Source: Kappaphycus alvarezii (lineage: Eukaryota; Rhodophyta; Florideophyceae; Gigartinales; Solieriaceae). Taken from it: DNA of 64,000 bases. The translations under genes were made by a program, and so were the position numbers. The notes under the pieces were generated by a model. The model was not told the DNA's origin. It did no database searches and saw only the letters and a program-made list of their open reading frames with translations. Location of the stretch: positions 1 to 64,000 of the forward strand of contig NADL03000612.1 of NCBI GenBank assembly GCA_002205965.3, read 5' to 3'. The stretch's first letter is position 1. The number at the start of each line of letters is the position of its first letter. Shown piece by piece: positions 1 to 64,000 of the stretch.

Positions 1-2105
1 AACCGACAGCAAATGTGTTCGTAACATTCGTGAAACGTCTCCTCAGATGAGTAAGCGCTGGAGGCAGTGCGCTTCCTATTTAGGGAGTGAAGTTTCCGTA
101 TAGTATCTTAAACCTTCGATTTCAGTTCCAATTTGCAACATTTGACCCTTTCAGTACCTGCAGGTGGATGGTTTTTGCCAAATCAATTTATATTTTTTTA
201 AGCTATTACGTAACCAATTACTTTAATTCTATGCTTCCAGAGTATATTTCCCAGTAAATATTTACGGGCCCGAACAAAAAATTTTGATCGCCCCACTTAC
301 TGTAACTATTTATATGACAAAGAGATTTGTCCTCATATGAGGACTGTGCCGCATATCAGGTCAATGCTATGGCCGATAGACAATAGATATTGAATGACCG
401 AACATGGATTGTTGCTAAGAGGTAATAACTCAATTTCTATCCTAATTTTGACGGAACACATGGCAAATAATATTCGGATTAATAGCTGAAATTTTTGGCG
501 AAATTCATGTAAAGGGCCTCCAAAACAATTTTACAGTGATTTTCCAATCTTTGTCCCAAAGTTTAGACATTTTAGAAGTTTCTTCACTCCAATTCTCAGA
601 TGTACACTTCCAGGCCCGACTAATGCAGCTAAAAAATAAACAAGTGCCCCATATCAACCACTTTAGATGTTTTGTTAGCTGAGATAGCCAAAAAAATAGA
701 CTGCCATACTATAATGTCACTTTACGGTATCTTATCACTCAGACGATGTGGGTGCGCCACCGGATCGTCCCTCTGAAGAATTAATTCTGTTGGTGTCGGC
801 GATGTTTTTACCTTTTTTCTCGCATAACTCAGGAGTAGGGTTTAGGCACAGAGGTAGGGCTCCGTGTACATAGATCGCTTCGAAATTCACAATGCTAAAA
901 AGGGAAGCGGAGCCAAAATCCATCCCAGGACTAAACTCAAGTACATTGCATCGAAAAAATCGAGCTTTAGTCACCTCTAGATCTCTGTAGCTGACAAGAA
1001 TCAGAGAAAGGGATTTCCTGACCTTATTTTCAAATTACTTTATGGACATAGCTTCTCAAATTCCTACCACAGAGGTGAAAAAGGACATAAATACCAACTG
1101 GGTCTTAAGAAATTCCCATATGACTCCTTTACGTACAAGAATGTGTTTGAAAAATACTAGATCGCTAATTCTAAAAGATAAGACGAGCAAGCAGCAGTGT
1201 AAAAGGTCGAAGATCAGGCCACCGGATATCTCCGTGTTTTTTCTATATTCGTAGTCCTTTGATGAACTAAGTATTTCCCTCACGCGTGATGTCGAAGAGG
1301 AGGTTCATTTTAAGCAAGGTTCGGACAACCGGTGGGAGGCGATCCTAGAGAATCACGAACGCTGCCAGGCGCAGCCCTGCTAGTCGCTTCTACTCTCTAT
1401 TACGCGCTCCTGGGAGCCCGCGTTTACGAAATGAGATTTTGTTCTTTCATTATTCTCAAGACCCCATTCATCGGGGAAAGAAGGATGGTTTATAGCGATG
1501 TATAGTGCCCCTATAGCCAATTAGTAATAATAATTAGAAAAGAAGGCGAGGCAAAGCTTTTTTACCTACTTTCAGTTATATTATGCTCTATTCTGGGCCA
1601 AAACTTGAGGGTAGATTGTAAACTAGATCTACGGGACGCGAAAAGCATAAATCTCCCTCCCAAACAAATTTTACTCGAAAATCCATTGCCAACTTTACCC
1701 CACCCAATAGACCGCATCGTGCCTGGACCCCACTGTTTACCTCGACTACATAAAAGGTTCAATGGAAACGTTTTTTGCGAGGCAATAAATGCTCGGGCGA
1801 GCACTCTGATTCGGTTTAAAACATTGTCCTCGAGTTCTTCCAAAAGCCCGTAGTTAACTACTTTCACCAAAATTCTAGCTTCATAAGGATATTGGAGGTT
1901 CGAAAACTGTTGACCAAAGTTTGCTAGTCCCCGAAGCTTCCCCGCTGTCGTGGTAGGACCAAATCAGATATTCGTAATCGATGTAATCACGAATGAGCAC
2001 AACCGGAGACAAAGAGGGTACCTAAATGCTCCAAGGTGTGCGGTTTACAGTGCTTCAAAAGACCACGCTAATTGAATTTCTTTCGTGACACACTCCATTT
2101 ATATC
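1..2105. other. No recognisable gene; probable continuation of a decayed retroelement
   Basis: I see no protein I can name on either strand; open frames are short and lack family motifs. The copia element ends at 2111, and the DNA on its far side (from 8418) is Ty3/gypsy integrase remains read on the minus strand. This stretch is therefore probably the 3' part of that same fossil, displaced by the copia insertion. That continuity is inference; no chromodomain or LTR was recognised here. Confidence 0.4.
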
Positions 2106-2110
2106 ATTCC

Positions 2111-2821
2111 TGATAGAGGTTGGATAAGGAAGGTGGGGGGAATGAAAGGAAGTTCGCCAGCTCTGGCCAGATTTTACTTGGAGGTGCTCAAGTCGCAACT
2201 TATATAGAACTATTTCGCCACATTCGCACTCTAACTAAACCCTAGCCATCTGAGCGGGACACTCAATACTACCAATCATCACAAGATATGACATAGTAAC
2301 ACTGGCACAGACTCATGCCAGCTTACAACTAACAGTGCACAACAGTGCACAACACTACATCACGTTATCATGTGTATGCACTAACTCACCAACTGCACGT
2401 AACCACACAATCACTACACGTCCCCAAATTCACAACACAACTCTTACACATGCAACGACATGTATACACGCAACTACTGTAACCGCCACCACTGTACTTG
2501 ACTCATCACCATAGTGCATCAACACCCATCAACCTGTACTGTATGTACACGTACATACTGTCCACTCTGTACTGCACAGCCGTACTGTACAGCATAGCCA
2601 TATGTAATAGCTACACACGTGTACGCCAGAACAACCCACTAGAGCCACAACACTTGTACGTACCACGTTGCATATGAGCATTTGCAGTAGCCAACCAGAA
2701 GCCTGTTTCACGATGAGTTTGAGATGAGGCGCATATGCGCTTTCCAAACGGCACCCTCCAAAACAGCCCATGCTCCCTGCACTTTTGGTTTTCAGTGACA
2801 GCACAGGGTTCACAGCCAACA
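2111..2821 (-). repeat. 3' LTR of the copia element
   Basis: This 711-bp direct repeat of 7700-8412 starts TG and ends CA. It has the target duplication ATTCC on its outer side (2106-2110). Between 2529 and 2596 it holds a cluster of GTAC-type motifs (for example GTACTGTAC), which falls in U3 of this minus-strand element. Confidence 0.95.
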
Positions 2822-2830
2822 CCCCCCCTG
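2822..2830 (-). other. Polypurine tract of the copia element
   Basis: Read on the minus strand this is ACAGGGGGGG directly before the TGTTGG start of the 3' LTR. A purine run at this place is the usual primer for second-strand synthesis in LTR elements. Confidence 0.75.
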
Positions 2831-2927
2831 TGTCACTGACTTCAAAGGTCTAGGTGTCGGACGCCACTCTCCTCACGAAACCTTTCGTGCTTCACACGGC
2901 AAAGTGGTTTGTTCAACATATCGGCAG

Positions 2928-5900
2928 TCATCTTATCGGTTGGGCAGTAGAACAACACAATCGACTTGTCGCGTAGAGCTTCTCGAGTAAAGTGGAAACG
3001 AATGTCGATGTGCTTAGTACGCTGTTCACAACTTTATTTCGAGCAAGGTCAATGCACCCTTGGTTGTCAACATATACAGGTGTTGGTTCAACAAGCAACT
3101 TTACCGACTCGTCCACTTCAACTCCAATAACAATGCCGATGCCATTCCCCAGTCGCCTAAGCCAGATTGCCTCCTTTGTACCACAGCACAGACTCACATG
3201 TTGAGCTTCAGCACTGGACAGTGCAACCACTTCTTGCTGACGTGAACACCATGAAACAGGTCCTCCTGTCATCATGAACAGGTATCCACTGGTAGACTTG
3301 CGGTTTGCAACATCACCTGCCCAGTCTGAGTCAACGTACCCATGCAGTGCCAAATCAGTGCGTGTGCCGTAAGTGAGACCAAAGGAACAAGTACCATTCA
3401 GATAGCGCAGTACACGCTTGACTGCCTTCCAGTTAGTATCTCCAGTTTCTCAACATACTTTGCAAGTTTGGACACTGCGTATGAGATATCTGGGCGAGTT
3501 CCCACAGACAAGTACATGAGACAGCCAATCGCCTGACGGTACGGCACATTCGTAAGTACCTCCTCACTTGCAGACAAGTTTACACCGCATTCCATTGGAG
3601 TTTCAACTGGTTTGGACTGATGCATGCAGAAACGTTCCAACACCTTCTGTGTGTATGCAGACTGAGTCAGATACAACTGTCGTTTCGCTCGGTCACGATG
3701 AATCTCGAACCGAGTACCATGCGAGCTTCTTTGAGGTCTTTCATGCGGAAACGAGATGACAGTTCTGCCTTCACACGATCCATGGTCTGCATACTCGGAC
3801 TTGCAATCAGCAGGTCATCAACGTATAGGGCAATCAGAACCACAAATCCCAGCATCTTTCCGGTGTAAACACACTCATCTGCGTCATTTGGCTTCAGTTG
3901 CATCTCCTCAACAAGAAACGAGTATATCTTTGCATGCCACTGTCTGGGTGCTTGCTTAAGCCCATAGATAGCTTTCTTCAAACGACACACCAGATCCTCG
4001 TTACCTTGTTGTACAAACCCAGTTGGCTGATCCATGTACACTGTCTCTTCAAGCTCACCATCAGAAAAGCAGTCTTCACATCCATCTGGTGCAAATGAAA
4101 GTCCCACACAGCAGTTACTGACAGAATCATCCTGATAGAGGTAAACTTAACAACTGGTGCATAAGTCCCAGAAAAGTCAACACCCTCGATCTGCAGGAAT
4201 CCTCTAGCAACCATACGAGCCTTGTACCTGATAGTTGGTTCACCAGATGGTGCTGCCTCATACTTCTGAACATATACCCACTTGGACGAAATCACGTTGC
4301 TGTCTGCTGGCCTTGGCACTAGATCCCATGTGTCGTGCTCCATTAGTGACTGGTACTCACTCTTCATAGCCTTCTTCCATGCTTCGGAATCAGGACGTGA
4401 CACAGCTTCTGCATAAGAGGAGGGAATATCATCACTAGCAGTGAGTAGAGCAGTTGGTCGCCACAAGCTAGGCTTCTTTCGTTCACGTGGAGACCTACGG
4501 AGTGGTTGCTTGTCTTGCACTACCGGCTCAACTTTCTCATCAGTGGTGGAACCATTAGAAATGTTCTCAGAAGCATCATCATTATGAGGTACCGGTATAG
4601 AAGGGTCATCGTAACTGGGATTACTGGATGTGTCAGATGATTAGTTTTAATTTTACTCGACATTTCATTCAAGTCAATGTCAGCATAGTCTTCATGTTCA
4701 AACTGATCATGGTCTTCCGAGCCAGAGCACTCGTCAAACCTCACATCTCGTGACACAATCACCTTTCGTTTCTGATCGTCCCACAACTTGTATCTTTGAG
4801 ACCCAGAAGTGTACCCAATGAAAATGGATTCAACTGCACGCTCCTCCAGCTTCTTCAGCTTATGATCCACAACTTTGTACCAGCATCGGCTCCCAAACAC
4901 ACGCAGGTTGCTCAAATCAGGCTTCTGACCATACCACAGTTCAAAAAGCACTTCCAAGTGATGTGGTGTCACATCACTTGGAAGTGCTTTGCATGTCACA
5001 CGGTTGCGTACATATACTGCAACATTCAATACCTCGGCCCAAAAGTGCTTTGGCAATTGCTTGTGACATAACATCGACCTGACCAAGTCCATGAGTGTGC
5101 GGTTGAACCTTACGGCAAGCCCATTCTGCTGAGGATTGTAAGGCACTGTTCGCTGATGCTCAATACCGTGACGCTCAAGTTCTTTGGTAAATCGATGTGA
5201 CAATACTCACTACCGTTGTCAGTGCGCAATTCTTTGAGCACATTGTCACGTGCAGTGATGGTTTTTACATGTCTGCCAGTTTGGTTTTGAACAAACGTGA
5301 GCCACTTCACGAACATCTGGAACACCTCACTCTTAGTCTTTAGCATGTAGAGGAAACAAAACCTGCTGTCTTCATCGATGAATGTGACAAAGTAGTGCGA
5401 GCCTCCCAAGGATTTCACGTATACTGGACCCGAAATATCGGAATGGACAACTTCCAGTACATGTTTCGCTCGTCCCCCCTTGCTTGGGAGTCGTAGCACG
5501 CTTGCCTTTCCAACTATACATGAGCCACACACGTCAACATGCTGCGCAACGTCCACATTCAGACCTGACACAACTTTGTTTCGAGCCATATGCTTGATAC
5601 CTTCAGTGTTTACATGAGCCATTCGAGCATGCCAAAGAGACAAGTCCGACACAAGTGCGCTGTTCACATCTGTCAACTGGTCTGCAGCAGTGCAATGGTA
5701 GTACAGGCCTTTGACGCGGCACCCAATGGAGACCACTTTGGACCCCTTGTACACACATAAATTCTCTTTGTCAAACACTACACTGCATCCCAGATCACAA
5801 ATCGCTGAAACAGACAACAAATGGTACCGTAAGCTCGACACATGCACCACTTTGTTCAGTTTGCACTTACGTTTGGACCCATCAACAGTCAGATCAAGCT

Positions 5901-6318
5901 CAACACTTCCGTGACCAACAGACTCTAGTTTGGAATCATTACCGATGCTCAAATCAGAAGACGCCTTATTCTCGTACGTTTGAAACATGGAATCGTCATA
6001 AGTCATGTGGGCAGTAGCATCAGAGTCAACAATCCAGTCACTGTTCGTGGCCTTAGTAGAGCCAGTAGCAATGAGACATACAAAGTCAGAATCGGTGCCA
6101 CCCATACCTCGCTCATCGCTGAGCTCAGTATTTACACTTGGGTGAGCAGCATCGACCTGATCCCTGTTAGCCGCATCACGTTTCTTTTTGAAACAGTTTT
6201 TCTGGATATGACCCTTCATGCCACAATAATAACAAAACCACATTCTTGAATGACCTCTTTCGAAATTGACGTCCAACCAGTGCTGCATCACTTTCGGACT
6301 CCTCCTTTGCACGATCAT
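2928..6318 (-). pseudogene. Copia pol remains: zinc knuckle, protease, integrase, RT, RNase H
   Basis: On the minus strand the parts appear in copia order. They are a CCHC knuckle (near 6180-6245, C-x2-C-x4-H-x4-C), a protease with a DSDATAHM active-site-like motif (near 6020), a GAG-pre-integrase segment (near 5640), the integrase core (about 5530-4900), the reverse transcriptase with a YVDDLL box (about 4470-3650), and a copia RNase H with YVDSDWAGD (about 3340-2950). The region is a fossil with several breaks. Confidence 0.9.
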
Positions 6319-6880
6319 TCATTCGCTGCTCTTCTTGCAGCAAACGACTCTTCACAAACTCCAGAGTGAGTTCGCGATCGCCGATCGTAGTATCGATAGC
6401 AACAATGAGGTGTTCGAAACGTTCCGGAAGTCCACACAGAATGGCCATAGCAATGTCCTCTTCTTCCACGGTGACATCCATGCTCTTCAGATATGATGAC
6501 AAATGACGAACGCGATTGATGAATTGCAACATTTTCTCGTCTTCTCGCATCTTTGCAGTGTAGAAAGCACGTCTGGCATTGATTCGGTTGAGAAGAGTCT
6601 TTCGCTGGAACACATTACATATAGCCTTCCACACATCGGCAGCAGTCTCGACATCACGTACATGATCCAAATGCTCGTCACTGATAGAGAGTCCAATGAT
6701 AGCTTTAGCCTTTGCGTCAAGAGATTCCCATTTGACCAGTTCTTCGGCATCTGAAGGTGGTGACGTGGTGAGATGGTTCTTGAGATCTTTGTGTGCATGC
6801 ACCAATTGAACTTTTTCCTTCCATATGTGGCAGTTATCCTCACCCAACTTCTCGATTTTGATACCAGTGAACGAATCCAT
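6176..6880 (-). pseudogene. Copia gag remains
   Basis: The minus-strand frame opens with MDSFTGIKIEKLGEDNCHIW, the typical copia gag start in which a short N-terminus leads to a conserved tryptophan. A UBN2/gag-type helical region follows (KAIIGLSISDEHLDHV, then VWKAICNVFQRK). It belongs to the element at 2111-8412 and is part of a broken copy. Confidence 0.85.
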
Positions 6881-7684
6881 GCAGAGTCAATGGTTTCCAG
6901 AACAGTTGAAATCGAATCGCAAGGTAACAAAACACAACAGCAGCAAGCAAAAAACAACGGCAATAACACCAGAACAAGAACTCGACACACAGTCAAGTCA
7001 AGCAACAACAGCAATGAAACACCGCAGTCCAGACAGAGCGCCACGGCACCCCGTCCACAGATGCACTCGCGGTACTTACCAGGTCTTTTGACCGACACCG
7101 TTATCCGCCCTACAAAGTAGAACCGGTGGAAAGCCCGGTAGACAGTACACCCGCTTTGGTTCAAGAAGCCAGACTAACGTCCCCAAGTACCAGGAATCAC
7201 CCACAGTACTCGGATCAACCGGTTATTGCACTGGACAAAAAATGATCACCACTCACACACACACAGATGCTGAGCACACAATCACAGGTGCACAGACTTC
7301 ACGAACAGATGCTGAGACACAAAACGCGAGTGCTCAGACTTCAACAAACAAGGTCCTCAACCTCTCGGATCAGAACCCACAAAGACGACGTGGGGATCCC
7401 GACAACAGATAATAGAGGGAGACCAAACGACAACGTATAGTGATCGACCAAAAAGGGCAACAACGAGCACTCAAACACAATACCGATAGAGATTAAACGT
7501 CGAATCACTACCACCACAACGACCGAAAGAAGAAAATCAACACCGACCAACGATACGTTCACACACCTGACGCAACGAGAACGACGGAGATAACGGAGAT
7601 AACGGATAGGAGAGAACAGCGAAGCGGGTGAGCGGTGGTGAGAGAGAGCGGCGATAGACGAATTAGACGGAACAGGTCAGCGGG

Positions 7685-7699
7685 GCTGGGCCCATAACC
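7685..7699 (-). other. Primer-binding site complementary to initiator tRNA-Met anticodon arm
   Basis: Directly next to the 5' LTR, the plus strand reads GCTGGGCCCATAACC. This matches the anticodon stem-loop of eukaryotic initiator methionine tRNA; the minus strand (GGTTATGGGCCCAGC) would pair with it. Drosophila copia is known to prime from an internal tRNA-iMet half-molecule in the same way. Confidence 0.85.
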
Positions 7700-8412
7700 T
7701 GATAGAGGTTGGATAAGGAAGGTGGGGGGAATGAAAGGAAGTTCGCCAGCTCTGGCCAGATTTTACTTGGAGGTGCTCAAGTCGCAACTTATATAGAACT
7801 ATTTCGCCACATTCGCACTCTAACTAAACCCTAGCCATCTGAGCGGGACACTCAATACTACCAATCATCACAAGACATGACATAGTAACACTGGCACAGA
7901 CTCATGCCAGCTTACAACTAACAGTGCACAACAGTGCACAACACTACATCACGTTATCATGTGTATGCACTAACTCACCAACTGCACGTAACCACACAAT
8001 CACTACACGTCCCCAAATTCATAACACAACTCTTACACATGCAACGACATGTATACACGCAACTACTGTAACCGCCACCACTGTACTTGACTCATCACCA
8101 TAGTGCATCAACACCCATCAACCTGTACTGTATGTACACGTACATACCTGTCCACTCTGTACTGCACAGCCGTACTGTACAGCATAGCCATATGTAATAG
8201 CTACACACGTGTACGCCAGAACAACCCACTAGAGCCACAACACTTGTACGTACCACGTTGCATATAAGCATTTGCAGTAGCCAACCAGAAGCCTGTTTCA
8301 CGATGAGTTTGAGATGAGGCGCATATGCGCTTTCCAAACGGCACCCTCCAAAACAGCCCATGCTCCTCTGCACTTTTGGTTTTCAGTGACAGCACAGGGT
8401 TCAAAGCCAACA
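7700..8412 (-). repeat. 5' LTR of the copia element
   Basis: This 713-bp direct repeat of 2111-2821 has about six differences from it. It is followed by ATTCC at 8413-8417, the second copy of the target duplication. The U3 cluster of GTAC motifs is repeated at about 8120-8187. Confidence 0.95.
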
Positions 8413-11400
8413 ATTCCTATGTGCGAGATATACCAAACTTAGAGTATTATCCATCAAGTAAAGAAAAGAGTGAACAATCACGATTTTCCAGAAATGCTTC
8501 AAGCAGAAATAAAAGAACCATATCACTCGATCAAAAGGGCGATAAATTCTTATCACAATGTACATTATACGACTGTTGCGAGCAAATTGAACGTTATGTA
8601 CTCGTTATGTAGGCTTCGGATCGGAATGAAAAAGAAAAAGGTCTAACGTTATCATTTCGTCTGCTGTTCCATCCGTTATACGAGTTCAGCAAGTATCTTT
8701 GGTGATCTCCCTTTGATATTCGACATAACCCGAAGTATCGAGTCCTCAGCGCGTACTAATTAACCGTTGATGGCGCTCTATGCACGACAAGAAGATGGTC
8801 CCGACTTTGCACCCGACCGGTTCCGCAGATTACTGTTTCTTGAAAGAATGGCTGTCTTGATATTGGGTGCCGTTCTCTCACCACTACCGCTTGAAATGTG
8901 GGCAGAAGCCAGCATATTGATCCAATAGACTCCTTGATTCCCAAAAAGTCAATGAGAGAATCGGTTGTGAATTATCTAGCGTTAATGGAAACAAAAGTCT
9001 TCTGAGGACAAAATAAAATATGGTTTCCTTCACTATAAATTGAGTGACAGTCTCAGCGTAGTACTTTTTGTGGCCAATGCGACCAACTAACACGTTAAAT
9101 TACTATGTCAATGATCAAAATCTTATTCCCGTAACCTGACTTTAGAAGCGGCCCGGAAAAGTCAATCTAATAATTATCGAATATTCTTGACAGTAGGACC
9201 TTCACAGTCGTGCGATAAGATCGAATCTATGTAGTCATCTGAGATCCCTCACAAATTTTGACGTACTTTTGGATTTCCCCATGAATAATCTTCAGTCAAT
9301 AGCGGTGAGCGAAATCTTTTTTTGTCGTTTCAGTTTCCCAGTTAAATATTGCAGTGAAGGTTGTATATTACTGCCGTCCTTTCCTCCACGAAAGAAACTC
9401 CACGAAGGGAACAGTCATGAGGTCCGTTTTCGTGCGTCGTATTAGTTTTACCTCCTAATCTATAATATGCTTCGCCATACACTCGACGGAACGCTGCTTT
9501 ACTTCTTCTTCTTCTCTTACCTTAGACTGCAGACAAAGAGCTATATTTATCAGATTGGACTCAAATATATGATTTTTACGTAAAATTCTGTGTGAGTCGC
9601 TACATTTAAGTCTTCTTTATCGACACCGGAGGATGTTGTGGGAAAAATGGAAACGGCTCACCAAAGAGATATTCGGCGGCCCCATTATTTGCGCCCAGTC
9701 TGTACTCGACTTTTGAATCTGTACTCCTCGAGTAAGTACATCCAGAGCGTTATCCCTTTGTGGATTTCGTTATTTTTGGAGGCTTAAAGGACTTTTTGGT
9801 TACCTTTAATCAAGTTGAATAGTTTTATTGATAGCCGTTATGCTTGGAACTTTCGCAAGGAAAAATTAGCGCTAGAGCTTCCCTTTTTCAAACGAAATAG
9901 TTCAGTTCCGCTCAGCGTAATTCATGATGCGGTTGGCATGCAGTAGGTGTTGGAAACGTAAACCAATGAGCACATGCGGTGGATCTCTTTTGCAACTGAG
10001 CAGACCACATCATATATACATCAACAGTAAGGTATGTAACTTCCCGCTTTCCTTTTTGTGAGCTCCTACTGTGACGCTTGAAGCGCATGTTCCTATTATG
10101 AGCGTAGCATCTAAATCTGGAAATTTCAGCACCAGTAGGTTTGTTAGCTTCTCTTTCAAATTCTAAAACGCCTCCATCATCTCTTATGTCCAGTTCAAGT
10201 CATTTTGATCCGACTTACCAGCGTGTATCGCCGCGAAAATCTTGCAAATCCCTGGAGAAGCAGAAATAAAAACAAGTGAGGCCAAGGAAGCCGCGCAGCT
10301 CAGTCGTATTCTAGGGACCTAGTGCTCCTTTATGTCCCTATTCTTACCTTAATCCCCATGAAACCCGTTCTTTTCTACTTCGTTTCCTACCAATTTGACA
10401 ACTGGCTTCGGGAATTCACACTTATCGATCTTAATCTTCGAAACTGCCGTAAAATAGCTTCAAAAAAAATATTTAAATGCTCACCGTGCTCCGTTTCGGA
10501 GCTGAAAAAGACTAATAAATCTCTCTAGTAACAAAAGGTTGAAGTAAATGTCCTTCAAGACATGTTCCAGTATGTGTTAGAAAGTTGGCAGGTCATTATT
10601 GAGACCAAACGGCATTTCCTCAATCTTCAAGGTCCCATCAGGGCAAACAAAGCTATTCATTTCCTTACAATCCTCGCTCATGCTAACTTTCCAGTATCCC
10701 GCAAAAAATATCGAAGGAATTGGATACTAAAATATCTTTAAGATCATCGAATATTTCCGTTTTTTTGGACAGAGGCAAACGATTGACGTTCATCTCATGA
10801 TTCATATTGCGGAAATATACACCTAACTGGAGCTTTCCGTTCTTCTTAATTGTGATCATCACAACTTTAGACAATGTAGAAGGCACTGGATTGCATATAA
10901 CTTACTCTAAAATCTTTTAAATTCTTTGGAGACCATATTTTATTGAAGAGGCACCAAGCGACCATTTTTTCTGTAAACTGGGGTTCTCTTCTTCAGCCCA
11001 AACTGTTGTTCCACTGAAAATGCGGCGAGTTTGACCTCTTCAATCTTCCAAGTAGCCATTTCAGTGCCTCGAAGCGAATGTTGCACCCTTGGCTGGTCTT
11101 CTTCTTGAATATGTACAAAGCGAACCCTCAAATCGCCACGAACTTCATTTCCCTCTTCTGCAGCTGAGCTGTATCCTTCATAAGTCTTTTCTTATTCCTT
11201 TTCCAACACGTCTCCGAGGCTGATCAAAACAAGTTCTTGTTCCGCCGAGTCGGATAATTTCTGGACAACTTTCGAATCGAAGGTGGAATCTTCGCAAGAG
11301 TACCACTTTCTCTACACTGAACAAGCTTCTTTTCGGCCTACTTGGTGTTTGTCTTGAGCTAAAACAAGACTGCTGTAGACCAGGTGTAAAGGCGCACACT

Positions 11401-11515
11401 TTGTCCTCCAAAGTAAAGGATTTTACTCGTATGTGTGTGGGCGGAAAGTCCTTTGATAAATTTTAATGGAAAATACTCGAACAAAAAGAAGTTAAACTTC
11501 ACTGATTTGTAGTTT

Positions 11516-12173
11516 AATTGGCACGAACACAGTACTGCCACCGGCGGGGCTAATTTTGGTGGTCTTTCTTAATCTAATTATCTTTACAGGCCATAGCACT
11601 GCCATTTGCAGGTACGACACTGTACAGTAAGGGAATTTATGCTGAATATCGACTACCATCGGTCGTAGTACTGTATATCCACCCAAATGGGCCCGAAGGC
11701 ATGTATTCCGAGCCACTCCGCCCCCAACTTGGACCTGATATTTCCGTAGGTGAAAGGCACCTATTGGGGCAAGTGTCGACTTTACCTATCTCTAACCTGG
11801 ATCTCCATTAATTGTCTGGCGGTGACTTTATTTACCACGCCAATGTAGATAACTCTAAACTAGGTTCCTATTATTTATACCTACCTGGCCGCTAGGACCC
11901 CAGAATAAACAGCCACCTCTGTGTTGGCTCTGAACTTGACTCCCAACTTCCGCCTCTGCAGTACCGTTGCCAACGGCAACTTTGGCTATAAGACAAGTTT
12001 ACTCGCCCGGGTTCTCCTTCAATTTTGACCTCTCTATCCCATATTTTAACACGCCGTTCATTGTCCGTCCGTTATATTTACTCACACTTGGTGCCCCAGA
12101 CTCCGGCATCTATATAAAAATAAGAACTGCAACGTTGTCGCTGATCACATCACCCTTATCTCCAAAGGCGTGC
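11516..12173 (+). repeat. Interspersed 1-kb repeat, copy A, left part
   Basis: The sequence runs parallel to 14946-15600 of copy B, sharing the CACNGTACTGCCA start and the GGCACCTATTGGG...AAGTGTCGA and CGGCAACTTTGGCTATA stretches, with scattered differences. It ends abruptly at the Tc1 element at 12174 and resumes at 13709. It has no coding potential that I can name. It could be a solo LTR or a non-autonomous element. Confidence 0.75.
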
Positions 12174-13708
12174 ACGAAATTTGTTTCCGGCCACATAGTC
12201 ATTTCCTTATAAATACAAGCAGGAAACAAATTTGTAATCGAAAATCTCCACAAATATACAGCACACGCAGAGAATTCATTTGAAAAGGTCTCAAGAAAAT
12301 CCGAAACTTTCATTAAAAAAACTTCTCAGATCGGCCACCCGGAGGGGTGAAGTTTTTACAGGTACCACGTCTATCTTTGAACCCGTGATGTGCAATATAA
12401 AGTCGACGCCGTAAATTACACACATGGTCCCAACCAACCGGCTCCTTACACGGTATTGACCAATCAGCAAAGTCGAGGGGAACGTTTTTGACCCTGCAGG
12501 AGCGCGCAAAGATAGATGTTCGCCACGCTCAGAACTAAGGCGTGCCAGAAATCCGGAAGATCATCAAATGTCATCAAGACGCCGTGACATGGTGCATAAA
12601 GAACCCTGCCGCCTACGGTAAACCGGTGAAGTCGAATCGTAACACCAATATTACACCGGCGGACCTAGGAAAAATTGTAAGATAGGTAGGTGGGTGAAGA
12701 TTCTCAGCGTCTAAGATCAAAAGTCAGGTGGATATACCGGTTGGACTGCGCAGAGTGCAGCAGATACTCTCAGACGGCTCACAATGTGAGTTCAAGAAAA
12801 TAAAGCGGAAGCCCTCTCTAACCCCTGCCCACAAGATTGCCCGGATGATATGAACACGGGAGCGACATGCCTGAAAAGGATCCCGGTGGTAATTTACCGT
12901 CTTTTCCGACGGAAAGAAGTGGAATTTAGACAGTTCCGACGTGTTTCAATGCTTATTGCAAAAGTTGGGCCAGAATGACAAACAATTAGTAAGCCAGTAG
13001 AACGGAGGAAGGAGCGTCATGATATGGGCGGCGTCTTCACAGCGAGGGAAGAGCGATATCCTATTATTGACTGGAAAACAGAATGCAATGATATACAAGG
13101 AGACAATGCGGTACTTTCTTCCTCCGTTTCTGCAGGAAAACCCTGCTGGTACTTGGGACTTATCAACAGTATAACGCCAGTATTCTAACTGCAGATGTGA
13201 CTAGGGCGTCGTTTGCGGAAAACAATGTGAATGTTATGGATTGGTCAGCTTGAAACTCAGACTTAAATTCAGCCGATAATCTCTGGGAGACTAGCTCGTC
13301 GCGTTTACGCCAATGAAAGTCAGTTTACGGCCGTCTCCGACCTAAAGGCCAGGGTCAAGGAGGAGTGGGATAAAATCAATCGTAAAGAGCTCTACAATCT
13401 GATTTTGTCGATGAGAGACAGGTGCCTCGCAGTCTTAAAGTCAAGAGAAAGGCCTACTAAGTACAAGCAATTGCTTCGACGTTGTGAAAAATGCTTGGGC
13501 CTTCAAGAGCTCATGTGGTATGTATACAAATCTAACCTCTCCGGCTAGCCGATTTTAGAATATTTGAAATAAACGTTTCGGATTTCCCTGAGAATTTGTC
13601 AAATGGATTCCCTAGCAGGGATGTGCACTTTTTTAGAATTTCGATTAAAAGTTCCATGCCGCCGTGTAATTATCATGAAATAAGGGGGCGGCCTTAACCA
13701 AATTTCGT
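12174..13708 (+). mobile_element. Decayed Tc1/mariner transposon inserted in repeat A
   Basis: Inverted ends are visible: ACGAAATTTG at 12174 faces CAAATTTCGT at 13699-13708, and the likeness extends imperfectly inward for about 30 bp. Plus-strand translation gives transposase remains: FSDGKKWNLD near 12905 (first catalytic Asp region), a GGRSVMIWAA motif near 13000-13035, then VMDWSA and SDLNSADNLW near 13235-13290 (third catalytic region, where the usual SPDLNPIENLW is altered). Several stops and frame changes interrupt it, so it cannot make transposase. Its 1.5-kb size fits the family. The TA target pair is not clear because the ends have decayed. Confidence 0.75.
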
Positions 13709-14055
13709 TGACCCACTTAGGCACTATCTCCTCTTTTGTCCAATATTATACCCCCGGTATACGTGGTTCTTTTTAATCGATTCTTTTCAAGTTTCTATTA
13801 TTCCGCGGATCCCGGACCGGTCTTACAACCTGGAGGACAAGTATACCGTCCAGCCGTCCAAGGACTTACCCCTGGTATACCAAACCAACTTCTCCTCGCC
13901 TTCGGCGAGCCGTGCTACTGCATCGCACGGGGCTTAAAGAGAAAGAGTGACAGCGAAAACCCTGTGAGTCTTGGTGTATGTGAGATATTTTTCTCATTTT
14001 CTGACGTTATTTCATACCTAGACGAAAACAACTGCCCATTGCGCATTGAACTACA
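13709..14055 (+). repeat. Interspersed 1-kb repeat, copy A, right part
   Basis: This continues copy A after the Tc1 insertion and matches 15600-15945 of copy B (CCGCGGA...CCGG.CTTACAACC.GGAGGA, then CTCGCC.TCGGCGAGC.GTGCTACTGCATCGCA). The two A parts add up to about 1,000 bp, the same as B. Confidence 0.75.
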
Positions 14056-14235
14056 TCCTTGCCCACTGAAAATTGTATGAATATTCAACAAAGAGCCGAA
14101 CAGCATGAACTTTCTCCATTAGCGACGTTTATCATCTTCGAAATATAGCTTGGCACAATATGTAGGCGACGAGATAAGTCTCCAGGTGACACATTGTGCA
14201 CGGCCCCCGAGTCAAGTTAAAGCCAAACTTCCTTG

Positions 14236-14945
14236 TACCACAACTTAAGTTAAACGACTCGCAATAGGTGAGATCATTTGTTGAAAAAACTGCAGTGTTA
14301 AATACTGCTATTTTCCAAAGCAAACGGCGCAAATTAATTGATAGCTCTATGTTCGTCGTTACAAGGAGGTTGTCCGAACGTCAGCCCTCAGTTGTAATTT
14401 GCCGGTTCCGGTACGATATCAATTTTTAAACGTATCATTTTAATTTAATTGCTTTCTTATTCCTTGTATTGGCTTTCTTTGCTTGTATGCTACCACTAAA
14501 GACGAGAAGATTTTCCGATGACATCACTGGCGTAGGTGTCACCACCCGAAATTCTTACGGGATCCGAAATGTAGAAAAATATGTGAATACCTCTTACGGT
14601 ACAGTGACAGTTTTCTTGGTAAATGATACATGCCATCGTTCATTTCAGCAATATTAACGCCTTCAATTATTAGATGGTCGGTATCGGATGGTTCGAACAA
14701 AAACATCAATCAGTCAACTCCGTCTCTGGCATTATCTTTCCCGGAAAAACTCTTCATTATAACATCTTTCTCCGCAAATATAACCATCCAATGGCTTCTG
14801 TGTGACCCATATTTTAATTATCTGAGCAAAAAGTATTCCTTTGTGGTTTTTTGATCAATTTGCGACTCCATGATCCATTTCATAACATTATAAACATCAA
14901 GGCACGACTGTTCTCCAGTTGAGAAATCGACGGTTCAGTGTAGAG
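14236..14945 (-). other. No gene; probable gag region of the gypsy fossil
   Basis: This stretch lies upstream, on the minus strand, of the retropepsin-like segment. Translation shows only broken stretches with no firm motif. By position it would be gag of the fossil; I see nothing that proves it. Confidence 0.3.
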
Positions 14946-15945
14946 CAATGGGCACTCGCACCGTACTGCCATCTGCAGAGCTGATTTTGGTGATCTTTTT
15001 TTGATCTGATTCACTGCTAACCAGCAGGCACTGTAAAGTAAAGTACAGTAAGGGCAATTTTCTATTGTCGCCCACTATTATTTTTGGTACTGTATACCCA
15101 CCCGATGGGGCTTGAGTGCTTGCAATCTGGACAATTCGGCACCCAAATTGGACCTGATATTTTCGCAGGTGAAAGGCACCTATTGGGCCAAGTGTCGAAT
15201 TTACTTATCCCTAACTTGAATCTCCCTAACTTGGCTGACCCTATCCTCGCTCACCCGCCTTCATAGATAGTCCTAACCTAGTTAACTAGTATTTATACCT
15301 ACCTGGCCACTAGGGCTCCAGAGTAAACAGACGCCCCAGTGTTGGCTCTGACCTTGGCTCCCAACTCCCGCCTTTGCAGAAACCTTGCCAACGGCAACTT
15401 TGGCTATAGCCACGTTTATCCGCCCGGGCCCCCTTTCTATTTACCCCCTCTCTATCCAATATTACGATATCCCTTTTGTTGTTTTTTTGTGATACTTACT
15501 CATGCATTGCGCCCCAGACTCCGCCGTCTTTATACAAATAGGTATTTCAAGGTTGTCGCTGGTGATAACCTCCTTATCTCCAAAGGAAACATTCAGCATT
15601 GCTGACCCAATACTACATCTTTTTGTCCAGTATTACACCCCTGGTGTCTACGGTTCTTTGGAATCGACCAATACCAAGTTTCTAGCATTCCGCGGACCAC
15701 GGTCCGGCCTTACAACCCGGAGGAAAACTATACCGTCCAGCTGTCCAAGGAATTACCCCCGCTCTTCCAACCCCATTTCTTCTCGCCGTCGGCGAGCTGT
15801 GCTACTGCATCGCAGGGTGCTTAAAGAGACAGAGGGACAGCGAACACCCTGTGGGTATTCGTGTGTGTGTGTTGGGTGTCTCATGGTCTGACGGTGTTCC
15901 GTTCCTAGATGAGAAGAACTGCGCACCGCGCATTGCACTACATCC
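14946..15945 (+). repeat. Interspersed 1-kb repeat, copy B (uninterrupted)
   Basis: This is a full-length copy of the repeat seen split at 11516-12173 and 13709-14055, in the same direction. It contains a CTGTAAAGTAAAGTACAGTAAGG stretch that copy A shares in part. No coding region was recognised. It flanks the gag side of the gypsy fossil, so it could be that element's 5' LTR, but TG...CA ends and a primer site were not evident. Confidence 0.7.
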
Positions 15946-17210
15946 AGCACCGAAGTTATAAATCGATTCTCTCAGAAACAGTCACTTTAGGGAGGTCTTC
16001 CACCAGATTGTCTACCTTGTTCTAGGTGTTCCCGGATTTAAACCCCATAGGTGCAGAGCTCCATTGGTTAAAAATAGTTTAAGTGGTCAGCATAGTCTGT
16101 AACTTCCAGTTGCTTCGAGTAGAACTCTTTGAACCCCCTGAAGTTGCAAAAAATTCTCCTGGTCATCGCAATACCAAGAACTGCTGTAACCTCTCCAGAG
16201 TACAAGCTGTAGTTTGTAAAAGTCCGAAATTTGCACCGTTCGGAGCCTGATTTCTCATTAAGACAAACCATCTCGCCTAGGAGCCGACAATGTTATAGAT
16301 TTCGAGCTCAATTTCCAAAGCTTAAAACAGAGGTCTTGGGGGTTCTCTTCTCTTAAAATGCTCGAAATTCCTTATGCCATCAAGCACTACCATGCAATCG
16401 CTAGAGGTTCCTTCTTTGCACAAGAGTGTCATTTTGATGTCGCTGCGGTTGTTGCCTATTTTTTGCACACTCCCATGTGTCCGTTAGATAATCGCAGTGA
16501 CCATAGCACGTGTTGTCAAGAACAGGTAGTTCAAAGCTGCTGAAGACTCCTAGTTTCCCGCGGCGTAAAATATTCCAAGGCGTCTAGAATACTTTATCGA
16601 CCTTTAATTAGATATTCGCAAAAGACTATTTTCCAGCTCAGCAGTGACAGGGAGGAAAATTGTGGAAAGCGGTCAAGGTGCTAGGTCGGTCGGTACTTTC
16701 CGCCAGGGTAGGGGGAATACCGCTTGTTTTACCACAACCGAATCGTTTCGTAATTCAGACTACTGTACTGTACAGTACACGTAAATACAGTATGTACGCA
16801 GAACACAAGTGCTCTGCAGCCAAGAATTGCAGGTAGTACTGTACCACACCTAAAAAAATTAATTTAAAACTAGAAGCTTACAAAGTAAACGGCACAGTCG
16901 TCTACCGAAAAAAATCATCATAAATAGAGTAGCACTTTAGAGACCCCGTAATAATCAAGTTCCAACAGAAGTTCCAACAAATGGTACCAAGTTGGACTTG
17001 GCATTTTTGGACGTTCATGTTGTGCATCAGTGTACGGTTCTGGTATACTACTTGTACGGCTTGTACGCTAGAACTGTACTTTTCAGTGCGGTACTAGAGA
17101 AAGGCGCAGATCCGCTATCAATCGGTGGTCGCCGACCCTTGAGCATTAGTGCCGCGGGCGTCGGTTGATCAGACAATTACTTCCCGAATCCCAGCTCGTG
17201 CGTTTGATCC
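15946..17210 (+). promoter_or_regulatory. Intergenic region and promoter of the TOE1-like gene, with GTAC motifs
   Basis: No gene was recognised. Two GTAC motifs stand upstream of the next start codon: TACTGTACTGTACAGTACA at 16761-16779 and GTACTGTAC at 16836-16844, about 370-430 bp before the ATG. The stretch from 15946 to 16700 holds only short, unconvincing frames and is probably old transposon DNA. Confidence 0.5.
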
Positions 17211-18737
17211 ATGCCATCGCTACCCTCAAACCACGTGCGCTTCATCCAGATGACCACCCGGTCCTCTCTATCCTCTATTCATATTGTCAACGTCACAAGA
17301 AATGGCCATGAGCCGGGCTTTGGTTCTCTCCTTCAGTGTCTCGACAACCTTAACCCAGAGGCCTTCATCGCCATCGACACCGAATTTTCTGGCCTACCGA
17401 AGGATCCGGATCTAAGAGACCAGCACATACCTACACGGTACACTGCAATTCGACGTGCCGCCAATTCCCACGCAATTTTTTCAGTCGGCGTAGCGGTGTA
17501 CAATCCAGTCCATTCCGATACCGAATCCGGTGTCACTACTTATGAGGTCGCAACGTATGACTTTCTGACCTGCTGTGATGACGAGTTTACCATGAATGCA
17601 GACGCGGGGTCTTTCTTGGCAACTCATGATTTCGATTTCAAGAAAATGTTCAAAGTCGGTATCCGATATACAAGGGCGAGTACGGAAAAGAAAGATGACA
17701 AACAAAAACCTGATAGCGACGAATCTTCGAAACAGCATGAAGCTGCTGATGGCAAAAAAAAGTTGAAGGGGAGCAAAAGACAAAGTCGACAAGAAAAGGC
17801 GAATTCTAACATTCCCTTTCGATATGCAAGACTTCCGCGCGGATTACTGTGGCGAATGGGACGCAAAAACGTGCCGATAGTTCTGCACAACGGTATCTAT
17901 GATATTGTGTTCCTCTTCGCCGCATTTCAAGCCCCGTTGGCTGAAACACTGGATGGCTTCATTAGGCAACTCGCAGATACGGCACCAGCAGGTTTCTGGG
18001 ATACTAAAATATTGGCCGGTGTGGCAGAGGAGCGCGCATCGTTTCTGGAATATCTATTTACAAAAGCAATTTTAAGTGACAAGGTGAGTATCAGAAACAT
18101 GAAGGGCTTGCCCGCGAGTGAGTTTTCCGACCCCCCGGAGCCCTGTGAAGCTCTGCTTGGAAAGGAGACCTTATGTCCGTTGTATGCATTTCGAGGATTT
18201 TGCGTGAAGCATGCGTCATGTCCGTTTTCTCATGACCCTTTTGTCATAGCTGCCGAAGAGGAGAAGGGTACGATACCTAAAAGTAAGAATGAAGCATTCA
18301 ATGCTTTCAAGGCGGCTAAAAAGGACCTAAAGAGAAAGTTACGTGAATTGACACCCGATCTCAAAGGTCTTTCGAAAAAGCAGCGGAAGAAGGTCTTAAG
18401 CTCCGCGGGAATGCTTGTGGGAAAGGACATCAACGGAAAAAGTCCAACGGAAGACGTGGCAGTTGCAGATGAGGTAGGAACATGTACGACAGATGGAGAA
18501 GTCAGCGGAGAGAATAACGAAAGCAAAGTTCATACGGCAGGATGGGACGCGTTTTGCACGGGTTACGTGTTTGCTTCTTTACGAGACCAGCTACCAGGGG
18601 ACAAATTCGAGAGGGAGAAAAATAAGGTAGCATTGCTAACGCACAAACTAGGGGCGCTGTCGTTGCGCGAGAGTCAGTTTGCAAACTTGGACAATGTTGC
18701 TACCGAGAGTTTGCAGCCTGAGCCAAAAAGTTCATAG
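17211..18737 (+). CDS. TOE1-like CAF1-family 3' exoribonuclease with CCCH zinc finger
   Basis: This 508-residue single-exon protein resembles TOE1 (Caf1z), a nuclear DEDD exonuclease that trims poly(A) and snRNA 3' tails. Catalytic motifs seen are AIDTEFSGL (D56, E58), VLHNGIYDIVFLF (D231) and HTAGWDAFCTGYVF (H441, D446). Between the last two lies a zinc finger C322-x8-C331-x5-C337-x3-H341, placed inside the nuclease domain as in TOE1; PARN and CNOT7 lack it. Basic stretches near 182-194 and 370-395 could direct the protein to the nucleus. The ATG at 17211 is the first in frame; a second Met is residue 14. It converges with the bromodomain gene, with 198 bp between stops. GTAC motifs lie upstream at 16761-16844. 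Confidence 0.85.
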   Translation: MPSLPSNHVRFIQMTTRSSLSSIHIVNVTRNGHEPGFGSLLQCLDNLNPEAFIAIDTEFSGLPKDPDLRDQHIPTRYTAIRRAANSHAIFSVGVAVYNPVHSDTESGVTTYEVATYDFLTCCDDEFTMNADAGSFLATHDFDFKKMFKVGIRYTRASTEKKDDKQKPDSDESSKQHEAADGKKKLKGSKRQSRQEKANSNIPFRYARLPRGLLWRMGRKNVPIVLHNGIYDIVFLFAAFQAPLAETLDGFIRQLADTAPAGFWDTKILAGVAEERASFLEYLFTKAILSDKVSIRNMKGLPASEFSDPPEPCEALLGKETLCPLYAFRGFCVKHASCPFSHDPFVIAAEEEKGTIPKSKNEAFNAFKAAKKDLKRKLRELTPDLKGLSKKQRKKVLSSAGMLVGKDINGKSPTEDVAVADEVGTCTTDGEVSGENNESKVHTAGWDAFCTGYVFASLRDQLPGDKFEREKNKVALLTHKLGALSLRESQFANLDNVATESLQPEPKSS

Positions 18738-18935
18738 CGGTGATAAATGGTCATCGAGGATGATTCCAATGGCTGTTGGCAGTCATTTAAATCATTAAGC
18801 GCGCCGCAGTGTCCCGTCCAAGAATAAGTGCTACGGTTCAATGAATTTAACCTATGTATTATGTTCACCGCTGGTTTAGTGCTACTAAACAATCTGCGTT
18901 GGGTAAACGTCAATCTTGTGAACCGATACTTTCAG

Positions 18936-21752
18936 TTACAAAGGTTTCCCCACGATGCGCACAATTGTGAATGGCGTGAATGGACCGAATCTGACATTTT
19001 GCATGATCTCGCCTGAGCGCCTCATCCGAATGGTGTATGTGCAGGAATCGGGGTCGTGATCCATAACGTCAACGGGCAACCAAACCTTCTTTGACCCTTC
19101 TCTGGTGAAGACGATGACATCCTGACCAACCAAATGGCCGTCATTTTCCTTATTCTCTTTGGCCATTTCAGCCTGCCTCGCCGACATCTCTTTTGCAGAG
19201 TTTGGCGCTTCCACCCAGGATTTCCCTTCAGTGCTCCTGCCATAACTTTGCTCCCCCTCCTGCCTGTCACATTTCACAGGCTTTACATGACTCCTTCTCC
19301 TCTTGGGACGGCCGCCTACACCTCTTTGCAATCCCTCCTCTTCAAAAAGTATGTCCAATGAATTCACGCATTTTTCTGCATCCTTGACCACCGGATCATA
19401 GCTTCCGTTGAAATCTCGGCAATTTGACCAAATAAGATCAATATCTCGCAGTACATCCTCAACGCTATTATAATACCCATGCTCAGGTGTCGATGATTCA
19501 AGTCGCTCTGTTATAGTGAAAACATTCATCGGATTGGATATTTCGTTGTAATAATTTTCGCAACCCTCGTCGTTGGGATCCACTGGCAGCAGGAAAGGAT
19601 AGGCGTGCTGTTCCTTTGCTAATTCACGAAGAGCTCGCAGCACCCTCTGCTGATCTACGAAATCGTAAGATGAGTACACCTCCGCATCGCTCGAAGACGC
19701 TCGGGGTCGCTTTTTTGAGCGGTGTGACCCAACGCCATTCGATCGTTCATACCGTTTCGAGATCGACGGTACATCCATGTCTCGCGCCTGTCTCTGTTCT
19801 TTTTGAGTACCATTAGGCTTCGTCCCGGCTAGAGCAACAAACCCGTCTTTCTTGTTCGCGATACTATCCCTGTCACCCGTTGGCTCAGAGAGGAACTCAG
19901 AGCGATTTTTAGCATCACGAGGACGCAAAGCTAAGCGATGTGAATCCTTCACGTCGCTTGCGGGTCTAGAATTCTTGTCAGATGGCTTTCTCCTCCGCGC
20001 TCTGGGTAAGGGTTTACGGGCGAGTTTTTTTGCTGTTTCCAAGGCGCGCCTGCCACGTTTCCGCTCTCCTCTACCTGTAGTGGAGTAATTTTCATCTTTC
20101 CAGCCGCCGCGATTCCTGGACTTGCGGTGCGATACATCTTTAGCCTCGTCACGCATCCTCTGCGATGGCGGTTTTAGTCTGGGACTGTACTCCCGGGAGG
20201 AGTCAGATTTCGCGTCCCCGTATTCCTCCCCTTCGTCATAGCTTGGGTTTGAGACGGCTGGCGAAGCTGCTTCTTTGGTGCCGGATTCACCGCGACGAAT
20301 GTTCGGCTTGTCAACCTCTACTAGGCAGTTGATCTCCAATTTCCCACTTGATAAACCAGAAGTCGCGCTACGCTCATCTCCAAAACCCCACCAGTTGCGT
20401 GATGCCGGACGCCTCCAGGACGACAACGGCAACTCTGCCTCCATCGTTTCTCCTTCGGTCCTCCCAGCGTCGGTCTTGGATGTTTCCTCATCCTCCTCTT
20501 TCAACAGCGCAAACTCTGCGACGATGGGTTGAATACTTGTCCCATTCCGCTCATCTGCAGTAGAGCCAACGGCATGAGCAGGTCTCTCGGCAGCAACAAC
20601 AAGGTCCACAGGTGCATCCGTGGTCTTTTGCTCTGCACCGGTTCGTGGCGGAATTCCTGCTTCCTTTCGCGGACTAGGCTCCGGCAATAAAGCACCCGCC
20701 ACGACAGGGACATCGCTCGTTCCTGGACAAGGACGGTCCTCAACCGTCGCGCTTGCCGCTTCGCACGGCTCATCGTCACGACTCGCCTTACCCGTTCCCG
20801 GATCGCGCTTCTTGCCCTTCCCAGAACCCCCCGACACAGAAAATCCGCCTGTCAATCCATCGCTAGGCTTTTTTCCTTCAGGCTCCGCTGTCCGCGTTTG
20901 CTCGGTCTCACCTTCCAATTCAGACCCACGGTTTCCCAGCGACTGTCGCGCAGCTCCATTCACCCGCCCCTCACTTCTCGGTGCAAACACCTTTTCATGT
21001 GCTGCGATAGTCTGTGCGATCCGTTTCAATTCTGTTTTATGCGGACCAGCCGGAGGTTTTGCAGCAGACGGTGGAATCCTTCCAGGATGGGTGCGAGTGG
21101 TTGAGGATGGACGGGGTCGCTTGCTACTCGAGGGCAAAGGCGTTGCCCCTGTAACTTTCTCAGCTTCCCTGGGGGTATTCCTTGCAATGCGAGCATTTCC
21201 ACCAGCTGTTCCGCTGCCCCTATCTGAAGGGGCTGCTCTGGGCGGGGCGGTGAGCGCTGGAGTTGGATGGCGCACGAGCTTGCGTTCGCGCGGGCGGGGT
21301 TGGTTTGGTCGATTCATGGGCTTAATGATGTTTGCGAGGAATGCTTTCCGCTCCCTGGCTCTTACTTGATCGATATCTTCTTGCTTTTTCTGTGGTGTGG
21401 CTTGGCTTAACTTTTTCATTTCTGCATCAAACAAGGCTTTCATTTGCAATTGAGCCATGGCGGCTTCAATATCCTGGCGGATATCATGCTCCAATTCAGG
21501 TGTCAGGACTTGCTGTTTGGCAAGCGTGACGAGTGATTTGGGGTTGAGGTTTTCAGGGGAATCTGCAGGGGCTTTGTCGTTGAGATAGCTTGTAATATCT
21601 GTTTGAAGCTTGTCCATGCGACGGGTGTCACCAGTCATTCGGGCTTCAACAGCTTTGCGTATTCTGTCAATGGCCCCACTGCGGTTTAATTTGGTGAGTA
21701 ATTTCGCGACGGCAGCCTCTTGCTCCGGTGAGGTATTCGGGGAGTTGGTCAT
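18936..21752 (-). CDS. Bromodomain protein with Tudor-like C-terminus
   Basis: This is a large chromatin protein. The frame is open from 21887 (983 codons), but the Met at 21752 (MTNSPNTSPEQE) is followed at once by conserved-looking sequence, so I prefer that start (938 residues). The N-terminal 100 residues (KLLTKLNRSGAIDRIRKAVEARM and on) are helical and resemble the SHG1/BOD1 domain of COMPASS subunits; this is tentative. A long Ser/Pro/Lys/Glu-rich disordered middle follows. A bromodomain lies about residues 743-859 of the long form, with the YNEISNPMN segment and the acetyl-lysine Asn in CRDFNGSYDP. The last 63 residues (VIVFTREG, VWLPVDVMDHD, CTYTIRMR) look like a Tudor-type barrel. 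It probably reads acetylated histones in the nucleus. It is divergent from the Grx-MsrA gene. Confidence 0.8.
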   Translation of the reverse strand: MTNSPNTSPEQEAAVAKLLTKLNRSGAIDRIRKAVEARMTGDTRRMDKLQTDITSYLNDKAPADSPENLNPKSLVTLAKQQVLTPELEHDIRQDIEAAMAQLQMKALFDAEMKKLSQATPQKKQEDIDQVRARERKAFLANIIKPMNRPNQPRPRERKLVRHPTPALTAPPRAAPSDRGSGTAGGNARIARNTPREAEKVTGATPLPSSSKRPRPSSTTRTHPGRIPPSAAKPPAGPHKTELKRIAQTIAAHEKVFAPRSEGRVNGAARQSLGNRGSELEGETEQTRTAEPEGKKPSDGLTGGFSVSGGSGKGKKRDPGTGKASRDDEPCEAASATVEDRPCPGTSDVPVVAGALLPEPSPRKEAGIPPRTGAEQKTTDAPVDLVVAAERPAHAVGSTADERNGTSIQPIVAEFALLKEEDEETSKTDAGRTEGETMEAELPLSSWRRPASRNWWGFGDERSATSGLSSGKLEINCLVEVDKPNIRRGESGTKEAASPAVSNPSYDEGEEYGDAKSDSSREYSPRLKPPSQRMRDEAKDVSHRKSRNRGGWKDENYSTTGRGERKRGRRALETAKKLARKPLPRARRRKPSDKNSRPASDVKDSHRLALRPRDAKNRSEFLSEPTGDRDSIANKKDGFVALAGTKPNGTQKEQRQARDMDVPSISKRYERSNGVGSHRSKKRPRASSSDAEVYSSYDFVDQQRVLRALRELAKEQHAYPFLLPVDPNDEGCENYYNEISNPMNVFTITERLESSTPEHGYYNSVEDVLRDIDLIWSNCRDFNGSYDPVVKDAEKCVNSLDILFEEEGLQRGVGGRPKRRRSHVKPVKCDRQEGEQSYGRSTEGKSWVEAPNSAKEMSARQAEMAKENKENDGHLVGQDVIVFTREGSKKVWLPVDVMDHDPDSCTYTIRMRRSGEIMQNVRFGPFTPFTIVRIVGKPL

Positions 21753-23523
21753 GACGTTGAGAGATTGGATTGGTGGAAGGGGGGATAATTGCGCAGATCC
21801 GGGGGAGTGTGAGAATTGAAGCGTGGTAGTGTTGTGAGTGAGGGTAGGCCGACCTGGGTAGTTACAAAGCGAGGGGTTTGATTGCAAGAAGTGAAATGAA
21901 ATCGGAGGTAAAGTTGAAGATCAATTAATTAGAATAGGTGTGGAGGGAAATGAAGAGGGAATGGCGAGTGGATGAGTCAATGTGCGAGTGAGGATTGGCG
22001 GCGAAGGCATGAACAGGAACAGAAGGTCAGAGTAGCAAGGAAAATGTGAGGAGACGGTATTGGCCGTGCAAACTTCGAGTGAACGTAAACGGCAACTGCC
22101 TGCAAATCATTCGAAATGGGGCAAAAACCAAGGGTTTGTATTTGTATTAAAATTGATTTTTTTCAACAGCAGTGCAATTCAGGTCGAATTTGCGCCATTT
22201 GCAGGTATTTTGCTGAGATGAACCATAAAAAAATCATCACCTCACCCCGTGAAAGCAGACCGAAATTTTCGTTTGGACAACACTGTACTGTACAGTACAG
22301 TACAATACACCCTTCAGCAGCAAATTGCCGCGCGATTTTTCCAGTTTCTTGCAATCAAGTCGGTTTGGTGCGATTCGTGTATGTGAATAACAACTTATCA
22401 CCCAATGCCATGGCAGTGATTGAGTCGAAAGGCTCCCACCTGCGGTTTCGGTAAATAACTGGTACTTTGAACGAACCTCAAGCTGTGTCGCCGCCGTTAA
22501 CTTAAACGGGTGTTACCGGGGCGGATGTGGGATGGGATAGATATCAAAATTTCATGCATTGGGATTTAACATTCACGTCCGCAACTGGAATGCCCGAAGC
22601 GCACATTGAGACATGACAACGGGGCAACGGGGCAACGGGGCAACGGGGCGGCAAGAACTGCTTAGCTCTTCTTTTTTTCGTATTCCTCACTGATCCCAAT
22701 TGGGAAAAGTGGACGGGCGTCCTAACGATTCGTCAAGAGAAGCTGCATGAATCGCGTGACGCTTTGGCCATGTGAACAGCGTGTGTTGTGCCCGCAAGGC
22801 TTCTCACAATTAGCCTAGCTTTCTGTACCTGCATGGCTGATGTGGCAAGCCGACAGGGTAGGGTTTGACAAGTGCCGTGCAAAAGAAATGCACCAAAAGT
22901 GATTCTGCGGTGCTGGTCATTGCAGACGTTGTGTGCTTGAGATGAGAGTTGCGCCGCAAACGTTATGATCTGTACATGAGGTAAGAGAACGGGAGCCGTC
23001 CAGAAGCTTTGTATTTTGCATTTCATTTACAGTAATCGTCAAGTTTCTACGCTCGGTAAGGCAAGTACTGTGCTGACGGCCCAAATGAGTTAGTTACTGC
23101 CAGCAGTAACTAGCCTGTTTATTTCAATATTTGTAGCCCTTGTCATGTACAGTACTGTACTGTACCGTACATGCACAGGGTTTTGCCAGTCTCGAGTACC
23201 ACTCCAGCCCATCCCTCACGTTTCTCCCTCGTCAGCGTCCATGTGGCCGCGCAGGTCATGCCCTTTATCCACGTATAGACATAGATGTCCTTCACTGCAC
23301 GTGCTTAACATCACCCTACTTTCTCTGACGTTGCCTTGGGACAAGTTTCTTCCTCCGGCCTTACTACTTTTTTCAAAAAGTCCATGTCATTCAGACTTGC
23401 TCTGTTTATAAGTATCACCTGTCTCCTCGCAACTCTCTCCGCTCCTCAGGTCTGCCGTCAGGACATCTCCACATTCCATCAACATTCAACAACATTCTAT
23501 CCACAATTCCATACACCTTTACC
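21753..23523. promoter_or_regulatory. Divergent promoter region (bromodomain gene and Grx-MsrA gene)
   Basis: About 1.77 kb lies between two divergent genes and holds no convincing gene of its own. GTAC arrays stand at 22283-22304 (about 530 bp before the minus-strand start) and at 23144-23173 (about 350 bp before the plus-strand start). The second is almost a perfect palindrome bounded by CATGTAC and GTACATG. A four-repeat G-run tract lies at 22621-22648. The last 120 bp before 23524 is CT- and CA-rich, as expected for a 5' leader. Confidence 0.6.
22617..22648 (+). repeat. Four-copy CAACGGGG minisatellite, G-quadruplex motif
   Basis: Four GGGG runs (22621-24, 22629-32, 22637-40, 22645-48) are separated by identical CAAC spacers. 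This fits the G4 rule G(3+)N(1-7) four times over on the plus strand. It lies in the promoter region between two divergent genes. Confidence 0.85.
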
Positions 23524-25173
23524 ATGGGAAACAAGTACGCCAAAGCCTCCGCGGGTAGCTCTGCAAAGTCCCTCGTCGAAAACGCCATTGCCACTCATCC
23601 CGTTGTAATCTTCAGCAAGTCCTACTGCCCCTACTGCCACTCTGCCAAATCCGACATCCGCAATGCCGGCGCCTCCGTCGCCAATTTTGCACCACCCAAG
23701 GTTTTTGAACTCGACAACATGGGGGCCGAGGGTCGCGCCATCCAAGCTTATCTTGCTCAGCTCACTGGTCGTCGCACTGTCCCCAACGTCTTTATTGGTG
23801 GACGATCCGTCGGCGGCGGAGATGATATCGCAGGTTATGCCAGAAGAAATGTCCTCAAGCAGATGCTCACTCAGGCTCCTGACCGTCTCGCCGCAAACAA
23901 TCCCGGTCGTGCGGGGGGGAGCCAGCCGAAGGAGGAGGAGGAGAAGGAAAAGACGCCGAAGGAGTTGGTGGAGGAGGCTATTGCGAACCATCCTGTCGTG
24001 ATTTTCAGCAAGAGTTGGTGCCCGTATTGTCACTCGGCAAAGGCTAATATTGCAAACGTTGCGTCCCAAGTTGACGGCTTTCAAGGAGCCAAAGTCTTTG
24101 AGTTGGACCAGATGTATGCTGTTGGTGAGTCCATCCAATCCTATTTGATGGATAAGACGGGACGACGAACGGTTCCCAATGTTTTCATCGGCGGTGTTAC
24201 TGTGGGCGGCGGCGATGACGTGGCGGGGTTGGCAGCCCGTGGCGAGCTCAAGTCTTTGATCATGGATGCCGTAAAGGGAGACAGTGCTTCGGAAGAGCCA
24301 GTTGCATCCTCGGATAATCCAGCACAAACGTTCGTGGAGGAGGCTATTGAAGAGCATCCGGTCGTTGTTTTCAGCAAGTCATGGTGCCCATATTGCAAGG
24401 CAGTGAAGAGCACTCTGACCAAGGTGGGTGCTGAGGTATCCGGATACGAAAAGGCAAAGGTATTCGAGCTGGACACCATGGGTTCGTTAGGAGAAGATGT
24501 GCAACAGTATCTGGCGGACAAGACGGGACAGAGGACTGTCCCGAATGTGTTTATTGGTGGCAAGCATGTCGGGGGCAACGATACCGTGTCTGCGCATGCC
24601 GCTAGTGGCGACTTGCAGACCATGCTGGCTAGCGCGGTGGCAACCGCAGGTGCTGCCGATGTGAGCAAGCCTGCGCCAGCTACGAAAGAGATTGTGTTTG
24701 GCGCAGGCTGTTTTTGGGGAGTTGAACTCGCCTTCCAGAGGGTTGTTGGCGTGGTCAAGACCGAAGTTGGATACACCAACGGGAAAATTCCGCGAGTGAC
24801 CTATGAGGCAGTATGCTCGGGATTGACGGGCTCTGCGGAAGTTGTGCGTGTCACCTACGATCCGAATGTTGTTTCGTTGGCGGAGCTTCTTAAGATTTGG
24901 GAAAGCCGTCACGATCCGACATCTTTGAACAAACAAGGGAACGACGTTGGCACGCAGTACCGCAGCGGTGTTTATTACAATGACGAAGAGCAGGCTGCGG
25001 AGATTGCAGAGTGGAAAACGGATGCAGGCTCGCGTCTGTCGAAAGAGGTTGTGTCCGAAATTGCGCCAGTGAGTAATTACTGCACGGCTGAGGAGTACCA
25101 TCAGAGATACCTCGAGAAGAAGGGTCAAAGTGCGGCCAAAGGCGATACTACGCGTATTAGGTGCTATGGGTAA
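23524..25173 (+). CDS. Triple glutaredoxin-MsrA fusion (methionine sulfoxide reductase A)
   Basis: This single-exon protein of 549 residues has three glutaredoxin domains in a row, each with a CPYC active site (35-38, 166-169, 288-291) and the TVPNVFIGG glutathione-binding segment. An MsrA domain follows, with the catalytic GCFWG (395-399, Cys396), GTQYRSGVYY and YCTAEEYHQRYLEKKGQ. MsrA reduces methionine-S-sulfoxide and must be re-reduced; attached glutaredoxins would do this with glutathione. A Glu/Lys linker (137-147) joins Grx1 and Grx2. The N-terminus MGNKYAKAS has Gly2 but no Ser/Thr at position 6, so myristoylation is doubtful, and no plastid or mitochondrial leader is evident; a cytosolic place is likely. 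Grx-MsrA fusions are known to me from Gracilaria; three Grx units are more than I recall. Confidence 0.93.
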   Translation: MGNKYAKASAGSSAKSLVENAIATHPVVIFSKSYCPYCHSAKSDIRNAGASVANFAPPKVFELDNMGAEGRAIQAYLAQLTGRRTVPNVFIGGRSVGGGDDIAGYARRNVLKQMLTQAPDRLAANNPGRAGGSQPKEEEEKEKTPKELVEEAIANHPVVIFSKSWCPYCHSAKANIANVASQVDGFQGAKVFELDQMYAVGESIQSYLMDKTGRRTVPNVFIGGVTVGGGDDVAGLAARGELKSLIMDAVKGDSASEEPVASSDNPAQTFVEEAIEEHPVVVFSKSWCPYCKAVKSTLTKVGAEVSGYEKAKVFELDTMGSLGEDVQQYLADKTGQRTVPNVFIGGKHVGGNDTVSAHAASGDLQTMLASAVATAGAADVSKPAPATKEIVFGAGCFWGVELAFQRVVGVVKTEVGYTNGKIPRVTYEAVCSGLTGSAEVVRVTYDPNVVSLAELLKIWESRHDPTSLNKQGNDVGTQYRSGVYYNDEEQAAEIAEWKTDAGSRLSKEVVSEIAPVSNYCTAEEYHQRYLEKKGQSAAKGDTTRIRCYG

Positions 25174-25502
25174 TGCTGCAGCAGGATCTCTACTGCGCTG
25201 GAGATGGCTTGTATAGATTTTGTTTGTCAACTCGTAGGCAATCGATGAACTGCATTCCTCCATTCTACGGTGACTGGGTAAAAGATATTTGTCACAGTGA
25301 GCTTTTGGCCCTGCGCCTAGAGATAGTATAAGCTTTGGCGCTTTGCCCCCGTTCTCAGGAAGCGAAGCGATCAAGCGGCAGAACAATTTGAAACGTGATG
25401 TTTGGCTTTACTGTGTGATTCTAAACTCGGTAAGAGTAAAATTGTGGCACGGACCTGTGGGCCTCAGCTGCCGTGTAATCTCCTATCGTACTGGCGTCGT
25501 GG
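25174..25502. other. Convergent intergenic space
   Basis: This stretch lies between the stops of the Grx-MsrA gene (+) and the carrier gene (-). It would hold both 3' untranslated ends. No further feature was seen. Confidence 0.6.
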
Positions 25503-26582
25503 TCACGATGGAGTTGAGAAGAAAATGGGACTTGCTGTGGCGTAATCCCCAAGGAAGTGACCACTTGTGGCCTTGCGAGCCAACTGGACCGTTCTCTTGG
25601 AGAAGCGGAGCGCAAGGATCTTTCTGTTCCGCAGCGTAGCGGGCTGGTTCTTGTCCAAACCGGCAGCACCAGTGTCATTGACACTACGGGTTGCCACCTC
25701 CTGGACGGCAGCGGCGGCCTTTCGCTTCTTAATATTTTCTGCGACTGCCTCATAAACGGAAAATGTAATACCCGCCAGTGGGGCCAAGAAGACAATCCTT
25801 GGGACGACACCTTTCATCAAAGTACCCGCCCCTTCCTCAGCAACAATCTTGCGTAGGGTGCCAAGAATGCCTGAATACTGAACAGCGGCGCCGACCTTTT
25901 GGGTCATGATCCTGGTCTTGACAACATCGACCGGGGTCATAATAATCGCGGCGACAGCGCCCGCAACTCCAGCAACGGCCAAATTCTCATCATTCTCCGG
26001 CTTGCGTCCCCTGACCGCCTGAAAAATCTTCTTTCCCTGCGCATGAAACAAAAACGACAAGGCATTCCACGGTACATCCCTCGAAATAGTAGCCAACCAA
26101 CCCTTGTACAATGCCGTCGGCCCTTGCGCACCGACGGTTTCCCTCAAAGCGACAAAAACGTTTGGATAAATATCAGCCTGAATCCTCTGCTTCAAAACCT
26201 CCTGCGGCACACGACAAGAAGCAGCCGCCAAAGCACCAGCAGCCCCTGCCAGTAAAACACGAGCCTGTGCAAAACGGTCATCCGGCAACAAAGCGGTAAG
26301 TTTCTCCTTTGCGGATTCAAAGGCAAGGAATTGAATAGCGCCTGCGGGGAGAGCGAGTGTGATTTGTGGAATGACTCCCTTGATAAATACGCCTGGTCGC
26401 CAGGATGCGGCGACATCGCGTGCTTGGAGACGTGTGCGGATGACATCGACGGGATGAAGAAGAGTCTGTGCTACGCCGCGTGCTATGGCGCCTGCGACCA
26501 TGCGTTCGCGAAAGTTGAGGACTATTGGTACGGCGGTGGTTGTTGAGACGGTGGGGGGTTGGGGGGGGTTGGATTTCGACAT
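25503..26582 (-). CDS. Mitochondrial carrier family protein (SAM-carrier-like)
   Basis: This 359-residue single-exon protein has the threefold repeat of the SLC25 family. The signature Px[DE]xx[KR] appears as PVDVIRTR (from 44), PQEVLKQR (from 126) and PVDVVKTR (from 217), each after a hydrophobic helix and followed by an amphipathic loop and second helix, giving six membrane spans. The second signature (VPQEVLKQR) and the RDVPWNALSFLF segment recall S-adenosylmethionine carriers, so import of SAM into mitochondria or plastid is a reasonable but unproven guess. A C-terminal tail of about 75 residues (285-359, Lys- and Ala-rich) is longer than in most carriers. It diverges from psbW, and a GTAC motif lies between them. 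Confidence 0.85.
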   Translation of the reverse strand: MSKSNPPQPPTVSTTTAVPIVLNFRERMVAGAIARGVAQTLLHPVDVIRTRLQARDVAASWRPGVFIKGVIPQITLALPAGAIQFLAFESAKEKLTALLPDDRFAQARVLLAGAAGALAAASCRVPQEVLKQRIQADIYPNVFVALRETVGAQGPTALYKGWLATISRDVPWNALSFLFHAQGKKIFQAVRGRKPENDENLAVAGVAGAVAAIIMTPVDVVKTRIMTQKVGAAVQYSGILGTLRKIVAEEGAGTLMKGVVPRIVFLAPLAGITFSVYEAVAENIKKRKAAAAVQEVATRSVNDTGAAGLDKNQPATLRNRKILALRFSKRTVQLARKATSGHFLGDYATASPIFFSTPS

Positions 26583-27324
26583 GGTTTGTTGTTGAGGGGT
26601 GGGTGGGTTGGTGGGGGGGAGGTGATGATGGTTATTGAGTGGTTGAGGTGAGGCGGGAATGGAGGTGGCGCAGTTGACAATAATTTGCTGCTTGTTGGGT
26701 GAGGCCGATTATACGTGTGTCATTGACTGGAGATCGCATTTGGTTACTTTTTGTTGTGTTGAATCGGCCCCATTTCTGATTTTTTTTTGAATCGGAATGA
26801 TCCATTCTGCACAATGCTCTACGCCAGTTTCAAGGACTGGCACTGGAAAAACTTTTTCAATTCACATTTGAAAATTCCCCACCCATCACAACATGACCCA
26901 CCTCCTCGCGTGAAACCATCGCCAAAAAACAACATAAAAATAAATGCCAACCGACGCCTGCCCCATGTACAGTACTAGTACTGTAAATAAACAATAATCC
27001 ACACAACCACTCTCAAGGTCCCACCATACACCGTATCCATATCAACAAACATACAGTAAGAAACACGTGGCATTGTTGGACACGTGGTCTGCGATAGATA
27101 TTGTGTCCAAGGGAGGTGCGCTCGTCCACCCGAGATCGCTGCGTGATTGTACGTCTGAGGCCATCAAACACCCAACCACAACACTCCACCAACCGCCGCA
27201 ACACGATATGTGCCGTGCCACTACCTCCCCCCCCCTCATTTCTCCCAACTCCACCAAACCACCTTCACCTTCAACTCCACCACAAACACCCCAACACACA
27301 AAACGCCCACCAACAAACCAAAAA
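26583..27324. promoter_or_regulatory. Divergent promoter of the carrier gene and psbW
   Basis: The region holds CATGTACAGTACTAGTACTG(TA) at 26964-26985, a near-perfect palindrome about 380 bp from the carrier ATG and 340 bp from the upstream psbW ATG. On the plus strand the sequence is CA/CT-rich toward psbW (27160-27320). No gene was seen. Confidence 0.6.
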
Positions 27325-27407
27325 ATGGTCTCCGCCGCTTTCATCCCGCCGTCGCACTCACGGCTCCCCGCGCCACACGCGCCGTATCACCCCACATTGC
27401 CCCATCC

Positions 27408-27641
27408 ATGAGCCTACGGAAGCGCGCTGCACGTCTCGCCGCGCTTCCTGCTACTCTGACCACAGTGGCTGCGCCAGTGCTTGCGACAGAGGGTACTGGC
27501 GAGTCGTTGGGCATCGATAACCCGCTCTTGTACATTCCGCTGATTTTGATACCGGCCGCTTTCTTTGTCCTGTTTTTGCAGTTTGGCGGCGGACAGGATA
27601 ATGAGGACTTTTTCGGCAGTTATGATGAACGTCGTCGTTAG
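27408..27641 (+). CDS. psbW: Photosystem II subunit PsbW, nucleus-encoded
   Basis: The mature part starts about TEGTGESLGIDNPLLY and has one membrane helix (LLYIPLILIPAAFFVLFLQF) and an acidic, lumen- or stroma-facing tail ending FGSYDERRR. The TEGTG...LG..N.LL pattern matches PsbW of plants, a small intrinsic PSII subunit also reported in red-algal PSII. It is preceded by RKRAARLAALPATLTTVAAPVLA, a thylakoid-transfer-like leader. The only in-frame ATG is at 27408 (77 residues), leaving little room for a plastid transit peptide. An ATG at 27325 (MVSAAFIPPS, typical of red-algal transit peptides with an early Phe) is in another frame; a very short intron or an error in the sequence could join them. 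It converges with psbQ'. Confidence 0.7.
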   Translation: MSLRKRAARLAALPATLTTVAAPVLATEGTGESLGIDNPLLYIPLILIPAAFFVLFLQFGGGQDNEDFFGSYDERRR

Positions 27642-27806
27642 TTGCGCCATGGTGTGGAAAAGGGTTGGATGTATGCTGTGGGGTGTGTTGTTTGGGCGAT
27701 GGTTGTGTTTATGTAGGCGTTGTTTGTGCCTGTAGCGTTTATCGCCCGTGTCTAGTTGGGGCTGGCAAGTAAAATCAACGTGGCGTGAAAAGACATATGA
27801 TGGCGT

Positions 27807-28364
27807 TTACAATTCGTCGGGAATGTCGCCGATACTGGCCTCTTTCAAAACTGCGAAAAACTCGTCGAGCAGGTGTGTTGCCTCGGCGTGCATTTGTGAA
27901 AAGCGTTGTACGTCCTGATCCAAGGCTGGCTTATCCATGCCTTTGACTATAGTGCGAAACTGTTTTGCAATGCCTATGCCTCGCGGTTTCAATGTTGGAT
28001 TCCATGTCTTTGATAAAAACTCCATGTCCCCTGAAACGGCGTAGATGGACCTGAGATAGCCGCGAAGGGAATCCCATTCCGAGGGTTCTAGTTGACGTTG
28101 GGAGGTGAAAATCGGAACCAGTTGTGCCCATTGCTTCTGCGCGGACAGGAGGCGTGAGAATTCTCGGGCGCCCGGAGGGAGTTGGGGGGGTGGCTCTGCA
28201 GCTTGCGTTGGTGGGTCGAGGAGGAAGGGGGTTAGCGATAGGAGGGTTAGAAATGTTCGACGAGAGGTAGGGTGGGGATGGAGATTGCAGGTTGGGGGGG
28301 ATGTGTGGTTGGGTGAGGGAGGGGAGGGAAGGGGAGGGTGCGAAAGAAAGGTGGGGATACGCAT
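27807..28364 (-). CDS. psbQ': PsbQ-like (PsbQ') oxygen-evolving complex protein of PSII
   Basis: The preferred start is the Met at 28364 (MRIPTFLSHPP), giving 185 residues; the frame is open further upstream to 28550 but without convincing sequence (a Met also lies at 28451). An N-terminal plastid transit peptide with Phe near the start is followed by a twin-arginine thylakoid signal (SRRTFLTLLSLTPFLL, cleaved near TQA-AEPP). The mature four-helix protein shows features of red-algal PsbQ': the AQKQWAQLVPIF region, SEWDSLRGYLRSIYAV, and a C-terminal helix with HLLDEFFAVLKEAS. The lumenal protein stabilises the manganese cluster of PSII. It converges with psbW (165 bp between stops) and diverges from the kinase gene. 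Confidence 0.78.
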   Translation of the reverse strand: MRIPTFLSHPPLPSPPSPNHTSPPTCNLHPHPTSRRTFLTLLSLTPFLLDPPTQAAEPPPQLPPGAREFSRLLSAQKQWAQLVPIFTSQRQLEPSEWDSLRGYLRSIYAVSGDMEFLSKTWNPTLKPRGIGIAKQFRTIVKGMDKPALDQDVQRFSQMHAEATHLLDEFFAVLKEASIGDIPDEL

Positions 28365-29137
28365 GATGGGGTTGAGAGGGTCGGGTGAAGAGGACGTTGA
28401 GTTGAGCTCGATGGTGGATGGAGGGCACGGCAGTGAGTCGAGGCAGATCATTCTGCAATCTGGCAATGATGCTGAGAAGGCGGGCGTTCGGCTGTCCAGC
28501 AATACAGTTACTGTACTGTACTGTACCCTCGAACGTACCGTACAACACAAGAGGTGGTGTACAGTAAAGTTACATGAGGTACAACAGGTACAGTGCTGTA
28601 CTGTACAGTCACAGTGCCACGCGTCCCGTCAAGATTGGACCCCGGAATTGTGCATTTGGAAAAAGTTTCGGAAATACATGTATTGTACGGCTTTAACGAG
28701 CACTTTTTTGTACAATTAGAGCTTGAAGTGGTTACCGGCGCTGGATCAATACTTGCTTACTGCAATGTCCATTCTCAACTGCTGGATTTAATTCAAATGC
28801 TTCAAGCTTAGAGGCATCGTCCAACAACGGTCCGGTCCGTCCACTAGCCAAATCCCGTCCCAGCCTGCTAATAACTCAAAATAAACCACCAGCCTTTTGC
28901 TGCAACCTGCTGAAACCAGAATAAAATTCGCCCCAGAAAAACGGCGACTCAACTTTACTGTCGCCCATCTTTACCCCATCCACGCAAGCAAAAACATTCT
29001 TACAGCCCCTACTTTCCTCCATTTCACATCCCCTGCCCTCCTCGCAATCATAATTTCATCCCTCGTCCCTCGCCGGATTTCCGTTCCCGCAGCTCTTCCT
29101 ACCCACAAACAATGATTCCCACCTCGATCCCTGCACA
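28365..29137. promoter_or_regulatory. Divergent promoter of psbQ' and the PH-kinase gene
   Basis: GTAC arrays lie at 28509-28526 (three overlapping TACTGTAC units), 28535-28543 (GTACCGTAC) and about 28587-28616 (GGTACAGTGCTGTACTGTAC and on). They stand about 145-250 bp from the psbQ' start and about 520-630 bp from the kinase start. The 230 bp before 29138 is CT-rich. Confidence 0.6.
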
Positions 29138-30553
29138 ATGAAAGGCTGGCTCCAAACCCGCACAAACCCGCTTTCCCTACGCCCGGAATCCTATTTCTTC
29201 CGCCTCCAATGGGGCTTTCTCTCTCGTCATCTCACCGACTCTTCCGCCGCCCAGGCAAAGTACTTCATACACGACTCCGAAATCACCTCCTCCAACAATG
29301 CCCTCAAAATCCATCTCCAATTCGGTCCACTCGGCATCGTCTACGCCACGGAAACTACTCCCCATCAACTACACTCCCAACACCGTCTCACCCTCCACGC
29401 AAGCTCCCCAACCGCCTTGAACCTCTGGTTATCCTGTTTACATCGCGCCACCAATCGCAAATTTGATCAGTGGTATCGTCTCGGCCCCGAGTTGGGCCAC
29501 GGTTCTGACGCACGTGTCTTTTGTTCCAAATGTCGCCACCCCCCGCATGCACCTCCCGTCGCTGTGAAGCGAATTTCATTGCAGCCTACCTCTCCCGATG
29601 ACCCTACGTCCGAAACAACAGGTTTCAAACTGCACCACATCTTCAGAGAAATTCAACTTCAACACAAAGCCGCCTCCCACTCTTCCTACATTGCAGACAT
29701 CTATGATGTCTTTTTTGACGCCGACTTTTGTCATATCGTTATGCAATACGGGAATAAAGGCTCTCTCAGTCAGCTACTCAACGCACGCCAGGGTAACCTT
29801 CCCGAAATCCTTGTACGAAATCTGGTCACACAGATTGCAATGGCCTTGCTTTCATTGCATCAGAGTAACATTGTTCATCGTGATGTCAAATGTGATAACG
29901 TCATTTTGCGGCAACCCAATGCATCAACACTGTCTGTAATGTTGTCTGATTTCGGGTTTGCTACCGTGTGGCGTCCCGACATGACCAGCTCTATGGACGA
30001 CTTTTGTCATGGCTTAGCGGGTACGGAGCTGTATCTTGCACCCGAGGTGGCACGTGGCGATTGGTACGGCGCTCCGGTGGATGTGTTCTCATTGGGTGTC
30101 GTGTGCCACGTTTGCTTGACAGGGCTTTTTCCTTTTGACGTAAAGGAAGGGTCTGAGACCAGCGCTGAACGGGAAGCGAGATATGAAGGGTTGGATGAGC
30201 TGGAGATGTGTGAGGGTATTTCAGAAGAGGCTGTGAGCTTTTGCAAGATGTTGTTGAATCGGGAGTGGAGGAAACGGCCGACTATAGCTGGAGTTTTGCA
30301 GCATCGGTGGTTGAGGAAGGAAGGGGATGATAGGGTGGCGCAGAGGAGAAAGATTGGGGCTGGGAAGGAGATGGTGAACGGGATGGTGGTGTTTCGGAGG
30401 GGGATTTATGCGGTAATGGCGGTTGCCAAATTGAAACAGTTTGGAATGGCGGGGAGTCTGGAGCGGGAAGTGACTGTGTACTATCCCTCGACGAGTAGCG
30501 AGGGATGTTCTGGTGAGGCAAGGGGACTGAGGTCTGGATGCTTTGGAGGTTAG
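29138..30553 (+). CDS. PH-domain serine/threonine protein kinase
   Basis: This single-exon protein has 471 residues. Residues 1-105 form a pleckstrin-homology-like fold (KGWLQTR start, RPESYFFRL strand, NLWLSCLHRA C-terminal helix with the expected Trp). The kinase domain spans about 114-387. It has the glycine loop LGHGSDARVF, the ATP-binding Lys144 in VAVKRI, Glu171, HRDVKCDN (D249), DFGFA (D271), the activation segment GTELYLAPEV, and DVFSLGVV. All catalytic residues are present, so it should be active. The HRDVKCDN...DFGFA pattern and the lack of an AGC hydrophobic motif point to a CAMK-like kinase. The PH domain suggests recruitment to phosphoinositide membranes. The 5' half is strongly CT-rich and the 3' part G-rich. 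Confidence 0.85.
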   Translation: MKGWLQTRTNPLSLRPESYFFRLQWGFLSRHLTDSSAAQAKYFIHDSEITSSNNALKIHLQFGPLGIVYATETTPHQLHSQHRLTLHASSPTALNLWLSCLHRATNRKFDQWYRLGPELGHGSDARVFCSKCRHPPHAPPVAVKRISLQPTSPDDPTSETTGFKLHHIFREIQLQHKAASHSSYIADIYDVFFDADFCHIVMQYGNKGSLSQLLNARQGNLPEILVRNLVTQIAMALLSLHQSNIVHRDVKCDNVILRQPNASTLSVMLSDFGFATVWRPDMTSSMDDFCHGLAGTELYLAPEVARGDWYGAPVDVFSLGVVCHVCLTGLFPFDVKEGSETSAEREARYEGLDELEMCEGISEEAVSFCKMLLNREWRKRPTIAGVLQHRWLRKEGDDRVAQRRKIGAGKEMVNGMVVFRRGIYAVMAVAKLKQFGMAGSLEREVTVYYPSTSSEGCSGEARGLRSGCFGG

Positions 30554-30802
30554 AATGAATGTAGGGGTACGTAGTAGATAGAATTGAGTAATGCTTTTCT
30601 GAGTAGATTTGAATGAATATCCTGCCACTGCTTTACGTAATTGACTTACTATAGGAGAGTTTGTATAGAGATGTAGGCCCTATAGCTTGGGCTGCAGAGG
30701 TGAGAAATGCCAGATTCTTTTCAAGACATAAAGAAATTGTTGCATCAGACATTCAACAGGAAATAAACGATTGAAGGAATCGGACCAAGGGCCTTTAACA
30801 GT
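30554..30802. other. 3' region of the kinase gene
   Basis: No gene was seen. This is the likely shared 3' untranslated space with the minus-strand exon at 30803-30966. Confidence 0.5.
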
Positions 30803-30966
30803 TTAGCGGTAGTCCTCCAATACCGGGTCATCGCCGCCCAGTCCAGAGCCATTCTTCAGCCGTTTAGGGAAGCGACAGATCATTACATCAGCGCTTACGA
30901 TATGTAGGTACTTTTTCACTCCGAAATTAAAAGGTTTACCCCACGTTTGAGGTTTCAAGCTCAAGT
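30803..30966 (-). CDS. Probable last exon of an unidentified intron-containing gene
   Basis: On the minus strand a TTTTTACAG acceptor (ending 30967) is followed by an open 54-codon stretch to a TAA at 30803. It includes LKPQTWGKPFNFGVKKYLHI and then VSADVMICRFPKRLKN and GGDDPVLEDYR at the end. The composition looks like true protein, and a minus gene here would keep the alternating gene order. The upstream exon may lie about 31356-31191 (VPYPRKAWAVLFETLIKMLI, donor GTAGAC near 31190), but I could not join it with confidence. The family was not recognised. Confidence 0.35.
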
Positions 30967-31695
30967 CTGTAAAAACATGGAATGAAACAAAGTGCTGAAC
31001 AATCCTCCAATTTGTAGGGATAGATGAAACAAATGCTGGATCTACTAATGCTCTGCAGGCAAGTCACTGTCAGAAGTTTATCTTTAACCAAAGCACGCAT
31101 ACATTTTGAGTAAGCATTTCAGACATACATCCAAACATGCTCATTTGGTGTTTACAAGGATCAAGTTGTCGACTCCCCCACCTCTTTGTCTACCTGATAA
31201 GATTGTTACAGGGTGATGGTGGAGTGGGTCGAAATGGACGTTATCACATGGCAGGTGATTCCGGGAAGAAATGAGCATTTTGATAAGAGTTTCAAATAAC
31301 ACTGCCCATGCCTTTCTCGGGTAAGGAACAAAATGTAGATCAAATTTGTTTTTCAAAATTAAAAATTACATGCTAAAACTAATTTAATGTCACTTCGTAC
31401 TCTAGAGCAAATTTGCTGTGCAAAGATCAAAAATTGCTGCAACCTACATACCTTGTAAAACATGATGAAACATTGGCCATAAAAAGTCATCGGCCAATTT
31501 TCAATCGAATCTACGGTTGGGTCTGTGAAGTTTTCATTCTTTTTGGCAAGTGTGTTTCGCCTTCCATGTCATCTGCCCCTCCCCCTGTTCACATCTGCCG
31601 TACACGTCAAACCAGACCGACGTTCCAGGTCAAGCAACAGAGACCATCCCATGCCCCTCCTCCCTCAACAACCCAAAAGCGACTGCAGTCTCACC

Positions 31696-32971
31696 ATGAA
31701 CACGACGCTTTCCCCCGCCACAAACGCCACTCCCCCCACCAACATCGAGCGACTCAGCGCTCTGTTGGAAGCATCCGAATCACGTGCCGAGGCAGCAAAC
31801 GCGGAGGCCGAGAATCTACGTCGTGAAAACGCGTCGCTCACATCCGCCATCGAAACGTCGAGTCGTTTACTCGACAACCTTCGCACAGACTATGACAAAC
31901 TAACCACCAGAGACACGACGCGTCAACAAGGATGCCATGACTGTGTTTCAATATCGGAGACTGCGCGGTTGCGTAGTCAGGTTGGACAACTGGAGCGCGA
32001 GGTTGTACGGTTGAATCAACGTGCTGATGATTCGGATAAACGGTATGTAGGGGAGCGACGCAAGTGTGTAGCTTTGGAGAGGGTGTGCATGGATTTGAGA
32101 AGACGGGTTGCATTGGCCGAGGAAAAGGCGGTAGAGGGAGGACGAGTGGAGGAGGCGGTGTTGGGGAGGCAGGTTGCGGAGGCGGAATTGGCGGAGGTGA
32201 AAGTGGAGATGGAGAGGTGGAGGGCGAAAAGTAGCGGGGTGGATGCGATGAGGGAACGGGCAGAGGGGGCGGAACGGGCGGAGAGGGTGCAAAGGGAGCG
32301 GGTGGGGGCTTTGGAGAGGGAAGTGGAATCGAGGGAGAGGCTGTTGAGTGAGGCGGTGGTGGAGAGGAATAAGTTGAGGGGGTATTTGAGCAAGTATGAG
32401 AGGGAGTTGGAGGAAAAGGAGAGGCGGTTGGGGAAGTTGAAGATGTGGATTAGGGAGGGGAGGAGAGGGGGGGGAGGCGGGAGAGGTATGGTGGAGGAGG
32501 AGGAGTTGGAGGAGTTGATGAGGGAGAGAGATGGGGAGGGAGGGCGAGAGGAATCGCATGAGGGGACGGTAAGTTTTGGTTAAGGAGGGCTGAATGGTTT
32601 GGGCTGGTGTGGGTTTGGATTCTGTTTGGGAATGAGACTGACTTTATGTGTTTGTTTGTTACGATGTGGATTTGTGGATGATGTAGATTGATGATTGGGA
32701 GAATGATGTGACCGCGACGACTGGTGAATTGGATGGTTTGGTGAGTGGTGAGGGGGACGAAGGCGTGAGTTTTGCAGAGGCATCGCCGCTGTTGAGGGAG
32801 GTTGAGTTGCTGCAGGCTGCGTTTAAGGATTCGGTGGTAGGAAAAGAAGGTGGTGCTACGGCAGGGGGAAAGACGGGGGGAGAAAAGATGGATTTGATGG
32901 CGCGGGTGCAGCGATTGGAGGCATCGTTTAATGCTATCGCCGAAAGTCGCAGTAAAGCCGGGGACGGTTGA
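31696..32971 (+). CDS. Two-exon coiled-coil protein, unknown function
   Basis: Exon 1 is 31696-32568 and exon 2 is 32687-32971, with an intron of 118 nt (GTAAGT...TGTAG) in phase 0. The product is 385 residues. The ATG at 31696 has a good context (CACCATGAAC); another Met lies at 31651, and the frame stays open to 31525 without an ATG. Residues 20-290 are almost wholly heptad coiled coil rich in Glu, Arg, Ala and Leu (for example ERLSALLEASESRAEAANAE and ERELEEKERRLGKLKMWIRE), with a glycine stretch near 265. Exon 2 begins IDDWENDV and ends in a second short coil (MARVQRLEASFNAIAESRSK). Such proteins are often structural or tethering factors; I do not recognise the family. The 5' part is C-rich and the 3' part strongly G-rich. 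Confidence 0.7.
32569..32686 (+). other. Spliceosomal intron in the coiled-coil gene
   Basis: The donor GTAAGT at 32569 and the acceptor TGTAG ending at 32686 enclose 118 nt with an in-frame stop just after the donor. Removal keeps the frame (phase 0) into an open 95-codon exon. Confidence 0.75.
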
Positions 32972-34080
32972 AAGGGGAAGAGAACGCAGCAGCTGGGGGG
33001 ACTAGTGGCAGTAACTTGACTCACTGCGGCTAAATAGAGCGCTTTACTTGGTGTTGAGTGTTTTGTGCTTTATCAATGGATTTGGCAAGTGCGACGTGCA
33101 GGCCCACTAGAATTGACTACCGTAGCTTTTGAGGCAGTGTTCGGCCGACAGCAAATTGTAAATGCAAATTGTGCAGTAATTGCAGTAATTGCACAAAAAT
33201 GCCGTAATCGCTACACGAAAAATAGTGCGTTGTTGGCCATTTCCACGTTGCAACTTGGGCAAAAAGTAATTTCCACGTGTACAAACGGCACAAAGCTGTA
33301 GCGTAAGGAAAAATATCTTACATACTTGTAATCACGCAACAAATTCACAAGTTTCAGTCTGACCCGCAATCGATTTAATGTTGGATTATTTCTCAATCTG
33401 CCCCCAGATGTAAGGGGGGCACACACCAAAGGCGTAAGAACTGTCTGTAGTTCACGTGTGACGTGACACTTTCAGTGTAGCCCAATGCAGCCCAAAAGTG
33501 TGACAACCACTACATTACAGTATACTGTACTACTGTTTCCTCAAGTTGTTCCGTAGTCGCTAGAGCAGGTGCATCCAGGTCACCATGAACACGGTCCCAT
33601 GATGGTCCTAGAAAAGAGACATGTGTTACTTATAAGCCAGACCTCTGTAAAGGGCCAGGTACAGAGACTGACCACGATTTCATTGCTGGAAGGGACAAAC
33701 CGCTCTAATTATTTCAAACCACCATTATAAACCGAACTCCCTAAAGTAAGTACTATTAACGAACCAGACTGTGCTGTAATCGCATCTGCTAAGGACTACG
33801 TCAACAATTAAAATGCAATTTTTTTGGTCTGTCGGACGTATTCTAACCGGACCGGTCCCATACCTAACCAAGTACAAGCTGAACCGAACTTTAAGCGTTC
33901 TCTGTTATCACGGAGGTGGCACGATCGGTCGCAGATCGAGCTATGGCCCAATACGCCAAGATAAGGGCTATTCTCCTCCAGCGACACGCGGCGCTGATGG
34001 TCACCTCTAACACCGCCCGTCTCTTGACCGGGCTTTCTGCCACTTTCTATTGGCTACAACGCCCAGACTTTTGTAATGTA
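32972..34080. other. No gene recognised; contains one GTAC motif
   Basis: Short frames only. A TACAGTATACTGTACTACTGT stretch lies at 33516-33536. The frame at 33916-34101 (MARSVADRAMAQYAKIRAIL) reads into the left arm of the foldback element and is not convincing as a gene. Confidence 0.4.
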
Positions 34081-34350
34081 GCTCCTGCAACATCGCTCGA
34101 ATAGAAGTTTACAGGGTTGCAACCTCTTAAATCACTCGCAGTAAACCAGCCCCATTCTTCCCCCTCAGCACAATGTGTGTTATACGGAAGTGGACAATCT
34201 TACCACGACTGTACTTTTACATCCCTTTTTAAACAATTCCACAGACAGCGGTACAACTTGTAAGGACAGGGGAAGATTGGGGTGGGTACTGCGAGTGGCT
34301 TTAGAGTTTGGAACCCTATAAACTTTACATTCGAATGATGTTGCAGGATC
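34081..34350. repeat. MITE-like foldback element, arms of about 40 bp
   Basis: The left arm 34081-34120 (GCTCCTGCAACATCGCTCGA and on) and the right arm 34311-34350 are inverted copies with roughly 80% identity: right arm reversed reads GATCCTGCAACATCATTCGA. The spacer is about 190 bp and has no coding sense. Target duplications are not clear. Confidence 0.6.
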
Positions 34351-34477
34351 TACGTTACGCAAATCCGAGCGTTATAGCTACTAGAAAATGTACGGTAGCC
34401 CACAAGATACAGGTGGTGTTGGAGGTGATTATCAACGCATCGTGTCGCTGGAGAAGGATACCCCTCACCTTGGCATA

Positions 34478-34830
34478 TTAGTCCTTAGCTGGGTCGGTGA
34501 CTGATCGTGCCAACTCCATAAAAATGGAGAACGCGCTTGGGTGCCACCTCCCGAGCATCGAGATTGGGACAGGGACGAGCTTGCTCTTCCTAGGTAGAAT
34601 TGAAGGTATCAAGAGTTCATAGCTGCTTTTACTAGATATAGGCTCGCCCCAGTCCTTATATTCACGCTCTGTGGATGGCACCCGGGCGCATAGGAAGTCA
34701 TTATGGATGAAGAATGTAGCTGTCAGAGCAATGGAAACGTTCGTGAGGGTGTGTTCGGTCCTCACGCAAAGGGACGCCGCAGCAACCGCCATATCCAATG
34801 CAGCGTGCCCTATGGTGGCTTTACGGTAGA
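34478..34830 (-). pseudogene. Fragment of a retroelement-like protein C-terminus (tentative)
   Basis: Minus-strand translation runs ATIGHAALDMAVAAASLCVR... to LGRWHPSAFSIFMELARSV. The pattern of an Ala-Leu-Asp segment, then VPVPISMLGRWHPSA and a final helix recalls C-termini of non-LTR-type reverse transcriptase proteins in algae and oomycetes. No RT core is present here, so this is a fragment at most. Confidence is low. Confidence 0.25.
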
Positions 34831-35218
34831 CTTTAAAGCGTCATTACTCTGGTGTGCTGCCACATGCCTATCAGAAAGCCTCATTCGCCGCTAAGAAATT
34901 TGGAAGGGAACCATTTCATTTTTCAGCACGAGGAAGCGTTTGGGTGCTTTACTCTTGAAAAATATGTTCGGCTATATCATGGAGCATTAGAAATAGATAG
35001 TAGAGCACCAAAATGCCTCCTCCCGTTGTCCTTTTACTCTCCTGAATAGAAAGAGATAGAGCGAGACATCTAAAACCTCATAACCCACAATTGTTTGTTG
35101 AGAGACCGGCGTAAGGCAGGCTCTAAGGTACGCTGCATTTGAACATTGCAGCTGCTACAGCATGCCTTGCCGGAGGACTGAACGCACTATTATGAGTAGG
35201 GTGTGTTTGGATGCTTTA

Positions 35219-35259
35219 ATAGACAAGACATGCAGTAACTAACTGCATGTCTTGTCTAT
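35219..35259. repeat. Perfect 18-bp hairpin
   Basis: ATAGACAAGACATGCAGT (35219-35236), a 5-nt loop AACTA, and its exact complement (35242-35259). It lies in non-coding DNA. Nearby (35280-35310 and 35485-35535) further CACATG/GCTTTGCAC words are arranged inversely, so this may be part of a larger foldback element. Confidence 0.85.
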
Positions 35260-35891
35260 GAAATATAAATAGTATTGCTGCAGACACACATTGCACATGC
35301 TTTGCACATTGTGTGGACTTACCATAATGGGACTTAACACAGCGGAATCGGATAGCTATTGGCAGAAACACTACTGGCAGCCCACACTAGACGCACGGCA
35401 GCACAGACGGCCACGCCTGTTGCAACTCTCTTGTATAAACGTCCATTAATACTTACCACAATGGAAAGTCCGCAAAAAGTGGAAAGCATGTGCACAAGCA
35501 CATGTCTATATGCTTTGCGCATGCACATGTGACTGTGCTGCAGAGACTAAGGACAATACTTGGTGCCAATTCTTTCAATTAACAAATGTTTACTTCTTGA
35601 AGAAACTATTCCAAGACTTTAGAAGCACAGAGGACTGTATAGTTTCATCACTCAACCTTAATCAAGACTCATCTAAAACTTGATTGGCTCGAGAGAATGA
35701 ACTCTCGCTCGCCACAGAAGACGCCTGAATCGCTAAAACATCTCTGGCAACAGGAGCAATGGAGGGGAATCGATCCTCATTTGCTTTCACCACTCTAGTG
35801 GATCAATTCCACGAGTGGCACATGACGTTGACCTAATAAAACGGCCAATCTCATCATCACCACGCAAATCAACACTGTTGTCATCTAGAAG

Positions 35892-35933
35892 CTGTTCAAA
35901 CAATGCCGATCTGAGCGGTCATTGTTTGAACAG
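35892..35933. repeat. Perfect 14-bp inverted repeat beside the hAT fragment
   Basis: CTGTTCAAACAATG (35892-35905) and CATTGTTTGAACAG (35920-35933) form a stem with a 14-nt loop, extendable by a CCG/CGG pair after a one-base bulge. It stands 15 bp past the end of the hAT reading frame on its 3' side, where hAT elements often carry subterminal repeats. Confidence 0.8.
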
Positions 35934-35947
35934 GACTCCGGCGCCGA

Positions 35948-36760
35948 CTACTCTATCGTCTCGCCCCTTCCCCCGCTCGTCTCCGAAATACAGACATACC
36001 TTCTTAACAAATTTGAATCTGAAATGACATCATTAGAGAATCGAGGGTCAAATATTTTCGCCAATTTGGCTAATTCAGAACAAAGAAATCTCTCATAGGA
36101 CTCCAGTTTCCGACTCATTTTTGTTGCAATAGGCACAAGAGCCTGTACGTTTCCACTTGCCGCACTCGGTGCTTTTCTCTTAAGCAAGTCGAAAGCCTTC
36201 ACAGACATGCTCAGTGTAACATAAGTTGATCCTGATTGCAATTCGGCTACAGCTGCGGCGGTTTCTAAAAATTTGCATATTACAGCAGATTTCTCCCACT
36301 CGGCCTCCGGTATAATGAACACAGCCAAATCTTCAATTCTATTGCAAACGGCGGTAAACACACGACGGGCGGCAAACGCATCCTTAATCATCCTAAATGT
36401 GGATGACCACCTTGTTTCGACATCCAGAACTGGAAGCTTGGCGTTATCGCCAAGCTCCATTTTCACTGTATTAAACAAATCCCGCCGCTTTGCTGAAGCT
36501 CAAATAGCGTTGATAAGGGATCGAATTGTCAATATTTCTTCCCTTATCAGCCCTAGACACTCCTTTACACCAAGATTAACGACATGAGCGAGGCAACGAA
36601 CTTGAAAATCTTCTAACGAAAATGACGAATGTCCCTCCGATACCAATCGGATCAAAAGAGTTGTAACTCCACTGTAAACATCACTAGCATTATCTAGGTT
36701 TGAACCGCGGTTTGCGACAAAAAATGAGTCTATAACTGTGACCGGACTGGGGAACTAAAA
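35948..36760 (-). mobile_element. hAT-superfamily transposase fragment
   Basis: On the minus strand the translation runs from a DNASD segment (near 36700) through RCLAHVVNLGVK (near 36600), an in-frame stop near 36505, then LDVETRWSSTFRMIKDAF, a long helical region, and AKLAKIFDPRFS before the end near 35948. These are the hAT landmarks, in order: catalytic-domain DNA box, the C/H motif, the TRWxST motif, and the start of the dimerisation region. The N-terminal BED finger and the first catalytic part are missing, and the C-terminal W/hATC block is cut short. Ends with 8-bp duplications were not found. The element is dead. Confidence 0.8.
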
Positions 36761-36931
36761 GTGCGTTTAAAAACCGCTCCCTTTTTTATAATTGATTAAG
36801 GGGGACCGAACCAACCTACCAAAATATTTGGGTAGACTGACTTTGCGCGTTCAAGCACCCCGACAGGACCGACCTTTTTGGCGGTTTAACCAGTTCAATA
36901 ATGGTCCGGTCGGACTGTGTTCATGGCGAAA

Positions 36932-38155
36932 TACCCCCGGCAAAAAATATACTGACACTTTGAAACACGGTCTATTCAAAGTGGACCAAACCTTTAACTC
37001 GGCCAACTTAGTAGTCTATCTTCTTGCCCTTGGCATGTATAACGGATACGCAACGTTTCTGCATGGACTTAACTATCTTAACGCGCGTTTCAGAGTCGAT
37101 ATCTTACCAAGTATCCATAATGCAGTCAATGAGAGAATCCACATCTTCAAACTGCCGCTGGTTGGCGTAAACCTTCCTCACTAGAATGCCCCAAAATTTC
37201 TAAAAAGAATTCAGGTCTGGTGCATAAGCGGGCCACTCTACAACTGAAATCAATGATCTTTAAGCCAATCTTCCGTCACCCTTGCATGATGACGCGGTGC
37301 ACTGTCCTGCATAAACTGCCACCAAAGTGGCATATACTCGGCGAAATGGAGTATATAATCTTGTAAGGTCTTCACATACTTCGGTCCGTCTTGTTTTCCG
37401 TTCAATATTACGAGTGGAGACATTTTGTTTCCAGCAAAACAAGCCCAGACCATAAAACTCTCACCATCATTTTTTTTCTTCGAAAACCAGTCCTTGTCTT
37501 TTCGCAAATCATGCCATTTGTATGCTAGACCGTCCGGACCATCAATTTCTTCTCATCAGACCAAACGATACTATTCTATTTAACTTCACTCCATGTGACC
37601 TTTCCAGTTGCCCAGGCCATTCTTATTTTCTCGTGATATTCACGCATAGCGAGTTTGCGAGCAATTATCTTGTACCGGAGATGTGCTTGCTTTTGAAGCA
37701 ATAATTGAACAGAAGGAGCCTTATCTGGGAGTTGAAGAGCCTTTACTAATCCAAAAGAGCTCAGTTTCCTCTTAGAAGCTTCCCGAATAACCCTCCTGTT
37801 GGCCGTTTTCGTCCATTTGGGTGGCCTTCCAGCGCTTTTTTTGGTTCCGTATCGTTGTGGATCCTTCAAAACCTGTATACCACATCTATGGATCTTTGTA
37901 GCTCCCTTTGAATAGCTTAAATGCTTAGGCAGCTGGAGTGGTGGGCTAGTATTTGTCCTCTTTCGAATATGGTGAGTTACAGTTTTAGCGGCATCGTATT
38001 GGGTGAACTGGAATGCTATTTCTTCGATAAGTGTCTCTTCATGTTTAAAGAGGTCAAAACGGCTGAGTTTAACAGAGTTTTGCGCCATTTTTCATTGTTA
38101 TTACCGCCATGTAACCAAACTGTGAAAAGTGTCAGTATAATTTTTGCCGGGGGTA
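36932..38155 (-). mobile_element. Tc1/mariner transposon with TIRs and TA duplication
   Basis: Both ends are clear: TA + CCCCCGGCAAAAAATATACT at 36932-36953 and its inverted match at 38134-38155, with TIRs of about 28 bp and only about one or two mismatches. The element is 1.2 kb. Minus-strand transposase remains run from the HTH region (RFDLFKHEETLIEEIAFQFT, near 38060) through WSEVK, SDEKK-like sequence near 37550, ESFMVWACFAGNKMSP (near 37450) and QDSAPRHHARV (near 37300, second catalytic Asp) to WPAYAPDLNSF (near 37230, third catalytic region). Stops and frame changes near 37570, 37520 and 37200 disable it. It is dead as a source but may still be mobilised in trans through its good TIRs. 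Confidence 0.88.
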
Positions 38156-38639
38156 TACGACTCATGGTCTTGTATCATCCAAAGTTCTTTTGTTTTTTAA
38201 AATCTGGCTTCAGAAATGGACGAATCATGGTCTGATATATACGTGGACTGAAGGGTTTGGTTCTTACTCTAATACTAGGCCTCTCTATCATAGATTAAAC
38301 AAATGCTCAAATTCTGTACAAAAATCAATATCACGGTAGGGCAATAATATAAAACCACATGGTTTATCAAACGTAGAATTTTAAATAAAGGTACAGTATT
38401 TCAACAAATAGTGCTCCACTCTAATATTTACTGTACACTAACGGCACAACCATGCCATTGCAAAAAAGCACAGAAACAAAAAACACCCCATTTCCAAAAG
38501 CCCACAGTATTTGAAAATTTTGCGCGCCATTTCCAAATGAAAAGCACAGTACTGATGAACAGCCCGAAACGGCAATGGACAGTACCACCAAAGCCCTTCA
38601 TTAGCAATATTTCCATGTGGATAGAGCCGTCCCCATTCG
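38156..38639. other. No gene recognised; GTAC words present
   Basis: GGTACAGTA at 38390-38398 and TACTGTACA at 38429-38437. Minus-strand translation near 38280-38170 (RPSIRVRTKPFSPRIYQTMI) looks protein-like but matches nothing I know. Confidence 0.3.
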
Positions 38640-40175
38640 CCCCATACGACCCCGCTTAATTCATCGCTCCCATCCTCTCCTTCACTGCAGTCTATCCCCC
38701 CACTGCTGCGTACTCCTTCGCCCCTGCCAGCCCAGACCCCTCTGCTATCAATTACGGCCTCAGATACTGTTTCAACTCCCTCCGCTTCCCTGACCTCGGC
38801 TGTCCCTTCAATTCCACCAGGCAGCCCAACCATACACGGATTTGAAAGAAAGAGTCTTATCTTTCAACCAGCACGAGCTCCTCTCAACCCACCGCTACCG
38901 CTGTCAATGTGCCCTCCCCATCGGCGGCTGCCGATACCCTTCACGTGTTAGTCTCAGCTGCAGTGGCTAGGGAGCAGGAGCTTCTGAAATACACCGACAT
39001 TAGGCTGGAACAGGACAGCGATGACGAAAATGACAGTTTGTGTCCGGTTTTTGATACCTTTTATGAGTCCGTCGGAAATAAAGGTATTCACGAAATGTGC
39101 AACTTCGATGATTCACAGTTCAAGCAGCCCTGGAACTACTTTTCAAGCACAGTTCGAGAGGGACACAATGTAGGGCCTGGGCGCAAATGCGCCTACAATC
39201 GCATGGACTTGTTATTTATGACTCTAGTCGTATTGAAGTGCGAAAAGCAGTGGGACATCGCAGCTCGTGTTTTTAATTTGAAAGGAACTACATTCGAGAA
39301 GATGATTTCAAAGTATATTGGTGGTATATAGAAGTTCGCGTACGAAAATTTAATAAAAGAAATAGATAGCGAATATCCATGTGGTGAGTTACTGGAAAAT
39401 CGCATTCCATTCAAGTACGTTCCTTGCGCACGTTATGCGACTGACATTACATTTCAGCAAGGCAACAGGCTTTCGGGAAACATGCAAGAGGGTAAGAAGT
39501 ATGTCTCAGACAAGAACAAGCTCTACGGCTATAAAGTGGAATCAGCGTTTTAAAAAAGGACAAGCCATTAACTGCAGCAGACTTTACCCGGGAAACGTGG
39601 CCGACTTGGAGATATATCATCGAAATGTGCAGTTTCATAAAAGTTCTTTAAAAACGGAACAGTCTGAAGTTGACATAGCTGATGTCGGAGAGCTGTCAGG
39701 AGAATATTCTCAGTATTGGGCCGTTTTAACGGATAAGGGCTACCAGGGTGCTGTGGAGCTGGTTTGGGATAGCATTTCGAAAAATATATCTAATAATGGA
39801 TTCTTACTCGCCGAAAACGTAGAAAGGAACAGGGAAATTCCATCCGATTGCATAATCGTGAAAAACTGGTTTGTTCGGCTTTCCACTCTTTGGGGAGTGA
39901 TGGGAGGGAAGTGGAGGAAGGGAGAGGCTCGCTACGATGCAGTGTTCAAGCTTTGCGCTGCACCGACTAATTTTTACATAACCTACCACCCTATGAGGGC
40001 CGAGGATGCCCATATGTACAGTTCAGTGAGAAATCGTTTGTATTCAATCGGAACTGAGTCGCACAATAAGCGGCCTGCGGCACAGGCCGCCTACCGCGAG
40101 AAAAGGAGGCGATTGGGTGAGTTCAATTTTAGGGCATTGGAATTCCAAGATGGACATCCTTTTGACTCTCAGTAG
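38640..40175 (+). mobile_element. Broken DDE transposase, PIF/Harbinger (DDE_Tnp_4) type
   Basis: A Ser/Pro-rich N-terminal region (about 38640-38900) leads to an open frame ending at 39331 (FDDSQFKQPWNYFSSTVREG, RMDLLFMTLVVLKCEKQWDI, FNLKGTTFEKMISKYIGGI). The reading continues in another frame with KYVPCARYATDITFQQGNRL near 39415-39475 (first catalytic Asp) and DKNKLYGYKVES (near 39540), then in a third frame with NCSRLYPGNVADLEIY, AVLTDKGYQGAVELVW (second Asp, near 39730) and SLYSIG-type sequence to a stop at 40175. The LYGYK...PG..AD...DKGY.G order is that of Harbinger-like nucleases. At least three frame changes make it inactive. TIRs were not found. Confidence 0.65.
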
Positions 40176-40737
40176 CAGACCCATTTATTTCATTGGGTGA
40201 GAGTGGTCGAGTTACAGAAAAATATGAGGGATTATGGGTTGGTCTATGGGTTGGTCATGTAAACGAAAGACCCTCTCTGTGACACTGCATGCGAGCTAGG
40301 AGGGGAAGGCGACACTGGAACAGATAGAAAAAACCCCCCTATTGCGACAGTTGGGCCTTGATGGCAGAGCATCGACAGAGGGAGCGAAAAGAGACGTCAT
40401 AATCATAGTCGTCGCCTTCCACAGAATGAAAGTGAGACCAATTTATCCTCCTAATCGACATTAACAGGCGCTTAGGCCCATACGGACCCTGGAGAGGCAA
40501 ACCAGTGGTCGTCTCCGTGCTCGTGATAGCCTCGCTGGCGCGTTTAGTTTACGCTTGCCCATAGGCGACGTCGGGGTTGAATTTGATAGAAGCGGCTTCC
40601 GAATAAGATAAGAGCCTCCCATCATCGACAAACGATGGTTTGGGGCGGAGGTCGGAGATAACGGGGGAGTCGGAAAAATTCGGGATAGTGTACAGTCTTT
40701 GCTTTTTATTTGAAATAATAATCAGTCTCTTTGTTTT
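40176..40737. other. No gene recognised
   Basis: This non-coding stretch lies between the Harbinger-type fragment and the tyrosine-recombinase retroelement. A small inverted word, CCATCATCG...CGATGG (about 40618-40637), is the only structure noticed. Confidence 0.4.
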
Positions 40738-41009
40738 GGTGGAATGATTGGAAAATTATGGGTGAATATGATAGGGGGGCTTCGACGTGGCTGTGATCCA
40801 CAACTGGAAGCAAGTCACGCTGTCACGTCTGCATCTCGGTTGCATTTGCATCCGCCGGACTGTAAGCCACTCGAGATAAGGCCACGTTGGCAGCTTACCG
40901 TTGCTCAAGGACTTGGTGTGCGATCAGAACCCGTCGAACAGTTCCATATAACCGACAACTTGGAAACCTTTGGCACAACTGCTGGTCCCTCAAGTCGTCG
41001 CTTGTTCTC
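40738..41009 (+). repeat. Left direct repeat of the DIRS-like element
   Basis: 272 bp, starting GGTGGAATGATTGG and ending CGTCGCTTGTTCTC; 271 of 272 positions match the right copy. Confidence 0.95.
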
Positions 41010-43931
41010 ATCCTTCGAACCAGCTCCAGACGAATCACCGTCTAGGCCGACATTCAAACAACACAACACCCTTACCATGTCTAATGCTGAGTCCTCCTCT
41101 GCTGCATCAACCGGTTCCCGTATCGAAGCCCTCCAAAACAAGTTTTCAACCCTCGAGAATCAACTCTCTGAAGTCGTCAATTTGCTCAAGGGTGGTGCTG
41201 GTCCTTCCGCCCAAGCCGCTCCCGCCGCTGGGCCTCCGCTGCCGCAGATCCGCCGTCGGATCCCGCCGATCAAGCCACGGCCGCCGCCGAGGCCTTCAAG
41301 GTTGGGCAACTGCAGTTTTCACTGCCGCCCCCAAGTGCCGAGCAGGTGGGCGAAACCTTCGCCACTCGGCGAGCTTACGCCGCTACCGGTAAGCTCAACA
41401 AGTTCGAGAAACCTCTTACCGTCGCTCCCTTTCCCGCAAAAAGGTTCATTCCGGAACCTGAAGGCCTGTTTGGACGCATCAAGACAGCCGATCAGAGGGA
41501 CGGGTGGGAAGCTGAAGTCCTCTGGAACGTGGGCAACAACTGTGAAAACGCCCTCGCCAGTGCCCATCGAGTCACCGAGGCCCTGGCTGCGAAGGACGTC
41601 CAAGCCGCTACCGAGGCCTTCGCAGTTCTACATCACTTTTTTGAAGCTTCCTATTCCAGGGTATTGGAACGAGTTGATTTCTTCACCGACTCCTTGGAAT
41701 CCGGTAAATCAGAGGCTATTCTTCTCCAGAAGTACCTTAGAGAAGACGACTTCCCCTACGCATCCGATTTGTATCGAACTACCAAACACAAGTTCGCCGA
41801 GCTCCGTTCGCAAGCTTACGCAAAGGAGTTCAACAAGCAACAAGCCGCCGGAAATCGCCGCCCTCCGAAGGGACCTGGAAGGAACCAGCCTGGTCCGGCC
41901 GAAAAGCCTAGTCGCAAGTAAAGCGGTCATCTCCGCCGTCGTTTTGTCCTATGTCTCAAGTCCTGTGGCGCGACACCCAACGCGCCGCTCCCTTTTGGTC
42001 CCAGACCCTTCAGGCCTCCGAATTACTTCTTCGGGCACTCCGTTTTGGAGTTTACGAGCGCCCGGTGAAAACATCCCTTTCAGACACTCAATTCCGCCTC
42101 TCTCAAATCCCTATCGATCCGTCCGACCGGGAATTCTTCGACGACGCAATCAAAGACGCTCTTCACCGTCGAACGTACGAAGAAATCTCAGCTGCCGAAG
42201 CTCTTCGTCTGCACAAGGATGGCTACCCGATTTCCAACGCATTCGTCGCAGTTACCGGGGAAAAACAGCGGTTGGTTGTAAACCTTTCCCGCCAGTCTAT
42301 ATTATTTCGAGACATGCCTGTCAAAATGGAAACCCTGGAAGGGTTCGCTCTGGATTTCAAGCGTTCAGACTACCTTTTCTCGTTCGATATCGCGAAGGGC
42401 TACCACCATTTTCGATTGCATCCCGATATTCGCAACTGGTTTATTTTCAAGGTGGACAACCGATATTTCCGCTGTATCGCCCTCCCTTTTGGATGGAAGC
42501 TTTCGCCGGCATATTTTATCAAGCTCATGAGACCCTTCGTCCGCTTCGTCCGAAATCGCCTTCGTCTGCGTATGCACCCGTACATGGACGACTTTCTGGT
42601 CGCGGTTCGCCGACGCTCTCGTCTTCACAAGGCTCGTGTGCAAATCGATCGTCTCTTGAAGGCTTGCGGACTACTTCGCAAGGAAGACAAGGGAAACTGG
42701 GCCGGAACGCAGTGTATCGAACATCTCGGTTTTACTATCGATACAACTCGTATGATGTTTGGAGTAACCGCAAAGCGAATGGAAAAACTCAAGGGTATCT
42801 CGCAACAGTTGCTCCGCCAAGCACGTCGGAACCGCCGCCTGGTCGACGTCCAACTGTTACGCCACTTCGCAGGAGTGGCAATATCATGCTCCCTGGCCAT
42901 GCCACTCGCACGGTTCTACACCCGATCCATCTACGATTCGCTCAAGCTGAACACATCCAACTCAGGGAAACGGGTGAAGCTGCTTCACTCAGCGATTCGG
43001 GACCTCAAACACTGGCGCGATCTAGCTCACAGTCCGCCAGAGAGGCCCGTGTCGACCCCATCCCCTACGTTGGCGCTCCACTCGGACGCATCGACGACCA
43101 TTGGTCAAGGGGGAACCTTGGGCTCCAATTTGCAACCAGGAACCCAAGGAACGTGGGAAGCTCGTGGCTTATGGGATCCTCTTCTTCGCGTCAAGCCAAT
43201 AACATTCTTGGAGCTCCGCGCCGTGACGGACAACATCCGGTCGTTCGCCAACATGCTCAAGTCAGGGACTCACCTCTGCTCGTCGAATCTTCGCTCTCGC
43301 ACTCGCGTCTCCGGACACTGATCTAGAATTTCTACGCAACGCCTGTGCCGTACTCGTCAGCTACATTTTCTTTGAACGTGGCGAAGCTGGGGTGTCTCTG
43401 TTGCTGACCAACATCACTGTCACTCCGGATTCCATCAACATCGCCATCGCACTACGCAAGAATCGTAACCGGGTTGCTCATACTCTTGCTTACCGCCGAA
43501 ATCCTCGCTTCGATACCAGCGTGATCGACCTGGTCTGTCGTTATGATACCCTACGCCGCTCGAACCGATCCGGGAGCAAGTACTATTGGGCTTTACCTGG
43601 GACTCGTCTTTCTACGAGCGCAAGAACCATTACTCTTTGGCTACAGTCTTGTCTCGCTCGTGCTCAAGTCACACCTCCACCCCTCAAGTCTCTTGGTCTT
43701 CGCACTCGCTGCGCATGGGTGCCGCATCAGAATGTGCAGCGATTGGGGTTCAGGAATATCGGATATTGATATGGGGGGATTGGTCGGCTGGACGCACATT
43801 CCGCGAGTCTTATCTGGATGCTAGGGTGATGCAATGTGATGATTCGTTCTTTTTCTTCGGTCACTTGCTGTGACCTCACTCTCGTTATCACGTACCTCCG
43901 GTACATTTGGTTTTCTCTATTGTTTTAATTC

Positions 43932-44203
43932 GGTGGAATGATTGGAAAATTATGAGTGAATATGATAGGGGGGCTTCGACGTGGCTGTGATCCACAACTG
44001 GAAGCAAGTCACGCTGTCACGTCTGCATCTCGGTTGCATTTGCATCCGCCGGACTGTAAGCCACTCGAGATAAGGCCACGTTGGCAGCTTACCGTTGCTC
44101 AAGGACTTGGTGTGCGATCAGAACCCGTCGAACAGTTCCATATAACCGACAACTTGGAAACCTTTGGCACAACTGCTGGTCCCTCAAGTCGTCGCTTGTT
44201 CTC
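43932..44203 (+). repeat. Right direct repeat of the DIRS-like element
   Basis: A copy of 40738-41009. The word TTCTCTATTGTTTTAATTC just before it (43913-43931) recurs at 44971-44989, and a shorter form (TCTCTTTGTTTT) precedes the left copy. Confidence 0.95.
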
Positions 44204-45135
44204 CCGCCTCCCTCCCTCCATTCATCCTTCATGGCCCAATCACAAGCCGTCTTTTGTTCTTGATTTATGATGATTTTATGTTATGATTTGTTATGGATAT
44301 TGATGATTCAAGTGTCACGCAAACGCAGCAACCGGTGGAAGTGTTGATTTGGTTCTGGTCAGAGGATCAACGCGCATAGTGGTCACGGGCGTATGACCGC
44401 GCTACTCTCCTTACAACTCTTGCGACGCGAACACACCAAATCTAAAGAGTTTACCCAAGCGTACGCATGATGGAACGAATGGAACCGGACAAGGATCTCA
44501 GCGTCTGGGGAGACACGCCGATCAACTCATCCAATTCCACCAATCCATTACTCCCGGTCATTTATCTCGGTCCTGGCAACTCACCTGCCTTTTCGCTGAA
44601 ACATCCTCTCCCCTTCGTGTGCCTCCCCAGGCCTGCCATTGCTGACAGAGTACGTCCATTCAAGACAAGTAAGGTTGGCACCAAACGGAAGCTCTCACAC
44701 TACACCCCATTGAGGGTACCATCCCCGGAAGAAGCGCCCCGCGCCCATAGCCGCTGTACAGCAGCATCCGGAGATTCGAGTGATCAAGCATTTTTAACCC
44801 TGCCATTACCAGTTCTGTCTCGAGCAAACGTGCAACACAAAGGTTCAAATCAGTCCCAACTACTGGAGCAAGTAAGCTGCATAAGTTATCCCTGATTGCT
44901 GTAATGCGTACTTATTTAGTTATCCCTGTTGCTGTTAGATTTTTTGCTTTGATAAAGTGTTATGTGTTTCTCTATTGTTTTAATTCACTAGATTACACTG
45001 ACTTCCTTTGGAGAACTCTCACTCATTTCAAGAAAGGTATGATTTCTGGTCTGGTGTTGTGTCATTTTCTTATCGTAGTTTCAATTGAAAAAAGTAACCT
45101 AACTGCTCAGTTTGGTTTCAATTTGTTTTCAGACC
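44204..45135 (+). other. No recognised gene; one hypothetical frame at 44467-44895
   Basis: A 142-codon ATG frame (MMERMEPDKDLSVWGDTPIN) is open at 44467-44895 but shows no known motif, and its Pro/Ser-rich composition could be chance. I do not call it a gene. The stretch may belong to the flank of the DIRS-like element. Confidence 0.3.
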
Positions 45136-45298
45136 TACTGTACTGTACAGTATAATGCAGTACCAGTAAGGCTAAGTGTCGTATATTTATTGCCACCACT
45201 GTATTTAGCAACTTAAAGCCTGAATTTCCTCTACGAGGAATTGGGTTTCAAAATGTCATTGCTGTGCAGTGTACTGTACAGTACAGTACCGTACAGTA
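45136..45298 (+). promoter_or_regulatory. GTAC motif clusters upstream of the Nup160-like gene
   Basis: TACTGTACTGTACAGTA at 45136-45152, and at 45271-45298 a run of four overlapping GTACNGTAC units including GTACAGTACCGTACAGTA. They stand about 220-380 bp before the ATG at 45519. The following 220 bp is CT-rich. Confidence 0.6.
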
Positions 45299-45518
45299 GA
45301 AGGATTGGCCGTTCAATAGACTTGCTTTCTGCCAGACAAATCCGAAAAATTTTCAAGTTTTTCACTCAAGATCTAAAAGTGTAAATATTGCCGCCTACGC
45401 ATCCGTTGTACCGCGGCCGAAGTTTTGATCCCTCGATTCCCCCACCAGCATCTCTGCATCAACCACCACCAGTCCTCCCCTCCACTCCACTGCTCCCCGG
45501 CAATCCAATCCACCCACA

Positions 45519-48500
45519 ATGCGCGAGACACGTCTTTACGAATACGCCCCTTCCTTTACCGTCCAAGCCTTTCCGACCGTCGAGTTTGACTTTCCCACCC
45601 AACCCGCTCCCCACCCCACCCTCGCGGGCACATGGGCCGGACTCACTCATTTCACCATCTCCTGGCGAGTCGAGGACGCCTCTTCACTTATCTTCGAGCA
45701 ACTCACCTCTCACAAGGGCCTTCGCCTCACATTCTCCGCTCCCCTCACCTCCCGTCCTTTGATGAGACTCAACACCTCTGACACCCGCCACTCGCTTGAC
45801 ATTCTAGTCGCTTGTTATTCCAGGCAATCCGTCCTGCTTCGAATTCGTTTATATCCCCCGCATGCTCAGAACAACCATCGCTTTGAATGTATCCCAGTCG
45901 CACGCTGCATGGTCGAGCGTGCGTGTGTCACATGTATGACCGATATTGGCACCGAAGTCATTGTGGGATTTGACGATGGCGCATGTGCCCGTCTGTGTTT
46001 CACAGATCTCCCGTCTCCGGCCATTCAGGTCAACCGCTTTGAGCCGCGCGCCCCGGGTGCGTCGGAGCAACGTCGACAGGGAGATACCACCAGTATGGTA
46101 TCCGGTATGTCGGAGGATGATTCCAGTCATCGCTCCGTTGCATCCTCAATGTCGCTTGGTTTGATGAACCGCTTGTTTGGTACACAGAGGGCTCTTACTG
46201 CTTCTTTGGGTGCGGGCCCTGCAGAGGCTAATTCACATGCTGTTAGTGTGCCGCACGCGTTTTTGAGGAGGGGTAAAGAAGATAGGGCTAGTGGAAGGGA
46301 GAGTCGCGATTCGGTTTTGGGTTTGGCTTTGGTTAGGATGGAGGGGAAAGTGGTCGCCTCGTTGCATCAGAGTGGCAGGGTCTGTGTGTACATGGAGGTG
46401 GACCACCAGTTTCAGTTTCTGGCGGACCTTGACCTGCCGGTGAAGCTTGTCAATGGCTTGGTCAACCATTTTTTGCTCACTGGTCTCGCAGAGTCGGTTG
46501 TGGCCGTTGTTATGGTTGATGAGGATCCGAACGCCGATTCGCTCAGGTTGTTCAACGTTACCGCAAAGTGGCGTGGGGAACGCTCGATCTCCTTGGCTTC
46601 AACGCAGATTGCAAAGAGAGATGGTCCTATAGATCGTATCGTCGCCGCTTGTTTCACTGGAGATGATGTTATTGTCGCGTCTGAGACTGGATTCGTGTCG
46701 GGCGTACTGAACGTCTCGAATGAAATTGATTCGAATGTTGGCATTCCAACTGGTACTCTCTGGACAGCTCTGGAGGACGTTGATCAATCCTTTGGGCTCG
46801 GAAAGGCCTTAGACAGTGCCTCGCCAGACCCCGTGGACTCTTTCATGCAGGCTCACCGTTTCTCTGCGAAAACTGTAGCCAAAGCCTTGCGACTCGATGA
46901 TCCTGGGTCTTACACCCACGCCGACATCCAGCACAATGTCAGAAACACGGTTTTCGACAAGGACCCAGACAATATGTGGAGACGTGTTCGGGCGAGAGCG
47001 GAGCATATATGCAAATCTGAGGAATTGCTGGTTCGCGATTTATCTTTGGTCCCAGAAGTTGGGATTGTCGTCGCTCGAAATAATTCCTTGCATATTTTTC
47101 GAAAGCTCTTGGAGGCAGAAGAGAAGGCTATTGCCAACACCACCCGCCTTCTAAGCTGCAAGGAGCCGGTTTTAAATCTGGAGATAGCATGTCTACTCTC
47201 TTCACATGCGGCTTGTCAAGTGATCGCCTCGCAGTACATGGGGAATGGTGTTCCGAACGATGAGAAGAACCAACTCAAGTTTATGGTATTGCTAGCGGTT
47301 TCGTTCTCTCACGTTCTCACTGATATGCCCTTGAGCAATCGTGTAGCGCTAGTAACTTTGAGAGGGCTACGTGGCAATACACAGGTCGGCGATATGTTTT
47401 CGACCGCGGTTTCTCTAACGATGAGAACATTGAAACCGGGTCCACCACTGCTGTCTTTCTTGAACAAAGCATCTGAAATGCAGCAACTGCTTATGTCTAC
47501 GGATCAAGTTGGCGACAAGTTACCAATATCAGCTATGTTTGCTAGTGGATTGGCCTGGCTTTCTCAGTTTCGACAAAGTGGTTTCCATCAAGTAGCTAGT
47601 CCACGGCACTCGCCCGGGGAGGACAAGTCGAGGGGTGCCATTCTGCTCGTTGAAAAAGCCTATGCTTGTCTGGTCGGTTCAGCTAACTGGTGTGAGAAAC
47701 ATATTGAATTAGCCGAGGATGATGTACAGTGCGTTTTGGACCTGGCCGGATTGTCGGAGTATGATGCAGAAGCGGCCGAACAAGGTCGTGCGGATGATGT
47801 TGTCATGTCTGGGGAGGGAGAAGGTTTACCAAATGGTCTGACAAGGGAACAAATCCGGCAGCATCTTGGCTTTTGGTTGCTTGAGCGGTCTGTACGCCTC
47901 TTGGAGAGCAGCAATGCACCGCGGAATGCCGCGGCAGTAGCTCTTGAGGCAATGTCAAGAGCACCTGATCGGCAGCGTCATGAGATGATGAGAGCTGCTG
48001 CGTTCAGCACCTTTCTGGACGCGATGGAGTTGGAGCACGCGTTGACAGCGATTTTGCGGTTACCTTTCTCTTCAGAGGAGGCGCCTTTTGTGGTGAAAGA
48101 GGAGAGCGATGCGTTGAGGGATGCTATAGGTTTATTTGTTAACGTAGCAGCCGATCAAGGGAAACTGCAGTGGCTAGCTGATTACGAACTGCCGGAGCCT
48201 TTGCATGTCCTTTGTGGACTAGCTCTTGAAAGGAGAGCGAGGGCTGCTGATGCGATGCGGATCGAAGATCCATCTAGTGTGCAAGAGCTTCCTGCCAAAC
48301 CACCAGGGGCTATGGAGAAAAAAGCTTCAGACAAGGCAGCAAAGAGTGTTTGCGAGTATGAGCAGTTGTACGCTTGGTATGTTACGTGTGGGGATGAGTC
48401 AAGCGCTGCAACATGCGCGCTAGAGTGGAGTGAACGTCTAAGTCACGAGGGGCTCGCAGCAATTCGGAGCTTCGCGTCCGGTCGGGGTAGGCATCTAGAT

Positions 48501-49523
48501 GTGGAAGCGCAAATTTCTATACTGCTTTCGTGGACAAAATTGAAGTGCCAGGCGTTCTCGTATGCACTATCTGCTGCCCACTTAGAACCGCCCCAGAGAC
48601 GTTTTATTTTGAGGTCGCGATACGCAATCGTATCTGAATCACAGGCGAGTACGAAAGGAATCGTGAGCCTATCTTGGGCATCTCGACGCCACCTTTTGGC
48701 ATATGCGCAGAGCAAGGTGTTAGCTGAGTTGCGATCAGGTGGTGGGCAGGATCTTGACATTGAGGAGTTGGTGCCGTACTTGAGTTCTCCCCACTGCAAT
48801 TTGCTAGCCGATGGAAAGGAGGGAGTTGCTTGGATTACGTCAAGGTTGGCCAGAAACGCGACCTATGATAAGATGCTGCTGTGTGCAGAGTTGGGAAGTG
48901 CATGGAGGGAGGAAGCTGGCGACAGTGTGCTTGTGGAGGTAGTGCAAGCAGCTTCTTTCCTCGCGTCTCAAAGATCTGTCGATAAGTTCGGGTACAGCCA
49001 CTTGGACGACTTTCTGCGTGCTGTTGTTTCAACAGAAGGACAAAAGGAATGTTCCAAGAATTGGAATCTGGTAGCACTGGAGAGTGCATTATCAACAACA
49101 GGAGGGGCGGTTGGTGTGCCTCAGTGGCTTGTGGACGCCGCGGCGTGGGGAACACCAGCGTTTGCGGAGGGAACTGCGGAATATGCACGAAACTTTTCAG
49201 GGAGGAGAATGGGAGATGCGGCTGGAGTGGTTCGAACGCTGTTGAGGTATCATCGGCCCGTTGAGGCGGCAAAAGTGTTGTTGGTGGGGCTAGCAAGCGT
49301 TGACAAGGTGGCCAAGGAAAGGCGGGAAAAGGGACGTTACTATGTGCCCTACTCGGCGATTGATGCGACGGTGGAGTTGCTAGGGGAGGTGGAGGATGAA
49401 TACGAGGATGCGGAGAGGTACAAAAAGAAGCTGCAAGATAGCACGAGAGCGCATATGTCTGCAATGGACGAGGTAGTTCAAGCAAGTGTGGGCGGGGAGA
49501 GCATGGAAGTAATGGCAATGTAA
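45519..49523 (+). CDS. Nucleoporin of the Nup160/Nup120 family
   Basis: This single-exon protein has 1,334 residues, close to human Nup160 (about 1,430). The first 530 residues look like a beta-propeller: repeated short strands such as LALVRMEGKVVASLHQSGRV, AVVMVDEDPNADSLRLFNV and a closing VGIVVARNNSLHIFRKLLEA. The rest is an alpha-helical solenoid, with SVRLLESSNAPRNAAAVALE, a tyrosine-rich LYAWYVTCGDESSAATCALE segment (the Nup160 helical 'clasp' type), and a C-terminal VPYSAIDATVELLGEVEDEY. The YxxxD/IDxxxE ending and overall order fit Nup160, a member of the Y-complex of the nuclear pore. It could also be another propeller-solenoid coat protein. The 5' end is C-rich and the 3' half G-rich. 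GTAC clusters lie upstream. Confidence 0.6.
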   Translation: MRETRLYEYAPSFTVQAFPTVEFDFPTQPAPHPTLAGTWAGLTHFTISWRVEDASSLIFEQLTSHKGLRLTFSAPLTSRPLMRLNTSDTRHSLDILVACYSRQSVLLRIRLYPPHAQNNHRFECIPVARCMVERACVTCMTDIGTEVIVGFDDGACARLCFTDLPSPAIQVNRFEPRAPGASEQRRQGDTTSMVSGMSEDDSSHRSVASSMSLGLMNRLFGTQRALTASLGAGPAEANSHAVSVPHAFLRRGKEDRASGRESRDSVLGLALVRMEGKVVASLHQSGRVCVYMEVDHQFQFLADLDLPVKLVNGLVNHFLLTGLAESVVAVVMVDEDPNADSLRLFNVTAKWRGERSISLASTQIAKRDGPIDRIVAACFTGDDVIVASETGFVSGVLNVSNEIDSNVGIPTGTLWTALEDVDQSFGLGKALDSASPDPVDSFMQAHRFSAKTVAKALRLDDPGSYTHADIQHNVRNTVFDKDPDNMWRRVRARAEHICKSEELLVRDLSLVPEVGIVVARNNSLHIFRKLLEAEEKAIANTTRLLSCKEPVLNLEIACLLSSHAACQVIASQYMGNGVPNDEKNQLKFMVLLAVSFSHVLTDMPLSNRVALVTLRGLRGNTQVGDMFSTAVSLTMRTLKPGPPLLSFLNKASEMQQLLMSTDQVGDKLPISAMFASGLAWLSQFRQSGFHQVASPRHSPGEDKSRGAILLVEKAYACLVGSANWCEKHIELAEDDVQCVLDLAGLSEYDAEAAEQGRADDVVMSGEGEGLPNGLTREQIRQHLGFWLLERSVRLLESSNAPRNAAAVALEAMSRAPDRQRHEMMRAAAFSTFLDAMELEHALTAILRLPFSSEEAPFVVKEESDALRDAIGLFVNVAADQGKLQWLADYELPEPLHVLCGLALERRARAADAMRIEDPSSVQELPAKPPGAMEKKASDKAAKSVCEYEQLYAWYVTCGDESSAATCALEWSERLSHEGLAAIRSFASGRGRHLDVEAQISILLSWTKLKCQAFSYALSAAHLEPPQRRFILRSRYAIVSESQASTKGIVSLSWASRRHLLAYAQSKVLAELRSGGGQDLDIEELVPYLSSPHCNLLADGKEGVAWITSRLARNATYDKMLLCAELGSAWREEAGDSVLVEVVQAASFLASQRSVDKFGYSHLDDFLRAVVSTEGQKECSKNWNLVALESALSTTGGAVGVPQWLVDAAAWGTPAFAEGTAEYARNFSGRRMGDAAGVVRTLLRYHRPVEAAKVLLVGLASVDKVAKERREKGRYYVPYSAIDATVELLGEVEDEYEDAERYKKKLQDSTRAHMSAMDEVVQASVGGESMEVMAM

Positions 49524-49603
49524 AGGTGATGGTGTTTACTGATAAAACGGGACGACTTGACAATGTATTGATGGGGTGGAGGATGACGAGTAGAAAATTT
49601 GAG

Positions 49604-50099
49604 CTAGAGGTCACCAGTAGCTCGGCGAGCAGCAATACGAGCCTCGCGTTCCTCGGCGACTTTTGCTCGCTCAGCCATGACTTGAGCGATTTGTTGTCTT
49701 TTAGTTTCCTTGGCGCTGCAGAAGAGGGGCGTGTAGAAAGAAAATGAAATTGATGGTGAGGACATAGATGTGGGGTATGGAACTGGAGGGAGGGAATGTA
49801 AATGGGATAATCTTGCGAGTGAAAGGCGAGATGACTTACCCTTCGATTTGGCTACCGAGGTACGTACCGACGCCAAAGTAGACGAGGTGTTCCCAAGGTT
49901 CTTTTTCCGCGGACGCAAAGGGAGTTTCGAGTGGCTTGGAAATTTGAGTTAGCGATAGTTGGCGGCGGGGTTTGCAGGTCAATGTGGGGTGGTTTGGAAA
50001 GGTGGAATACGTACGACGCATGAGCGGGAGCTTTCGGGTTGCGTTGGAAAATATTGCGACGCCGAAGCCGACAAAACCGTAGAACAGGGCGTGGCCCAT
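49604..50099 (-). CDS. Three-exon gene for an 85-residue membrane protein
   Basis: Minus-strand exons are 50099-50015, 49900-49840 and 49715-49604. Introns of 114 nt (GTACGT...AAAAG) and 124 nt (GTAAGT...TGCAG) are in phases 1 and 2. The joined frame is exact (258 nt including the stop). The product starts MGHALFYGFVGFGVAIFSNA (one membrane helix), then RKLPLMRQPWEHLVYFGVGT with a second hydrophobic stretch ending YLGSQIEG, and a charged helical tail (KETKRQQIAQVMAERAKVAE to ATGDL). Two short hydrophobic stretches around a conserved-looking RxPWEH core resemble small inner-membrane subunits of mitochondrial complexes, but I cannot name it. It is divergent from the BAR-like gene, and it converges with the nucleoporin gene (80 bp apart). 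Confidence 0.65.
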
Positions 50100-50707
50100 T
50101 TTGGGAAGAGGAAGAGGTGGGAAGGGATGGAGGGTGAGGACCGGGGTGATTGGGGGTCAAGTTGGTGGTTGAATGGTTGGGAGGGAGGGGGCGGGATCAA
50201 TGTCGGTCGGTGAGGCATGTGGGAATGAGACCAGGCATTGTTTGGGTGCGGGATCGGGATGGGCGAGAAATTTGGAATAGTTCAACTTTGTGGGAAATAT
50301 ATTTTGAAAAAAATTGTAAAGTTTTCATGAAAAGTGGAAATATTAAATATGTACAGTACGGTCTGCGGGGATGCTTTTGTTCGGGTGCAGGGCGAAGGCA
50401 GAAAGCTGGTGATTTACGCAGTGCCCAACAAGAAAATTCAAGTGTCATTTGCTGATTGTGGCCTCGATGGTTAGGTCGATGGACACTTTTCAGCTGCAGT
50501 ACTGTACTGTAGTGTGTCAACTAGCCACTCTGCTGCTGTTTCGAAGGTCGTATGACACCAGCCACAAGTGGAACGTATCCAACGACTGTTACACGAGTGC
50601 TACGATACCCGCGCCCTATCACTCGGTTCTAGACCGCGTACCAGTCTGGCTTCTATTCGCCTTTTTTAACACCACCGCACGCAACGCCAACCACCCACGC
50701 ACAAATC
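50100..50707. promoter_or_regulatory. Divergent promoter of the 85-residue protein and the BAR-like gene
   Basis: GTACAGTAC at 50351-50359 and AGTACTGTACTGTA at 50498-50511, about 250 bp and 200 bp from the two start codons. No gene was seen between them. Confidence 0.6.
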
Positions 50708-51932
50708 ATGGAGGACGAACGGAAAGGAAAACCAAGCATGATGATCGGCGGCATGTATGCCAAAGCCAAGCAGCGCGTGCTTAACAGAATCGGCAAGCGA
50801 ACAAGTACGTTCATCTTTTCCACCTCCACCCCGCCGTCTCAGCCTTGTTCATGTCTACATTCAAAACCGTTCTGAGCTTTGCACTTGATTTCACTAACCT
50901 CCATCTTCATTCCTGTCATTTTACTGCAGCCTGACCCGAAATCCACGCGTCGACTTTATCTCAAAACGTGTCGAGGAAATAAAGGCAAAGAAGGCCCGCG
51001 TCACTCACCTTTCAAATGCCGCCCGTCATCACATGAAGCAAGCTGTCAAGAGTCTTACTGACCTTGATCGTATGATGCTTGATGCCTTTCGGGATGAGCT
51101 TGGTGAGCGTAAATGGAATGAGGAGAAGGGTACCTATTCTCGCGTTCTTCACACAGAGGAAAAACGTCTCGTTGCAGATATGGAGCGTGTGTTTTCTAGG
51201 TGTCGTGAGACTTTGGACAAGGTCGTGGATACCTATGTTGAACATCTGGATGATACCGCTGCAAAGCCCTTGACTTACAATACCCCGGACGAGTCTTCCA
51301 AATTGTCCAATGTCATGCAAACAAAGGAGGAATACAAACAAGTACGAACCACATACTCAGATGCCATGATCGACCTTGACGCAGAGTTGGGCACAGGCGG
51401 CAATGCAAGTTCCGCCTCTCAACAAAAGGTCGACGACGCGAAAAAGGCCTACGATGAAATGTCAGAGCGCTTGTGCGAAGATGCCCTAAAGTATGAACGC
51501 GTGTATCGCGAGGAGCTGGCGCAACGCGTGTCTGCACATTTCATGGCCGAACAGCATTTGCTTCGCGGTGTATCGTCCGCTATGAAGGATTTTATGCCGT
51601 ATACAAGAGGCCTCACCTTGGATTGGGAGGAACTGCGTAATACGAGACGCGCGAACCTCACCGCCGCAAAGGCGGCTAGAGATATGGACGATGAGGAGAT
51701 TGAATTGTCGGAACGGTTGGATAATTTGCCGATTGGGACTGAACAGGGGAACAGGGATGGTGTGCGGGCGAATAAGAGCTCGGGTTCCAACCCGTTTGCG
51801 GGTATTGCTAGCGATATCTCGGCAACTGCTAGCGCAGCGGGCAGTGCCATTGCTACTGCTGGCAAGTCGACTAGCAGGAGTGTCGCGGGGTTTGTGGCTA
51901 ATTACTCTGCAAAACCCTCGTCGAAGAGCTAG
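50708..51932 (+). CDS. BAR-like domain protein, two exons
   Basis: Exon 1 begins at ATG 50708 (MEDERKGKPSMMIGGMYAKA) and ends near 50804-50808. Exon 2 begins at 50930 after TTTTACTGCAG and runs to 51932. A donor at 50809 (GTTCAT) keeps the frame and gives 367 residues; the better-looking GTACGT donor at 50805 does not, so the exact site is uncertain. The central part is a long helical bundle (RVDFISKRVEEIKAKKARVT, LTDLDRMMLDAFRDELGERK, DDAKKAYDEMSERLCEDALK, AQRVSAHFMAEQHLLRGVSS), the pattern of amphiphysin/BAR domains that bend membranes. A low-complexity Ala/Ser tail follows (SDISATASAAGSAIATAGKS), with no SH3 domain. A role in endocytosis or trafficking is likely. GTAC motifs lie upstream. 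Confidence 0.6.
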
Positions 51933-53049
51933 TCGGAGGGGGTGCGTGGAGTGTGTTGTGGGGTGAGGCAGGCCTAGGATGTGCAAGCTAGAGTCGCAAG
52001 TGAGAATGTAGTGTACTGCTACCATTGTGAAAGACATTTAACATCCAATTAACATTGCTCGTCGTATGGGCGGACAATCTTTTTTCGTATTCCGGTGCTT
52101 TGTTGCAGCCTAGTCTCAGCTGATTAGCGGTGAGACGTCCGCCATAGAAGAACAGCGTTCTTTAACTTGCCAGGAGTGTTGTTTGATGCCATTCAAATAT
52201 CGTTTGAAACCAGTTCGGTACCCGTTCTGTACTTTAACCGTTTTCAAAGTCTCATAACCGGGTTCAGGACTGCAGTCTAGTCAGTTCTAACGTCGCAATC
52301 CACGCAGAGTTGTAAACCGAAGGAACAAGATAGGTAGCTTAGAGGTTTGGGGCTGTTCTCATTGGCTTTCATTGACAGCCAACAAACACCGGTGGTAAAG
52401 TGTCGAAACACAGCGTGGATGACACTCACAACGGCCTATGAACGCTGCGCACCGATGAATCTTTCGCACTTATGCAAAGTCTGGACATTGGAATTATAAT
52501 TCTTCACTGGATCTGAGGTAGTGGTATTAATATTCTTACCGGACAAGCTGCGAGCGCATCCTTGGACAGTAAAATATTTGCTTTGTATCTCACCATGGAT
52601 CAACGACAAGTGAGCAATAAATACGTGTTTGAACATTCATCTCCGCAATGTGTCGAGGACAAATGACGTCTCTGCTGTTGTTTGGCTCTCGTCACAAGCA
52701 GTTATATGAAAGGTGCTGGCGGAAGTCGTACAGGTAGAATCTTGTGCGACCTAGATTGCCCTGCGGCTTCCTAGTAACACTGCTGGCTTGTTAAGACTTT
52801 GGGCCGTTATAGTGTACAGTACAGTACAGTACTGTAGTTGTGTGACCGAACGGAATGACGATTCCGGCAAATAGACCTACTGCAAAATCCTATGACTACC
52901 TTACACTGTGATTGGCTGGGAAGTTGCTGCACATTGATTGCTAACCTTTGCAGCAACTGCATTGAGTTGGACGGCACTTCACCTGCCGCTTGCCGGCCAC
53001 TCGAATCGCTCGCAGATCAAACAAGGTACCATTCGATTAGCGGATCAAG
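51933..53049 (+). promoter_or_regulatory. Intergenic region with GTAC cluster upstream of the YqgF-like gene
   Basis: GTACAGTACAGTACAGTACT(GTA) stands at 52814-52836, about 215 bp before the ATG at 53050. The rest (51960-52800) holds no gene that I can support. Confidence 0.55.
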
Positions 53050-53601
53050 ATGAACTCTGGCGCCCGTCCATTAGCTCTTCGCTTATTCGACTTGACCAAA
53101 GGCGGTCGCAATTCACCTCACATACTCCCCTTTAAGAAAGCCTTGTCCGAATTTCCGGGTCCCATTCTTGGGCTTGACGTGGGCATCCGCCACATCGGAG
53201 TTTCCCTCTCTGACTCCCATCGTCTCGTTTCCTTTTCTCAGTGTGGATTTCAGAGGGCGACCATCCGGCAGGACATCGCCACCATTCGTAACGTTATCAA
53301 ACATACTCCAGTTCATGCCGCAATTGTGGGGATGCCTGGCGAGCAACCGGCCCCGATAATGGACAAATTACAGCAGTTTATTCGTGTGTATGTCCAGGGG
53401 ATTTTACCGGAGTGCGGTGTTGGGTTGGTAGGATTCTGGGACGAAACTTATTCCACAAGGATTGCAAAGGAGGCGTTCATGAGACGTACACGGAAGCGAT
53501 TAAGAAATCGTCTACATTATAGAAAACGAGCTGTTGATGCTGTATGTTGTTTCCGTTACATTGTTCACTCAGAGTTAAGTAGAAGAGTTGAATCTGACTG
53601 A
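53050..53601 (+). CDS. YqgF/RuvX-family Holliday-junction resolvase-like nuclease
   Basis: This single-exon protein has 183 residues. It has the RNase H-fold core of the YqgF family: GLDVGIRHIGVSLSD (first catalytic Asp), AAIVGMPGEQ, and GFWDETYSTRIAKEAF (the DE.xsT motif), ending with KRAVDAVCCFRYIVHSE, where VDA carries the last catalytic Asp. Bacterial RuvX/YqgF proteins act in 16S pre-rRNA processing or resolve junctions. In algae and plants such proteins are usually sent to plastid or mitochondrion. The first 40 residues here are rich in Arg, Leu and Ser with few acids (MNSGARPLALRLFDLTKGGR), so an organelle leader is plausible. The ATG at 53050 is the first in frame. A GTAC cluster lies 215 bp upstream. 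Confidence 0.8.
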   Translation: MNSGARPLALRLFDLTKGGRNSPHILPFKKALSEFPGPILGLDVGIRHIGVSLSDSHRLVSFSQCGFQRATIRQDIATIRNVIKHTPVHAAIVGMPGEQPAPIMDKLQQFIRVYVQGILPECGVGLVGFWDETYSTRIAKEAFMRRTRKRLRNRLHYRKRAVDAVCCFRYIVHSELSRRVESD

Positions 53602-55206
53602 TATGTGTGCTTTGCCTGTATCGCTAATTGCATTCGGGATGAGTAGGGGGCTGCTGCAATTATTTTGCAAGACGCCCTAGATGCGCTTAAGGAAGTTTCC
53701 TAGTTCCGTCGCAACTCGTCCCTTTGTACTGTTGGCTCTTTGTCCTCGGCAGACGCGCCTTTGAGGTTCGACGACATCTGTGAATCAGATAGGAGGCGCA
53801 AGACATGGCACTGGGACGCCCCAGGCCCATGTTCTACTCAGTATATTCGATCTTGATGCTTGGCATGATGACATGTGCAGAGACCGAATTGCCAGCGGTC
53901 TGACAACTAGCGCTGGTGAAGTGTGTCTAGTCACAGTCAATCGCAAATCACACATCCGGACACACTTTGAAATTATCGCGTACGGGCACCCCTACGAAAA
54001 TTCAACGACTTTGTTCCAGATGGCTTAGCAATTGCCCTTGATGAAAACGGTGAGAATCAGGCATACCAATGGTCGCAAATTTGAGTGCCTTCTTTCCAGG
54101 TTACTTGTGATCGCTTCCTGGTAGTGATCCTTGGGCATCATCGCAAGCGGCTCAACTGGGGTCCAAGGGAATCTACAGCAAGCAAGGGTGAAATACAACA
54201 TCACCCCTCACCGTAATGAAATATGAACCTCCGAATATGCAGTACTAACTGCATTGACAAGTGACCACTGTAATAGTTTCAAAGCTGCCAAAATGATTTC
54301 CAATTAGAGCTTTGGGTCCTTAAAAAGGACGGCCTTCTATGCACTAGCGTGGCAACCAAGAAGTGAATATCGTTAAATGTGGAGCAAATATTACTATTTT
54401 TTGTCTGCGCAAGGGCCCTTGAGTGCCTTGGAAGACATATTGCTTTGGTATCTTGGGCCCTGGAGCGGACTTTTTGGAATGCCAATATGCCTGGGCTCGA
54501 CACGACACACATCAACATCAAGGTAGGCTCATCTCACTTTATGTTCAGGCCAGGTCTCGGTTGCCCTGCTTTTTTATCAACACCTTGGTAGGCCCTAAAC
54601 AGTTGCTGTAGGGACCCTGGAGGGTGGATTTTGTCTGTGTTTTGTACAGAAGTCGTAGTTTCCAGCATTTGGTATGACGAATACGTGGCCCATCATGTTG
54701 TGGTGCTGACATCAGTGTCCATCCGTGTGAGCGGTGTCCCAAAAAAACGGGTACACTCTCCACAAACGCCGCAGTAAAACCATCCATTCACACGGTCAAA
54801 ACAATTTCAGTTGTTTCCTGGTGAAGCGATGCCCCACGAGGGAGTGGACTAAGAGCTGTACCGCGCAGTTCTCACTTGGGCCATTAATACCCCCGTGTGC
54901 CGCAACCACACTATATCTCTCAGGATTGTTTGGAAGAGAAGGCGTCGGATTTTTTTCCAACTTGCAGAGATCAACAAAGCTTGAGAGTGTGCGCTCAATG
55001 CCAAGATCGAGGGACGGAAAGAGTACGCTGCACCAGATTCAAGCAAAGGACACAATTTCTGTTCAGTGACCGTTCCGCCGCGCACCATCAACGTAATCAG
55101 CGGGTTTGGAGAGCAGTTGAGGCTACCGATAAGACAGATCACCGCCAGTATCTAAACGATCGTCGCTGATCGCGAAACAAGGGGTTTGTAACAAGCAGTA
55201 TCCGAA
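53602..55206. other. No recognised gene
   Basis: Open frames of 80-110 codons occur (for example 53780-54025 and 54734-55066), but none shows a family motif or a consistent composition. No GTAC cluster was noticed here. It may be decayed transposon DNA. Confidence 0.4.
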
Positions 55207-55755
55207 ATGGGGTGTTTGGTCTCGAAGAGCAAGCGCAAAGGGCACAGGAATGGATCCAGGATGAGCTCACGATGGAGTGTTTCAGAGACAAAAGAGCTTT
55301 CTCCGAGTCGTTCGATAGGGTCCATGTCACCTCTAGGTTCAACGATCACACGTACATCTGACAGTGGCAGTCCATTGAAACGAATGCCAGACCGTTTTCC
55401 CCCCGGAGCTTTTTCGATGAGTAGCTCTGCAACGGATGAATACGAGAGGTCGCAACCAGAGACAAAGGCGCAAGAATCCTCTGCTGTTAAAGACAAGGTA
55501 AACAAATATGATCAGCTTGAGGCGAAGTCCAAGGAGAAGCCGGAGTTGATCGAGGTAAGAAAAGGAGCATTGTCAAGACAGAGCACAATATATGGACGGG
55601 TGCAAAGCTTTGAAATTGCAGCAAGGCAGCAAAAGAAAGAAGAATCAATGCTTTGGGGACCTCCTCTAGAACAGCTTCGACAGAGGAGAGAGACGAGCGA
55701 CCCGAAAAGGTTTAGCAAAAGTGGCATGGGCAACGTGCCGGAGTTCTCATTGTGA
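55207..55755 (+). CDS. Predicted dual-acylated (MGC) membrane-anchored protein, unknown function
   Basis: This hypothetical protein has 182 residues. It starts MGCLVSKSKRKG: Gly2 and Ser6 fit the N-myristoylation rule, Cys3 next to it is a usual palmitoylation site, and the following basic run would hold it to the inner plasma membrane. Plant and protist CDPKs, calcineurin B-like proteins and small anchors share this type of start. The rest is Ser/Thr/Pro- and Lys/Glu-rich and probably disordered (SVSETKELSPSRSIGSMSPL), with a short helix near 130-150 (IAARQQKKEE). No catalytic domain was seen. A single exon is assumed. It could be a partial gene whose later exons I missed. Confidence 0.55.
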   Translation: MGCLVSKSKRKGHRNGSRMSSRWSVSETKELSPSRSIGSMSPLGSTITRTSDSGSPLKRMPDRFPPGAFSMSSSATDEYERSQPETKAQESSAVKDKVNKYDQLEAKSKEKPELIEVRKGALSRQSTIYGRVQSFEIAARQQKKEESMLWGPPLEQLRQRRETSDPKRFSKSGMGNVPEFSL

Positions 55756-56004
55756 AACGGAGGATGGACCCAACAAAGGAGCGGATCGAAAAATCCAAAA
55801 CGGTTGGGTCCAATCGGAAAGTCTCTGAAACGCAAGTCCTCAAGCGCTATACACCCATGACAGATGCAAACCTGACCTCCTCGGCTGCGATCACATGTAC
55901 CACCACAGATACTCAATCCTTTCTGATCCCTTTCCTCAAACGAGAAAGCAAGAGAGACCTTCTAATTATCGGCGCCCCTTTCACCTCCTCCTGCTTGCCT
56001 CAAC

Positions 56005-56589
56005 ATGACAAACGCTGCGACACAATCATCAATCGCATCCAAAGCAGCAACGAAGCAGACGCATGACACACGCGTTTTGTGTTCATTCTTGACGGCTTGG
56101 ATTTGTCAAATCACATCGAGGCGAAAATTGCTACCATTCTCTGCGTTTCGCAATGTGAACTTCAACGGAAGCACGGTGTCTGCTCTTCGTCGCCCGGGCG
56201 ACGGTTGCATTAATCTGAATCATCGCGGTCTTTACCATTGGTTACGTAATGATATACCGAGAGTGGTGCAACTGCACGACCGGCAAAAAGAAGCGATGAT
56301 AATGAATTTAGTGGTAAAGAAAGAGGGACATGTTGTAGAAGTTTATGAGATGAGATGTGTTGAAGGTGGAAAGGGGGATATGGAGAGTTTGAAAGGGGGA
56401 GTTACTTGTGTGCTGAGAGCGACGGATGTGTTTCTCATGACGATGGAAGAGCTGATAGAAGAGTTTATAATGGAGGTTGGGATGGGGGAGGTCAACATGC
56501 AGGATACTATGCGTCGTGTTGGGCTCGGATGCGTGAGAATGGAGGGATGGGATATCCAATGCTCGCTATGGATGATTGAGCGTTCGTGA
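56005..56589 (+). CDS. Hypothetical protein, 194 residues
   Basis: ATG at 56005 (MTNAATQSSIASKAATKQTH). The first 60 residues are Ser/Thr-, Arg- and Ala-rich, which could be a targeting leader, followed by a compact-looking region (VVKKEGHVVEVYEMRCVEGG, LRATDVFLMTMEELIEEFIM, GWDIQCSLWMIERS). No family was recognised. The coding strand is C/T-rich at the 5' end and G-rich at the 3' end, as in the firm host genes, which supports it being real. A GTAC motif (CAGTACAGTACCGTACA, 56636-56652) follows closely. Confidence 0.45.
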   Translation: MTNAATQSSIASKAATKQTHDTRVLCSFLTAWICQITSRRKLLPFSAFRNVNFNGSTVSALRRPGDGCINLNHRGLYHWLRNDIPRVVQLHDRQKEAMIMNLVVKKEGHVVEVYEMRCVEGGKGDMESLKGGVTCVLRATDVFLMTMEELIEEFIMEVGMGEVNMQDTMRRVGLGCVRMEGWDIQCSLWMIERS

Positions 56590-57060
56590 GACGGAGCAGC
56601 TCTAGTAACCCGGCACCAGTGCTGTCTTTGGGCGGCAGTACAGTACCGTACAGAGTGGCTATTTCGTACGTAAGAGTTTCTGTTGGACTTGTTGCACGTG
56701 GCATGGATTCTCGTAACATACTGTACGTAGTGAAGAATAAACGAACACTTTGGCACCAGAGAAGCGACAGGGACTTTCTTTAATCCCGCATATTTAGTGC
56801 GCGAAATTAAAATAGTACCACCCCTCATAAAAAATCCGTTCGAGGACAAAGACATGACCGTTCTCGCTAATCCGCACTTTCCGTGAGCCGCAATATCGAG
56901 CCATTTAAAGTGTATAAAGAGCTAAAGTAGTTGGCTTACGGAGTTAGCTGTTACAGATAACAGTAAAATTACAGGGACGAAATTAAAATAGCACCAGTAC
57001 TTTTCGACAGCCTTTATGTACAATGCAAAGTCCTCAAAGATATATAGGCGATCTGAACTA
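56590..57060. other. Intergenic, GTAC motifs and Tc1 end-like direct repeats
   Basis: GTAC motifs lie at 56636-56652 and 56719-56730. CGAAATTAAAATAG.ACCA occurs twice, at 56802-56820 and 56978-56996, 176 bp apart in the same direction. This is the IR/DR arrangement seen at the ends of some Tc1 elements, and would be the left end of the element that follows. Confidence 0.45.
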
Positions 57061-57960
57061 TTTATAGAGTCAACAATAGGCTCAGCTACAGCAACTAAGA
57101 CACAATAAAAATGTGTAATGGGAGGCAGTTGATGGACAAAGAAAAAGGTGCAATTGTTGCCTTAAAGGGAGAAGGACTGAGCAACCGAGGTATCAGTAAG
57201 CGGACTAAAAGAGACAAAAATGTCATCTCAAGGGTTTTGAAGGATCAGGAGGGGTATGAAAACAACTACAGTACAAGAAACAATCAGAAAAAATTACTCC
57301 CGCTGTGACACGAGTTTTAGTAAGGTCGGCGTCAAATAAGGGAGCATCGGCTTTTCAGTTAAAAGGAGACCTCAATTTGCCATTCGAACATCGCCACATG
57401 CACCAGATAATTTCTTCATCTGAGCACTTAGTCTTTTGCAAAGGCATGAAAGCGCCTCCACTGACTACCGATCATAAAAAGCTCTGAAAGAGTGGGCAAG
57501 AGATAACCATAACAAATACTCTCAACAATGGGGTCGTGTTATGCGGTCTGACGAAAGTAAGTTTAACTTAGACGGACTAGATGGATTCAGACATTATTGG
57601 CATGACCTAAGGAAATCTGAAGTCGTTTTATCTAAGAGTAGGGTTGGAGGTGCGGAAGTGATGGTGTAAAGCTGCTCTTCTGAGTACGGGGTTTCAGACT
57701 AGGCAATTCTACAAGGGAATCAAGATTCTATCAAGTATTGCAGTACTCTAGAGAATAATATGCTGCTCTATACCGATGAACGCATGCCTCTTCGCTGGAC
57801 TTTTATGCAGATAATGCATCAATTCAAACATCACATGTGTTGCGGGAATGGATACAACATAATTTGTACAAGAATGTAGTCAACCCAGAGCCTTGGATTC
57901 ATAAGGGAAGGTTCGCTGGGTATTTAATGGCATAACTGTAGTTACGGTGTATTACTTTCC
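57061..57960 (+). mobile_element. Decayed Tc1/mariner transposon
   Basis: Plus-strand transposase remains begin at ATG 57111 (MCNGRQLMDKEKGAIVALKG), with the helix-turn-helix GLSNRGISKRTKRDKNVISR. The reading then continues, with stops and frame changes near 57300 and 57485, through KEWARDH and WGRVMRSDESKFNLDGLDGF and YWHDLRK (first catalytic Asp region, 57490-57615) to weaker sequence near 57950. The second and third catalytic parts are hard to see. The left end may be the CGAAATTAAAATAG repeats at 56802 and 56978; a matching right end was not found. Confidence 0.7.
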
Positions 57961-59248
57961 TTTTCCTTTTTTTATCAATTACTCAGTTAATTAATCAAAA
58001 TACCTAAAAAAGTCTGGTAGGCCGAGATTAGTAAGAGTTAATACTTCGGGACCCCTCCCTGAACCAAATCACTGCGGTGGTTTCGACTCGGGAGTTGTTG
58101 GCAGAGGTCTTTCTTTGAGGCTACTTATTCAACACACTCGCACGTGAGCTGATTTTTTCAGGAGGTAAGATCAGATGGGTTAAATAATCAGAGCACCGCG
58201 TTCTTTGTTTAGACCCGGCCTTATGGGTCTCAAATTCATCCTTGCTCGGCATATGGAGAGTTAAAAAACTTGCAATAGTGGGAAGGTGCCTTTCTCTTGC
58301 GTTTAAGTTTCTTCCTGTACTTTTCCTGACTAACTTTTGGCGCAGTCATACATGTACGTCTTATTTCGGCTATAGTAGCGGTTAGGGACGGTTCAGCGGT
58401 TATTTTTGCGTTGCGGGTCTTTCCATCCCTTGCCAATTGCAGCGTTACTTTCATTAGATTCCTGGAGACCTCAGCTTGCTGTCTTTGAAGGGGGATCGCT
58501 CCGGGAACGAAAAGTTCCGTTGTAGATACCTTTCTGGGCACCCGTGGCAACGTGATGTCGATCATTCGTGAGAGTGTGATAGCCAGTGCTTCCCTAATTG
58601 CTGTACTATTATCCTTCCCGCAGGAACCACAATGCGGTTTTTAGGATCACCCTGATTCCGTTTGTCCGCTGTTGCTTCGTCCCATTCCTCCGATACCTCC
58701 CCATTATCCTCTTCGCTGGCCTCTTCAGCCTTGTTGTCGATTCACTTGGTCATTAGGTACTCCACCGGACCGGACTCGACTGACTCTGTCCCTTCCCCTC
58801 TTTTATGGATGCCCTTTGTGGTGTCATACCTGCTCTGTTGAATGAGGTAGTCAATAAGACATTTATATCGTACTGTACAGCACGACGTTTTAAACTACTG
58901 TACAGCACATTTATCGCCATTAAATTCAGCATATTTTGCTTAGTGCCTTTAGAAGCTGTCCTTAAAATATCAGCTGGTTCTCCATTAATTTACGCAATAC
59001 ACCGCCTTCACAAGATCCAAGGGGGTTTTGACCGCTATCTTCAAAGACACTGAAAATGAAAACAAGGCTAGAGTCTCAAGCGGTTTCAATTACTCGACTG
59101 AATTATTTCATGTTTTGAAGTAAACGTTAGCGGTGTTCAGCGTTGAGTGCAAATAGGAACTATTCGTAAGAGACGTCGCCATAGTATTCGTCTACAGATA
59201 CGACAGTCACAGGTTCAGAGCAAAACGGAGAACAGTTATTCATATAGG
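57961..59248. other. No firm gene; minus-strand frame at 58236-58565
   Basis: The minus-strand frame 58565-58236 (MIDITLPRVPRKVSTTELFV to RKRKAPSHYCKFFNSPYAEQ) is open for 109 codons and may continue upstream (HCGSCGKDNSTAIREALAIT). It looks protein-like, possibly part of a transposon, but I cannot place it. Two CTGTACAGCAC words lie at 58872 and 58898. Confidence 0.3.
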
Positions 59249-59599
59249 ATGGAGGGGAAGCGATCGACAAAGCTGGAGTTGATCGGCGGTCTTTGTAAAG
59301 GTGGTAGTAGGGGTGATCTTTATTACAACAGCCGTGAAGAGGTGATTCTTGAACGAGGTAGACTTGTAGTACGTCTAGGGGAGGTGAGAGTCTTGCGGGG
59401 GGCGTTGCAAGCACTAGTTGGGGAGCCAATGAGGGCCGAGCGGGGCTTGTCGAAAGATTCAGGGGGCTTCCAATTAGTCGGAGGCCCTGAGGCGAGGATG
59501 GGTAAGGATTTTTTCAGGCGAAGAAGTCGGCTGAGTGAGCCTATAATGGCGTGGATTGAGTGGTCGCTATCGGTGTTGGAAAGCATTGAGAGACATTGA
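59249..59599 (+). CDS. Hypothetical protein, 116 residues
   Basis: ATG at 59249 (MEGKRSTKLELIGGLCKGGS). The product is basic and Gly/Arg-rich, with LYYNSREEVILERGRLVVRL in the middle and an MAWIEWSLSVLESIERH end. No family was recognised. The coding strand is G-rich through to the stop, as at the 3' ends of other host genes here, so it could be a last exon and not a whole gene. Confidence 0.35.
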   Translation: MEGKRSTKLELIGGLCKGGSRGDLYYNSREEVILERGRLVVRLGEVRVLRGALQALVGEPMRAERGLSKDSGGFQLVGGPEARMGKDFFRRRSRLSEPIMAWIEWSLSVLESIERH

Positions 59600-62170
59600 C
59601 GGTATAAATGATGTATAGAACTGTTGTGGTTCATGAAAATAGTGTGGTTTAGTGTCCTCTTGGCCAGGTGTGGAGACAGAAATAGTGTTTGTACTGCGAT
59701 ATGATTTATTTAGGTCCGGACTACAATATAATTTTGAGCAACAATACTGGATCCCGGATTCAATGATTTAAGAGTTGAGTTATACTGCGAAAGTATGGAT
59801 TCCACACCTGTTTCAAGATGGAACCACTCCAGCAACGACCTTCTAACTGTTTCATGTCATTCTAGCCAATAATGGCTCTCAACCTCAAATATATTGAAAC
59901 TTTTACAGACCAGCCACGGTAATGGACTTTGTACACCTCAGATACACCTTACATTTTAGTAGGTGTCAATGATCACTAGTATGAACTTAATGACCATCCT
60001 CAATTATTCTCCAGAAACTTCCGCTGACTGTCGACTGAAATGCCTTCACTGCACATTATAGTGCCTGCTGTTAACAGTGTGTAGACTTTTCCGAAATTAG
60101 ATAAAAAAGATCACAAAAATAATATCTGGCGGCGGCAGTACATTACGAATACCAATTGCAGCTGAAAGACGCTCCATTGGGAGAAAAATTTAAGGTGGTA
60201 ATAAATACTCTGACATGCAAAAGAAAATGAGACTGGTAGAAACTGCAGTTGATGTTGATGATGGAAGTTCTCTAAACGGGCTGACTCAAGTACTATTGAA
60301 ACGAGAAGATCATTCAATGCCTACCATATACCAGGGAAAAGCCCCATGTTACGTCATATTCACTGGTATCAATATGAAATAAGTCAAATATGTACGTTTA
60401 ATTAAGTATAATTGATATTTAATGACCACTGGGAGTAATATAGCTTAATTCGGTATAGTTTCAACGGGTCGCACGTATTTTATCCCAGTATCCGCTCCGA
60501 GAGGTGGTGCAGAATTTGCACGCGAGTTGGCACTACTTATGGTGCAATATACACAGTAGAAATCCAATACCAACACCAAAACAAAGAGTTCACAGGGTAG
60601 GTTAAAAATTGTTTTATCTGTGTTCATTTCGTTTTCTTAACATTTTCCCTTGAATTAAGGCCCATAATATCTGTTGAAACGCAAATAGAAGGCAAAATAT
60701 CGGGAATCTCGCAATGAAATTCTAGTCTTTACTAATGTATCGCAGAGAGGAGACTGAGTCGACTCTTCATAGTTATTTAATCTGCTGCGAGTTGAGGTTC
60801 TCAGTCAGGATGGTGCTGATTTGCTGCTTATTTCAAAGCTGGTGTATCTTTTTAAAAATCTCATATTACTTCTTCATCTGATTATGGTGCGGGATGTGCT
60901 AATGACGAATATAATCCGGCAGTTCGGCATTATACTTCATTAAATCATGTTATTAATGAGAAAAGGGTCTCTTGTAGTCGAATATTGTCTAAATGTTCTC
61001 CAATTTATAGCGATTAGTCAAAAATAGACCTTTACATAATCGATTCTCCTAGTTTCGTAAAGAATGTGCACCTTAATTATTTTGGTTCGAGCGAAATACC
61101 GTTTTTTGTAAGGGCAGATGCTATTTGAAAAACTTTAAAAGATCTGGGGAGAAACAATTGTCGCATTTGTTGGTGATCAAGGACACCTTGTTTGCAAAAA
61201 ATATTCCTTAAAGCAATATTGTTGATCAGACATTCTTCGGTATCTTACATGCAATCCCAATATTACCATTTTTCAACAGTCATTGTTTGAGGAATTATGA
61301 ATTAATAAATTACGATATGAATAAGTATTCACCGTTCCATTCGATCATCTGTCGCGGGTCGCGACAACTGTATCGTAATTATTAATGACCTTTTTTCATA
61401 ACTCAGACTTCGATACCAGTGATTCGAAGCTGGCAGAGAAAATTTTATGTCTAGCTGGCGTGTTCATAGCAATACGTAGTGTGCAATGGTCTCTATTTTC
61501 ATAGCTAGGTACCTCTTTTCCGTTTTTCTGCGGTGTTGGCAACCACTCGCACTTTTCATTCGTGCTCCTGTAAATATGTAGGTCCGTTATAATAGCTACT
61601 ACGCGGTAATGTCATATGCAAATGGAACAATGATTGTTTTCTTTTCGTCATTAGTGCTTATGTGGAGGAGGATATCCGCTGAAGACATTTTATATATACG
61701 ATTTCGACAGAAACTTCCCCGGTCAAAAGATGATTCACCACTTCATCTAGAGCTCACAAAACGCCCTTCATACATTCTCAAGAGCCGAAAATGAGCTTCT
61801 GCTGGAAAAATACTTCTTCGTTATAAGTGTTAATATATCGTGTAAGAAATGGCAACCCTAAGTAAACATGATCTACCAACCAGTACACTAGTCACCGCAT
61901 TAGATGTGGTTACTAAATTAGGTTTGGTGCGAAAAAGTTTAGGCCAATTTAATGAATGAATGGATATTCTTGATAATTTTCTATAATAAGACACTTCAAG
62001 TAAAAAAATGACAGTAAAGAGGCGTCGGCGTGTACAGTACTCCACTTGGCTGTTGTACTAGTTTCTAGGATACTTAACGGATTTTTTTTACAACCAAAGC
62101 AACCCCTATCCACCGAAGTTCACCTGCCCCCTCCGCCACCATTCCTGTGAAATCCATGACCCCTCTCAAC
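59600..62170. other. AT-rich stretch without recognised genes
   Basis: Base composition is visibly more AT-rich than in the gene islands. Only short frames are open and none shows a motif. No tRNA or rRNA was recognised by eye. Confidence 0.45.
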
Positions 62171-62175
62171 GTGCC

Positions 62176-62182
62176 TATAAAA
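62176..62182 (+). promoter_or_regulatory. TATA-box-like TATAAAA upstream of a transposase remnant
   Basis: TATAAAA in the context CGTGCCTATAAAACATAC, about 140 bp before the transposase-like reading. Position and sequence fit a TATA box; there is no other proof. Confidence 0.3.
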
Positions 62183-62319
62183 CATACAATCGCACGACAA
62201 TTAGAGTCTAAGCAGCATAGGCAGCAGCCGACTTAGTCATCACCGCCATCCCTGCCTGCCCGTCGGATAACTCGCGAAGAAGTCGCTGATGATACTACCG
62301 AAAAAAACCCAAAACTCTC

Positions 62320-63000
62320 GTCGAAAATTTCATGTCACAACACTTTTGACTAGATATGCCGTTACTAAATGGATAATCGAAACAACTGAAACTGAGGTAA
62401 CAAGCATATCGTATCCAAAACCGTGAAAAATTTTCCTGAGTTCTTTCCTGGCAACCACAAGGCCAACTTAGCAAAAGCCAGTCTCTGGCGGAGGAATCGC
62501 GAACAAACTATATCCCTCAAGCAAGAATTCAAAAGAAGTGGTTCGTTCGTAGGTAAAACTTTATCAAGAATCAAGCACGCAAACTTCAAAGCTTTGCGAA
62601 GAAAAGGAAAGAAGCGCACAGAATGGTGCAAAAAACTGTAGTGGAGCTTCTTAGCGAGTTTGACAGACTACGAAAGTTGGGTATCAAGTTCTCCGCTGGC
62701 GTCTTGCATTTACATGCTAAGTTAATCATTGCAAACGCAGCTTTTGGAAGCCAATACAACTCATCCGTGAAAGATAAAGGTTTTCATATTACGCAGAAGG
62801 TTACAATTCGTTTGGTTCAACATTTTATGAACTATTACGAAATCGTACTGCGCTGTCAGACTGGTAAGCTTTTGACAAGCCCAAAGAAAATTAGATTTAT
62901 TGAAAAGAAGGTTACCTTCCAGCGACAGTTTTTCGACTTTAATAGCAATAATTTCCCCTTTTTCTATAAAGCAACATTTCATAAACTGCAGCAGTCATAA
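62320..63000 (+). mobile_element. CENP-B/pogo-like DDE transposon, N-terminal fragment
   Basis: The plus-strand reading is in at least two frames. It runs RKFHVTTLLTRYAVTKWIIE, then FPEFFPGNHKANLAKASLWR and LRRKGKKRTEW, then VELLSEFDRLRKLGIKFSAG, and VQHFMNYYEIVLRCQTGKLL with SPKKIRFIEKKVTFQRQFFD. A one-base frame change near 62625-62640 separates the two main open frames. This order (DNA-binding helices, 'QTGKL.SP.K...IE') is that of CENP-B-like transposase N-termini known from oomycete and algal genomes. The DDE core that should follow is not seen. Confidence 0.5.
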
Positions 63001-64000
63001 CTGCAAAGCTTTCTTGGAAACTCACATTTCAGTAGTCTTTAAAAAACCCTTTAGATATACTCATCCGTATCTTGATGTTGAGACTCACCTGAGGACCGGT
63101 CAATAATTGTTCTTCTAACGAAATTAAAAGGCACTGATCTTTAATTAAGGCGCCTGAGTGTAAATATTCGTAAAAATCGGATTTTTATCTGTATTTTCAT
63201 CGATATTGTCTCGTTTTCAATCCTGGAATTCCAATTTTTACTGCACAGTCTTACTGTTTAATACTGTAGTGATTAGTTAGAAAAAAATTAGAAAATGTGC
63301 ATTCATTTGCATAAGATATCCGAAAACGTCTATTAGAGAAATTTTCACTGTGTACAAGACTTACAAAAAAGTTATTCTAATCAGACCGGTGAGTTCTATG
63401 AAACAAATATGCAATACCTTTGGACAAAAACAGGTCTAATAAAGGCTCTATACGGTTTTAAAGATTGATCGAGTAGATGATATCAGTAAAAAGCTTAGTC
63501 TATTTCCAGAATCGAACTTTTGAGAAAAAGTACCCCGAAATTGGATCTCAAATGTATTTTTAGATTGAATGTAGTTATGTTCGCAACTGAGCTGTTTTGG
63601 AATTTGCTGCAGAACTTTTTTTTTGGAAAGCGATTGTTGAGGTTAGATGGCATGGTAGGAAGACAAAAAGCGATATTGGAGAGTAATAATACCCGAAGGA
63701 AAGAGTGATAGAGTCTGAAAATTACACATTTCAATGGAAGTTAAGCCCTAATACTGTGAGTTGTGACTTTTTTATACCAGTTGGGATCTTGTTGGTTGAT
63801 TAATAAAGTAATGCTGCTATTAGTGGGTGAAACCGGCTTGAAAGATGTGAGGGACATCAAAGATTGCCAGTAGTCCCGCCTTGGTTTTCTTGAAATTAAC
63901 TAAATTAAATAACCACATAGAATTCAGAAATAAGGAAATAGAAGTGACCATATCCTGTGATAAGTAACTACATAATCATTTAAGGGTATCCAAACTACAT
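63001..64000. other. AT-rich stretch without recognised genes
   Basis: No motif-bearing frame was seen on either strand. The DDE core of the preceding transposon would be expected here but is missing or too decayed to see. Confidence 0.4.

Follow-up and report, generated by a model that had tools for sequence, protein, structure and literature searches.

Overlapping GTAC palindromes in a 5-bp register upstream of genes in a 64-kb window of Kappaphycus alvarezii

In a 64-kb stretch of the genome of the red alga Kappaphycus alvarezii (contig NADL03000612.1, positions 1 to 64,000; hereafter the window), GTAC palindromes are enriched as overlapping arrays in a 5-bp register, with phase-specific conservation of GTAC, without sites in assigned coding DNA and with a location upstream of genes. 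These arrays are probably, with a probability of about 0.6, homotypic clusters of sites for a sequence-specific protein, a putative general promoter or nucleosome-clearing factor.

Enrichment and unit structure of the arrays

The motif GTACNGTAC occurs 31 times in the window, compared to a mean of 0.38 in shuffled sequence (s.d. 0.65, largest value 4, 100 shuffles), which bears out the initial annotation in that its frequency exceeds the expectation from base composition. It ranks first among the 9-mers of the window, as does the GTAC pair among gapped 4-mer pairs, in rankings that leave out the second copies of both the LTR and repeat D2. At a spacing of 5 bp there are 30 GTAC pairs (1.06 expected), and spacings of 10 and 15 bp give 15 and 11 pairs; each of the 15 other four-base palindromes yields at most four pairs at 5 bp. 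When all 4-mers were scanned in the pattern XXXXnXXXXnXXXX, GTAC scored 13 and the runner-up 3, indicating that GTAC is constrained while the fifth base is free. The 31 spacer bases between units are A (13), T (14) or C (4), and never G. Seven arrays contain at least three units, five of them with mixed and two with uniform spacers.

All sites listed initially exist, with starts shifted by 0-4 bases (16765/16770, 16836, 22285-22295, 23147-23162, 26967, 28513-28598, 45140, 45271-45286, 50351, 50499 and 52814-52824), and six more were found at five places (2582, 8172, 56638 with 56643, 58870 and 62032). The sites form 16 independent clusters, 12 of which lie upstream of an assigned gene, one in an LTR and three without an assigned gene. 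The sequence around different clusters is unrelated: with 300-bp flanks included, matches between clusters extend over at most 42 bp and cover the arrays (overlapping neighbours excepted). The absence of homologous flanks around the cluster copies argues against a transposon-borne repeat. The features are listed below; gene models were derived from open frames and family searches, and weak models are among them.

2536..2663: GTAC cluster in one copia LTR, including one GTACTGTAC at 2582
8125..8253: matching GTAC cluster in the other LTR of the same copia element, with GTACTGTAC at 8172
16765..16778: GTAC array of 3 units (spacers T, A) before the TOE1/CAF1 gene
16836..16844: GTAC pair before the TOE1/CAF1 gene, centre 371 bp from the ATG
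17211..18737, plus strand: CAF1-family ribonuclease, the TOE1 of the initial annotation (Pfam E 2.9e-47)
18936..21752, minus strand: bromodomain protein (Pfam E 1.1e-16)
22285..22303: GTAC array of 4 units (T, A, A), 542 bp from the bromodomain gene start
23147..23170: GTAC array of 5 units (A, T, T, C), 366 bp upstream of Grx-MsrA
23524..25173, plus strand: triple glutaredoxin-MsrA fusion
25503..26582, minus strand: mitochondrial carrier (Pfam E 2.8e-49)
26967..26981: GTAC pair and a third GTAC at 6 bp, common to the divergent carrier (389 bp) and psbW (437 bp)
27408..27641, plus strand: psbW, 5' end possibly incomplete (PsbW chains in PDB, best E 8.4e-22; Pfam below cut-off)
27807..28364, minus strand: PsbQ-like protein, weak, alternative start codon 28451 (NCBIfam PsbQ E 0.0034 and Pfam PsbQ E 0.13, both below cut-off)
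28513..28543: GTAC array of 3 units (T, T), then a pair with C, in the divergent psbQ-like/kinase interval
28598..28606: GTAC pair in the divergent psbQ-like/kinase interval
29138..30553, plus strand: protein kinase (Pfam E 1.1e-47)
45140..45148: GTAC pair before Nup160
45271..45294: GTAC array of 5 units (T, A, A, C), 237 bp upstream of Nup160
45519..49523, plus strand: Nup160-like protein (Pfam E 6.7e-07, above cut-off)
49836..50099, minus strand: 87-aa ORF, taken to be the 85-residue protein of the initial annotation; no family match
50351..50359: GTAC pair in a divergent interval, 256 bp from the 87-aa ORF start
50499..50507: GTAC pair, 530 bp from the 299-aa ORF start, in the interval shared with the 87-aa ORF
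51033..51932, plus strand: 299-aa ORF, initially annotated as BAR; weak talin-rod match only, below cut-off
52814..52832: GTAC array of 4 units (A, A, A), 227 bp upstream of YqgF/RuvX
53050..53601, plus strand: YqgF/RuvX-like protein (Pfam E 2.9e-14)
56638..56651: GTAC array of 3 units (A, C); no assigned gene downstream
58870..58878: GTAC pair; no assigned gene downstream
62032..62040: GTAC pair, with an unsupported 125-aa ORF starting 587 bp downstream; no supported gene

Against the PDB, the PsbQ-like frame matched just one protein, an unrelated one, at chance level (E 0.88), and searches of viral contigs returned no confirmed relatives of the Grx-MsrA protein or of one copia frame.

Position of the arrays relative to genes

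None of 30 GTACNGTAC sites falls within assigned coding DNA, which amounts to 20,370 bp, as had been claimed for coding regions. Isolated GTACs, by comparison, are about equally dense in coding (64; 3.14 per kb) and non-coding DNA (148; 3.39 per kb). For these counts, as for those of upstream placement and GTAC context, the second LTR copy was dropped. An array within 600 bp upstream was found for 11 of 12 assigned gene starts, the centre of the nearest one lying 164-542 bp from the start codon, close to the 150-530 bp given initially for nearly every host gene. This distance thus varies threefold. The exception is a weak HORMA-like ORF at 56005, which has no upstream array and whose nearest array lies just past its stop; an unsupported 182-aa ORF at 55207 is also without one. 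The genes downstream of arrays are of mixed functions. Arrays occupy three divergent intervals (26967; 28513-28606; 50351/50499), and TOE1, Nup160 and YqgF each have their own; four short convergent intervals (18737-18936, 25173-25503, 27641-27807 and 49523-49836; about 1 kb in total) contain none.

Random placement in non-coding DNA gave 2.4-3.4 starts with an array within 600 bp, compared to the 11 observed, and none of 5000 placements reached 11 of 12, whether non-coding positions were drawn from the entire window or from 16.5-57 kb. When placement was confined to gene blocks, 6.8 starts were expected (p = 0.0028 for genes and 0.017 for clusters at 600 bp, a limit set after inspection of the data). 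In the same control, p was 0.0098 for genes and 0.046 for clusters at 700 bp, and neither was significant at 400 bp (0.15 and 0.16). The upstream preference within gene blocks is modest, since 71% of their non-coding sequence is itself no more than 600 bp ahead of a start. The results support the conclusion that the arrays mark the upstream side of host genes in this window, with a preference that is moderate when judged by the gene-block control.

A putative promoter factor and its alternatives

The phase-specific conservation of GTAC suggests that a protein binds the arrays. Such a protein would recognise double-stranded GTAC, with A or T favoured between units. As neighbouring GTACs, 5 bp apart, are separated by about half a helical turn, a dimer, an oligomer or cooperating monomers could sit on alternating sides of the double helix. 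Phase-specific conservation supports GTAC as the recognition unit, but the dimer proposed initially from the half-site spacing is only one of several fitting geometries. Comparable in kind to yeast Reb1 and Rap1 or fly M1BP and DREF, the factor would serve single and divergent promoters alike, and the copia LTR may carry a site because the element depends on this host factor. Arrays upstream of 11 of 12 genes and the lack of sites in coding DNA agree, in this window, with what a general promoter-factor site would show; the role would be general, rather than regulon-specific, and the arrays may affect transcription.

Alternatively, the arrays could be origins, insulators or chromatin-boundary elements between genes instead of promoter elements. 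The shared arrays of the three divergent intervals are compatible with this, and a boundary protein might well bind palindromes in clusters; however, no array lies in any of the four convergent intervals, although these are short, and three single genes have arrays of their own, so that we regard this possibility as rather unlikely.

A microsatellite with a pentanucleotide unit of the ACAGT class, grown by replication slippage and persisting without function in non-coding DNA, would account for the period of exactly 5 and for the two uniform arrays; the window has 11 perfect period-5 runs, 8 of which belong to this class, and repeats that are not triplets usually sit in non-coding DNA. Slippage, however, would leave all five phases alike, in contrast to the 13 occurrences of GTAC and at most 3 of any other 4-mer. 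As a background control only, we retrieved 50 stretches with five-unit arrays from prokaryote genomes and 11 from viral contigs. Spacers were uniform in 42 of 51 arrays of at least five units in the prokaryote genomes and in 5 of 12 in the viral contigs; mixed arrays made up 24 of 85 in the prokaryote and viral loci retrieved, compared to 5 of 7 here (p = 0.03, with differing ascertainment). A plain microsatellite is thus unlikely, as the GTAC phase is conserved and the fifth base variable. Four-unit GTACW arrays were found in 23 viral-contig stretches. Four of these (L002, L005, L006 and L015) look like phage by eye from their ORFs and were not used as relatives.

It is also very improbable that TpA steps every 5 bp form a DNA-shape or nucleosome-excluding element without a dedicated protein. 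Such a recurrence would be incompatible with the 10-bp rotational preference of nucleosomes, but the pattern is not seen in other palindromes that contain TpA (TTAA has 4 pairs at 5 bp, TATA and CTAG have none), and shape alone leaves the G and C on the outside of the unit unexplained.

Least probable of all is that the arrays are bound by an SBP-domain factor resembling CRR1 of Chlamydomonas, as copper-response elements or a relative of these, a reading already doubted in the initial annotation. The GTAC core, reportedly described for the copper-response element by Kropat et al. 2005, is shared, but the SBP consensus TNCGTACAA has a C before this core, whereas CGTAC/GTACG contexts are found in only 8 of 47 array units, compared to 77 of the 224 remaining GTACs; the downstream genes, moreover, are not a copper set. 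SBP genes were counted as zero in six of seven algae and described as green-lineage specific in the part of one source available to us (PMC4827209), and SBP is listed as absent in red algae in the corresponding part of another (PMC3880041).

Returning to the promoter-factor reading, its broadest form is possible but less likely than not: a lineage with a near-universal promoter code in which GTAC palindromes overlap in half-turn steps of 5 bp. This code would be read by a putative general factor, with a mode of DNA binding not yet described, that oligomerises along both faces of the helix, and the LTR retrotransposons of the lineage would have taken it over. If true, this would reveal a general promoter organisation in a lineage reported, in the portion of the source consulted, to be without several green-lineage factor families (PMC3880041). 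If the motif precedes nearly every gene, it would permit direct promoter prediction, help in the design of expression constructs and provide a bait for the binding factor.

Comparison with known systems

Among the literature matches listed (titles and abstract beginnings), neither this GTAC array motif nor a motif shared across gene promoters of red algae is described. Like the arrays, the SBP sites of CRR1 and SPL7, including the Chlamydomonas copper-response element, place a GTAC core in promoters of photosynthetic eukaryotes; the arrays differ in being tandem at a 5-bp register, in having A or T, not C, before GTAC and in preceding a mixed set of genes. At the Plasmodium AP2-G site, GxGTACNC, a transcription factor likewise binds a GTAC core, and eight copies of the site occur in the factor's own upstream region, but the site is regulon-specific, and the part of the description available to us mentions no array in a 5-bp register (PMC6631176). 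AP2-EREBP is listed as absent in red algae in the portion seen of PMC3880041.

In their contiguous 5-bp register, the arrays resemble heat-shock elements. The latter are arrays of short contiguous units (nGAAn) in a 5-bp register that are read by an oligomer; their units, however, alternate in orientation, whereas each GTAC unit is itself palindromic and has a different core. General regulatory factors, such as yeast Reb1, Abf1 and Rap1 or fly M1BP and DREF, act through one motif before many unrelated genes, divergent promoters included. The GTAC arrays share this placement of a single motif before unrelated genes and at divergent promoters, and are distinguished from the sites of these factors by their sequence and their overlapping homotypic layout.

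Abundance and anatomy of the GTAC arrays

The motif GTACNGTAC occurs at 31 sites in the window, both strands searched. Comparison with shuffled sequence, as proposed in the initial annotation, places this count above expectation (mean 0.38, maximum 4 in 100 dinucleotide-preserving shuffles). The site starts given there proved correct to within 4 bases, and six sites at five places were missing from its list (2582; 8172; 56638 with 56643; 58870; 62032). In an unbiased k-mer survey, which left out the second LTR and the second copy of the repeat D2, the top-ranked 9-mer was GTACAGTAC/GTACTGTAC, with 26 counted on both strands versus 0.5 and 0.83 expected under second- and third-order models; GTAC-N1-GTAC ranked first among 4-mer pairs at gaps of 0-8 (60 counted, 2.16 expected).

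The array unit is GTAC at a 5-bp repeat. Among 261 GTACs, 30 pairs lie 5 bp apart (1.06 expected), 15 at 10 bp, 11 at 15 bp and two each at 4 and 6 bp, while the 15 other four-base palindromes yield 0-4 pairs at 5 bp. Over all 31 sites the spacer base is A in 13, T in 14, C in 4 and never G, and the array edges fade out as a partial unit, with A in 21/34, G in 17/34 and T in 16/34 cases at the first three outer positions (both edges of 17 arrays pooled). Where a C spacer is present in arrays of at least three units (23147, 45271, 56638), it is rightmost in all three; a gene lies to the right of two of these, too few for interpretation. The rightmost C (23147-23170, 45271-45294, 56638-56651) and the lack of G spacers on the plus strand could mark polarity.

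A slipped pentanucleotide repeat would repeat all five phases of ACAGT alike, but only the GTAC phase stands out: over every 4-mer, the pattern XXXXnXXXXnXXXX gives 13 for GTAC and at most 3 for all others, and XXXXnXXXX gives 31 versus at most 14. Spacers are mixed in 5/7 arrays of at least three units, including both five-unit arrays (ATTC, TAAC), and uniform in those at 28513 and 52814. In a background collection of 84,980 prokaryote species (257 Gb), five-unit GTACN arrays occur in only 50 stretches; spacers are uniform in 42/51 prokaryote arrays and in 5/12 on viral contigs. Over all fetched loci, 24/85 arrays of at least three units are mixed, versus 5/7 in the window (Fisher p = 0.03), a comparison in which ascertainment differs, the fetched loci having been chosen by pattern. 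Six viral contigs (L003, L004, L009, L010, L013, L016) share the context GTTACNNGCGCCGT or its reverse complement after a (GTACW) array, and several uniform GTACN repeats belong to Spirochaetaceae MAGs of three bins (L030, L034, L058, L066, L069, L071, L072).

Position relative to genes

The gene models are our own, and exclude other unsupported long ORFs such as that at 55207-55755 (182 aa), which has no array within 600 bp upstream.

Support for gene models, and distance from the start to the nearest upstream array centre
CAF1-family ribonuclease (TOE1): Pfam-supported; 371 bp
Bromodomain protein: Pfam-supported; 542 bp
Glutaredoxin plus MsrA, 23524-25173: Pfam-supported; 366 bp
Mitochondrial carrier: Pfam-supported; 389 bp
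Protein kinase: Pfam-supported; 536 bp
Nup160: Pfam-supported; 237 bp
RuvX (YqgF): Pfam-supported; 227 bp
psbW: weaker (Pfam E 0.00016, below cut-off; PsbW chains match clearly, best E 8.4e-22); 437 bp
psbQ-like: weaker (Pfam 0.13, NCBIfam PsbQ 0.0034, both below cut-off; no PsbQ chain among structure-chain matches); 164 bp
87-aa ORF: weaker (no match); 256 bp
299-aa 'BAR' ORF: weaker (only a talin-rod match, below cut-off); 530 bp
HORMA-like ORF: weaker (below cut-off); none within 600 bp
DDE transposase and copia pieces: Pfam-supported
hAT piece: weaker (below cut-off)

The frame at 23524-25173 (549 aa) fuses three glutaredoxin domains to peptide methionine sulfoxide reductase A. PsbW and the long frames that lack introns are consistent with a red alga, and may also suit other members of the red plastid line.

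The initial annotation had placed arrays before nearly every host start codon. This holds for 11 of 12 starts, with an array centre at most 600 bp upstream, a limit fixed after the distances were seen; the HORMA-like ORF is the exception. Three divergent gene pairs have arrays in common (26967; 28513-28606; 50351/50499). Random placement of an equal number of clusters in non-coding DNA reached 2.4 genes in the whole window and 3.4 within 16.5-57 kb, and never 11 in 5000 trials. The strictest control, confined to the non-coding parts of the two gene blocks, gave a mean of 6.8 genes (p = 0.0028 at 600 bp); counted by clusters, 12/12 lay upstream (p = 0.017), versus 71% of the pool. At 700 bp the corresponding values were p = 0.0098 for genes and 0.046 for clusters, and at 400 bp neither was significant (p = 0.15 and 0.16). 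The location of arrays upstream of genes is thus firm relative to transposon-rich and unassigned DNA, and moderately supported, in this one window, relative to other intergenic DNA of the gene blocks. Leaders with C over G precede most start codons, their estimated lengths (75 to 996 bp) being too vague to locate transcription starts.

As the initial annotation had stated, coding regions are free of arrays: none of 30 sites falls within the 20,370 bp of assigned coding DNA, a minimum set, as unrecognised genes may exist. For the 16 independent clusters (sites up to 50 bp apart merged, only one of the two LTRs counted), the chance of this is 0.002. Isolated GTACs show hardly any bias (64 in coding DNA, or 3.14 per kb, versus 148, or 3.39 per kb, outside it). 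The shorter core TACWGTA, counted away from arrays, avoids coding DNA as the arrays do (0 versus 19 outside).

Arrays and mobile DNA

Spread of the arrays by transposons is rejected, because no match exceeds 42 bp when clusters are compared together with 300 bp of flank on either side, and all matches lie over the arrays, overlapping neighbours excepted. One mobile element nevertheless carries the motif:

2109-8412, minus strand: copia-type LTR retrotransposon with gag, integrase and reverse-transcriptase pieces, coding split over several frames

The element is young, with LTRs of 715 bp at 99.2% identity. Both LTRs carry GTACTGTAC (2582, 8172) and additional GTACs, spaced by 4, 6 and 9 bp, in a stretch of roughly 130 bp; the pair counts as one independent case. 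As promoters reside in LTRs, this array fits a promoter reading.

Two further regions were noted. An LTR-like element at 40730-44203 has direct repeats of about 275-280 bp that lie 3194 bp apart and share 99% identity; the first of them extends over the beginning of an 860-aa open frame that has no Pfam match. At 35948-40175, within the array-free 28.6-45.1 kb, lie a weak hAT transposase piece (minus strand) and a DDE_Tnp_4 transposase piece (plus strand).

A putative GTAC-reading factor

The simplest account is a putative protein that would recognise double-stranded GTAC and bind, in clusters, at the promoters of genes with unrelated functions. That A and T serve as spacers about equally often suggests that DNA rather than RNA is recognised. 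At 10.5 bp per turn, neighbouring units would lie about 171 degrees apart on the helix, with every second unit on nearly the same face; the dimeric protein proposed in the initial annotation would fit this geometry, as would an oligomer or monomers that bind independently.

In green algae, GTAC is known to be read by SBP factors, whose consensus calls for a C ahead of GTAC. The arrays differ in this respect, C preceding GTAC in 8/47 array units versus 77/224 other GTACs. In the available part of PMC4827209, SBP is treated as green-lineage specific, with zero genes in six of seven table columns and 23 in the last; a portion of PMC3880041 lists it as absent in red algae, and in the main text of PMC8304369 on red-algal factor families, SBP does not occur. 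A GTAC core is likewise read by Plasmodium AP2-G, according to an excerpt of PMC6631176, so that the core alone does not identify the factor family.
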